Assembly (NCBI GenBank): GCA_947561715.1
Contig: OX387197.1
Coordinates: forward strand, 14,133,001 to 14,197,000
DNA length: 64,000 nucleotides
Reading direction: 5' to 3'
Source: Ascidia mentula
Taxonomy: Eukaryota > Chordata > Ascidiacea > Phlebobranchia > Ascidiidae
In this document: positions 1 through 64,000 of the stretch, piece by piece
Layout: every line of letters starts with the position of its first letter
Numbering within the stretch: position 1 is the stretch's first letter
Position numbers and translations under genes: made by a program
The notes under the pieces: generated by a model
Told to the model about the DNA's origin: nothing
Databases searched by the model: none
The model's input: the letters and a program-made list of their open reading frames with translations, nothing else

Positions 1-78
1 ACGATGGGGAATGTGGTTTGGTCAAAACGCAAGAAGAGTTTTCTTCCAAAACCTTCTGCAAGGAAAAGCTTCTATTAG
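1..78 (+). CDS. 3' end of array gene, copy 0 (partial, last 25 residues)
   Basis: Only the C-terminal end of the last exon is in the window. It begins within a Thr codon, carries Trp at the position equivalent to residue 449, then the basic KRKK stretch, and ends at a TAG at 76-78. It is identical to the ends of most full copies. Its promoter and first seven exons lie outside the window to the left. Confidence 0.6.
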   Translation, partial: TMGNVVWSKRKKSFLPKPSARKSFY

Positions 79-201
79 GAATTCAAAACGGGAAAATAGA
101 AACTGAACGTTTCCGCTTTACCTTTCTAATAGTGCCAAGGCAGTAGCAGCTATATGTCGATTCAATTGTTCAAAAAAAATTTCGCTCGATTTTGCAATGT
201 G

Positions 202-207
202 AATAAA
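202..207 (+). terminator. Poly(A) signal AATAAA, gene copy 0
   Basis: A canonical AATAAA starts 124 nt after the end of the TAG stop and is followed at once by a GT-rich stretch (tagtgtgtattttg), the usual downstream element for cleavage and polyadenylation. This is the first clear signal after the stop and fits a short 3' UTR. Confidence 0.6.
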
Positions 208-1161
208 TTAGTGTGTATTTTGCAAAGTCGTTTGAATCGATGCACTATAACAGTCAATCTCCGCTGACCTATAAGGGCAATTGCGATATCCAAATTCAAT
301 CCTACCTCTCTCCGGCTGGGATACACTGTAGAAAGGAGTTGAATCAATTGGAGAGAGGTGTGTAATAGACATGTATTGGACGACCCCGCAAAAAAAACAA
401 GGTTTTAGGAGTCACGCGTGAAAGGTGGTTACTTTAATGTTGAAATAGGTGCACTTTTATTTTAGAGATTATTGTAAATGTCTAAAATCTGCACTCCTCC
501 TGGTGATAATTGCAAAACCCGACTTCAACTGAAGAATATTAAAAGTTTCTCTTGCAGTTAAAGATATAAAGAATCCAGTATTTCGGACGAATTTTTTTGC
601 ATCAAATCCAAACAGTCAAACATTGCTAAACTCCGACTCCATTCACTCATGGACTTCGGTTTCTGTACAACTCTGACGCTAACGCGAGGCCATCCAAGAA
701 TATGTTTGAATTTTTCGACGTTGGGACCAGTTTGATTGTCCAAGTTTTGACACCAAAAAGCATAAAATTTGACTTTGCAGAAAAAGCAACCTTCGGGTCA
801 CAGACCGGCGCCATTTATTGCAACACCATTTCAATAATGCATGACAAAGCAAATAACACATGTGTATGAAAAAGTCATTCAAAATCGTAGATAACTAAGT
901 AGCTTTCAGGGAACTTTTGTGATGGGTCTTCTATACTTTGACGTGAAAGGTCTAAAAACCTTCCAAAAAGGCCCAAAACAATCTTTACATGGTCATCCAC
1001 TGTCATGAAAAAGGCCTGCCAGTTTGGGTTTCCTGAAAAACAACAACAAAGCATTGACATTAGTACAACTGGAATAATCAATGCACACAGCAGTCGGATC
1101 ATTCCATGTTGAATCACCAAAAAATGACCTTCTATACCCTTACACTTAAAAAGTACAGTGG

Positions 1162-1562
1162 CACAGTCACACATGCCAAATTTTGTTTTTAAAGGTGATA
1201 TTGCAAGGAAATTAAATATACCCCTTCCAACTGTTTGATAAGTTTCAGTTATGAGATGGACCTAAAAATTGAACATCTGATAACCCCCGCACCACGCCCG
1301 ACAAGGTGTATTTCGGGGTCATAAAAAAGATCAATAGGTCATTGCAATAAGGAAACAAAAAGTTAAAAACTAATTACAGATATAGGATCTGTGTTCAATT
1401 CCTTTTCAACCAACACCAATGTTATCAAAATTAACCCAGTAGTTTTCAAAATACAGGGGTTTAAAAATCCCAATTTCGACCAAAAAGGAAAGTTTGAGAG
1501 AAAGTTTGATAACTCCCAAACTACTTTTCACATTGGACTGAAATTTGGCATGTGTGGCTGTG
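1162..1562. repeat. 22-bp inverted repeat pair in the spacer
   Basis: The arms are 1162-1183 and 1541-1562. They match as reverse complements with one mismatch in 22 (core aaatttggcatgtgtg) and are separated by about 357 bp. Similarity outside the arms fades quickly. They could be two opposed copies of a dispersed short repeat or the remnant ends of a small transposon; no target-site duplication was found. The pair is repeated in every complete unit. Confidence 0.5.
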
Positions 1563-2802
1563 TACTCACCCAAAACAGATTACAATGTCTCATAATATGC
1601 GTTATGGCTTTGCTGCTTTAAAAAACACCTAAAACCGTGAAAATGAAAATGTTTTGCCATTTTTGTTAAACTTTGCATAGTTTCTCTACATATAGATGTT
1701 TATAAAAATTTCCTACAGGATGTTTTGTATCTAGTGTTCTCATTTATTCTGTATGTTTGCAGTCATCTTCCGCATTTGCAAACATTTTAGTAGGGCTTTT
1801 TATTGATTGTATTGTTACGAGAGTGATAGTTAAACATTTACTTTTAATATAAATCTCATTGCCAGCAATTTTCGGACAAACATACTATCGGCACTATGTT
1901 TATCGAAAACATACAGTTTCGAAGCATTCAATGCATGGAAGGTAATCATGCAGCAAATGTCCTTTCATAAGATGAGAAAGATCTTTCCTAGAAATTCACC
2001 AACAATGCAGCATGATTTTGAAAATTATATGACTTATGCTGATGATCAGTTTTTCTCCAGATTGAAATCTCAAATCCGCAGTGTTAGAGCCAATCTGTTT
2101 TTATAATTGAGTGCACTTTTTTTAGTAGATCTTACACGTCGTATAGATAAATGCAATTACTGCCAAAAACATTCTGTTGTCAAAGATATTACCTTACCGT
2201 TGTCTCAGTATTTCATTGTCACTGCGGCACACCATAAAACCACTTGAACACAAAATATGGCTGCATTTCATCGAGTTAAAACATTTTCAATCTAATTTCC
2301 TTTCAAAAGTTTACCATTAAGGCACAGAGTATGACTTTACGAACTATTCAAATCACAGTTGTGGGACTGTACTTGCGTCCAGCAGTACAGCAGTAGGCTA
2401 CTGCAGACTCCAGGCTCTTATTGGCATGTGCAATCAAGCGTAACTTTGTGCGTTTTTTTTAACACACGCTTTAAGAAACTATAACGGGTGCATCACATTC
2501 TGCGTCAATTTGCCTTCTTTTATCAGCAGTTGGGATTACTGACTGATTTCATTTTTGAATCAATTAAATCCCCTGGATATTTCTTTTCATTTAATTATAC
2601 TCTGCCACAGTAAGAACTGTCGAGCTTTGCCATTTTTTTCCATGTTTCTCTTGCTTACGCGCCACATGTTGGGATACCAAATAGAAAGTGGTCAAACCAA
2701 GCAGCAAACTTGATTACGAGATATAAACAAACACTTTGCCTGTGTGCACGCACAAAAATCATAAATGCAAACTGAGGGAAAGAAGAAACAAAGACAAGTC
2801 TA

Positions 2803-2810
2803 TGACGTCA
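2803..2810 (+). promoter_or_regulatory. CRE palindrome TGACGTCA, promoter of gene copy 1
   Basis: A full 8-bp cAMP-response element lies 121 bp upstream of the predicted start codon. It is the binding site of CREB/CREM/ATF bZIP factors. Just downstream are an E-box-like CAGCTG and a short upstream ORF. No convincing TATA box sits at the right spacing; TATAAAC at 2722-2728 is upstream of the CRE and is probably not the core promoter. Half-sites (CGTCA) recur in introns 4 and 7. Transcription start and actual factor binding are inferred. Confidence 0.5.
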
Positions 2811-2829
2811 CATTGCTCTCATTAATCCC

Positions 2830-2886
2830 ATGGCAGCTGGCAGTCTAGCAAGCAATTTTTGCTACTTTTTTGTTGTTGATCGCTAA
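2830..2886 (+). CDS. Upstream ORF, 18 codons, in the leader of gene copy 1
   Basis: An ATG in good context (cccATGG) opens an 18-residue frame starting MAAGSLASNF and ending at TAA (2884-2886), 37 nt before the main ATG. It is intact in all complete units and at the right edge (63918-63974); unit 5 has a single Ala-to-Val change. If the transcript begins upstream of it, it would reduce translation of the main ORF. Whether it lies inside the mRNA depends on the unknown transcription start. Confidence 0.3.
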   Translation: MAAGSLASNFCYFFVVDR

Positions 2887-2923
2887 AGAAGTTTGAATTT
2901 TACGGAGTATTTTATCACTGGAA

Positions 2924-5630
2924 ATGGCTTTATTTTGCTTCGGTACAGGTTTCTGCCTGTCAGTAAAAAGGTGAGAGATTTGCATACCGATGTTTTAATT
3001 GCTGTGCTTGTAATATTATAGGGGACATTTATTTGTATGACATATTGAGTTGATACGCAAATTGTTGGCCCCTTTAATTTCAAGCAGTTACGTGCTCGAA
3101 TAAGTATTGTCTTTTGCAGGGCTTGGAAAACCGTGTCGTCGCCTGTACTTGGAAAAGTAAGTCTCATATACTTAATGACTGTGGATTTTAACCCCGCAAA
3201 GGCCTTCAAATTTCTGTGAATACATAATGTTGTGTTCGTTACAACTTCACAAAAAATCTCAATGTAGCAAGTCATGCTCATTCTTGAGTCGTTCATATTT
3301 GAGGTTGCATGCCACCGACAACCCTGCTTATTGGTCATTGTGAAACATCAGTTTCTGTTTTATTTTTTTAATTCGAATGGTTTATCTTTAGAAAACCAGG
3401 TTTGGAGGTGCGACTATCGCGACTGGTAGTGGTCTTCCCAAATGTCGTGTTATCGGTAAGCGTCGGGTGCAACATATCGCATGAACATTGTAAAATCACT
3501 ATGACGTCGTTGTATAGATTTTAAGTTGGAGAACACGAAAAGTTTTGGAAATCGGGAAGCCAGATGCAAGCGGAAGACTTCAAATGCACGTGGTAAGCTC
3601 GGAACGTAGCAAATATCGGTTAAATCAAATTGACTGAATTGAAGGCCGCATACCTGTGTTTCTATTAAAATACGTTTCGCCGGCGGGAAATGCCCACTTT
3701 GTAGTCCTCTGGCGGCACAATATAAAGAGGACGTCACAAAGGAAAGTTTTTCATAATTGTTTGTTGCTGTGTGCTCTGCAATGTACCAAATTAGAGGCCC
3801 ATTAATGAGTCACCAGCCCTAGGAACTGTTTAAACAGAGGATTTTTGGATTTGATTGCCATGCAGGTGCTTATACCGAGTTTTGTTTTACAGGCCAGGTT
3901 GTATCGCAACGATGCGAAAATACACTCCACATCCCGGCGGTTTGGAAGCAACCTTTACCATTGAAGATCTCGATGGTGGTTTTCTTGCAGACCGGACGTG
4001 TATCCCGAAACCCGGCCAAGTTTATTACACCAGAGGTTTTCGGCGAGACAATTTTTGGGATCTTGTCGTTGATCATTAGGTCGCTGGGCCGATGTGGTGA
4101 TGTTGAAAAAGCTGATTGTTGGGCACTAAAACCCGGTGACGGCCCACCAGTCGCTGTTTCTCTTCAAGACAACAACATCATTGACTCGGGGCGACATACA
4201 AAATTATCACCAAGCAAACTCGGCCGCTCCCCTATTACAACAACCTGTTACCCATCTAGCGTAAAGGCTACCAAGTCTTCAGGGTACAAACAACTCAGTC
4301 CACGTGGTTTGATGGAAATCATCAATAGGGTTGGAAACGACTCGAATAATGGCGTGGACGAAGATTACGTGCCATGTGGAGGTCCAACAGAAGCGGATTG
4401 GCTGGAGTATTACAAGGCAGAAAAAGCTGCGCAACGTTCTCACTCCATGCAAAATCTTCGTCGAAAAGTAAAGGAATTTCCTGATCGGTTGATGCACAGT
4501 CACAAAACAGTCGTTCATTTTATCAGGTACCTCGATTGGGGAAACGTAAACAGCATGGCGACGTAACCGGCAAAACACTTGAGAATGGAAAGACTCCAAA
4601 TATCTCCGTCACGTTCGGTAAGCCATAAGCATGGAGGATAATTGTTTGTGTTTTTGCGATGGTAATAAAATTGACCCATTAGCTGCCGTGTTGGCAAAGA
4701 ACAAAATATAACGTCACCGGCGACCTACGGTAAGTTCGAAATTAGAGATAAGGAATAAAAGTGGAATGTACACTTGCTCAAAAATTTCGCTAACGGACGC
4801 ATATCGCTATTTCTATGAAAATCAGTTTCGGTGGTGGGAAATGCCCAACCGTGTAGACCTCTGTCACAATGGAATGAGTACGTCACAGAGCAAACCAGCA
4901 ATGCATGGGGGTCAATTTGACGGTTGAATGAGCGCATATGCGTGTGCTGTGTCATAGCGAACTTTAGGGTGTTTGGGGTAGTTTTAGTGGGGTTTTGGGC
5001 TATTTCAATCAGGTAGTACTTGGTGGTGGGAAACAAGCGGAAGAGTCGTCAGGTGCATTAGGTCACAGGGCCTTGTAAACAGGATTTCTGCAATTTAATA
5101 CACATGTAGGTCCTAAAGTTTTAACCACTGTTTGATACTTTACAGGACAAGTTGTTTCGTCTCCAAATCGAAAACTCGGCCGCTCCCCGATTACAACCAG
5201 TTACACATATGGCGTGAAGACCATGGCGTCTAAACACCTCAGTCCACGCAGTTTGATTGAAATCATCGACAGAGTCGGAAACGAGTCACTCAATGAGGCG
5301 GACGAAGATTACGTACCAGGCCAAGGTCCAACCGAAGAGGATTGGTTGGAATATTACAAGGCAGAAAAAGGTCTGCACTCCTCAAACAACAGAATCGTGG
5401 AGTTGCCGGAAAATAAGTCGATGTTAGAAGGTAATGGAGATGCGCAGAGTCGCACTGAAAGAAGTGTCCGTTTCAAGCTGCCTTCAGGACAAATTGTAAG
5501 CCCTTGCAAGTCTAATTCCCTTCAAGGCTATCATGTCCAGTTTGGCATTAACACGATGGGGAATGTGGTTTGGTCAAAACGCAAGAAGAGTTTTCTTCCA
5601 AAACCTTCTGCAAGGAAAAGCTTCTATTAG
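2924..5630 (+). CDS. Array gene copy 1: unrecognised 8-exon protein, 467 aa, duplicated module
   Basis: Predicted exons are 2924-2970, 3120-3156, 3392-3455, 3518-3592, 3893-4467, 4527-4617, 4700-4729 and 5146-5630. All introns are GT-AG and all phases agree, giving 1404 nt. The start ATG has context gaaATGG and an in-frame TGA 27 bp upstream (2894-2896). No known family is recognised. Residues 1-74 come from four small exons and are basic around 62-69. Residues 183-252 (KLGRSPITT, LSPR, DEDYVP, then GPTEADWLEYYKAEK) recur at 316-381 with moderate divergence. Residues 80-182 have no counterpart in the second half. The C-terminus is basic, with KRKK at 451-454, a possible nuclear signal. SP dipeptides in both modules could be proline-directed kinase sites (inference). 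If the 59-nt intron 5 is retained, translation ends at 4566 after the first module. Weakest points: the exon 7 acceptor and the insert region of exon 5. Variant state: Ser23, Met333, Trp449. Confidence 0.6.
3120..4467 (+). repeat. Proximal half of intragenic duplication (exons 2-5)
   Basis: This block resembles 4527-5400. Exons 2-3 (PVLGK, then GG...T.G.G.P...V.G) resemble exon 6 (PRLGK, then a similar Gly/Thr-rich run). Intron 4 at 3659-3740 resembles intron 7 at 4811-4890 over about 80 bp, including a shared cgggaaatgccca-type core and a CGTCAC. Exon 5 shares both its first codons (GQVVS) and its module with exon 8. Preserved exon order and intron similarity indicate a genomic tandem duplication rather than convergence. 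The proximal exon 5 carries about 100 extra codons after GQVVS. Confidence 0.7.
4527..5630 (+). repeat. Distal half of intragenic duplication (exons 6-8)
   Basis: This is the partner of the proximal block. Here exons 2 and 3 appear as one fused exon, exon 7 is a shortened relative of exon 4, and exon 8 lacks the 100-codon insert but carries a long C-terminal extension (residues about 382-467) absent from exon 5. Differences within the shared module are mostly synonymous in its best conserved part, which supports protein-level selection since the duplication. Confidence 0.65.
4967..4999 (+). other. G-run cluster in intron 7 (possible G-quadruplex)
   Basis: Four runs of three or four G lie on the sense strand at 4967-4969, 4975-4978, 4989-4992 and 4997-4999, with loops of 5, 10 and 4 nt. 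One loop is longer than ideal, so stability is uncertain. Being in an intron on the transcribed-sense strand, it could form in pre-mRNA. It is present in every unit. Confidence 0.35.
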
Positions 5631-5753
5631 GAATTCAAAACGGGAAAATAGAAACTGAACGTTTCCGCTTTACCTTTCTAATAGTGCCAAGGCAGTAGCA
5701 GCTATATGTCGATTCAATTGTTCAAAAAAAATTTCGCTCGATTTTGCAATGTG

Positions 5754-5759
5754 AATAAA
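5754..5759 (+). terminator. Poly(A) signal, gene copy 1
   Basis: AATAAA 124 nt after the TAG at 5628-5630, followed by a GT-rich element. Confidence 0.6.
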
Positions 5760-8355
5760 TTAGTGTGTATTTTGCAAAGTCGTTTGAATCGATGCACTAT
5801 AACAGTCAATCTCCGCTGACCTATAAGGGCAATTGCGATATCCAAATTCAATCCTACCTCTCTCCGGCTGGGATACACTGTAGAAAGGAGTTGAATCAAT
5901 TGGAGAGAGGTGTGTAATAGACATGTATTGGACGACCCCGCAAAAAAAACAAGGTTTTAGGAGTCACGCGTGAAAGGTGGTTACTTTAATGTTGAAATAG
6001 GTGCACTTTTATTTTAGAGATTATTGTAAATGTCTAAAATCTGCACTCCTCCTGGTGATAATTGCAAAACCCGACTTCAACTGAAGAATATTAAAAGTTT
6101 CTCTTGCAGTTAAAGATATAAAGAATCCAGTATTTCGGACGAATTTTTTTGCATCAAATCCAAACAGTCAAACATTGCTAAACTCCGACTCCATTCACTC
6201 GTGGACTTCGGTTTCTGTACAACTCTGACGCTAACGCGAGGCCATCCAAGAATATGTTTGAATTTTTCGACGTTGGGACCAGTTTGATTGTCCAAGTTTT
6301 GACACCAAAAAGCATAAAATTTGACTTTGCAGAAAAAGCAACCTTCGGGTCACAGACCGGCGCCATTTATTGCAACACCATTTCAATAATGCATGACAAA
6401 GCAAATAACACATGTGTATGAAAAAGTCATTCAAAATCGTAGATAACTAAGTAGCTTTCAGGGAACTTTTGTGATGGGTCTTCTATACTTTGACGTGAAA
6501 GGTCTAAAAACCTTCCAAAAAGGCCCAAAACAATCTTTACATGGTCATCCACTGTCATGAAAAAGGCCTGCCAGTTTGGGTTTCCTGAAAAACAACAACA
6601 AAGCATTGACATTAGTACAACTGGAATAATCAATGCACACAGCAGTCGGATCATTCCATGTTGAATCACCAAAAAATGACCTTCTATACCCTTACACTTA
6701 AAAAGTACAGTGGCACAGTCACACATGCCAAATTTTGTTTTTAAAGGTGATATTGCAAGGAAATTAAATATACCCCTTCCAACTGTTTGATAAGTTTCAG
6801 TTATGAGATGGACCTAAAAATTGAACATCTGATAACCCCCGCACCACGCCCGACAAGGTGTATTTCGGGGTCATAAAAAAGATCAATAGGTCATTGCAAT
6901 AAGGAAACAAAAAGTTAAAAACTAATTACAGATATAGGATCTGTGTTCAATTCCTTTTCAACCAACACCAATGTTATCAAAATTAACCCAGTAGTTTTCA
7001 AAATACAGGGGTTTAAAAATCCCAATTTCGACCAAAAAGGAAAGTTTGAGAGAAAGTTTGATAACTCCCAAACTACTTTTCACATTGGACTGAAATTTGG
7101 CATGTGTGGCTGTGTACTCACCCAAAACAGATTACAATGTCTCATAATATGCGTTATGGCTTTGCTGCTTTAAAAAACACCTAAAACCGTGAAAATGAAA
7201 ATGTTTTGCCATTTTTGTTAAACTTTGCATAGTTTCTCTACATATAGATGTTTATAAAATATTTCCTACAGGATTTTTTGTATCTAGTGTTCTCATTTAT
7301 TCTGTATGTTTGCAGTCATCTTCCGCATTTGCAAACATTTTAGTAGGGCTTTTTATTGATTGTATTGTTACGAGAGTGATAGTTAAACATTTACTTTTAA
7401 TATAAATCTCATTGCCAGCAATTTTCGGACAAACATACTATCGGCACTATGTTTATCGAAAACATACAGTTTCGAAGCATTCAATGCATGGAAGGTAATC
7501 ATGCAGCAAATGTCCTTTCATAAGATGAGAAAGATCTTTCCTAGAAATTCACCAACAATGCAGCATGATTTTGAAAATTATATGACTTATGCTGATGATC
7601 AGTTTTTCTCCAGATTGAAATCTCAAATCCGCAGTGTTAGAGCCAATCTGTTTTTATAATTGAGTGCACTTTTTTTAGTAGATCTTACACGTCGTATAGA
7701 TAAATGCAATTACTGCCAAAAACATTCTGTTGTCAAAGATATTACCTTACCGTTGTCTCAGTATTTCATTGTCACTGCGGCACACCATAAAACCACTTGA
7801 ACACAAAATATGGCTGCATTTCATCGAGTTAAAACATTTTCAATCTAATTTCCTTTCAAAAGTTTACCATTAAGGCACAGAGTATGACTTTACGAACTAT
7901 TCAAATCACAGTTGTGGGACTGTACTTGCGTCCAGCAGTACAGCAGTAGGCTACTGCAGACTCCAGGCTCTTATTGGCATGTGCAATCAAGCGTAACTTT
8001 GTGCGTTTTTTTTAACACACGCTTTAAGAAACTATAACGGGTGCATCACATTCTGCGTCAATTTGCCTTCTTTTATCAGCAGTTGGGATTACTGACTGAT
8101 TTCATTTTTGAATCAATTAAATCCCCTGGATATTTCTTTTCATTTAATTATACTCTGCCACAGTAAGAACTGTCGAGCTTTGCCATTTTTTTCCATGTTT
8201 CTCTTGCTTACGCGCCACATGTTGGGATACCAAATAGAAAGTGGTCAAACCAAGCAGCAAACTTGATTACGAGATATAAACAAACACTTTGCCTGTGTGC
8301 ACGCACAAAAATCATAAATGCAAACTGAGGGAAAGAAGAAACAAAGACAAGTCTA

Positions 8356-8363
8356 TGACGTCA
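8356..8363 (+). promoter_or_regulatory. CRE, promoter of gene copy 2
   Basis: TGACGTCA 121 bp upstream of the ATG at 8477; upstream ORF at 8383-8439 intact. Confidence 0.5.
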
Positions 8364-8476
8364 CATTGCTCTCATTAATCCCATGGCAGCTGGCAGTCTA
8401 GCAAGCAATTTTTGCTACTTTTTTGTTGTTGATCGCTAAAGAAGTTTGAATTTTACGGAGTATTTTATCACTGGAA

Positions 8477-11183
8477 ATGGCTTTATTTTGCTTCGGTACA
8501 GGTTTCTGCCTGTCAGTAAAAAGGTGAGAGATTTGCATACCGATGTTTTAATTGCTGTGCTTGTAATATTATAGGGGACATTTATTTGTATGACATATTG
8601 AGTTGATACGCAAATTGTTGGCCCCTTTAATTTCAAGCAGTTACGTGCTCGAATAAGTATTGTCTTTTGCAGGGCTTGGAAAACCGTGTCGTTGCCTGTA
8701 CTTGGAAAAGTAAGTCTCATATACTTAATGACTGTGGATTTTAACCCCGCAAAGGCCTTCAAATTTCTGTGAATACATAATGTTGTGTTCGTTACAACTT
8801 CACAAAAAATCTCAATGTAGCAAGTCATGCTCATTCTTGAGTCGTTCATATTTGAGGTTGCATGCCACCGACAACCCTGCTTATTGGTCATTGTGAAACA
8901 TCAGTTTCTGTTTTATTTTTTTAATTCGAATGGTTTATCTTTAGAAAACCAGGTTTGGAGGTGCGACTATCGCGACTGGTAGTGGTCTTCCCAAATGTCG
9001 TGTTATCGGTAAGCGTCGGGTGCAACATATCGCATGAACATTGTAAAATCACTATGACGTCGTTGTATAGATTTTAAGTTGGAGAACACGAAAAGTTTTG
9101 GAAATCGGGAAGCCAGATGCAAGCGGAAGACTTCAAATGCACGTGGTAAGCTCGGAACGTAGCAAATATCGGTTAAATCAAATTGACTGAATTGAAGGCC
9201 GCATACCTGTGTTTCTATTAAAATACGTTTCGCCGGCGGGAAATGCCCACTTTGTAGTCCTCTGGCGGCACAATATAAAGAGGACGTCACAAAGGAAAGT
9301 TTTTCATAATTGTTTGTTGCTGTGTGCTCTGCAATGTACCAAATTAGAGGCCCATTAATGAGTCACCAGCCCTAGGAACTGTTTAAACAGAGGATTTTTG
9401 GATTTGATTGCCATGCAGGTGCTTATACCGAGTTTTGTTTTACAGGCCAGGTTGTATCGCAACGATGCGAAAATACACTCCACATCCCGGCGGTTTGGAA
9501 GCAACCTTTACCATTGAAGATCTCGATGGTGGTTTTCTTGCAGACCGGACGTGTATCCCGAAACCCGGCCAAGTTTATTACACCAGAGGTTTTCGGCGAG
9601 ACAATTTTTGGGATCTTGTCGTTGATCATTAGGTCGCTGGGCCGATGTGGTGATGTTGAAAAAGCTGATTGTTGGGCACTAAAACCCGGTGACGGCCCAC
9701 CAGTCGCTGTTTCTCTTCAAGACAACAACATCATTGACTCGGGGCGACATACAAAATTATCACCAAGCAAACTCGGCCGCTCCCCTATTACAACAACCTG
9801 TTACCCATCTAGCGTAAAGGCTACCAAGTCTTCAGGGTACAAACAACTCAGTCCACGTGGTTTGATGGAAATCATCAATAGGGTTGGAAACGACTCGAAT
9901 AATGGCGTGGACGAAGATTACGTGCCATGTGGAGGTCCAACAGAAGCGGATTGGCTGGAGTATTACAAGGCAGAAAAAGCTGCGCAACGTTCTCACTCCA
10001 TGCAAAATCTTCGTCGAAAAGTAAAGGAATTTCCTGATCGGTTGATACACAGTCACAAAACAGTCGTTCATTTTATCAGGTACCTCGATTGGGGAAACGT
10101 AAACAGCATGGCGACGTAACCGGCAAAACACTTGAGAATGGAAAGACTCCAAATATCTCCGTCACGTTCGGTAAGCCATAAGCATGGAGGATAATTGTTT
10201 GTGTTTTTGCGATGGTAATAAAATTGACCCATTAGCTGCCGTGTTGGCAAAGAACAAAATATAACGTCACCGGCGACCTACGGTAAGTTCGAAATTAGAG
10301 ATAAGGAATAAAAGTGGAATGTACACTTGCTCAAAAATTTCGCTAACGGACGCATATCGCTATTTCTATGAAAATCAGTTTCGGTGGTGGGAAATGCCCA
10401 ACCGTGTAGACCTCTGTCACAATGGAATGAGTACGTCACAGAGCAAACCAGCAATGCATGGGGGTCAATTTGACGGTTGAATGAGCGCATATGCGTGTGC
10501 TGTGTCATAGCGAACTTTAGGGTGTTTGGGGTAGTTTTAGTGGGGTTTTGGGCTATTTTAATCAGGTAGTACTTGGTGGTGGGAAACAAGCGGAAGAGTC
10601 GTCAGGTGCATTAGGGCACAGGGCCTTGTAAACAGGATTTCTGCAATTTAATACACATGTAGGTCCTAAAGTTTTAACCACTATTTGATACTTTACAGGA
10701 CAAGTTGTTTCGTCTCCAAATCGAAAACTCGGCCGCTCCCCGATTACAACCAGTTACACATATGGCGTGAAGACCATGGCGTCTAAACACCTCAGTCCAC
10801 GCAGTTTGATTGAAATCATCGACAGAGTCGGAAACGAGTCACTCAATGAGGCGGACGAAGATTACGTACCAGGCCAAGGTCCAACCGAAGAGGATTGGTT
10901 GGAATATTACAAGGCAGAAAAAGGTCTGCACTCCTCAAACAACAGAATCGTGGAGTTGCCGGAAAATAAGTCGATGTTAGAAGGTAATGGAGATGCGCAG
11001 AGTCGCACTGAAAGAAGTGTCCGTTTCAAGCTGCCTTCAGGACAAATTGTAAGCCCTTGCAAGTCTAATTCCCTTCAAGGCTATCATGTCCAGTTTGGCA
11101 TTAACACGATGGGGAATGTGGTTTGGTCAAAACGCAAGAAGAGTTTTCTTCCAAAACCTTCTGCAAGGAAAAGCTTCTATTAG
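8477..11183 (+). CDS. Array gene copy 2 (8 exons, Leu23 type)
   Basis: Predicted exons: 8477-8523, 8673-8709, 8945-9008, 9071-9145, 9446-10020, 10080-10170, 10253-10282, 10699-11183. Compared with copy 1 it has Leu instead of Ser at 23; Met333 and Trp449 are kept. In the retained-intron reading it has Ile for Met just after the module (g to a at 10047). Intron 7 has T for C at the site equivalent to 5006. Function unrecognised, as for copy 1; all splice sites are intact. Confidence 0.6.
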
Positions 11184-11306
11184 GAATTCAAAACGGGAAA
11201 ATAGAAACTGAACGTTTCCGCTTTACCTTTCTAATAGTGCCAAGGCAGTAGCAGCTATATGTCGATTCAATTGTTCAAAAAAAATTTCGCTCGATTTTGC
11301 AATGTG

Positions 11307-11312
11307 AATAAA
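11307..11312 (+). terminator. Poly(A) signal, gene copy 2
   Basis: AATAAA 124 nt after the stop ending at 11183. Confidence 0.6.
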
Positions 11313-13907
11313 TTAGTGTGTATTTTGCAAAGTCGTTTGAATCGATGCACTATAACAGTCAATCTCCGCTGACCTATAAGGGCAATTGCGATATCCAAAT
11401 TCAATCCTACCTCTCTCCGGCTGGGATACACTGTAGAAAGGAGTTGAATCAATTGGAGAGAGGTGTGTAATAGACATGTATTGGACGACCCCGCAAAAAA
11501 AACAAGGTTTTAGGAGTCACGCGTGAAAGGTGGTTACTTTAATGTTGAAATAGGTGCACTTTTATTTTAGAGATTATTGTAAATGTCTAAAATCTGCACT
11601 CCTCCTGGTGATAATTGCAAAACCCGACTTCAACTGAAGAATATTAAAAGTTTCTCTTGCAGTTAAAGATATAAAGAATCCAGTATTTCGGACGAATTTT
11701 TTTGCATCAAATCCAAACAGTCAAACATTGCTAAACTCCGACTCCATTCACTCGTGGACTTCGGTTTCTGTACAACTCTGACGCTAACGCGAGGCCATCC
11801 AAGAATATGTTTGAATTTTTCGACGTTGGGACCAGTTTGATTGTCCAAGTTTTGACACCAAAAAGCATAAAATTTGACTTTGCAGAAAAAGCAACCTTCG
11901 GGTCACAGACCGGCGCCATTTATTGCAACACCATTTCAATAATGCATGACAAAGCAAATAACACATGTGTATGAAAAAGTCATTCAAAATCGTAGATAAC
12001 TAAGTAGCTTTCAGGGAACTTTTGTGATGGGTCTTCTATACTTTGACGTGAAAGGTCTAAAAACCTTCCAAAAAGGCCCAAAACAATCTTTACATGGTCA
12101 TCCACTGTCATGAAAAAGGCCTGCCAGTTTGGGTTTCCTGAAAAACAACAACAAAGCATTGACATTAGTACAACTGGAATAATCAATGCACACAGCAGTC
12201 GGATCATTCCATGTTGAATCACCAAAAAATGACCTTCTATACCCTTACACTTAAAAAGTACAGTGGCACAGTCACACATGCCAAATTTTGTTTTTAAAGG
12301 TGATATTGCAAGGAAATTAAATATACCCCTTCCAACTGTTTGATAAGTTTCAGTTATGAGATGGACCTAAAAATTGAACATCTGATAACCCCCGCACCAC
12401 TCCCGACAAGGTGTATTTCGGGGTCATAAAAAAGATCAATAGGTCATTGCAATAAGGAAACAAAAAGTTAAAAACTAATTACAGATATAGGATCTGTGTT
12501 CAATTCCTTTTCAACCAACACCAATGTTATCAAAATTAACCCAGTAGTTTTCAAAATACAGGGGTTTAAAAATCCCAATTTCGACCAAAAAGGAAAGTTT
12601 GAGAGAAAGTTTGATAACTCCCAAACTACTTTTCACATTGGACTGAAATTTGGCATGTGTGGCTGTGTACTCACCCAAAACAGATTACAATGTCTCATAA
12701 TATGCGTTATGGCTTTGCTGCTTTAAAAAACACCTAAAACCGTGAAAATGAAAATGTTTTGCCATTTTTGTTAAACTTTGCATAGTTTCTCTACATATAG
12801 ATGTTTATAAAAATTTCCTACAGGATGTTTTGTATCTAGTGTTCTCATTTATTCTGTATGTTTGCAGTCATCTTCCGCATTTGCAAACATTTTAGTAGGG
12901 CTTTTTATTGATTGTATTGTTACGAGAGTGATAGTTAAACATTTACTTTTAATATAAATCTCATTGCCAGCAATTTTCGGACAAACATACTATCGGCACT
13001 ATGTTTATCGAAAACATACAGTTTCGAAGCATTCAATGCATGGAAGGTAATCATGCAGCAAATGTCCTTTCATAAGATGAGAAAGATCTTTCCTAGAAAT
13101 TCACCAACAATGCAGCATGATTTTGAAAATTATATGACTTATGCTGATGATCAGTTTTTCTCCAGATTGAAATCTCAAATCCGCAGTGTTAGAGCCAATC
13201 TGTTTTTATAATTGAGTGCACTTTTTTTAGTAGATCTTACACGTCGTATAGATAAATGCAATTACTGCCAAAAACATTCTGTTGTCAAAGATATTACCTT
13301 ACCGTTGTCTCAGTATTTCATTGTCACTGCGGCACACCATAAAACCACTTGAACACAAAATATGGCTGCATTTCATCGAGTTAAAACATTTTCAATCTAA
13401 TTTCCTTTCAAAAGTTTACCATTAAGGCACAGAGTATGACTTTACGAACTATTCAAATCACAGTTGTGGGACTGTACTTGCGTCCAGCAGTACAGCAGTA
13501 GGCTACTGCAGACTCCAGGCTCTTATTGGCATGTGCAATCAAGCGTAACTTTGTGCGTTTTTTTTAACACACGCTTTAAGAAACTATAACGGGTGCATCA
13601 CATTCTGCGTCAATTTGCCTTCTTTTATCAGCAGTTGGGATTACTGACTGATTTCATTTTTGAATCAATTAAATCCCCTGGATATTTCTTTTCATTTAAT
13701 TATACTCTGCCACAGTAAGAACTGTCGAGCTTTGCCATTTTTTTCCATGTTTCTCTTGCTTACGCGCCACATGTTGGGATACCAAATAGAAAGTGGTCAA
13801 ACCAAGCAGCAAACTTGATTACGAGATATAAACAAACACTTTGCCTGTGTGCACGCACAAAAATCATAAATGCAAACTGAGGGAAAGAAGAAACAAAGAC
13901 AAGTCTA

Positions 13908-13915
13908 TGACGTCA
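13908..13915 (+). promoter_or_regulatory. CRE, promoter of gene copy 3
   Basis: TGACGTCA 121 bp upstream of the ATG at 14029; upstream ORF at 13935-13991 intact. Confidence 0.5.
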
Positions 13916-14028
13916 CATTGCTCTCATTAATCCCATGGCAGCTGGCAGTCTAGCAAGCAATTTTTGCTACTTTTTTGTTGTTGATCGCTAAAGAAGTTTG
14001 AATTTTACGGAGTATTTTATCACTGGAA

Positions 14029-16735
14029 ATGGCTTTATTTTGCTTCGGTACAGGTTTCTGCCTGTCAGTAAAAAGGTGAGAGATTTGCATACCGATGTTT
14101 TAATTGCTGTGCTTGTAATATTATAGGGGACATTTATTTGTATGACATATTGAGTTGATACGCAAATTGTTGGCCCCTTTAATTTCAAGCAGTTACGTGC
14201 TCGAATAAGTATTGTCTTTTGCAGGGCTTGGAAAACCGTGTCGTTGCCTGTACTTGGAAAAGTAAGTCTCATATACTTAATGACTGTGGATTTTAACCCC
14301 GCAAAGGCCTTCAAATTTCTGTGAATACATAATGTTGTGTTCGTTACAACTTCACAAAAAATCTCAATGTAGCAAGTCATGCTCATTCTTGAGTCGTTCA
14401 TATTTGAGGTTGCATGCCACCGACAACCCTGCTTATTGGTCATTGTGAAACATCAGTTTCTGTTTTATTTTTTTAATTCGAATGGTTTATCTTTAGAAAA
14501 CCAGGTTTGGAGGTGCGACTATCGCGACTGGTAGTGGTCTTCCCAAATGTCGTGTTATCGGTAAGCGTCGGGTGCAACATATCGCATGAACATTGTAAAA
14601 TCACTATGACGTCGTTGTATAGATTTTAAGTTGGAGAACACGAAAAGTTTTGGAAATCGGGAAGCCAGATGCAAGCGGAAGACTTCAAATGCACGTGGTA
14701 AGCTCGGAACGTAGCAAATATCGGTTAAATCAAATTGACTGAATTGAAGGCCGCATACCTGTGTTTCTATTAAAATACGTTTCGCCGGCGGGAAATGCCC
14801 ACTTTGTAGTCCTCTGGCGGCACAATATAAAGAGGACGTCACAAAGGAAAGTTTTTCATAATTGTTTGTTGCTGTGTGCTCTGCAATGTACCAAATTAGA
14901 GGCCCATTAATGAGTCACCAGCCCTAGGAACTGTTTAAACAGAGGATTTTTGGATTTGATTGCCATGCAGGTGCTTATACCGAGTTTTGTTTTACAGGCC
15001 AGGTTGTATCGCAACGATGCGAAAATACACTCCACATCCCGGCGGTTTGGAAGCAACCTTTACCATTGAAGATCTCGATGGTGGTTTTCTTGCAGACCGG
15101 ACGTGTATCCCGAAACCCGGCCAAGTTTATTACACCAGAGGTTTTCGGCGAGACAATTTTTGGGATCTTGTCGTTGATCATTAGGTCGCTGGGCCGATGT
15201 GGTGATGTTGAAAAAGCTGATTGTTGGGCACTAAAACCCGGTGACGGCCCACCAGTCGCTGTTTCTCTTCAAGACAACAACATCATTGACTCGGGGCGAC
15301 ATACAAAATTATCACCAAGCAAACTCGGCCGCTCCCCTATTACAACAACCTGTTACCCATCTAGCGTAAAGGCTACCAAGTCTTCAGGGTACAAACAACT
15401 CAGTCCACGTGGTTTGATGGAAATCATCAATAGGGTTGGAAACGACTCGAATAATGGCGTGGACGAAGATTACGTGCCATGTGGAGGTCCAACAGAAGCG
15501 GATTGGCTGGAGTATTACAAGGCAGAAAAAGCTGCGCAACGTTCTCACTCCATGCAAAATCTTCGTCGAAAAGTAAAGGAATTTCCTGATCGGTTGATGC
15601 ACAGTCACAAAACAGTCGTTCATTTTATCAGGTACCTCGATTGGGGAAACGTAAACAGCATGGCGACGTAACCGGCAAAACACTTGAGAATGGAAAGACT
15701 CCAAATATCTCCGTCACGTTCGGTAAGCCATAAGCATGGAGGATAATTGTTTGTGTTTTTGCGATGGTAATAAAATTGACCCATTAGCTGCCGTGTTGGC
15801 AAAGAACAAAATATAACGTCACCGGCGACCTACGGTAAGTTCGAAATTAGAGATAAGGAATAAAAGTGGAATGTACACTTGCTCAAAAATTTCGCTAACG
15901 GACGCATATCGCTATTTCTATGAAAATCAGTTTCGGTGGTGGGAAATGCCCAACCGTGTAGACCTCTGTCACAATGGAATGAGTACGTCACAGAGCAAAC
16001 CAGCAATGCATGGGGGTCAATTTGACGGTTGAATGAGCGCATATGCGTGTGCTGTGTCATAGCGAACTTTAGGGTGTTTGGGGTAGTTTTAGTGGGGTTT
16101 TGGGCTATTTTAATCAGGTAGTACTTGGTGGTGGGAAACAAGCGGAAGAGTCGTCAGGTGCATTAGGGCACAGGGCCTTGTAAACAGGATTTCTGCAATT
16201 TAATACACATGTAGGTCCTAAAGTTTTAACCACTGTTTGATACTTTACAGGACAAGTTGTTTCGTCTCCAAATCGAAAACTCGGCCGCTCCCCGATTACA
16301 ACCAGTTACACATATGGCGTGAAGACCATGGCGTCTAAACACCTCAGTCCACGCAGTTTGATTGAAATCATCGACAGAGTCGGAAACGAGTCACTCAATG
16401 AGGCGGACGAAGATTACGTACCAGGCCAAGGTCCAACCGAAGAGGATTGGTTGGAATATTACAAGGCAGAAAAAGGTCTGCACTCCTCAAACAACAGAAT
16501 CGTGGAGTTGCCGGAAAATAAGTCGATGTTAGAAGGTAATGGAGATGCGCAGAGTCGCACTGAAAGAAGTGTCCGTTTCAAGCTGCCTTCAGGACAAATT
16601 GTAAGCCCTTGCAAGTCTAATTCCCTTCAAGGCTATCATGTCCAGTTTGGCATTAACACGATGGGGAATGTGGTTGGGTCAAAACGCAAGAAGAGTTTTC
16701 TTCCAAAACCTTCTGCAAGGAAAAGCTTCTATTAG
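14029..16735 (+). CDS. Array gene copy 3 (Leu23, Gly449 type)
   Basis: Predicted exons: 14029-14075, 14225-14261, 14497-14560, 14623-14697, 14998-15572, 15632-15722, 15805-15834, 16251-16735. Residue 23 is Leu, 333 is Met, and residue 449 is Gly (TGG to GGG) directly before the basic KRKK stretch. Only copies 3 and 4 have Gly449. All predicted splice sites are intact; function unrecognised. Confidence 0.6.
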
Positions 16736-16858
16736 GAATTCAAAACGGGAAAATAGAAACTGAACGTTTCCGCTTTACCTTTCTAATAGTGCCAAGGCAG
16801 TAGCAGCTATATGTCGATTCAATTGTTCAAAAAAAATTTCGCTCGATTTTGCAATGTG

Positions 16859-16864
16859 AATAAA
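16859..16864 (+). terminator. Poly(A) signal, gene copy 3
   Basis: AATAAA 124 nt after the stop ending at 16735. Confidence 0.6.
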
Positions 16865-19459
16865 TTAGTGTGTATTTTGCAAAGTCGTTTGAATCGATGC
16901 ACTATAACAGTCAATCTCCGCTGACCTATAAGGGCAATTGCGATATCCAAATTCAATCCTACCTCTCTCCGGCTGGGATACACTGTAGAAAGGAGTTGAA
17001 TCAATTGGAGAGAGGTGTGTAATAGACATGTATTGGACGACCCCGCAAAAAAAACAAGGTTTTAGGAGTCACGCGTGAAAGGTGGTTACTTTAATGTTGA
17101 AATAGGTGCACTTTTATTTTAGAGATTATTGTAAATGTCTAAAATCTGCACTCCTCCTGGTGATAATTGCAAAACCCGACTTCAACTGAAGAATATTAAA
17201 AGTTTCTCTTGCAGTTAAAGATATAAAGAATCCAGTATTTCGGACGAATTTTTTTGCATCAAATCCAAACAGTCAAACATTGCTAAACTCCGACTCCATT
17301 CACTCGTGGACTTCGGTTTCTGTACAACTCTGACGCTAACGCGAGGCCATCCAAGAATATGTTTGAATTTTTCGACGTTGGGACCAGTTTGATTGTCCAA
17401 GTTTTGACACCAAAAAGCATAAAATTTGACTTTGCAGAAAAAGCAACCTTCGGGTCACAGACCGGCGCCATTTATTGCAACACCATTTCAATAATGCATG
17501 ACAAAGCAAATAACACATGTGTATGAAAAAGTCATTCAAAATCGTAGATAACTAAGTAGCTTTCAGGGAACTTTTGTGATGGGTCTTCTATACTTTGACG
17601 TGAAAGGTCTAAAAACCTTCCAAAAAGGCCCAAAACAATCTTTACATGGTCATCCACTGTCATGAAAAAGGCCTGCCAGTTTGGGTTTCCTGAAAAACAA
17701 CAACAAAGCATTGACATTAGTACAACTGGAATAATCAATGCACACAGCAGTCGGATCATTCCATGTTGAATCACCAAAAAATGACCTTCTATACCCTTAC
17801 ACTTAAAAAGTACAGTGGCACAGTCACACATGCCAAATTTTGTTTTTAAAGGTGATATTGCAAGGAAATTAAATATACCCCTTCCAACTGTTTGATAAGT
17901 TTCAGTTATGAGATGGACCTAAAAATTGAACATCTGATAACCCCCGCACCACTCCCGACAAGGTGTATTTCGGGGTCATAAAAAAGATCAATAGGTCATT
18001 GCAATAAGGAAACAAAAAGTTAAAAACTAATTACAGATATAGGATCTGTGTTCAATTCCTTTTCAACCAACACCAATGTTATCAAAATTAACCCAGTAGT
18101 TTTCAAAATACAGGGGTTTAAAAATCCCAATTTCGACCAAAAAGGAAAGTTTGAGAGAAAGTTTGATAACTCCCAAACTACTTTTCACATTGGACTGAAA
18201 TTTGGCATGTGTGGCTGTGTACTCACCCAAAACAGATTACAATGTCTCATAATATGCGTTATGGCTTTGCTGCTTTAAAAAACACCTAAAACCGTGAAAA
18301 TGAAAATGTTTTGCCATTTTTGTTAAACTTTGCATAGTTTCTCTACATATAGATGTTTATAAAAATTTCCTACAGGATGTTTTGTATCTAGTGTTCTCAT
18401 TTATTCTGTATGTTTGCAGTCATCTTCCGCATTTGCAAACATTTTAGTAGGGCTTTTTATTGATTGTATTGTTACGAGAGTGATAGTTAAACATTTACTT
18501 TTAATATAAATCTCATTGCCAGCAATTTTCGGACAAACATACTATCGGCACTATGTTTATCGAAAACATACAGTTTCGAAGCATTCAATGCATGGAAGGT
18601 AATCATGCAGCAAATGTCCTTTCATAAGATGAGAAAGATCTTTCCTAGAAATTCACCAACAATGCAGCATGATTTTGAAAATTATATGACTTATGCTGAT
18701 GATCAGTTTTTCTCCAGATTGAAATCTCAAATCCGCAGTGTTAGAGCCAATCTGTTTTTATAATTGAGTGCACTTTTTTTAGTAGATCTTACACGTCGTA
18801 TAGATAAATGCAATTACTGCCAAAAACATTCTGTTGTCAAAGATATTACCTTACCGTTGTCTCAGTATTTCATTGTCACTGCGGCACACCATAAAACCAC
18901 TTGAACACAAAATATGGCTGCATTTCATCGAGTTAAAACATTTTCAATCTAATTTCCTTTCAAAAGTTTACCATTAAGGCACAGAGTATGACTTTACGAA
19001 CTATTCAAATCACAGTTGTGGGACTGTACTTGCGTCCAGCAGTACAGCAGTAGGCTACTGCAGACTCCAGGCTCTTATTGGCATGTGCAATCAAGCGTAA
19101 CTTTGTGCGTTTTTTTTAACACACGCTTTAAGAAACTATAACGGGTGCATCACATTCTGCGTCAATTTGCCTTCTTTTATCAGCAGTTGGGATTACTGAC
19201 TGATTTCATTTTTGAATCAATTAAATCCCCTGGATATTTCTTTTCATTTAATTATACTCTGCCACAGTAAGAACTGTCGAGCTTTGCCATTTTTTTCCAT
19301 GTTTCTCTTGCTTACGCGCCACATGTTGGGATACCAAATAGAAAGTGGTCAAACCAAGCAGCAAACTTGATTACGAGATATAAACAAACACTTTGCCTGT
19401 GTGCACGCACAAAAATCATAAATGCAAACTGAGGGAAAGAAGAAACAAAGACAAGTCTA

Positions 19460-19467
19460 TGACGTCA
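19460..19467 (+). promoter_or_regulatory. CRE, promoter of gene copy 4
   Basis: TGACGTCA 121 bp upstream of the ATG at 19581; upstream ORF at 19487-19543 intact. Confidence 0.5.
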
Positions 19468-19580
19468 CATTGCTCTCATTAATCCCATGGCAGCTGGCAG
19501 TCTAGCAAGCAATTTTTGCTACTTTTTTGTTGTTGATCGCTAAAGAAGTTTGAATTTTACGGAGTATTTTATCACTGGAA

Positions 19581-22287
19581 ATGGCTTTATTTTGCTTCGG
19601 TACAGGTTTCTGCCTGTCAGTAAAAAGGTGAGAGATTTGCATACCGATGTTTTAATTGCTGTGCTTGTAATATTATAGGGGACATTTATTTGTATGACAT
19701 ATTGAGTTGATACGCAAATTGTTGGCCCCTTTAATTTCAAGCAGTTACGTGCTCGAATAAGTATTGTCTTTTGCAGGGCTTGGAAAACCGTGTCGTTGCC
19801 TGTACTTGGAAAAGTAAGTCTCATATACTTAATGACTGTGGATTTTAACCCCGCAAAGGCCTTCAAATTTCTGTGAATACATAATGTTGTGTTCGTTACA
19901 ACTTCACAAAAAATCTCAATGTAGCAAGTCATGCTCATTCTTGAGTCGTTCATATTTGAGGTTGCATGCCACCGACAACCCTGCTTATTGGTCATTGTGA
20001 AACATCAGTTTCTGTTTTATTTTTTTAATTCGAATGGTTTATCTTTAGAAAACCAGGTTTGGAGGTGCGACTATCGCGACTGGTAGTGGTCTTCCCAAAT
20101 GTCGTGTTATCGGTAAGCGTCGGGTGCAACATATCGCATGAACATTGTAAAATCACTATGACGTCGTTGTATAGATTTTAAGTTGGAGAACACGAAAAGT
20201 TTTGGAAATCGGGAAGCCAGATGCAAGCGGAAGACTTCAAATGCACGTGGTAAGCTCGGAACGTAGCAAATATCGGTTAAATCAAATTGACTGAATTGAA
20301 GGCCGCATACCTGTGTTTCTATTAAAATACGTTTCGCCGGCGGGAAATGCCCACTTTGTAGTCCTCTGGCGGCACAATATAAAGAGGACGTCACAAAGGA
20401 AAGTTTTTCATAATTGTTTGTTGCTGTGTGCTCTGCAATGTACCAAATTAGAGGCCCATTAATGAGTCACCAGCCCTAGGAACTGTTTAAACAGAGGATT
20501 TTTGGATTTGATTGCCATGCAGGTGCTTATACCGAGTTTTGTTTTACAGGCCAGGTTGTATCGCAACGATGCGAAAATACACTCCACATCCCGGCGGTTT
20601 GGAAGCAACCTTTACCATTGAAGATCTCGATGGTGGTTTTCTTGCAGACCGGACGTGTATCCCGAAACCCGGCCAAGTTTATTACACCAGAGGTTTTCGG
20701 CGAGACAATTTTTGGGATCTTGTCGTTGATCATTAGGTCGCTGGGCCGATGTGGTGATGTTGAAAAAGCTGATTGTTGGGCACTAAAACCCGGTGACGGC
20801 CCACCAGTCGCTGTTTCTCTTCAAGACAACAACATCATTGACTCGGGGCGACATACAAAATTATCACCAAGCAAACTCGGCCGCTCCCCTATTACAACAA
20901 CCTGTTACCCATCTAGCGTAAAGGCTACCAAGTCTTCAGGGTACAAACAACTCAGTCCACGTGGTTTGATGGAAATCATCAATAGGGTTGGAAACGACTC
21001 GAATAATGGCGTGGACGAAGATTACGTGCCATGTGGAGGTCCAACAGAAGCGGATTGGCTGGAGTATTACAAGGCAGAAAAAGCTGCGCAACGTTCTCAC
21101 TCCATGCAAAATCTTCGTCGAAAAGTAAAGGAATTTCCTGATCGGTTGATGCACAGTCACAAAACAGTCGTTCATTTTATCAGGTACCTCGATTGGGGAA
21201 ACGTAAACAGCATGGCGACGTAACCGGCAAAACACTTGAGAATGGAAAGACTCCAAATATCTCCGTCACGTTCGGTAAGCCATAAGCATGGAGGATAATT
21301 GTTTGTGTTTTTGCGATGGTAATAAAATTGACCCATTAGCTGCCGTGTTGGCAAAGAACAAAATATAACGTCACCGGCGACCTACGGTAAGTTCGAAATT
21401 AGAGATAAGGAATAAAAGTGGAATGTACACTTGCTCAAAAATTTCGCTAACGGACGCATATCGCTATTTCTATGAAAATCAGTTTCGGTGGTGGGAAATG
21501 CCCAACCGTGTAGACCTCTGTCACAATGGAATGAGTACGTCACAGAGCAAACCAGCAATGCATGGGGGTCAATTTGACGGTTGAATGAGCGCATATGCGT
21601 GTGCTGTGTCATAGCGAACTTTAGGGTGTTTGGGGTAGTTTTAGTGGGGTTTTGGGCTATTTTAATCAGGTAGTACTTGGTGGTGGGAAACAAGCGGAAG
21701 AGTCGTCAGGTGCATTAGGGCACAGGGCCTTGTAAACAGGATTTCTGCAATTTAATACACATGTAGGTCCTAAAGTTTTAACCACTGTTTGATACTTTAC
21801 AGGACAAGTTGTTTCGTCTCCAAATCGAAAACTCGGCCGCTCCCCGATTACAACCAGTTACACATATGGCGTGAAGACCATGGCGTCTAAACACCTCAGT
21901 CCACGCAGTTTGATTGAAATCATCGACAGAGTCGGAAACGAGTCACTCAATGAGGCGGACGAAGATTACGTACCAGGCCAAGGTCCAACCGAAGAGGATT
22001 GGTTGGAATATTACAAGGCAGAAAAAGGTCTGCACTCCTCAAACAACAGAATCGTGGAGTTGCCGGAAAATAAGTCGATGTTAGAAGGTAATGGAGATGC
22101 GCAGAGTCGCACTGAAAGAAGTGTCCGTTTCAAGCTGCCTTCAGGACAAATTGTAAGCCCTTGCAAGTCTAATTCCCTTCAAGGCTATCATGTCCAGTTT
22201 GGCATTAACACGATGGGGAATGTGGTTGGGTCAAAACGCAAGAAGAGTTTTCTTCCAAAACCTTCTGCAAGGAAAAGCTTCTATTAG
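19581..22287 (+). CDS. Array gene copy 4 (Leu23, Gly449 type)
   Basis: Predicted exons: 19581-19627, 19777-19813, 20049-20112, 20175-20249, 20550-21124, 21184-21274, 21357-21386, 21803-22287. No difference from copy 3 was seen in coding sequence. All predicted splice sites are intact; function unrecognised. Confidence 0.6.
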
Positions 22288-22410
22288 GAATTCAAAACGG
22301 GAAAATAGAAACTGAACGTTTCCGCTTTACCTTTCTAATAGTGCCAAGGCAGTAGCAGCTATATGTCGATTCAATTGTTCAAAAAAAATTTCGCTCGATT
22401 TTGCAATGTG

Positions 22411-22416
22411 AATAAA
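22411..22416 (+). terminator. Poly(A) signal, gene copy 4
   Basis: AATAAA 124 nt after the stop ending at 22287. Confidence 0.6.
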
Positions 22417-25010
22417 TTAGTGTGTATTTTGCAAAGTCGTTTGAATCGATGCACTATAACAGTCAATCTCCGCTGACCTATAAGGGCAATTGCGATATCC
22501 AAATTCAATCCTACCTCTCTCCGGCTGGGATACACTGTAGAAAGGAGTTGAATCAATTGGAGAGAGGTGTGTAATAGACATGTATTGGACGACCCCGCAA
22601 AAAAAACAAGGTTTTAGGAGTCACGCGTGAAAGGTGGTTACTTTAATGTTGAAATAGGTGCACTTTTATTTTAGAGATTATTGTAAATGTCTAAAATCTG
22701 CACTCCTCCTGGTGATAATTGCAAAACCCGACTTCAACTGAAGAATATTAAAAGTTTCTCTTGCAGTTAAAGATATAAAGAATCCAGTATTTCGGACGAA
22801 TTTTTTTGCATCAAATCCAAACAGTCAAACATTGCTAAACTCCGACTCCATTCACTCGTGGACTTCGGTTTCTGTACAACTCTGACGCTAACGCGAGGCC
22901 ATCCAAGAATATGTTTGAATTTTTCGACGTTGGGACCAGTTTGATTGTACAAGTTTTGACACCAAAAAGCATAAAATTTGACTTTGCAGAAAAAGCAACC
23001 TTCGGGTCACAGACCGGCGCCATTTATTGCAACACCATTTCAATAATGCATGACAAAGCAAATAACACATGTGTATGAAAAAGTCATTCAAAATCGTAGA
23101 TAACTAAGTAGCTTTCAGGGAACTTTTGTGATGGGTCTTCTATACTTTGACGTGAAAGGTCTAAAAACCTTCCAAAAAGGCCCAAAACAATCTTTACATG
23201 GTCATCCACTGTCATGAAAAAGGCCTGCCAGTTTGGGTTTCCTGAAAAACAACAACAAAGCATTGACATTAGTACAACTGGAATAATCAATGCACACAGC
23301 AGTCGGATCATTCCATGTTGAATCACCAAAAAATGACCTTCTATACCCTTACACTTAAAAAGTACAGTGGCACAGTCACACATGCCAAATTTTGTTTTTA
23401 AAGGTGATATTGCAAGGAAATTAAATATACCCCTTCCAACTGTTTGATAAGTTTCAGTTATGAGATGGACCTAAAAATTGAACATCTGATAACCCCCGCA
23501 CCACGCCCGACAAGGTGTATTTCGGGGTCATAAAAAAGATCAATAGGTCATTGCAATAAGGAAACAAAAAGTTAAAAACTAATTACAGATATAGGATCTG
23601 TGTTCAATTCCTTTTCAACCAACACCAATGTTATCAAAATTAACCCAGTAGTTTTCAAAATACAGGGGTTTAAAAATCCCAATTTCGACCAAAAAGGAAA
23701 GTTTGAGAGAAAGTTTGATAACTCCCAAACTACTTTTCACATTGGACTGAAATTTGGCATGTGTGGCTGTGTACTCACCCAAAACAGATTACAATGTCTC
23801 ATAATATGCGTTATGGCTTTGCTGCTTTAAAAAACACCTAAAACCGTGAAAATGAAAATGTTTTGCCATTTTTGTTAAACTTTGCATAGTTTCTCTACAT
23901 ATAGATGTTTATAAAAATTTCCTACAGGATGTTTTGTATCTAGTGTTCTCATTTATTCTGTATGTTTGCAGTCATCTTCCGCATTTGCAAACATTTTAGT
24001 AGGGCTTTTTATTGATTGTATTGTTACGAGAGTGATAGTTAAACATTTACTTTTAATATAAATCTCATTGCCAGCAATTTTCGGACAAACATACTATCGG
24101 CACTATGTTTATCGAAAACATACAGTTTCAAAGCATTCAATGCATGGAAGGTAATCATGCAGCAAATGTCCTTTCATAAGATGAGAAAGATCTTTCCTAG
24201 AAATTCACCAACAATGCAGCATGATTTTGAAAATTATATGACTTATGCTGATGATCAGTTTTTCTCCAGATTGAAATCTCAAATCCGCAGTGTTAGAGCC
24301 AATCTGTTTTTATAATTGAGTGCACTTTTTTTAGTAGATCTTACACGTCGTATAGATAAATGCAATTACTGCCAAAAACATTCTGTTGTCAAAGATATTA
24401 CCTTACCGTTGTCTCAGTATTTCATTGTCACTGCGGCACACCATAAAACCACTTGAACACAAAATATGGCTGCATTTCATCGAGTTAAAACATTTTCAAT
24501 CTAATTTCCTTTCAAAAGTTTACCATTAAGGCACAGAGTATGACTTTACGAACTATTCAAATCACAGTTGTGGGACTGTACTTGCGTCCAGCAGTACAGC
24601 AGTAGGCTACTGCAGACTCCAGGCTCTTATTGGCATGTGCAATCAAGCGTAACTTTGTGCGTTTTTTTTAACACACGCTTTAAGAAACTATAACGGGTGC
24701 ATCACATTCTGCGTCAATTTGCCTTCTTTTATCAGCAGTTGGGATTACTGACTGATTTCATTTTTGAATCAATTAAATCCCCTGGATATTTCTTTTCATT
24801 TAATTATACTCTGCCACAGTAAGAACTGTCGAGCTTTGCCATTTTTTCCATGTTTCTCTTGCTTACGCGCCACATGTTGGGATACCAAATAGAAAGTGGT
24901 CAAACCAAGCAGCAAACTTGATTACGAGATATAAACAAACACTTTGCCTGTGTGCACGCACAAAAATCATAAATGCTAACTGAGGGAAAGAAGAAACAAA
25001 GACAAGTCTA

Positions 25011-25018
25011 TGACGTCA
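25011..25018 (+). promoter_or_regulatory. CRE, promoter of gene copy 5
   Basis: TGACGTCA is kept 121 bp upstream of the ATG at 25132 although flanking bases differ (24977 and 25056). The upstream ORF at 25038-25094 is intact with one Ala-to-Val change. Confidence 0.5.
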
Positions 25019-25131
25019 CATTGCTCTCATTAATCCCATGGCAGCTGGCAGTCTAGTAAGCAATTTTTGCTACTTTTTTGTTGTTGATCGCTAAAGAAGT
25101 TTGAATTTTACGGAGTATTTTATCACTGGAA

Positions 25132-27852
25132 ATGGCTTTATTTTGCTTCGGTACAGGTTTCTGCCTGTCAGTAAAAAGGTGAGAGATTTGCATACCGATG
25201 TTTTAATTGCTGTGCTTGTAATATTATAGGGGACTTTTATTTGTATGACATATTGAGTTAATACGCAAATTGTTGGCCCCTTTAATTTCAAGCAGTTTCG
25301 TGCTCGAATAAGTATTGTCTTTTGCAGGGCTTGGAAAACCGTGTCGTTGCCTGTACTTGGAAAAGTAAGTCTCATATACTTAATGACTGTGGATTTTAAC
25401 CCCGCAAAGGCCTTCAAATTTCTGTGAATACATAATGTTGTGTTCGTTACAACTTCACAAAAAATCTCAATGTAGCAAGTCATGCTCATTCTTGAGTCGT
25501 TCATATTTGAGGTTGCATGCCACCGACAACCCTGCTTATTGGTCATTGTGAAACATCAGTTTCTGTTTTATTTTTTTAATTCGAATGGTTTGTCTTTAGA
25601 AAACCAGGTTTGGAGGTGCGACTGGTAGTGGTCTTCCCAAATGTCGTGTTATCGGTAAGCGTCGGGTGCAACATATCGCATGAACATTGTAAAATCACTA
25701 TGACGTCGTTGTATAGATTTTAAGTTGGAGAACACGGAAAGTTTTGGAAATCGGGAAGCCAGATGCAAGCGGAAGACTTCAAATGCACGTGGTAAGCTCG
25801 GAACGTAGCAAATATCGGTTAAATCAAATTGACTGAATTGAAGGCCGCATCCCTGTGTTTCTATTAAAATACGTTTCGCCGGAGGGAAATGCCCACTTTG
25901 TAGTCCTCTGGCGGCACAATATAAAGAGGACGTCACAAAGGAAAGTTTTTCATAGTTGTTTGTTGCTGTGTGCTCTGCAATGTACCTGCAATTACTTTTT
26001 CCTCCTGTTGACAAATTAGAGGCCCATTAATGAGTCACCAGCCCTAGGAACTGTTTAAACAGAGGATATTTGGATTTGATTGCCATGCAGGTACTTATAC
26101 CGAGTTTTGTTTTACAGGCCAGGTTGTATCGCAACGATGCGAAAATACACTCCACATCCCGGCGGTTTGGAAGCAACCTTTACCATTGAAGATCTCGATG
26201 GTGGTTTTCTTGCAGACCGGACGTGTATCCCGAAACCCGGCCAAGTTTATTACACCAGAGGTTTTCGGCGAGACAATTTTTGGGATCTTGTCGTTGATCA
26301 TTAGGTCGCTGGGCCGATGTGGTGATGTTGAAAAAGCTGATTGTTGGGCACTAAAACCCGGTGACGGCCCACCAGTCGCTGTTTCTCTTCAAGACAACAA
26401 CATCATTGACTCGGAGCGACATACAAAATTATCACCAAGCAAACTCGGCCGCTCCCCTATTACAACAACCTGTTACCCATCTAGCGTAAAGGCTACCAAG
26501 TCTTCAGGGTACAAACAACTCAGTCCACGTGGTTTGATGGAAATCATCAATAGGGTTGGAAACGACTCGAATAATGGCGTGGACGAAGATTACGTGCCAT
26601 GTGGAGGTCCAACAGAAGCGGATTGGCTGGAGTATTACAAGGCAGAAAAAGCTGCGCAACGTTCTCACTCCATGCAAAATCTTCGTCAAAAAGTAAAGGA
26701 ATTTCCTGATCGGTTGATGCACAGTCACAAAACAGTCGTTCATTTTATCAGGTACCTCGATTGGGGAAACGTAAACAGCATGGCGACGTAACCGGCAAAA
26801 CACTTGAGAATGGAAAGACAAATATCTCCGTCACGTTCGGAAAGCCATAAGCATGGAGGATAATTGTTTGTGTTTTTGCGATGGTAATAAAATTGACCCA
26901 TTAGCTGCCGTGTTGGCAAAGAACAAAATATAACGTCACCGGCGACCTACGGTAAGTTCGAAATTAGAGATAAGGAATAAAAGTGGAATGTACACTTGCT
27001 CAAAAATTTCGCTAACGGACGCATATCGCTATTTCTATGAAAATCAGTTTCGGTGGTGGGAAATGCCCAACCGTGTAGACCTCTGTCACAATGGAATGAG
27101 TACGTCACAGAGCAAACCAGCAATGCATGGGGGTCAATTTGACGGTTGAATGAGCGCATATGCGTGTGCTGTGTCATAGCGAACTTTAGGGTGTTTGGGG
27201 TAGTTTTAGTGGGGTTTTGGGCTATTTCAATCAGGTAGTACTTGGTGGTGGGAAACAAGCGGAAGAGTCGTCAGGTGCATTAGGGCACAGGGCCTTGTAA
27301 ACAGGATTTCTGCAATTTAATACACATGTAGGTCCTAAAGTTTTAACCACTGTTTGATACTTTACAGGACAAGTTGTTTCGTCTCCAAATCGAAAACTCG
27401 GCCGCTCCCCGATTACAACCAGTTACACATATGGCGTGAAGACCAGGGCGTCTAAACACCTCAGTCCACGCAGTTTGATTGAAATCATCGACAGAGTCGG
27501 AAACGAGTCACTCAATGAGGCGGACGAAGATTACGTACCAGGCCAAGGTCCAACCGAAGAGGATTGGTTGGAATATTACAAGGCAGAAAAAGGTCTGCAC
27601 TCCTCAAACAACAGAATCGTGGAGTTGCCGGAAAATAAGTCGATGTTAGAAGGTAATGGAGATGCGCAGAGTCGCACTGAAAGAAGTGTCCGTTTCAAGC
27701 TGCCTTCAGGACAAATTGTAAGCCCTTGCAAGTCTAATTCCCTTCAAGGCTATCATGTCCAGTTTGGCATTAACACGATGGGGAATGTGGTTTGGTCAAA
27801 ACGCAAGAAGAGTTTTCTTCCAAAACCTTCTGCAAGGAAAAGCTTCTATTAG
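25132..27852 (+). pseudogene. Array gene copy 5: diverged, predicted exon 6 donor lost
   Basis: Predicted exons: 25132-25178, 25328-25364, 25600-25654, 25717-25791, 26118-26692, 26752-26839, 26922-26951, 27368-27852. Compared with copy 1 it lacks three residues around 35-38 (9-bp in-frame deletion), has Lys57 to Glu, Gly177 to Glu and Arg265 to Gln, lacks one Pro in exon 6 (3-bp in-frame deletion), and has Leu23 and Arg333. The exon 6 donor GT reads GA (26840-26841), so under this model splicing to exon 7 fails and translation would stop three codons into the intron, leaving only the first module. Both exonic indels keep the frame, so the copy probably stayed coding for much of its history. 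It may instead be a functional short form, or use another donor; calling it a pseudogene is tentative. Confidence 0.45.
25987..26012 (+). other. 26-bp segment unique to copy 5 in intron 4
   Basis: Present only between the sequences tgtacc and aaattagagg, which are adjacent in all other units. It includes a pyrimidine-rich run (ttactttttcctcctg). It may be an insertion here or ancestral sequence deleted from the others; it lies about 105 bp before the exon 5 acceptor. Confidence 0.85.
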
Positions 27853-27975
27853 GAATTCAAAACGGGAAAATAGAAACTGAACGTTTCCGCTTTACCTTTC
27901 TAATAGTGCCAAGGCAGTAGCAGCTATATGTCGATTCAATTGTTCAAAAAAAATTTCGCTCGATTTTGCAATGTG

Positions 27976-27981
27976 AATAAA
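27976..27981 (+). terminator. Poly(A) signal, gene copy 5
   Basis: AATAAA 124 nt after the stop ending at 27852. Confidence 0.55.
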
Positions 27982-30576
27982 TTAGTGTGTATTTTGCAAA
28001 GTCGTTTGAATCGATGCACTATAACAGTCAATCTCCGCTGACCTATAAGGGCAATTGCGATATCCAAATTCAATCCTACCTCTCTCCGGCTGGGATACAC
28101 TGTAGAAAGGAGTTGAATCAATTGGAGAGAGGTGTGTAATAGACATGTATTGGACGACCCCGCAAAAAAAACAAGGTTTTAGGAGTCACGCGTGAAAGGT
28201 GGTTACTTTAATGTTGAAATAGGTGCACTTTTATTTTAGAGATTATTGTAAATGTCTAAAATCTGCACTCCTCCTGGTGATAATTGCAAAACCCGACTTC
28301 AACTGAAGAATATTAAAAGTTTCTCTTGCAGTTAAAGATATAAAGAATCCAGTATTTCGGACGAATTTTTTTGCATCAAATCCAAACAGTCAAACATTGC
28401 TAAACTCCGACTCCATTCACTCGTGGACTTCGGTTTCTGTACAACTCTGACGCTAACGCGAGGCCATCCAAGAATATGTTTGAATTTTTCGACGTTGGGA
28501 CCAGTTTGATTGTCCAAGTTTTGACACCAAAAAGCATAAAATTTGACTTTGCAGAAAAAGCAACCTTCGGGTCACAGACCGGCGCCATTTATTGCAACAC
28601 CATTTCAATAATGCATGACAAAGCAAATAACACATGTGTATGAAAAAGTCATTCAAAATCGTAGATAACTAAGTAGCTTTCAGGGAACTTTTGTGATGGG
28701 TCTTCTATACTTTGACGTGAAAGGTCTAAAAACCTTCCAAAAAGGCCCAAAACAATCTTTACATGGTCATCCACTGTCATGAAAAAGGCCTGCCAGTTTG
28801 GGTTTCCTGAAAAACAACAACAAAGCATTGACATTAGTACAACTGGAATAATCAATGCACACAGCAGTCGGATCATTCCATGTTGAATCACCAAAAAATG
28901 ACCTTCTATACCCTTACACTTAAAAAGTACAGTGGCACAGTCACACATGCCAAATTTTGTTTTTAAAGGTGATATTGCAAGGAAATTAAATATACCCCCT
29001 CCAACTGTTTGATAAGTTTCAGTTATGAGATGGACCTAAAAATTGAACATCTGATAACCCCCGCACCACGCCCGACAAGGTGTATTTCGGGGTCATAAAA
29101 AAGATCAATAGGTCATTGCAATAAGGAAACAAAAAGTTAAAAACTAATTACAGATATAGGATCTGTGTTCAATTCCTTTTCAACCAACACCAATGTTATC
29201 AAAATTAACCCAGTAGTTTTCAAAATACAGGGGTTTAAAAATCCCAATTTCGACCAAAAAGGAAAGTTTGAGAGAAAGTTTGATAACTCCCAAACTACTT
29301 TTCACATTGGACTGAAATTTGGCATGTGTGGCTGTGTACTCACCCAAAACAGATTACAATGTCTCATAATATGCGTTATGGCTTTGCTGCTTTAAAAAAC
29401 ACCTAAAACCGTGAAAATGAAAATGTTTTGCCATTTTTGTTAAACTTTGCATAGTTTCTCTACATATAGATGTTTATAAACATTTCCTACAGGATGTTTT
29501 GTATCTAGTGTTCTCATTTATTCTGTATGTTTGCAGTCATCTTCCGCATTTGCAAACATTTTAGTAGGGCTTTTTATTGATTGTATTGTTACGAGAGTGA
29601 TAGTTAAACATTTACTTTTAATATAAATCTCATTGCCAGCAATTTTCGGACAAACATACTATCGGCACTATGTTTATCGAAAACATACAGTTTCGAAGCA
29701 TTCAATGCATGGAAGGTAATCATGCAGCAAATGTCCTTTCATAAGATGAGAAAGATCTTTCCTAGAAATTCACCAACAATGCAGCATGATTTTGAAAATT
29801 ATATGACTTATGCTGATGATCAGTTTTTCTCCAGATTGAAATCTCAAATCCGCAGTGTTAGAGCCAATCTGTTTTTATAATTGAGTGCACTTTTTTTAGT
29901 AGATCTTACACGTCGTATAGATAAATGCAATTACTGCCAAAAACATTCTGTTGTCAAAGATATTACCTTACCGTTGTCTCAGTATTTCATTGTCACTGCG
30001 GCACACCATAAAACCACTTGAACACAAAATATGGCTGCATTTCATCGAGTTAAAACATTTTCAATCTAATTTCCTTTCAAAAGTTTACCATTAAGGCACA
30101 GAGTATGACTTTACGAACTATTCAAATCACAGTTGTGGGACTGTACTTGCGTCCAGCAGTACAGCAGTAGGCTACTGCAGACTCCAGGCTCTTATTGGCA
30201 TGTGCAATCAAGCGTAACTTTGTGCGTTTTTTTTAACACACGCTTTAAGAAACTATAACGGGTGCATCACATTCTGCGTCAATTTGCCTTCTTTTATCAG
30301 CAGTTGGGATTACTGACTGATTTCATTTTTGAATCAATTAAATCCCCTGGATATTTCTTTTCATTTAATTATACTCTGCCACAGTAAGAACTGTCGAGCT
30401 TTGCCATTTTTTTCCATGTTTCTCTTGCTTACGCGCCACATGTTGGGATACCAAATAGAAAGTGGTCAAACCAAGCAGCAAACTTGATTACGAGATATAA
30501 ACAAACACTTTGCCTGTGTGCACGCACAAAAATCATAAATGCAAACTGAGGGAAAGAAGAAACAAAGACAAGTCTA

Positions 30577-30584
30577 TGACGTCA
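30577..30584 (+). promoter_or_regulatory. CRE, promoter of gene copy 6
   Basis: TGACGTCA 121 bp upstream of the ATG at 30698; upstream ORF at 30604-30660 intact. Confidence 0.5.
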
Positions 30585-30697
30585 CATTGCTCTCATTAAT
30601 CCCATGGCAGCTGGCAGTCTAGCAAGCAATTTTTGCTACTTTTTTGTTGTTGATCGCTAAAGAAGTTTGAATTTTACGGAGTATTTTATCACTGGAA

Positions 30698-33404
30698 ATG
30701 GCTTTATTTTGCTTCGGTACAGGTTTCTGCCTGTCAGTAAAAAGGTGAGAGATTTGCATACCGATGTTTTAATTGCTGTGCTTGTAATATTATAGGGGAC
30801 ATTTATTTGTATGACATATTGAGTTGATACGCAAATTGTTGGCCCCTTTAATTTCAAGCAGTTACGTGCTCGAATAAGTATTGTCTTTTGCAGGGCTTGG
30901 AAAACCGTGTCGTCGCCTGTACTTGGAAAAGTAAGTCTCATATACTTAATGACTGTGGATTTTAACCCCGCAAAGGCCTTCAAATTTCTGTGAATACATA
31001 ATGTTGTGTTCGTTACAACTTCACAAAAAATCTCAATGTAGCAAGTCATGCTCATTCTTGAGTCGTTCATATTTGAGGTTGCATGCCACCGACAACCCTG
31101 CTTATTGGTCATTGTGAAACATCAGTTTCTGTTTTATTTTTTTAATTCGAATGGTTTATCTTTAGAAAACCAGGTTTGGAGGTGCGACTATCGCGACTGG
31201 TAGTGGTCTTCCCAAATGTCGTGTTATCGGTAAGCGTCGGGTGCAACATATCGCATGAACATTGTAAAATCACTATGACGTCGTTGTATAGATTTTAAGT
31301 TGGAGAACACGAAAAGTTTTGGAAATCGGGAAGCCAGATGCAAGCGGAAGACTTCAAATGCACGTGGTAAGCTCGGAACGTAGCAAATATCGGTTAAATC
31401 AAATTGACTGAATTGAAGGCCGCATACCTGTGTTTCTATTAAAATACGTTTCGCCGGCGGGAAATGCCCACTTTGTAGTCCTCTGGCGGCACAATATAAA
31501 GAGGACGTCACAAAGGAAAGTTTTTCATAATTGTTTGTTGCTGTGTGCTCTGCAATGTACCAAATTAGAGGCCCATTAATGAGTCACCAGCCCTAGGAAC
31601 TGTTTAAACAGAGGATTTTTGGATTTGATTGCCATGCAGGTGCTTATACCGAGTTTTGTTTTACAGGCCAGGTTGTATCGCAACGATGCGAAAATACACT
31701 CCACATCCCGGCGGTTTGGAAGCAACCTTTACCATTGAAGATCTCGATGGTGGTTTTCTTGCAGACCGGACGTGTATCCCGAAACCCGGCCAAGTTTATT
31801 ACACCAGAGGTTTTCGGCGAGACAATTTTTGGGATCTTGTCGTTGATCATTAGGTCGCTGGGCCGATGTGGTGATGTTGAAAAAGCTGATTGTTGGGCAC
31901 TAAAACCCGGTGACGGCCCACCAGTCGCTGTTTCTCTTCAAGACAACAACATCATTGACTCGGGGCGACATACAAAATTATCACCAAGCAAACTCGGCCG
32001 CTCCCCTATTACAACAACCTGTTACCCATCTAGCGTAAAGGCTACCAAGTCTTCAGGGTACAAACAACTCAGTCCACGTGGTTTGATGGAAATCATCAAT
32101 AGGGTTGGAAACGACTCGAATAATGGCGTGGACGAAGATTACGTGCCATGTGGAGGTCCAACAGAAGCGGATTGGCTGGAGTATTACAAGGCAGAAAAAG
32201 CTGCGCAACGTTCTCACTCCATGCAAAATCTTCGTCGAAAAGTAAAGGAATTTCCTGATCGGTTGATGCACAGTCACAAAACAGTCGTTCATTTTATCAG
32301 GTACCTCGATTGGGGAAACGTAAACAGCATGGCGACGTAACCGGCAAAACACTTGAGAATGGAAAGACTCCAAATATCTCCGTCACGTTCGGTAAGCCAT
32401 AAGCATGGAGGATAATTGTTTGTGTTTTTGCGATGGTAATAAAATTGACCCATTAGCTGCCGTGTTGGCAAAGAACAAAATATAACGTCACCGGCGACCT
32501 ACGGTAAGTTCGAAATTAGAGATAAGGAATAAAAGTGGAATGTACACTTGCTCAAAAATTTCGCTAACGGACGCATATCGCTATTTCTATGAAAATCAGT
32601 TTCGGTGGTGGGAAATGCCCAACCGTGTAGACCTCTGTCACAATGGAATGAGTACGTCACAGAGCAAACCAGCAATGCATGGGGGTCAATTTGACGGTTG
32701 AATGAGCGCATATGCGTGTGCTGTGTCATAGCGAACTTTAGGGTGTTTGGGGTAGTTTTAGTGGGGTTTTGGGCTATTTCAATCAGGTAGTACTTGGTGG
32801 TGGGAAACAAGCGGAAGAGTCGTCAGGTGCATTAGGGCACAGGGCCTTGTAAACAGGATTTCTGCAATTTAATACACATGTAGGTCCTAAAGTTTTAACC
32901 ACTGTTTGATACTTTACAGGACAAGTTGTTTCGTCTCCAAATCGAAAACTCGGCCGCTCCCCGATTACAACCAGTTACACATATGGCGTGAAGACCAGGG
33001 CGTCTAAACACCTCAGTCCACGCAGTTTGATTGAAATCATCGACAGAGTCGGAAACGAGTCACTCAATGAGGCGGACGAAGATTACGTACCAGGCCAAGG
33101 TCCAACCGAAGAGGATTGGTTGGAATATTACAAGGCAGAAAAAGGTCTGCACTCCTCAAACAACAGAATCGTGGAGTTGCCGGAAAATAAGTCGATGTTA
33201 GAAGGTAATGGAGATGCGCAGAGTCGCACTGAAAGAAGTGTCCGTTTCAAGCTGCCTTCAGGACAAATTGTAAGCCCTTGCAAGTCTAATTCCCTTCAAG
33301 GCTATCATGTCCAGTTTGGCATTAACACGATGGGGAATGTGGTTTGGTCAAAACGCAAGAAGAGTTTTCTTCCAAAACCTTCTGCAAGGAAAAGCTTCTA
33401 TTAG
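30698..33404 (+). CDS. Array gene copy 6 (Ser23, Arg333 type)
   Basis: Predicted exons: 30698-30744, 30894-30930, 31166-31229, 31292-31366, 31667-32241, 32301-32391, 32474-32503, 32920-33404. Ser23 as in copy 1, but Arg at 333 (ATG to AGG) as in copies 5, 9 and 10; Trp449. All predicted splice sites are intact; function unrecognised. Confidence 0.6.
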
Positions 33405-33527
33405 GAATTCAAAACGGGAAAATAGAAACTGAACGTTTCCGCTTTACCTTTCTAATAGTGCCAAGGCAGTAGCAGCTATATGTCGATTCAATTGTTCAAA
33501 AAAAATTTCGCTCGATTTTGCAATGTG

Positions 33528-33533
33528 AATAAA
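33528..33533 (+). terminator. Poly(A) signal, gene copy 6
   Basis: AATAAA 124 nt after the stop ending at 33404. Confidence 0.6.
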
Positions 33534-36128
33534 TTAGTGTGTATTTTGCAAAGTCGTTTGAATCGATGCACTATAACAGTCAATCTCCGCTGACCTATAA
33601 GGGCAATTGCGATATCCAAATTCAATCCTACCTCTCTCCGGCTGGGATACACTGTAGAAAGGAGTTGAATCAATTGGAGAGAGGTGTGTAATAGACATGT
33701 ATTGGACGACCCCGCAAAAAAAACAAGGTTTTAGGAGTCACGCGTGAAAGGTGGTTACTTTAATGTTGAAATAGGTGCACTTTTATTTTAGAGATTATTG
33801 TAAATGTCTAAAATCTGCACTCCTCCTGGTGATAATTGCAAAACCCGACTTCAACTGAAGAATATTAAAAGTTTCTCTTGCAGTTAAAGATATAAAGAAT
33901 CCAGTATTTCGGACGAATTTTTTTGCATCAAATCCAAACAGTCAAACATTGCTAAACTCCGACTCCATTCACTCATGGACTTCGGTTTCTGTACAACTCT
34001 GACGCTAACGCGAGGCCATCCAAGAATATGTTTGAATTTTTCGACGTTGGGACCAGTTTGATTGTCCAAGTTTTGACACCAAAAAGCATAAAATTTGACT
34101 TTGCAGAAAAAGCAACCTTCGGGTCACAGACCGGCGCCATTTATTGCAACACCATTTCAATAATGCATGACAAAGCAAATAACACATGTGTATGAAAAAG
34201 TCATTCAAAATCGTAGATAACTAAGTAGCTTTCAGGGAACTTTTGTGATGGGTCTTCTATACTTTGACGTGAAAGGTCTAAAAACCTTCCAAAAAGGCCC
34301 AAAACAATCTTTACATGGTCATCCACTGTCATGAAAAAGGCCTGCCAGTTTGGGTTTCCTGAAAAACAACAACAAAGCATTGACATTAGTACAACTGGAA
34401 TAATCAATGCACACAGCAGTCGGATCATTCCATGTTGAATCACCAAAAAATGACCTTCTATACCCTTACACTTAAAAAGTACAGTGGCACAGTCACACAT
34501 GCCAAATTTTGTTTTTAAAGGTGATATTGCAAGGAAATTAAATATACCCCTTCCAACTGTTTGATAAGTTTCAGTTATGAGATGGACCTAAAAATTGAAC
34601 ATCTGATAACCCCCGCACCACGCCCGACAAGGTGTATTTCGGGGTCATAAAAAAGATCAATAGGTCATTGCAATAAGGAAACAAAAAGTTAAAAACTAAT
34701 TACAGATATAGGATCTGTGTTCAATTCCTTTTCAACCAACACCAATGTTATCAAAATTAACCCAGTAGTTTTCAAAATACAGGGGTTTAAAAATCCCAAT
34801 TTCGACCAAAAAGGAAAGTTTGAGAGAAAGTTTGATAACTCCCAAACTACTTTTCACATTGGACTGAAATTTGGCATGTGTGGCTGTGTACTCACCCAAA
34901 ACAGATTACAATGTCTCATAATATGCGTTATGGCTTTGCTGCTTTAAAAAACACCTAAAACCGTGAAAATGAAAATGTTTTGCCATTTTTGTTAAACTTT
35001 GCATAGTTTCTCTACATATAGATGTTTATAAAAATTTCCTACAGGATGTTTTGTATCTAGTGTTCTCATTTATTCTGTATGTTTGCAGTCATCTTCCGCA
35101 TTTGCAAACATTTTAGTAGGGCTTTTTATTGATTGTATTGTTACGAGAGTGATAGTTAAACATTTACTTTTAATATAAATCTCATTGCCAGCAATTTTCG
35201 GACAAACATACTATCGGCACTATGTTTATCGAAAACATACAGTTTCGAAGCATTCAATGCATGGAAGGTAATCATGCAGCAAATGTCCTTTCATAAGATG
35301 AGAAAGATCTTTCCTAGAAATTCACCAACAATGCAGCATGATTTTGAAAATTATATGACTTATGCTGATGATCAGTTTTTCTCCAGATTGAAATCTCAAA
35401 TCCGCAGTGTTAGAGCCAATCTGTTTTTATAATTGAGTGCACTTTTTTTAGTAGATCTTACACGTCGTATAGATAAATGCAATTACTGCCAAAAACATTC
35501 TGTTGTCAAAGATATTACCTTACCGTTGTCTCAGTATTTCATTGTCACTGCGGCACACCATAAAACCACTTGAACACAAAATATGGCTGCATTTCATCGA
35601 GTTAAAACATTTTCAATCTAATTTCCTTTCAAAAGTTTACCATTAAGGCACAGAGTATGACTTTACGAACTATTCAAATCACAGTTGTGGGACTGTACTT
35701 GCGTCCAGCAGTACAGCAGTAGGCTACTGCAGACTCCAGGCTCTTATTGGCATGTGCAATCAAGCGTAACTTTGTGCGTTTTTTTTAACACACGCTTTAA
35801 GAAACTATAACGGGTGCATCACATTCTGCGTCAATTTGCCTTCTTTTATCAGCAGTTGGGATTACTGACTGATTTCATTTTTGAATCAATTAAATCCCCT
35901 GGATATTTCTTTTCATTTAATTATACTCTGCCACAGTAAGAACTGTCGAGCTTTGCCATTTTTTTCCATGTTTCTCTTGCTTACGCGCCACATGTTGGGA
36001 TACCAAATAGAAAGTGGTCAAACCAAGCAGCAAACTTGATTACGAGATATAAACAAACACTTTGCCTGTGTGCACGCACAAAAATCATAAATGCAAACTG
36101 AGGGAAAGAAGAAACAAAGACAAGTCTA

Positions 36129-36136
36129 TGACGTCA
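36129..36136 (+). promoter_or_regulatory. CRE, promoter of gene copy 7
   Basis: TGACGTCA 121 bp upstream of the ATG at 36250; upstream ORF at 36156-36212 intact. Confidence 0.5.
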
Positions 36137-36249
36137 CATTGCTCTCATTAATCCCATGGCAGCTGGCAGTCTAGCAAGCAATTTTTGCTACTTTTTTGTT
36201 GTTGATCGCTAAAGAAGTTTGAATTTTACGGAGTATTTTATCACTGGAA

Positions 36250-38956
36250 ATGGCTTTATTTTGCTTCGGTACAGGTTTCTGCCTGTCAGTAAAAAGGTGA
36301 GAGATTTGCATACCGATGTTTTAATTGCTGTGCTTGTAATATTATAGGGGACATTTATTTGTATGACATATTGAGTTGATACGCAAATTGTTGGCCCCTT
36401 TAATTTCAAGCAGTTACGTGCTCGAATAAGTATTGTCTTTTGCAGGGCTTGGAAAACCGTGTCGTCGCCTGTACTTGGAAAAGTAAGTCTCATATACTTA
36501 ATGACTGTGGATTTTAACCCCGCAAAGGCCTTCAAATTTCTGTGAATACATAATGTTGTGTTCGTTACAACTTCACAAAAAATCTCAATGTAGCAAGTCA
36601 TGCTCATTCTTGAGTCGTTCATATTTGAGGTTGCATGCCACCGACAACCCTGCTTATTGGTCATTGTGAAACATCAGTTTCTGTTTTATTTTTTTAATTC
36701 GAATGGTTTATCTTTAGAAAACCAGGTTTGGAGGTGCGACTATCGCGACTGGTAGTGGTCTTCCCAAATGTCGTGTTATCGGTAAGCGTCGGGTGCAACA
36801 TATCGCATGAACATTGTAAAATCACTATGACGTCGTTGTATAGATTTTAAGTTGGAGAACACGAAAAGTTTTGGAAATCGGGAAGCCAGATGCAAGCGGA
36901 AGACTTCAAATGCACGTGGTAAGCTCGGAACGTAGCAAATATCGGTTAAATCAAATTGACTGAATTGAAGGCCGCATACCTGTGTTTCTATTAAAATACG
37001 TTTCGCCGGCGGGAAATGCCCACTTTGTAGTCCTCTGGCGGCACAATATAAAGAGGACGTCACAAAGGAAAGTTTTTCATAATTGTTTGTTGCTGTGTGC
37101 TCTGCAATGTACCAAATTAGAGGCCCATTAATGAGTCACCAGCCCTAGGAACTGTTTAAACAGAGGATTTTTGGATTTGATTGCCATGCAGGTGCTTATA
37201 CCGAGTTTTGTTTTACAGGCCAGGTTGTATCGCAACGATGCGAAAATACACTCCACATCCCGGCGGTTTGGAAGCAACCTTTACCATTGAAGATCTCGAT
37301 GGTGGTTTTCTTGCAGACCGGACGTGTATCCCGAAACCCGGCCAAGTTTATTACACCAGAGGTTTTCGGCGAGACAATTTTTGGGATCTTGTCGTTGATC
37401 ATTAGGTCGCTGGGCCGATGTGGTGATGTTGAAAAAGCTGATTGTTGGGCACTAAAACCCGGTGACGGCCCACCAGTCGCTGTTTCTCTTCAAGACAACA
37501 ACATCATTGACTCGGGGCGACATACAAAATTATCACCAAGCAAACTCGGCCGCTCCCCTATTACAACAACCTGTTACCCATCTAGCGTAAAGGCTACCAA
37601 GTCTTCAGGGTACAAACAACTCAGTCCACGTGGTTTGATGGAAATCATCAATAGGGTTGGAAACGACTCGAATAATGGCGTGGACGAAGATTACGTGCCA
37701 TGTGGAGGTCCAACAGAAGCGGATTGGCTGGAGTATTACAAGGCAGAAAAAGCTGCGCAACGTTCTCACTCCATGCAAAATCTTCGTCGAAAAGTAAAGG
37801 AATTTCCTGATCGGTTGATGCACAGTCACAAAACAGTCGTTCATTTTATCAGGTACCTCGATTGGGGAAACGTAAACAGCATGGCGACGTAACCGGCAAA
37901 ACACTTGAGAATGGAAAGACTCCAAATATCTCCGTCACGTTCGGTAAGCCATAAGCATGGAGGATAATTGTTTGTGTTTTTGCGATGGTAATAAAATTGA
38001 CCCATTAGCTGCCGTGTTGGCAAAGAACAAAATATAACGTCACCGGCGACCTACGGTAAGTTCGAAATTAGAGATAAGGAATAAAAGTGGAATGTACACT
38101 TGCTCAAAAATTTCGCTAACGGACGCATATCGCTATTTCTATGAAAATCAGTTTCGGTGGTGGGAAATGCCCAACCGTGTAGACCTCTGTCACAATGGAA
38201 TGAGTACGTCACAGAGCAAACCAGCAATGCATGGGGGTCAATTTGACGGTTGAATGAGCGCATATGCGTGTGCTGTGTCATAGCGAACTTTAGGGTGTTT
38301 GGGGTAGTTTTAGTGGGGTTTTGGGCTATTTCAATCAGGTAGTACTTGGTGGTGGGAAACAAGCGGAAGAGTCGTCAGGTGCATTAGGTCACAGGGCCTT
38401 GTAAACAGGATTTCTGCAATTTAATACACATGTAGGTCCTAAAGTTTTAACCACTGTTTGATACTTTACAGGACAAGTTGTTTCGTCTCCAAATCGAAAA
38501 CTCGGCCGCTCCCCGATTACAACCAGTTACACATATGGCGTGAAGACCATGGCGTCTAAACACCTCAGTCCACGCAGTTTGATTGAAATCATCGACAGAG
38601 TCGGAAACGAGTCACTCAATGAGGCGGACGAAGATTACGTACCAGGCCAAGGTCCAACCGAAGAGGATTGGTTGGAATATTACAAGGCAGAAAAAGGTCT
38701 GCACTCCTCAAACAACAGAATCGTGGAGTTGCCGGAAAATAAGTCGATGTTAGAAGGTAATGGAGATGCGCAGAGTCGCACTGAAAGAAGTGTCCGTTTC
38801 AAGCTGCCTTCAGGACAAATTGTAAGCCCTTGCAAGTCTAATTCCCTTCAAGGCTATCATGTCCAGTTTGGCATTAACACGATGGGGAATGTGGTTTGGT
38901 CAAAACGCAAGAAGAGTTTTCTTCCAAAACCTTCTGCAAGGAAAAGCTTCTATTAG
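36250..38956 (+). CDS. Array gene copy 7 (Ser23, Met333 type)
   Basis: Predicted exons: 36250-36296, 36446-36482, 36718-36781, 36844-36918, 37219-37793, 37853-37943, 38026-38055, 38472-38956. No coding difference from copy 1 was seen, and intron 7 shares the ggtcaca form with copies 1 and 11. All predicted splice sites are intact; function unrecognised. Confidence 0.6.
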
Positions 38957-39079
38957 GAATTCAAAACGGGAAAATAGAAACTGAACGTTTCCGCTTTACC
39001 TTTCTAATAGTGCCAAGGCAGTAGCAGCTATATGTCGATTCAATTGTTCAAAAAAAATTTCGCTCGATTTTGCAATGTG

Positions 39080-39085
39080 AATAAA
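39080..39085 (+). terminator. Poly(A) signal, gene copy 7
   Basis: AATAAA 124 nt after the stop ending at 38956. Confidence 0.6.
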
Positions 39086-41681
39086 TTAGTGTGTATTTTG
39101 CAAAGTCGTTTGAATCGATGCACTATAACAGTCAATCTCCGCTGACCTATAAGGGCAATTGCGATATCCAAATTCAATCCTACCTCTCTCCGGCTGGGAT
39201 ACACTGTAGAAAGGAGTTGAATCAATTGGAGAGAGGTGTGTAATAGACATGTATTGGACGACCCCGCAAAAAAAACAAGGTTTTAGGAGTCACGCGTGAA
39301 AGGTGGTTACTTTAATGTTGAAATAGGTGCACTTTTATTTTAGAGATTATTGTAAATGTCTAAAATCTGCACTCCTCCTGGTGATAATTGCAAAACCCGA
39401 CTTCAACTGAAGAATATTAAAAGTTTCTCTTGCAGTTAAAGATATAAAGAATCCAGTATTTCGGACGAATTTTTTTGCATCAAATCCAAACAGTCAAACA
39501 TTGCTAAACTCCGACTCCATTCACTCGTGGACTTCGGTTTCTGTACAACTCTGACGCTAACGCGAGGCCATCCAAGAATATGTTTGAATTTTTCGACGTT
39601 GGGACCAGTTTGATTGTCCAAGTTTTGACACCAAAAAGCATAAAATTTGACTTTGCAGAAAAAGCAACCTTCGGGTCACAGACCGGCGCCATTTATTGCA
39701 ACACCATTTCAATAATGCATGACAAAGCAAATAACACATGTGTATGAAAAAGTCATTCAAAATCGTAGATAACTAAGTAGCTTTCAGGGAACTTTTGTGA
39801 TGGGTCTTCTATACTTTGACGTGAAAGGTCTAAAAACCTTCCAAAAAGGCCCAAAACAATCTTTACATGGTCATCCACTGTCATGAAAAAGGCCTGCCAG
39901 TTTGGGTTTCCTGAAAAACAACAACAAAGCATTGACATTAGTACAACTGGAATAATCAATGCACACAGCAGTCGGATCATTCCATGTTGAATCACCAAAA
40001 AATGACCTTCTATACCCTTACACTTAAAAAGTACAGTGGCACAGTCACACATGCCAAATTTTGTTTTTAAAGGTGATATTGCAAGGAAATTAAATATACC
40101 CCTTCCAACTGTTTGATAAGTTTCAGTTATGAGATGGACCTAAAAATTGAACATCTGATAACCCCCGCACCACGCCCGACAAGGTGTATTTCGGGGTCAT
40201 AAAAAAGATCAATAGGTCATTGCAATAAGGAAACAAAAAGTTAAAAACTAATTACAGATATAGGATCTGTGTTCAATTCCTTTTCAACCAACACCAATGT
40301 TATCAAAATTAACCCAGTAGTTTTCAAAATACAGGGGTTTAAAAATCCCAATTTCGACCAAAAAGGAAAGTTTGAGAGAAAGTTTGATAACTCCCAAACT
40401 ACTTTTCACATTGGACTGAAATTTGGCATGTGTGGCTGTGTACTCACCCAAAACAGATTACAATGTCTCATAATATGCGTTATGGCTTTGCTGCTTTAAA
40501 AAACACCTAAAACCGTGAAAATGAAAATGTTTTGCCATTTTTGTTAAACTTTGCATAGTTTCTCTACATATAGATGTTTATAAAATATTTCCTACAGGAT
40601 TTTTTGTATCTAGTGTTCTCATTTATTCTGTATGTTTGCAGTCATCTTCCGCATTTGCAAACATTTTAGTAGGGCTTTTTATTGATTGTATTGTTACGAG
40701 AGTGATAGTTAAACATTTACTTTTAATATAAATCTCATTGCCAGCAATTTTCGGACAAACATACTATCGGCACTATGTTTATCGAAAACATACAGTTTCG
40801 AAGCATTCAATGCATGGAAGGTAATCATGCAGCAAATGTCCTTTCATAAGATGAGAAAGATCTTTCCTAGAAATTCACCAACAATGCAGCATGATTTTGA
40901 AAATTATATGACTTATGCTGATGATCAGTTTTTCTCCAGATTGAAATCTCAAATCCGCAGTGTTAGAGCCAATCTGTTTTTATAATTGAGTGCACTTTTT
41001 TTAGTAGATCTTACACGTCGTATAGATAAATGCAATTACTGCCAAAAACATTCTGTTGTCAAAGATATTACCTTACCGTTGTCTCAGTATTTCATTGTCA
41101 CTGCGGCACACCATAAAACCACTTGAACACAAAATATGGCTGCATTTCATCGAGTTAAAACATTTTCAATCTAATTTCCTTTCAAAAGTTTACCATTAAG
41201 GCACAGAGTATGACTTTACGAACTATTCAAATCACAGTTGTGGGACTGTACTTGCGTCCAGCAGTACAGCAGTAGGCTACTGCAGACTCCAGGCTCTTAT
41301 TGGCATGTGCAATCAAGCGTAACTTTGTGCGTTTTTTTTAACACACGCTTTAAGAAACTATAACGGGTGCATCACATTCTGCGTCAATTTGCCTTCTTTT
41401 ATCAGCAGTTGGGATTACTGACTGATTTCATTTTTGAATCAATTAAATCCCCTGGATATTTCTTTTCATTTAATTATACTCTGCCACAGTAAGAACTGTC
41501 GAGCTTTGCCATTTTTTTCCATGTTTCTCTTGCTTACGCGCCACATGTTGGGATACCAAATAGAAAGTGGTCAAACCAAGCAGCAAACTTGATTACGAGA
41601 TATAAACAAACACTTTGCCTGTGTGCACGCACAAAAATCATAAATGCAAACTGAGGGAAAGAAGAAACAAAGACAAGTCTA

Positions 41682-41689
41682 TGACGTCA
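41682..41689 (+). promoter_or_regulatory. CRE, promoter of gene copy 8
   Basis: TGACGTCA 121 bp upstream of the ATG at 41803; upstream ORF at 41709-41765 intact. Confidence 0.5.
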
Positions 41690-41802
41690 CATTGCTCTCA
41701 TTAATCCCATGGCAGCTGGCAGTCTAGCAAGCAATTTTTGCTACTTTTTTGTTGTTGATCGCTAAAGAAGTTTGAATTTTACGGAGTATTTTATCACTGG
41801 AA

Positions 41803-44509
41803 ATGGCTTTATTTTGCTTCGGTACAGGTTTCTGCCTGTCAGTAAAAAGGTGAGAGATTTGCATACCGATGTTTTAATTGCTGTGCTTGTAATATTATAG
41901 GGGACATTTATTTGTATGACATATTGAGTTGATACGCAAATTGTTGGCCCCTTTAATTTCAAGCAGTTACGTGCTCGAATAAGTATTGTCTTTTGCAGGG
42001 CTTGGAAAACCGTGTCGTTGCCTGTACTTGGAAAAGTAAGTCTCATATACTTAATGACTGTGGATTTTAACCCCGCAAAGGCCTTCAAATTTCTGTGAAT
42101 ACATAATGTTGTGTTCGTTACAACTTCACAAAAAATCTCAATGTAGCAAGTCATGCTCATTCTTGAGTCGTTCATATTTGAGGTTGCATGCCACCGACAA
42201 CCCTGCTTATTGGTCATTGTGAAACATCAGTTTCTGTTTTATTTTTTTAATTCGAATGGTTTATCTTTAGAAAACCAGGTTTGGAGGTGCGACTATCGCG
42301 ACTGGTAGTGGTCTTCCCAAATGTCGTGTTATCGGTAAGCGTCGGGTGCAACATATCGCATGAACATTGTAAAATCACTATGACGTCGTTGTATAGATTT
42401 TAAGTTGGAGAACACGAAAAGTTTTGGAAATCGGGAAGCCAGATGCAAGCGGAAGACTTCAAATGCACGTGGTAAGCTCGGAACGTAGCAAATATCGGTT
42501 AAATCAAATTGACTGAATTGAAGGCCGCATACCTGTGTTTCTATTAAAATACGTTTCGCCGGCGGGAAATGCCCACTTTGTAGTCCTCTGGCGGCACAAT
42601 ATAAAGAGGACGTCACAAAGGAAAGTTTTTCATAATTGTTTGTTGCTGTGTGCTCTGCAATGTACCAAATTAGAGGCCCATTAATGAGTCACCAGCCCTA
42701 GGAACTGTTTAAACAGAGGATTTTTGGATTTGATTGCCATGCAGGTGCTTATACCGAGTTTTGTTTTACAGGCCAGGTTGTATCGCAACGATGCGAAAAT
42801 ACACTCCACATCCCGGCGGTTTGGAAGCAACCTTTACCATTGAAGATCTCGATGGTGGTTTTCTTGCAGACCGGACGTGTATCCCGAAACCCGGCCAAGT
42901 TTATTACACCAGAGGTTTTCGGCGAGACAATTTTTGGGATCTTGTCGTTGATCATTAGGTCGCTGGGCCGATGTGGTGATGTTGAAAAAGCTGATTGTTG
43001 GGCACTAAAACCCGGTGACGGCCCACCAGTCGCTGTTTCTCTTCAAGACAACAACATCATTGACTCGGGGCGACATACAAAATTATCACCAAGCAAACTC
43101 GGCCGCTCCCCTATTACAACAACCTGTTACCCATCTAGCGTAAAGGCTACCAAGTCTTCAGGGTACAAACAACTCAGTCCACGTGGTTTGATGGAAATCA
43201 TCAATAGGGTTGGAAACGACTCGAATAATGGCGTGGACGAAGATTACGTGCCATGTGGAGGTCCAACAGAAGCGGATTGGCTGGAGTATTACAAGGCAGA
43301 AAAAGCTGCGCAACGTTCTCACTCCATGCAAAATCTTCGTCGAAAAGTAAAGGAATTTCCTGATCGGTTGATACACAGTCACAAAACAGTCGTTCATTTT
43401 ATCAGGTACCTCGATTGGGGAAACGTAAACAGCATGGCGACGTAACCGGCAAAACACTTGAGAATGGAAAGACTCCAAATATCTCCGTCACGTTCGGTAA
43501 GCCATAAGCATGGAGGATAATTGTTTGTGTTTTTGCGATGGTAATAAAATTGACCCATTAGCTGCCGTGTTGGCAAAGAACAAAATATAACGTCACCGGC
43601 GACCTACGGTAAGTTCGAAATTAGAGATAAGGAATAAAAGTGGAATGTACACTTGCTCAAAAATTTCGCTAACGGACGCATATCGCTATTTCTATGAAAA
43701 TCAGTTTCGGTGGTGGGAAATGCCCAACCGTGTAGACCTCTGTCACAATGGAATGAGTACGTCACAGAGCAAACCAGCAATGCATGGGGGTCAATTTGAC
43801 GGTTGAATGAGCGCATATGCGTGTGCTGTGTCATAGCGAACTTTAGGGTGTTTGGGGTAGTTTTAGTGGGGTTTTGGGCTATTTTAATCAGGTAGTACTT
43901 GGTGGTGGGAAACAAGCGGAAGAGTCGTCAGGTGCATTAGGGCACAGGGCCTTGTAAACAGGATTTCTGCAATTTAATACACATGTAGGTCCTAAAGTTT
44001 TAACCACTATTTGATACTTTACAGGACAAGTTGTTTCGTCTCCAAATCGAAAACTCGGCCGCTCCCCGATTACAACCAGTTACACATATGGCGTGAAGAC
44101 CATGGCGTCTAAACACCTCAGTCCACGCAGTTTGATTGAAATCATCGACAGAGTCGGAAACGAGTCACTCAATGAGGCGGACGAAGATTACGTACCAGGC
44201 CAAGGTCCAACCGAAGAGGATTGGTTGGAATATTACAAGGCAGAAAAAGGTCTGCACTCCTCAAACAACAGAATCGTGGAGTTGCCGGAAAATAAGTCGA
44301 TGTTAGAAGGTAATGGAGATGCGCAGAGTCGCACTGAAAGAAGTGTCCGTTTCAAGCTGCCTTCAGGACAAATTGTAAGCCCTTGCAAGTCTAATTCCCT
44401 TCAAGGCTATCATGTCCAGTTTGGCATTAACACGATGGGGAATGTGGTTTGGTCAAAACGCAAGAAGAGTTTTCTTCCAAAACCTTCTGCAAGGAAAAGC
44501 TTCTATTAG
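41803..44509 (+). CDS. Array gene copy 8 (Leu23, Met333 type)
   Basis: Predicted exons: 41803-41849, 41999-42035, 42271-42334, 42397-42471, 42772-43346, 43406-43496, 43579-43608, 44025-44509. No coding difference from copy 2 was seen; it also shares copy 2's A in intron 5 (43373) and A near the exon 8 acceptor (44009). All predicted splice sites are intact; function unrecognised. Confidence 0.6.
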
Positions 44510-44632
44510 GAATTCAAAACGGGAAAATAGAAACTGAACGTTTCCGCTTTACCTTTCTAATAGTGCCAAGGCAGTAGCAGCTATATGTCGATTCAATTGT
44601 TCAAAAAAAATTTCGCTCGATTTTGCAATGTG

Positions 44633-44638
44633 AATAAA
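44633..44638 (+). terminator. Poly(A) signal, gene copy 8
   Basis: AATAAA 124 nt after the stop ending at 44509. Confidence 0.6.
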
Positions 44639-47233
44639 TTAGTGTGTATTTTGCAAAGTCGTTTGAATCGATGCACTATAACAGTCAATCTCCGCTGACC
44701 TATAAGGGCAATTGCGATATCCAAATTCAATCCTACCTCTCTCCGGCTGGGATACACTGTAGAAAGGAGTTGAATCAATTGGAGAGAGGTGTGTAATAGA
44801 CATGTATTGGACGACCCCGCAAAAAAAACAAGGTTTTAGGAGTCACGCGTGAAAGGTGGTTACTTTAATGTTGAAATAGGTGCACTTTTATTTTAGAGAT
44901 TATTGTAAATGTCTAAAATCTGCACTCCTCCTGGTGATAATTGCAAAACCCGACTTCAACTGAAGAATATTAAAAGTTTCTCTTGCAGTTAAAGATATAA
45001 AGAATCCAGTATTTCGGACGAATTTTTTTGCATCAAATCCAAACAGTCAAACATTGCTAAACTCCGACTCCATTCACTCGTGGACTTCGGTTTCTGTACA
45101 ACTCTGACGCTAACGCGAGGCCATCCAAGAATATGTTTGAATTTTTCGACGTTGGGACCAGTTTGATTGTCCAAGTTTTGACACCAAAAAGCATAAAATT
45201 TGACTTTGCAGAAAAAGCAACCTTCGGGTCACAGACCGGCGCCATTTATTGCAACACCATTTCAATAATGCATGACAAAGCAAATAACACATGTGTATGA
45301 AAAAGTCATTCAAAATCGTAGATAACTAAGTAGCTTTCAGGGAACTTTTGTGATGGGTCTTCTATACTTTGACGTGAAAGGTCTAAAAACCTTCCAAAAA
45401 GGCCCAAAACAATCTTTACATGGTCATCCACTGTCATGAAAAAGGCCTGCCAGTTTGGGTTTCCTGAAAAACAACAACAAAGCATTGACATTAGTACAAC
45501 TGGAATAATCAATGCACACAGCAGTCGGATCATTCCATGTTGAATCACCAAAAAATGACCTTCTATACCCTTACACTTAAAAAGTACAGTGGCACAGTCA
45601 CACATGCCAAATTTTGTTTTTAAAGGTGATATTGCAAGGAAATTAAATATACCCCTTCCAACTGTTTGATAAGTTTCAGTTATGAGATGGACCTAAAAAT
45701 TGAACATCTGATAACCCCCGCACCACTCCCGACAAGGTGTATTTCGGGGTCATAAAAAAGATCAATAGGTCATTGCAATAAGGAAACAAAAAGTTAAAAA
45801 CTAATTACAGATATAGGATCTGTGTTCAATTCCTTTTCAACCAACACCAATGTTATCAAAATTAACCCAGTAGTTTTCAAAATACAGGGGTTTAAAAATC
45901 CCAATTTCGACCAAAAAGGAAAGTTTGAGAGAAAGTTTGATAACTCCCAAACTACTTTTCACATTGGACTGAAATTTGGCATGTGTGGCTGTGTACTCAC
46001 CCAAAACAGATTACAATGTCTCATAATATGCGTTATGGCTTTGCTGCTTTAAAAAACACCTAAAACCGTGAAAATGAAAATGTTTTGCCATTTTTGTTAA
46101 ACTTTGCATAGTTTCTCTACATATAGATGTTTATAAAAATTTCCTACAGGATGTTTTGTATCTAGTGTTCTCATTTATTCTGTATGTTTGCAGTCATCTT
46201 CCGCATTTGCAAACATTTTAGTAGGGCTTTTTATTGATTGTATTGTTACGAGAGTGATAGTTAAACATTTACTTTTAATATAAATCTCATTGCCAGCAAT
46301 TTTCGGACAAACATACTATCGGCACTATGTTTATCGAAAACATACAGTTTCGAAGCATTCAATGCATGGAAGGTAATCATGCAGCAAATGTCCTTTCATA
46401 AGATGAGAAAGATCTTTCCTAGAAATTCACCAACAATGCAGCATGATTTTGAAAATTATATGACTTATGCTGATGATCAGTTTTTCTCCAGATTGAAATC
46501 TCAAATCCGCAGTGTTAGAGCCAATCTGTTTTTATAATTGAGTGCACTTTTTTTAGTAGATCTTACACGTCGTATAGATAAATGCAATTACTGCCAAAAA
46601 CATTCTGTTGTCAAAGATATTACCTTACCGTTGTCTCAGTATTTCATTGTCACTGCGGCACACCATAAAACCACTTGAACACAAAATATGGCTGCATTTC
46701 ATCGAGTTAAAACATTTTCAATCTAATTTCCTTTCAAAAGTTTACCATTAAGGCACAGAGTATGACTTTACGAACTATTCAAATCACAGTTGTGGGACTG
46801 TACTTGCGTCCAGCAGTACAGCAGTAGGCTACTGCAGACTCCAGGCTCTTATTGGCATGTGCAATCAAGCGTAACTTTGTGCGTTTTTTTTAACACACGC
46901 TTTAAGAAACTATAACGGGTGCATCACATTCTGCGTCAATTTGCCTTCTTTTATCAGCAGTTGGGATTACTGACTGATTTCATTTTTGAATCAATTAAAT
47001 CCCCTGGATATTTCTTTTCATTTAATTATACTCTGCCACAGTAAGAACTGTCGAGCTTTGCCATTTTTTTCCATGTTTCTCTTGCTTACGCGCCACATGT
47101 TGGGATACCAAATAGAAAGTGGTCAAACCAAGCAGCAAACTTGATTACGAGATATAAACAAACACTTTGCCTGTGTGCACGCACAAAAATCATAAATGCA
47201 AACTGAGGGAAAGAAGAAACAAAGACAAGTCTA

Positions 47234-47241
47234 TGACGTCA
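47234..47241 (+). promoter_or_regulatory. CRE, promoter of gene copy 9
   Basis: TGACGTCA 121 bp upstream of the ATG at 47355; upstream ORF at 47261-47317 intact. Confidence 0.5.
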
Positions 47242-47354
47242 CATTGCTCTCATTAATCCCATGGCAGCTGGCAGTCTAGCAAGCAATTTTTGCTACTTTT
47301 TTGTTGTTGATCGCTAAAGAAGTTTGAATTTTACGGAGTATTTTATCACTGGAA

Positions 47355-50061
47355 ATGGCTTTATTTTGCTTCGGTACAGGTTTCTGCCTGTCAGTAAAAA
47401 GGTGAGAGATTTGCATACCGATGTTTTAATTGCTGTGCTTGTAATATTATAGGGGACATTTATTTGTATGACATATTGAGTTGATACGCAAATTGTTGGC
47501 CCCTTTAATTTCAAGCAGTTACGTGCTCGAATAAGTATTGTCTTTTGCAGGGCTTGGAAAACCGTGTCGTCGCCTGTACTTGGAAAAGTAAGTCTCATAT
47601 ACTTAATGACTGTGGATTTTAACCCCGCAAAGGCCTTCAAATTTCTGTGAATACATAATGTTGTGTTCGTTACAACTTCACAAAAAATCTCAATGTAGCA
47701 AGTCATGCTCATTCTTGAGTCGTTCATATTTGAGGTTGCATGCCACCGACAACCCTGCTTATTGGTCATTGTGAAACATCAGTTTCTGTTTTATTTTTTT
47801 AATTCGAATGGTTTATCTTTAGAAAACCAGGTTTGGAGGTGCGACTATCGCGACTGGTAGTGGTCTTCCCAAATGTCGTGTTATCGGTAAGCGTCGGGTG
47901 CAACATATCGCATGAACATTGTAAAATCACTATGACGTCGTTGTATAGATTTTAAGTTGGAGAACACGAAAAGTTTTGGAAATCGGGAAGCCAGATGCAA
48001 GCGGAAGACTTCAAATGCACGTGGTAAGCTCGGAACGTAGCAAATATCGGTTAAATCAAATTGACTGAATTGAAGGCCGCATACCTGTGTTTCTATTAAA
48101 ATACGTTTCGCCGGCGGGAAATGCCCACTTTGTAGTCCTCTGGCGGCACAATATAAAGAGGACGTCACAAAGGAAAGTTTTTCATAATTGTTTGTTGCTG
48201 TGTGCTCTGCAATGTACCAAATTAGAGGCCCATTAATGAGTCACCAGCCCTAGGAACTGTTTAAACAGAGGATTTTTGGATTTGATTGCCATGCAGGTGC
48301 TTATACCGAGTTTTGTTTTACAGGCCAGGTTGTATCGCAACGATGCGAAAATACACTCCACATCCCGGCGGTTTGGAAGCAACCTTTACCATTGAAGATC
48401 TCGATGGTGGTTTTCTTGCAGACCGGACGTGTATCCCGAAACCCGGCCAAGTTTATTACACCAGAGGTTTTCGGCGAGACAATTTTTGGGATCTTGTCGT
48501 TGATCATTAGGTCGCTGGGCCGATGTGGTGATGTTGAAAAAGCTGATTGTTGGGCACTAAAACCCGGTGACGGCCCACCAGTCGCTGTTTCTCTTCAAGA
48601 CAACAACATCATTGACTCGGGGCGACATACAAAATTATCACCAAGCAAACTCGGCCGCTCCCCTATTACAACAACCTGTTACCCATCTAGCGTAAAGGCT
48701 ACCAAGTCTTCAGGGTACAAACAACTCAGTCCACGTGGTTTGATGGAAATCATCAATAGGGTTGGAAACGACTCGAATAATGGCGTGGACGAAGATTACG
48801 TGCCATGTGGAGGTCCAACAGAAGCGGATTGGCTGGAGTATTACAAGGCAGAAAAAGCTGCGCAACGTTCTCACTCCATGCAAAATCTTCGTCGAAAAGT
48901 AAAGGAATTTCCTGATCGGTTGATGCACAGTCACAAAACAGTCGTTCATTTTATCAGGTACCTCGATTGGGGAAACGTAAACAGCATGGCGACGTAACCG
49001 GCAAAACACTTGAGAATGGAAAGACTCCAAATATCTCCGTCACGTTCGGTAAGCCATAAGCATGGAGGATAATTGTTTGTGTTTTTGCGATGGTAATAAA
49101 ATTGACCCATTAGCTGCCGTGTTGGCAAAGAACAAAATATAACGTCACCGGCGACCTACGGTAAGTTCGAAATTAGAGATAAGGAATAAAAGTGGAATGT
49201 ACACTTGCTCAAAAATTTCGCTAACGGACGCATATCGCTATTTCTATGAAAATCAGTTTCGGTGGTGGGAAATGCCCAACCGTGTAGACCTCTGTCACAA
49301 TGGAATGAGTACGTCACAGAGCAAACCAGCAATGCATGGGGGTCAATTTGACGGTTGAATGAGCGCATATGCGTGTGCTGTGTCATAGCGAACTTTAGGG
49401 TGTTTGGGGTAGTTTTAGTGGGGTTTTGGGCTATTTCAATCAGGTAGTACTTGGTGGTGGGAAACAAGCGGAAGAGTCGTCAGGTGCATTAGGGCACAGG
49501 GCCTTGTAAACAGGATTTCTGCAATTTAATACACATGTAGGTCCTAAAGTTTTAACCACTGTTTGATACTTTACAGGACAAGTTGTTTCGTCTCCAAATC
49601 GAAAACTCGGCCGCTCCCCGATTACAACCAGTTACACATATGGCGTGAAGACCAGGGCGTCTAAACACCTCAGTCCACGCAGTTTGATTGAAATCATCGA
49701 CAGAGTCGGAAACGAGTCACTCAATGAGGCGGACGAAGATTACGTACCAGGCCAAGGTCCAACCGAAGAGGATTGGTTGGAATATTACAAGGCAGAAAAA
49801 GGTCTGCACTCCTCAAACAACAGAATCGTGGAGTTGCCGGAAAATAAGTCGATGTTAGAAGGTAATGGAGATGCGCAGAGTCGCACTGAAAGAAGTGTCC
49901 GTTTCAAGCTGCCTTCAGGACAAATTGTAAGCCCTTGCAAGTCTAATTCCCTTCAAGGCTATCATGTCCAGTTTGGCATTAACACGATGGGGAATGTGGT
50001 TTGGTCAAAACGCAAGAAGAGTTTTCTTCCAAAACCTTCTGCAAGGAAAAGCTTCTATTAG
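47355..50061 (+). CDS. Array gene copy 9 (Ser23, Arg333 type)
   Basis: Predicted exons: 47355-47401, 47551-47587, 47823-47886, 47949-48023, 48324-48898, 48958-49048, 49131-49160, 49577-50061. Coding sequence appears the same as copy 6. All predicted splice sites are intact; function unrecognised. Confidence 0.6.
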
Positions 50062-50184
50062 GAATTCAAAACGGGAAAATAGAAACTGAACGTTTCCGCT
50101 TTACCTTTCTAATAGTGCCAAGGCAGTAGCAGCTATATGTCGATTCAATTGTTCAAAAAAAATTTCGCTCGATTTTGCAATGTG

Positions 50185-50190
50185 AATAAA
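50185..50190 (+). terminator. Poly(A) signal, gene copy 9
   Basis: AATAAA 124 nt after the stop ending at 50061. Confidence 0.6.
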
Positions 50191-52786
50191 TTAGTGTGTA
50201 TTTTGCAAAGTCGTTTGAATCGATGCACTATAACAGTCAATCTCCGCTGACCTATAAGGGCAATTGCGATATCCAAATTCAATCCTACCTCTCTCCGGCT
50301 GGGATACACTGTAGAAAGGAGTTGAATCAATTGGAGAGAGGTGTGTAATAGACATGTATTGGACGACCCCGCAAAAAAAACAAGGTTTTAGGAGTCACGC
50401 GTGAAAGGTGGTTACTTTAATGTTGAAATAGGTGCACTTTTATTTTAGAGATTATTGTAAATGTCTAAAATCTGCACTCCTCCTGGTGATAATTGCAAAA
50501 CCCGACTTCAACTGAAGAATATTAAAAGTTTCTCTTGCAGTTAAAGATATAAAGAATCCAGTATTTCGGACGAATTTTTTTGCATCAAATCCAAACAGTC
50601 AAACATTGCTAAACTCCGACTCCATTCACTCGTGGACTTCGGTTTCTGTACAACTCTGACGCTAACGCGAGGCCATCCAAGAATATGTTTGAATTTTTCG
50701 ACGTTGGGACCAGTTTGATTGTCCAAGTTTTGACACCAAAAAGCATAAAATTTGACTTTGCAGAAAAAGCAACCTTCGGGTCACAGACCGGCGCCATTTA
50801 TTGCAACACCATTTCAATAATGCATGACAAAGCAAATAACACATGTGTATGAAAAAGTCATTCAAAATCGTAGATAACTAAGTAGCTTTCAGGGAACTTT
50901 TGTGATGGGTCTTCTATACTTTGACGTGAAAGGTCTAAAAACCTTCCAAAAAGGCCCAAAACAATCTTTACATGGTCATCCACTGTCATGAAAAAGGCCT
51001 GCCAGTTTGGGTTTCCTGAAAAACAACAACAAAGCATTGACATTAGTACAACTGGAATAATCAATGCACACAGCAGTCGGATCATTCCATGTTGAATCAC
51101 CAAAAAATGACCTTCTATACCCTTACACTTAAAAAGTACAGTGGCACAGTCACACATGCCAAATTTTGTTTTTAAAGGTGATATTGCAAGGAAATTAAAT
51201 ATACCCCTTCCAACTGTTTGATAAGTTTCAGTTATGAGATGGACCTAAAAATTGAACATCTGATAACCCCCGCACCACGCCCGACAAGGTGTATTTCGGG
51301 GTCATAAAAAAGATCAATAGGTCATTGCAATAAGGAAACAAAAAGTTAAAAACTAATTACAGATATAGGATCTGTGTTCAATTCCTTTTCAACCAACACC
51401 AATGTTATCAAAATTAACCCAGTAGTTTTCAAAATACAGGGGTTTAAAAATCCCAATTTCGACCAAAAAGGAAAGTTTGAGAGAAAGTTTGATAACTCCC
51501 AAACTACTTTTCACATTGGACTGAAATTTGGCATGTGTGGCTGTGTACTCACCCAAAACAGATTACAATGTCTCATAATATGCGTTATGGCTTTGCTGCT
51601 TTAAAAAACACCTAAAACCGTGAAAATGAAAATGTTTTGCCATTTTTGTTAAACTTTGCATAGTTTCTCTACATATAGATGTTTATAAAATATTTCCTAC
51701 AGGATTTTTTGTATCTAGTGTTCTCATTTATTCTGTATGTTTGCAGTCATCTTCCGCATTTGCAAACATTTTAGTAGGGCTTTTTATTGATTGTATTGTT
51801 ACGAGAGTGATAGTTAAACATTTACTTTTAATATAAATCTCATTGCCAGCAATTTTCGGACAAACATACTATCGGCACTATGTTTATCGAAAACATACAG
51901 TTTCGAAGCATTCAATGCATGGAAGGTAATCATGCAGCAAATGTCCTTTCATAAGATGAGAAAGATCTTTCCTAGAAATTCACCAACAATGCAGCATGAT
52001 TTTGAAAATTATATGACTTATGCTGATGATCAGTTTTTCTCCAGATTGAAATCTCAAATCCGCAGTGTTAGAGCCAATCTGTTTTTATAATTGAGTGCAC
52101 TTTTTTTAGTAGATCTTACACGTCGTATAGATAAATGCAATTACTGCCAAAAACATTCTGTTGTCAAAGATATTACCTTACCGTTGTCTCAGTATTTCAT
52201 TGTCACTGCGGCACACCATAAAACCACTTGAACACAAAATATGGCTGCATTTCATCGAGTTAAAACATTTTCAATCTAATTTCCTTTCAAAAGTTTACCA
52301 TTAAGGCACAGAGTATGACTTTACGAACTATTCAAATCACAGTTGTGGGACTGTACTTGCGTCCAGCAGTACAGCAGTAGGCTACTGCAGACTCCAGGCT
52401 CTTATTGGCATGTGCAATCAAGCGTAACTTTGTGCGTTTTTTTTAACACACGCTTTAAGAAACTATAACGGGTGCATCACATTCTGCGTCAATTTGCCTT
52501 CTTTTATCAGCAGTTGGGATTACTGACTGATTTCATTTTTGAATCAATTAAATCCCCTGGATATTTCTTTTCATTTAATTATACTCTGCCACAGTAAGAA
52601 CTGTCGAGCTTTGCCATTTTTTTCCATGTTTCTCTTGCTTACGCGCCACATGTTGGGATACCAAATAGAAAGTGGTCAAACCAAGCAGCAAACTTGATTA
52701 CGAGATATAAACAAACACTTTGCCTGTGTGCACGCACAAAAATCATAAATGCAAACTGAGGGAAAGAAGAAACAAAGACAAGTCTA

Positions 52787-52794
52787 TGACGTCA
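52787..52794 (+). promoter_or_regulatory. CRE, promoter of gene copy 10
   Basis: TGACGTCA 121 bp upstream of the ATG at 52908; upstream ORF at 52814-52870 intact. Confidence 0.5.
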
Positions 52795-52907
52795 CATTGC
52801 TCTCATTAATCCCATGGCAGCTGGCAGTCTAGCAAGCAATTTTTGCTACTTTTTTGTTGTTGATCGCTAAAGAAGTTTGAATTTTACGGAGTATTTTATC
52901 ACTGGAA

Positions 52908-55614
52908 ATGGCTTTATTTTGCTTCGGTACAGGTTTCTGCCTGTCAGTAAAAAGGTGAGAGATTTGCATACCGATGTTTTAATTGCTGTGCTTGTAATAT
53001 TATAGGGGACATTTATTTGTATGACATATTGAGTTGATACGCAAATTGTTGGCCCCTTTAATTTCAAGCAGTTACGTGCTCGAATAAGTATTGTCTTTTG
53101 CAGGGCTTGGAAAACCGTGTCGTTGCCTGTACTTGGAAAAGTAAGTCTCATATACTTAATGACTGTGGATTTTAACCCCGCAAAGGCCTTCAAATTTCTG
53201 TGAATACATAATGTTGTGTTCGTTACAACTTCACAAAAAATCTCAATGTAGCAAGTCATGCTCATTCTTGAGTCGTTCATATTTGAGGTTGCATGCCACC
53301 GACAACCCTGCTTATTGGTCATTGTGAAACATCAGTTTCTGTTTTATTTTTTTAATTCGAATGGTTTATCTTTAGAAAACCAGGTTTGGAGGTGCGACTA
53401 TCGCGACTGGTAGTGGTCTTCCCAAATGTCGTGTTATCGGTAAGCGTCGGGTGCAACATATCGCATGAACATTGTAAAATCACTATGACGTCGTTGTATA
53501 GATTTTAAGTTGGAGAACACGAAAAGTTTTGGAAATCGGGAAGCCAGATGCAAGCGGAAGACTTCAAATGCACGTGGTAAGCTCGGAACGTAGCAAATAT
53601 CGGTTAAATCAAATTGACTGAATTGAAGGCCGCATACCTGTGTTTCTATTAAAATACGTTTCGCCGGCGGGAAATGCCCACTTTGTAGTCCTCTGGCGGC
53701 ACAATATAAAGAGGACGTCACAAAGGAAAGTTTTTCATAATTGTTTGTTGCTGTGTGCTCTGCAATGTACCAAATTAGAGGCCCATTAATGAGTCACCAG
53801 CCCTAGGAACTGTTTAAACAGAGGATTTTTGGATTTGATTGCCATGCAGGTGCTTATACCGAGTTTTGTTTTACAGGCCAGGTTGTATCGCAACGATGCG
53901 AAAATACACTCCACATCCCGGCGGTTTGGAAGCAACCTTTACCATTGAAGATCTCGATGGTGGTTTTCTTGCAGACCGGACGTGTATCCCGAAACCCGGC
54001 CAAGTTTATTACACCAGAGGTTTTCGGCGAGACAATTTTTGGGATCTTGTCGTTGATCATTAGGTCGCTGGGCCGATGTGGTGATGTTGAAAAAGCTGAT
54101 TGTTGGGCACTAAAACCCGGTGACGGCCCACCAGTCGCTGTTTCTCTTCAAGACAACAACATCATTGACTCGGGGCGACATACAAAATTATCACCAAGCA
54201 AACTCGGCCGCTCCCCTATTACAACAACCTGTTACCCATCTAGCGTAAAGGCTACCAAGTCTTCAGGGTACAAACAACTCAGTCCACGTGGTTTGATGGA
54301 AATCATCAATAGGGTTGGAAACGACTCGAATAATGGCGTGGACGAAGATTACGTGCCATGTGGAGGTCCAACAGAAGCGGATTGGCTGGAGTATTACAAG
54401 GCAGAAAAAGCTGCGCAACGTTCTCACTCCATGCAAAATCTTCGTCGAAAAGTAAAGGAATTTCCTGATCGGTTGATGCACAGTCACAAAACAGTCGTTC
54501 ATTTTATCAGGTACCTCGATTGGGGAAACGTAAACAGCATGGCGACGTAACCGGCAAAACACTTGAGAATGGAAAGACTCCAAATATCTCCGTCACGTTC
54601 GGTAAGCCATAAGCATGGAGGATAATTGTTTGTGTTTTTGCGATGGTAATAAAATTGACCCATTAGCTGCCGTGTTGGCAAAGAACAAAATATAACGTCA
54701 CCGGCGACCTACGGTAAGTTCGAAATTAGAGATAAGGAATAAAAGTGGAATGTACACTTGCTCAAAAATTTCGCTAACGGACGCATATCGCTATTTCTAT
54801 GAAAATCAGTTTCGGTGGTGGGAAATGCCCAACCGTGTAGACCTCTGTCACAATGGAATGAGTACGTCACAGAGCAAACCAGCAATGCATGGGGGTCAAT
54901 TTGACGGTTGAATGAGCGCATATGCGTGTGCTGTGTCATAGCGAACTTTAGGGTGTTTGGGGTAGTTTTAGTGGGGTTTTGGGCTATTTCAATCAGGTAG
55001 TACTTGGTGGTGGGAAACAAGCGGAAGAGTCGTCAGGTGCATTAGGGCACAGGGCCTTGTAAACAGGATTTCTGCAATTTAATACACATGTAGGTCCTAA
55101 AGTTTTAACCACTGTTTGATACTTTACAGGACAAGTTGTTTCGTCTCCAAATCGAAAACTCGGCCGCTCCCCGATTACAACCAGTTACACATATGGCGTG
55201 AAGACCAGGGCGTCTAAACACCTCAGTCCACGCAGTTTGATTGAAATCATCGACAGAGTCGGAAACGAGTCACTCAATGAGGCGGACGAAGATTACGTAC
55301 CAGGCCAAGGTCCAACCGAAGAGGATTGGTTGGAATATTACAAGGCAGAAAAAGGTCTGCACTCCTCAAACAACAGAATCGTGGAGTTGCCGGAAAATAA
55401 GTCGATGTTAGAAGGTAATGGAGATGCGCAGAGTCGCACTGAAAGAAGTGTCCGTTTCAAGCTGCCTTCAGGACAAATTGTAAGCCCTTGCAAGTCTAAT
55501 TCCCTTCAAGGCTATCATGTCCAGTTTGGCATTAACACGATGGGGAATGTGGTTTGGTCAAAACGCAAGAAGAGTTTTCTTCCAAAACCTTCTGCAAGGA
55601 AAAGCTTCTATTAG
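52908..55614 (+). CDS. Array gene copy 10 (Leu23, Arg333 type)
   Basis: Predicted exons: 52908-52954, 53104-53140, 53376-53439, 53502-53576, 53877-54451, 54511-54601, 54684-54713, 55130-55614. It combines Leu23 with Arg333, a pairing otherwise seen only in the diverged copy 5. All predicted splice sites are intact; function unrecognised. Confidence 0.6.
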
Positions 55615-55737
55615 GAATTCAAAACGGGAAAATAGAAACTGAACGTTTCCGCTTTACCTTTCTAATAGTGCCAAGGCAGTAGCAGCTATATGTCGATTCA
55701 ATTGTTCAAAAAAAATTTCGCTCGATTTTGCAATGTG

Positions 55738-55743
55738 AATAAA
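55738..55743 (+). terminator. Poly(A) signal, gene copy 10
   Basis: AATAAA 124 nt after the stop ending at 55614. Confidence 0.6.
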
Positions 55744-58338
55744 TTAGTGTGTATTTTGCAAAGTCGTTTGAATCGATGCACTATAACAGTCAATCTCCGC
55801 TGACCTATAAGGGCAATTGCGATATCCAAATTCAATCCTACCTCTCTCCGGCTGGGATACACTGTAGAAAGGAGTTGAATCAATTGGAGAGAGGTGTGTA
55901 ATAGACATGTATTGGACGACCCCGCAAAAAAAACAAGGTTTTAGGAGTCACGCGTGAAAGGTGGTTACTTTAATGTTGAAATAGGTGCACTTTTATTTTA
56001 GAGATTATTGTAAATGTCTAAAATCTGCACTCCTCCTGGTGATAATTGCAAAACCCGACTTCAACTGAAGAATATTAAAAGTTTCTCTTGCAGTTAAAGA
56101 TATAAAGAATCCAGTATTTCGGACGAATTTTTTTGCATCAAATCCAAACAGTCAAACATTGCTAAACTCCGACTCCATTCACTCGTGGACTTCGGTTTCT
56201 GTACAACTCTGACGCTAACGCGAGGCCATCCAAGAATATGTTTGAATTTTTCGACGTTGGGACCAGTTTGATTGTCCAAGTTTTGACACCAAAAAGCATA
56301 AAATTTGACTTTGCAGAAAAAGCAACCTTCGGGTCACAGACCGGCGCCATTTATTGCAACACCATTTCAATAATGCATGACAAAGCAAATAACACATGTG
56401 TATGAAAAAGTCATTCAAAATCGTAGATAACTAAGTAGCTTTCAGGGAACTTTTGTGATGGGTCTTCTATACTTTGACGTGAAAGGTCTAAAAACCTTCC
56501 AAAAAGGCCCAAAACAATCTTTACATGGTCATCCACTGTCATGAAAAAGGCCTGCCAGTTTGGGTTTCCTGAAAAACAACAACAAAGCATTGACATTAGT
56601 ACAACTGGAATAATCAATGCACACAGCAGTCGGATCATTCCATGTTGAATCACCAAAAAATGACCTTCTATACCCTTACACTTAAAAAGTACAGTGGCAC
56701 AGTCACACATGCCAAATTTTGTTTTTAAAGGTGATATTGCAAGGAAATTAAATATACCCCTTCCAACTGTTTGATAAGTTTCAGTTATGAGATGGACCTA
56801 AAAATTGAACATCTGATAACCCCCGCACCACTCCCGACAAGGTGTATTTCGGGGTCATAAAAAAGATCAATAGGTCATTGCAATAAGGAAACAAAAAGTT
56901 AAAAACTAATTACAGATATAGGATCTGTGTTCAATTCCTTTTCAACCAACACCAATGTTATCAAAATTAACCCAGTAGTTTTCAAAATACAGGGGTTTAA
57001 AAATCCCAATTTCGACCAAAAAGGAAAGTTTGAGAGAAAGTTTGATAACTCCCAAACTACTTTTCACATTGGACTGAAATTTGGCATGTGTGGCTGTGTA
57101 CTCACCCAAAACAGATTACAATGTCTCATAATATGCGTTATGGCTTTGCTGCTTTAAAAAACACCTAAAACCGTGAAAATGAAAATGTTTTGCCATTTTT
57201 GTTAAACTTTGCATAGTTTCTCTACATATAGATGTTTATAAAAATTTCCTACAGGATGTTTTGTATCTAGTGTTCTCATTTATTCTGTATGTTTGCAGTC
57301 ATCTTCCGCATTTGCAAACATTTTAGTAGGGCTTTTTATTGATTGTATTGTTACGAGAGTGATAGTTAAACATTTACTTTTAATATAAATCTCATTGCCA
57401 GCAATTTTCGGACAAACATACTTTCGGCACTATGTTTATCGAAAACATACAGTTTCGAAGCATTCAATGCATGGAAGGTAATCATGCAGCAAATGTCCTT
57501 TCATAAGATGAGAAAGATCTTTCCTAGAAATTCACCAACAATGCAGCATGATTTTGAAAATTATATGACTTATGCTGATGATCAGTTTTTCTCCAGATTG
57601 AAATCTCAAATCCGCAGTGTTAGAGCCAATCTGTTTTTATAATTGAGTGCACTTTTTTTAGTAGATCTTACACGTCGTATAGATAAATGCAATTACTGCC
57701 AAAAACATTCTGTTGTCAAAGATATTACCTTACCGTTGTCTCAGTATTTCATTGTCACTGCGGCACACCATAAAACCACTTGAACACAAAATATGGCTGC
57801 ATTTCATCGAGTTAAAACATTTTCAATCTAATTTCCTTTCAAAAGTTTACCATTAAGGCACAGAGTATGACTTTACGAACTATTCAAATCACAGTTGTGG
57901 GACTGTACTTGCGTCCAGCAGTACAGCAGTAGGCTACTGCAGACTCCAGGCTCTTATTGGCCTGTGCAATCAAGCGTAACTTTGTGCGTTTTTTTTAACA
58001 CACGCTTTAAGAAACTATAACGGGTGCATCACATTCTGCGTCAATTTGCCTTCTTTTATCAGCAGTTGGGATTACTGACTGATTTCATTTTTGAATCAAT
58101 TAAATCCCCTGGATATTTCTTTTCATTTAATTATACTCTGCCACAGTAAGAACTGTCGAGCTTTGCCATTTTTTTCCATGTTTCTCTTGCTTACGCGCCA
58201 CATGTTGGGATACCAAATAGAAAGTGGTCAAACCAAGCAGCAAACTTGATTACGAGATATAAACAAACACTTTGCCTGTGTGCACGCACAAAAATCATAA
58301 ATGCAAACTGAGGGAAAGAAGAAACAAAGACAAGTCTA

Positions 58339-58346
58339 TGACGTCA
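58339..58346 (+). promoter_or_regulatory. CRE, promoter of gene copy 11
   Basis: TGACGTCA 121 bp upstream of the ATG at 58460; upstream ORF at 58366-58422 intact. Confidence 0.5.
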
Positions 58347-58459
58347 CATTGCTCTCATTAATCCCATGGCAGCTGGCAGTCTAGCAAGCAATTTTTGCTA
58401 CTTTTTTGTTGTTGATCGCTAAAGAAGTTTGAATTTTACGGAGTATTTTATCACTGGAA

Positions 58460-61166
58460 ATGGCTTTATTTTGCTTCGGTACAGGTTTCTGCCTGTCAGT
58501 AAAAAGGTGAGAGATTTGCATACCGATGTTTTAATTGCTGTGCTTGTAATATTATAGGGGACATTTATTTGTATGACATATTGAGTTGATACGCAAATTG
58601 TTGGCCCCTTTAATTTCAAGCAGTTACGTGCTCGAATAAGTATTGTCTTTTGCAGGGCTTGGAAAACCGTGTCGTCGCCTGTACTTGGAAAAGTAAGTCT
58701 CATATACTTAATGACTGTGGATTTTAACCCCGCAAAGGCCTTCAAATTTCTGTGAATACATAATGTTGTGTTCGTTACAACTTCACAAAAAATCTCAATG
58801 TAGCAAGTCATGCTCATTCTTGAGTCGTTCATATTTGAGGTTGCATGCCACCGACAACCCTGCTTATTGGTCATTGTGAAACATCAGTTTCTGTTTTATT
58901 TTTTTAATTCGAATGGTTTATCTTTAGAAAACCAGGTTTGGAGGTGCGACTATCGCGACTGGTAGTGGTCTTCCCAAATGTCGTGTTATCGGTAAGCGTC
59001 GGGTGCAACATATCGCATGAACATTGTAAAATCACTATGACGTCGTTGTATAGATTTTAAGTTGGAGAACACGAAAAGTTTTGGAAATCGGGAAGCCAGA
59101 TGCAAGCGGAAGACTTCAAATGCACGTGGTAAGCTCGGAACGTAGCAAATATCGGTTAAATCAAATTGACTGAATTGAAGGCCGCATACCTGTGTTTCTA
59201 TTAAAATACGTTTCGCCGGCGGGAAATGCCCACTTTGTAGTCCTCTGGCGGCACAATATAAAGAGGACGTCACAAAGGAAAGTTTTTCATAATTGTTTGT
59301 TGCTGTGTGCTCTGCAATGTACCAAATTAGAGGCCCATTAATGAGTCACCAGCCCTAGGAACTGTTTAAACAGAGGATTTTTGGATTTGATTGCCATGCA
59401 GGTGCTTATACCGAGTTTTGTTTTACAGGCCAGGTTGTATCGCAACGATGCGAAAATACACTCCACATCCCGGCGGTTTGGAAGCAACCTTTACCATTGA
59501 AGATCTCGATGGTGGTTTTCTTGCAGACCGGACGTGTATCCCGAAACCCGGCCAAGTTTATTACACCAGAGGTTTTCGGCGAGACAATTTTTGGGATCTT
59601 GTCGTTGATCATTAGGTCGCTGGGCCGATGTGGTGATGTTGAAAAAGCTGATTGTTGGGCACTAAAACCCGGTGACGGCCCACCAGTCGCTGTTTCTCTT
59701 CAAGACAACAACATCATTGACTCGGGGCGACATACAAAATTATCACCAAGCAAACTCGGCCGCTCCCCTATTACAACAACCTGTTACCCATCTAGCGTAA
59801 AGGCTACCAAGTCTTCAGGGTACAAACAACTCAGTCCACGTGGTTTGATGGAAATCATCAATAGGGTTGGAAACGACTCGAATAATGGCGTGGACGAAGA
59901 TTACGTGCCATGTGGAGGTCCAACAGAAGCGGATTGGCTGGAGTATTACAAGGCAGAAAAAGCTGCGCAACGTTCTCACTCCATGCAAAATCTTCGTCGA
60001 AAAGTAAAGGAATTTCCTGATCGGTTGATGCACAGTCACAAAACAGTCGTTCATTTTATCAGGTACCTCGATTGGGGAAACGTAAACAGCATGGCGACGT
60101 AACCGGCAAAACACTTGAGAATGGAAAGACTCCAAATATCTCCGTCACGTTCGGTAAGCCATAAGCATGGAGGATAATTGTTTGTGTTTTTGCGATGGTA
60201 ATAAAATTGACCCATTAGCTGCCGTGTTGGCAAAGAACAAAATATAACGTCACCGGCGACCTACGGTAAGTTCGAAATTAGAGATAAGGAATAAAAGTGG
60301 AATGTACACTTGCTCAAAAATTTCGCTAACGGACGCATATCGCTATTTCTATGAAAATCAGTTTCGGTGGTGGGAAATGCCCAACCGTGTAGACCTCTGT
60401 CACAATGGAATGAGTACGTCACAGAGCAAACCAGCAATGCATGGGGGTCAATTTGACGGTTGAATGAGCGCATATGCGTGTGCTGTGTCATAGCGAACTT
60501 TAGGGTGTTTGGGGTAGTTTTAGTGGGGTTTTGGGCTATTTCAATCAGGTAGTACTTGGTGGTGGGAAACAAGCGGAAGAGTCGTCAGGTGCATTAGGTC
60601 ACAGGGCCTTGTAAACAGGATTTCTGCAATTTAATACACATGTAGGTCCTAAAGTTTTAACCACTGTTTGATACTTTACAGGACAAGTTGTTTCGTCTCC
60701 AAATCGAAAACTCGGCCGCTCCCCGATTACAACCAGTTACACATATGGCGTGAAGACCATGGCGTCTAAACACCTCAGTCCACGCAGTTTGATTGAAATC
60801 ATCGACAGAGTCGGAAACGAGTCACTCAATGAGGCGGACGAAGATTACGTACCAGGCCAAGGTCCAACCGAAGAGGATTGGTTGGAATATTACAAGGCAG
60901 AAAAAGGTCTGCACTCCTCAAACAACAGAATCGTGGAGTTGCCGGAAAATAAGTCGATGTTAGAAGGTAATGGAGATGCGCAGAGTCGCACTGAAAGAAG
61001 TGTCCGTTTCAAGCTGCCTTCAGGACAAATTGTAAGCCCTTGCAAGTCTAATTCCCTTCAAGGCTATCATGTCCAGTTTGGCATTAACACGATGGGGAAT
61101 GTGGTTTGGTCAAAACGCAAGAAGAGTTTTCTTCCAAAACCTTCTGCAAGGAAAAGCTTCTATTAG
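58460..61166 (+). CDS. Array gene copy 11 (Ser23, Met333 type)
   Basis: Predicted exons: 58460-58506, 58656-58692, 58928-58991, 59054-59128, 59429-60003, 60063-60153, 60236-60265, 60682-61166. Coding sequence appears the same as copies 1 and 7, with the same ggtcaca form in intron 7, although its spacer is of a different type. All predicted splice sites are intact; function unrecognised. Confidence 0.6.
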
Positions 61167-61289
61167 GAATTCAAAACGGGAAAATAGAAACTGAACGTTT
61201 CCGCTTTACCTTTCTAATAGTGCCAAGGCAGTAGCAGCTATATGTCGATTCAATTGTTCAAAAAAAATTTCGCTCGATTTTGCAATGTG

Positions 61290-61295
61290 AATAAA
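61290..61295 (+). terminator. Poly(A) signal, gene copy 11
   Basis: AATAAA 124 nt after the stop ending at 61166. Confidence 0.6.
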
Positions 61296-63890
61296 TTAGT
61301 GTGTATTTTGCAAAGTCGTTTGAATCGATGCACTATAACAGTCAATCTCCGCTGACCTATAAGGGCAATTGCGATATCCAAATTCAATCCTACCTCTCTC
61401 CGGCTGGGATACACTGTAGAAAGGAGTTGAATCAATTGGAGAGAGGTGTGTAATAGACATGTATTGGACGACCCCGCAAAAAAAACAAGGTTTTAGGAGT
61501 CACGCGTGAAAGGTGGTTACTTTAATGTTGAAATAGGTGCACTTTTATTTTAGAGATTATTGTAAATGTCTAAAATCTGCACTCCTCCTGGTGATAATTG
61601 CAAAACCCGACTTCAACTGAAGAATATTAAAAGTTTCTCTTGCAGTTAAAGATATAAAGAATCCAGTATTTCGGACGAATTTTTTTGCATCAAATCCAAA
61701 CAGTCAAACATTGCTAAACTCCGACTCCATTCACTCGTGGACTTCGGTTTCTGTACAACTCTGACGCTAACGCGAGGCCATCCAAGAATATGTTTGAATT
61801 TTTCGACGTTGGGACCAGTTTGATTGTCCAAGTTTTGACACCAAAAAGCATAAAATTTGACTTTGCAGAAAAAGCAACCTTCGGGTCACAGACCGGCGCC
61901 ATTTATTGCAACACCATTTCAATAATGCATGACAAAGCAAATAACACATGTGTATGAAAAAGTCATTCAAAATCGTAGATAACTAAGTAGCTTTCAGGGA
62001 ACTTTTGTGATGGGTCTTCTATACTTTGACGTGAAAGGTCTAAAAACCTTCCAAAAAGGCCCAAAACAATCTTTACATGGTCATCCACTGTCATGAAAAA
62101 GGCCTGCCAGTTTGGGTTTCCTGAAAAACAACAACAAAGCATTGACATTAGTACAACTGGAATAATCAATGCACACAGCAGTCGGATCATTCCATGTTGA
62201 ATCACCAAAAAATGACCTTCTATACCCTTACACTTAAAAAGTACAGTGGCACAGTCACACATGCCAAATTTTGTTTTTAAAGGTGATATTGCAAGGAAAT
62301 TAAATATACCCCTTCCAACTGTTTGATAAGTTTCAGTTATGAGATGGACCTAAAAATTGAACATCTGATAACCCCCGCACCACGCCCGACAAGGTGTATT
62401 TCGGGGTCATAAAAAAGATCAATAGGTCATTGCAATAAGGAAACAAAAAGTTAAAAACTAATTACAGATATAGGATCTGTGTTCAATTCCTTTTCAACCA
62501 ACACCAATGTTATCAAAATTAACCCAGTAGTTTTCAAAATACAGGGGTTTAAAAATCCCAATTTCGACCAAAAAGGAAAGTTTGAGAGAAAGTTTGATAA
62601 CTCCCAAACTACTTTTCACATTGGACTGAAATTTGGCATGTGTGGCTGTGTACTCACCCAAAACAGATTACAATGTCTCATAATATGCGTTATGGCTTTG
62701 CTGCTTTAAAAAACACCTAAAACCGTGAAAATGAAAATGTTTTGCCATTTTTGTTAAACTTTGCATAGTTTCTCTACATATAGATGTTTATAAAAATTTC
62801 CTACAGGATGTTTTGTATCTAGTGTTCTCATTTATTCTGTATGTTTGCAGTCATCTTCCGCATTTGCAAACATTTTAGTAGGGCTTTTTATTGATTGTAT
62901 TGTTACGAGAGTGATAGTTAAACATTTACTTTTAATATAAATCTCATTGCCAGCAATTTTCGGACAAACATACTATCGGCACTATGTTTATCGAAAACAT
63001 ACAGTTTCGAAGCATTCAATGCATGGAAGGTAATCATGCAGCAAATGTCCTTTCATAAGATGAGAAAGATCTTTCCTAGAAATTCACCAACAATGCAGCA
63101 TGATTTTGAAAATTATATGACTTATGCTGATGATCAGTTTTTCTCCAGATTGAAATCTCAAATCCGCAGTGTTAGAGCCAATCTGTTTTTATAATTGAGT
63201 GCACTTTTTTTAGTAGATCTTACACGTCGTATAGATAAATGCAATTACTGCCAAAAACATTCTGTTGTCAAAGATATTACCTTACCGTTGTCTCAGTATT
63301 TCATTGTCACTGCGGCACACCATAAAACCACTTGAACACAAAATATGGCTGCATTTCATCGAGTTAAAACATTTTCAATCTAATTTCCTTTCAAAAGTTT
63401 ACCATTAAGGCACAGAGTATGACTTTACGAACTATTCAAATCACAGTTGTGGGACTGTACTTGCGTCCAGCAGTACAGCAGTAGGCTACTGCAGACTCCA
63501 GGCTCTTATTGGCATGTGCAATCAAGCGTAACTTTGTGCGTTTTTTTTAACACACGCTTTAAGAAACTATAACGGGTGCATCACATTCTGCGTCAATTTG
63601 CCTTCTTTTATCAGCAGTTGGGATTACTGACTGATTTCATTTTTGAATCAATTAAATCCCCTGGATATTTCTTTTCATTTAATTATACTCTGCCACAGTA
63701 AGAACTGTCGAGCTTTGCCATTTTTTTCCATGTTTCTCTTGCTTACGCGCCACATGTTGGGATACCAAATAGAAAGTGGTCAAACCAAGCAGCAAACTTG
63801 ATTACGAGATATAAACAAACACTTTGCCTGTGTGCACGCACAAAAATCATAAATGCAAACTGAGGGAAAGAAGAAACAAAGACAAGTCTA

Positions 63891-63898
63891 TGACGTCA
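63891..63898 (+). promoter_or_regulatory. CRE, promoter of gene copy 12 (gene outside the window)
   Basis: TGACGTCA followed by the complete upstream ORF (63918-63974); the coding region itself begins beyond the window edge. Confidence 0.5.
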
Positions 63899-64000
63899 CA
63901 TTGCTCTCATTAATCCCATGGCAGCTGGCAGTCTAGCAAGCAATTTTTGCTACTTTTTTGTTGTTGATCGCTAAAGAAGTTTGAATTTTACGGAGTATTT

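Follow-up and report, generated by a model that had tools for sequence, protein, structure and literature searches.

A 0.8-Mb tandem array of a 5.55-kb gene-bearing unit on chromosome 1 of Ascidia mentula, best read as a coding macrosatellite

Described arrays with coding units

Most of what is known about large single-gene arrays comes from human macrosatellites and sex chromosomes. The closest described system is RS447/USP17 at human 4p16.1, for which one report gives tandem 4.7-kb units, each coding for a protein and numbering 20-103 in 37 people (PMC3599962). The array described here, on chromosome 1 of the tunicate Ascidia mentula, likewise consists of tandem coding units, of which there are ~138. 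However, the gene in these units is spliced and belongs to an unnamed family, whereas the RS447/USP17 product is a deubiquitinating enzyme. D4Z4/DUX4, CT47, PRR20 (FLJ40296) and MSR5p, which are treated in the same report, have 3.3-6.6-kb units with an encoded product, and CT47 expression is normally restricted to the germ line (PMC3599962). Here, the likeness lies in coding units of kilobase size. DUX4 is a retrogene (PMC5849414), whereas the A. mentula gene has introns in our model. A human chromosome 8 array built of a 12-kb repeat has the same scale as the 0.8-Mb array but differs in unit and animal.

Slx/Sly, located on the mouse X and Y, encode proteins that compete for a partner and are two amplified loci of one family (PMC7743899). 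The A. mentula family also features two amplified loci. In contrast to X/Y co-amplified conflict families, which are amplified on both sex chromosomes, these loci lie on chromosomes 1 and 4, and no sex chromosomes are listed for the species. A literature search returned no description of the array in titles or abstract openings among the matches listed. Our best reading is that of a coding macrosatellite like RS447/USP17, with a new gene family.

Extent and uniformity of the array

The window analysed is a 64,000-nt stretch of chromosome 1 (C1). Repeated 15-mers make up 83-100% of each kb, the dominant repeat offsets are 5552 and 5553 bp, and 12 anchors lie 5552-5565 bp apart, which corresponds to ~11.5 units. 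A preliminary description had reported at least 11.5 head-to-tail copies continuing past both window edges; the array is confirmed as real, and had been understated. A unit-specific 35-mer, allowing up to 2 mismatches, matches the genome 134 times in forward and 2 times in reverse orientation (0 genomic matches for the reversed-pattern control), and 138 copies of the last exon were found, every one of them on C1, from 13,726,709 to 14,524,492. The array, which is flanked by non-array sequence on both sides, covers ~0.8 Mb at 49-52% of the chromosome length. The copy number of ~138 is based on one HiFi assembly, fragments of 12-20 kb cover only 2-3 units, and the exact unit count could be wrong. 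Counting of copies left out BLAST pieces of ≤1,500 bp in one search and of ≤1,000 bp in another, together with L003 and L004, both within the window.

The near-uniform 5.55-kb spacing, also proposed earlier, holds as the dominant 5552/5553-bp period. It does not extend to one unit of 5564 bp in the window (98.9% identity to the reference unit), to units of up to ~5600 bp (5601) past 14.40 Mb, or to the inverted copies at the right edge, where a palindrome at C1:14.506-14.512 Mb has 2,374-bp arms that are 99.4% alike. Eight central units differ by 0-7 mismatches per 5,001 bp, some being identical over that length. Mean pairwise identity in the gene region is 99.75% among 19 central units vs 99.24% among 10 units past 14.40 Mb; the three left units read resemble the central ones (99.74% mutual identity), so the diverse edge is the right side only. 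The array displays hallmarks of a coding macrosatellite, namely head-to-tail units of more than 1 kb (5552-5601 bp), homogenised copies and an open-frame gene per unit, though not every copy is intact.

The array gene and its relatives on chromosome 4

Each unit read contains one spliced gene, a poly(A) signal and ~2.7 kb of spacer (Table 1). The gene, modelled from sequence and homology only, has seven exons and encodes 457 aa. For exons 5 and 8, the chromosome 4 relatives confirm the frames, and the other exons are drawn from splice sites and frame, in agreement with the earlier proposal of one spliced gene per unit. A model that turns the beginning of exon 5 into an intron was ruled out, since the domain in common with chromosome 4 lies there. 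The poly(A) signal attributed to each unit was found in all full copies read. Of the promoter that each unit was said to hold, only the perfect TGACGTCA site, which is CRE-like, was seen upstream of the ATG. This site is present in 42/42 full copies read and occurs 12 times in the window vs 0.85 expected by shuffling, but the 12 sites are not independent because the units are copies. The RSVRF sequence in exon 8 is PP1-docking-like. The arm of the spacer foldback element also has two exact matches on C69.

Table 1 Features of the array in the window
Feature	Position in window	Strand	Remarks
Tandem array piece, ~11.5 of ~138 units	1-64000 (C1:14133001-14197000)	+	Array C1:13.727-14.525 Mb
Reference unit, 5552 bp	2001-7552	+	
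Further unit starts	~7554, 13106, 18658, 24210, 29775, 35327, 40880, 46432, 51985, 57537		
TGACGTCA (CRE-like), ~115 bp upstream of ATG	2803-2810	+	One per unit
Exon 1 with ATG	2924-2970	+	Splice sites and frame only
Exon 2	3120-3156	+	Splice sites and frame only
Exon 3	3392-3455	+	Model; donor GT to TT in 2 among 100 marker places listed
Exon 4	3518-3592	+	Splice sites and frame only
Exon 5: partial ~120-aa domain (one copy) and SPRxL...DWLEYYKAEK motif	3893-4467	+	Aligned to four chromosome 4 domains and the chromosome 4 C-terminal exon
Exon 6	4527-4617	+	Model; phase compatible with exons 5 and 8
Possible exon 7, 30 nt, optional in model	4700-4729	+	Open in frame with both neighbours
Exon 8 and stop: second SPRxL...DWLEYYKAEK, RSVRF, basic C-terminus	5146-5630	+	Chromosome 4 relatives, census
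AATAAA poly(A) signal	5754-5759	+	Sequence; present in 42/42 full copies read
Foldback element in spacer: 22-nt inverted arms, 357 nt between	6714-7114	.	Sequence
Variant unit	24210-29773	+	In-frame deletions of 9 and 3 bp, insertion of 26 bp in an intron, exon 6 donor GT to GA

The gene had been described as neither rDNA nor histone, and the searches agree: no Rfam family reached its gathering score in positions 1-11200, the whole window has 0 tRNA genes, and a Pfam search of three gene pieces gave no histone family. DUF1985, the sole sub-cut-off match in these pieces (E 0.041, 14.3 bits vs a cut-off of 35.1), was rejected as chance, as were four PDB rows (E 0.63-1.2) and Chromo_PTM (E 0.19, in 1/5 domain rows). 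Pfam and PDB searches with the array gene pieces and the chromosome 4 relative gave no useful match, and a domain-profile scan of viral contigs produced 46 pattern matches and no relative. The protein family, which had no match in these Pfam and PDB searches, would constitute a new domain family.

No relatives were found other than five tandem genes on chromosome 4 (C67). Each of these features four copies of the ~120-aa domain, and their proteins are 97-98% alike across the exon searched. All last-exon candidates scored (144/144) map to C1 (139 rows) or C67 (5). The best 150 of 168 candidates in the domain search comprise 130 on C1 and 20 on C67, the latter matching five genes with four domains each; the best 150 of 284 candidates in the exon 8 search are all on C1, and the best 124 of 434 in a further search are on C1 and C67 only. 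Reading frames and exon phase are common to the array and chromosome 4 exons. The one chromosome 4 gene read shares its C-terminal motifs with the array gene and also has TQT (LC8-like) motifs. The array gene features a single partial domain rather than four, lacks TQT and carries the C-terminal motif twice; it is thus a shortened counterpart of the larger chromosome 4 gene.

The CDS is intact in 35 of the 42 full copies read, and in 10/11 within the window. Among 135 full-length copies of exon 8, 115 contain no stop and the remaining 20 carry one; three more copies, beyond the 135, are damaged. Four of the 42 genes read share a nonsense allele at codon 363, and copies sharing a stop recur at a spacing of 143,745 bp. 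Single broken copies may be tolerated and spread because many copies exist.

Selection and competing explanations

We favour, with a probability of about 0.6, a coding macrosatellite of a new gene family that was grown and homogenised by exchange and supplies a small regulatory protein in high dose. Growth and homogenisation would result from unequal exchange between sister units plus larger block duplications. From the chromosome 4 scaffold, the product, probably mostly unstructured, would retain the C-terminal (PP1-docking-like, RxL-like) part and not the LC8-binding one. An array of 0.8 Mb in a compact 197-Mb genome for which no sex chromosomes are listed, together with a minor amplified cluster of its larger relatives on chromosome 4, allows dosage, conflict and neutral unequal exchange to be distinguished, and so offers a good setting in which to ask why single genes are amplified to such an extent in animals.

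Divergence within the family points to old purifying selection on the protein. In untrimmed alignments, the duplicated motif (44 codons) has an omega of 0.22, compared with 0.39 between exons 5 and 8 (89 codons) and 0.48-0.54 for the array gene vs chromosome 4. Variants among the array copies look neutral, with 86 nonsynonymous and 26 synonymous changes, where the neutral share, taken from the spacer's own mutation spectrum, is 72% (p = 0.29), and with no sign of purifying selection among present copies. An early nonsynonymous to synonymous count of 63:13 had suggested positive selection, which vanished with more copies and the spacer-spectrum null. Any current function of the array gene is accordingly best termed putative, given the stops in exon 8 and the neutral pattern among copies, and the dosage-dependent, germline ampliconic and conflict roles named in the preliminary description are candidates.

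These data also bear on a neutral or structural satellite, in which unequal exchange drives the spread of the unit, perhaps owing to its position in mid-chromosome 1, possibly by a centromere, and the gene is a mostly silent passenger. Coding sites are as variable as non-coding ones (110/1371 and 293/4151, respectively), the variants among copies fit neutrality, stops and the codon 363 allele persist, and the array is central on its chromosome. However, the frame was kept open through a long divergence from chromosome 4 at an omega of about 0.5, and most copies are intact with poly(A) signal and TGACGTCA throughout, the recent part of which could reflect recent homogenisation. We regard this explanation as possible but rather doubtful.

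A role of the truncated array gene as decoy or driver in competition with the chromosome 4 scaffold, with both loci amplified in response in a Slx/Sly-like manner, is unlikely. This conflict would account for tandem amplification of both family loci (~138 units and five genes) and for a product that has the C-terminal motifs but lacks the TQT motifs, and the right-edge palindrome could make a hairpin RNA against the gene. Nevertheless, ordinary recombination also gives amplification at two loci, and the palindrome may be a mere inversion scar. Ascidians are mostly hermaphrodites. Since, in addition, no sex chromosomes appear in the A. mentula genome note, whose table has a dash in their place, which itself speaks against this conflict, a comparison of male and female depth is probably unfit for this array. 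An autosomal arms race in a hermaphrodite, in which a truncated derivative of the chromosome 4 gene without LC8 sites was amplified to ~138 copies as a dose-dependent competitor, chromosome 4 answered with five copies and hairpin RNA from the gene-containing edge palindrome checks the array, is improbable.

An assembly artefact, in which the assembler inflated a small locus, would fit the units identical over 5,001 bp and the 143,745-bp recurrence, which exceeds any read and could reflect a duplicated path, but the HiFi data (74x, QV 64.9) and the inverted copies at the array edge argue against it, and an inflated single-copy locus is very unlikely because 30 distinct gene sequences occur among the 42 copies read and non-array sequence borders the array on both sides.

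Extent and homogeneity of the array

The array is a real, unusually large coding macrosatellite, a kind of repeat already known from the literature (PMC3599962, PMC2588610); as far as our searches show, both the gene family and the host are new among such repeats. Dosage, conflict and drift are candidate forces behind its growth. All counts refer to a genome of 195,842,439 bases in 79 contigs, which seems to lack small scaffolds relative to the published kaAscMent1.1 assembly of Ascidia mentula, given as 196,975,169 bp in 95 scaffolds (PMC11109543). The same paper gives 27,920,005 bases for the longest scaffold and 22.72 Mb for chromosome 4; the searched chromosome 1 and chromosome 4 (contig C67) measure 27,920,005 and 22,722,200 bases, respectively. 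Mitochondrial COX1, translated with the ascidian code, retains its conserved glycines, and the host is very probably A. mentula.

Within the window, 15-mer repeat offsets peak at 5552 and 5553, and anchors are spaced by 5552-5565 bp. A unit-derived 35-mer has 134 forward and 2 reverse matches in the genome, and its reversed control has 0. For the C-terminal 86 residues of the last exon, all 144 candidates were scored and all of them matched. Five are weak rows on C67; the 139 rows on chromosome 1 represent 138 copies, one being split over two rows. A search with the complete exon of 160 residues, in which 150 of 284 candidates were scored and 11 rows proved to be the related exon 5, gave 135 full-length and 3 damaged copies. 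Among the full-length copies, 115 have no stop, 18 carry TAG and 2 carry TAA. As the preliminary description had proposed, the tandem array continues beyond the window (14,133,001-14,197,000): last-exon copies lie between positions 13,726,709 and 14,524,492 of chromosome 1, spanning ~0.8 Mb at 49-52% along the chromosome. Two irregular marker spacings, from 13,842,773 to 13,854,757 (11,984 bp) and from 13,932,480 to 13,937,101 (4,621 bp), indicate array units that are disturbed or have been shortened.

The units had also been described as near-uniform, and they are not quite so. Identity to the reference unit, itself taken from the window, is 98.9-100% in the window, 98.4-99.5% at 14.30-14.36 Mb and 96.9-99.1% beyond 14.40 Mb, where units are longer by up to ~50 bp. 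Because the reference unit is itself central, units were compared with one another over the gene region. Mean pairwise identity comes to 99.75% for the centre (19 units), 99.43% for 14.29-14.40 Mb (10 units), 99.24% for the stretch beyond 14.40 Mb (10 units) and 99.74% for the left side, where only three full copies were read. Therefore, the right end is more diverse, a pattern that the three left-side copies do not show. Several units show no difference across 5,001 bp, and the 42 gene copies comprise 30 different sequences.

Copies with a stop occur in pairs lying exactly 143,745 bp apart (14,055,491/14,199,236, 14,099,906/14,243,651 and 14,116,227/14,259,972). Given this exactness, either blocks of ~26 units seem to have been recently duplicated, or the assembler seems to have repeated a path. 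The right part of the array shows another lag, of 27,836 bp (14,320,793/14,348,629). The right edge features inverted copies and a palindrome, the arms of which correspond by position to the upstream region and first exons of the array gene; the palindrome could be a source of hairpin RNA.

Coordinates of features in the array
Feature	Location	Position	Remarks
Exons 1-4 (model)	window	2924-2970, 3120-3156, 3392-3455, 3518-3592	
Exons 5, 6, 8 (model)	window	3893-4467, 4527-4617, 5146-5630	
Optional 30-nt exon (model)	window	4700-4729	
Foldback element, spacer	window	6714-7114	401 bp
Palindrome arms	chromosome 1	14,506,303-14,508,676 and 14,509,156-14,511,528	inverted; 2,374-bp arms, 99.4% alike, 479 bp between

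The foldback arm has 144 forward and 149 reverse matches in the genome, totals which, once the array is subtracted, leave a few arms elsewhere; two exact places (C69:16882452 and C69:16979540) are among the 100 matches listed. Of eight flanking pieces scanned with Pfam, four gave a match. One left-flank piece matches DUF5641 (E 2.1e-12), presumably part of a BEL/Pao-type retroelement. The right flank holds ordinary genes: GPS and trypsin matches exceed the cut-off, while those to GAIN and LDL-receptor class A are weak and fall short of it.

The array gene

The modelled product of the seven exons, the optional one not counted, is 457 aa long. We read 62 whole or partial copies, 42 of which span the CDS. 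Frame, start, stop and splice sites are intact in 35 of the 42. Of the remaining seven, four carry the same stop, at codon 363, a donor is lost in one, and two, at the right edge, are frame-shifted. AATAAA and the upstream CRE-like site TGACGTCA are present in all 42. Each unit read carries one predicted spliced gene with a poly(A) signal, as first suggested. In the window, 10 of 11 copies are intact, the exception being the unit at 24210-29773, where the donor changed from GT to GA. The view that the gene is neither rDNA nor histone also stands: Rfam gave no match in window 1-11200, the tRNA scan found none in the unit, and three gene pieces had no Pfam match at the cut-off. Exon 8 had no match in the PDB.

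Relatives on chromosome 4

The weak last-exon matches on C67 led to five clusters at 9.937-10.067 Mb, each with four copies of a ~120-aa domain that has no Pfam match. Since the four-domain set recurs in constant order (20 rows), we take the clusters as five tandem genes. With one of them as the query, the remaining four show 97-98% identity across the C-terminal exon that was searched.

Motif comparisons rest on one gene, read for most of its length without the 5' end. Its domains have W, QTG and FxG-type positions in common with array exon 5. Of three domain exons, which by frame start in identical phase, two begin with GQV, like array exons 5 and 8, and one with EHAV. SPRRLM...GGPTDEDWLEYFKAERA and KRSVRFTLPSGQVVAPCK in its last exon have counterparts in array exons 5 and 8. 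Putative docking motifs here are RVxF, for PP1, and RxL, for cyclin. Six TQT motifs, one or two after each domain, occur in the gene read and none in the array gene model; TQT is described, in part of the literature, as an LC8-binding motif. No relatives beyond the array and C67 were found among the scored candidates (144/144, 150/168, 150/284 and 124/434), a search that a very diverged one could escape.

Constraint and current variation

Omega, calculated by the Nei-Gojobori method from untrimmed alignments, is lowest in the duplicated 44-codon motif (0.22), followed by exon 5 versus exon 8 (0.39) and by array versus chromosome 4 exons (0.48-0.54, with dS near 1). Variants among array copies comprise 86 that are nonsynonymous, 26 that are synonymous and 2 stops; the non-coding spectrum predicts shares of 78.1, 30.3 and 5.6, respectively (p = 0.29, testing nonsynonymous among nonsynonymous plus synonymous). 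Variable sites number 110/1371 in coding and 293/4151 in non-coding sequence. Taken together, these values suggest that the protein was under long constraint in the past, and present differences among copies look neutral. Such variation is as expected of a redundant, quickly homogenised array, or of one whose function was lost lately.

The intron pieces at window 3644-3696 and 4795-4847, duplicated along with the exon, are 79% identical, nearly as much as the exon duplicate (81%).
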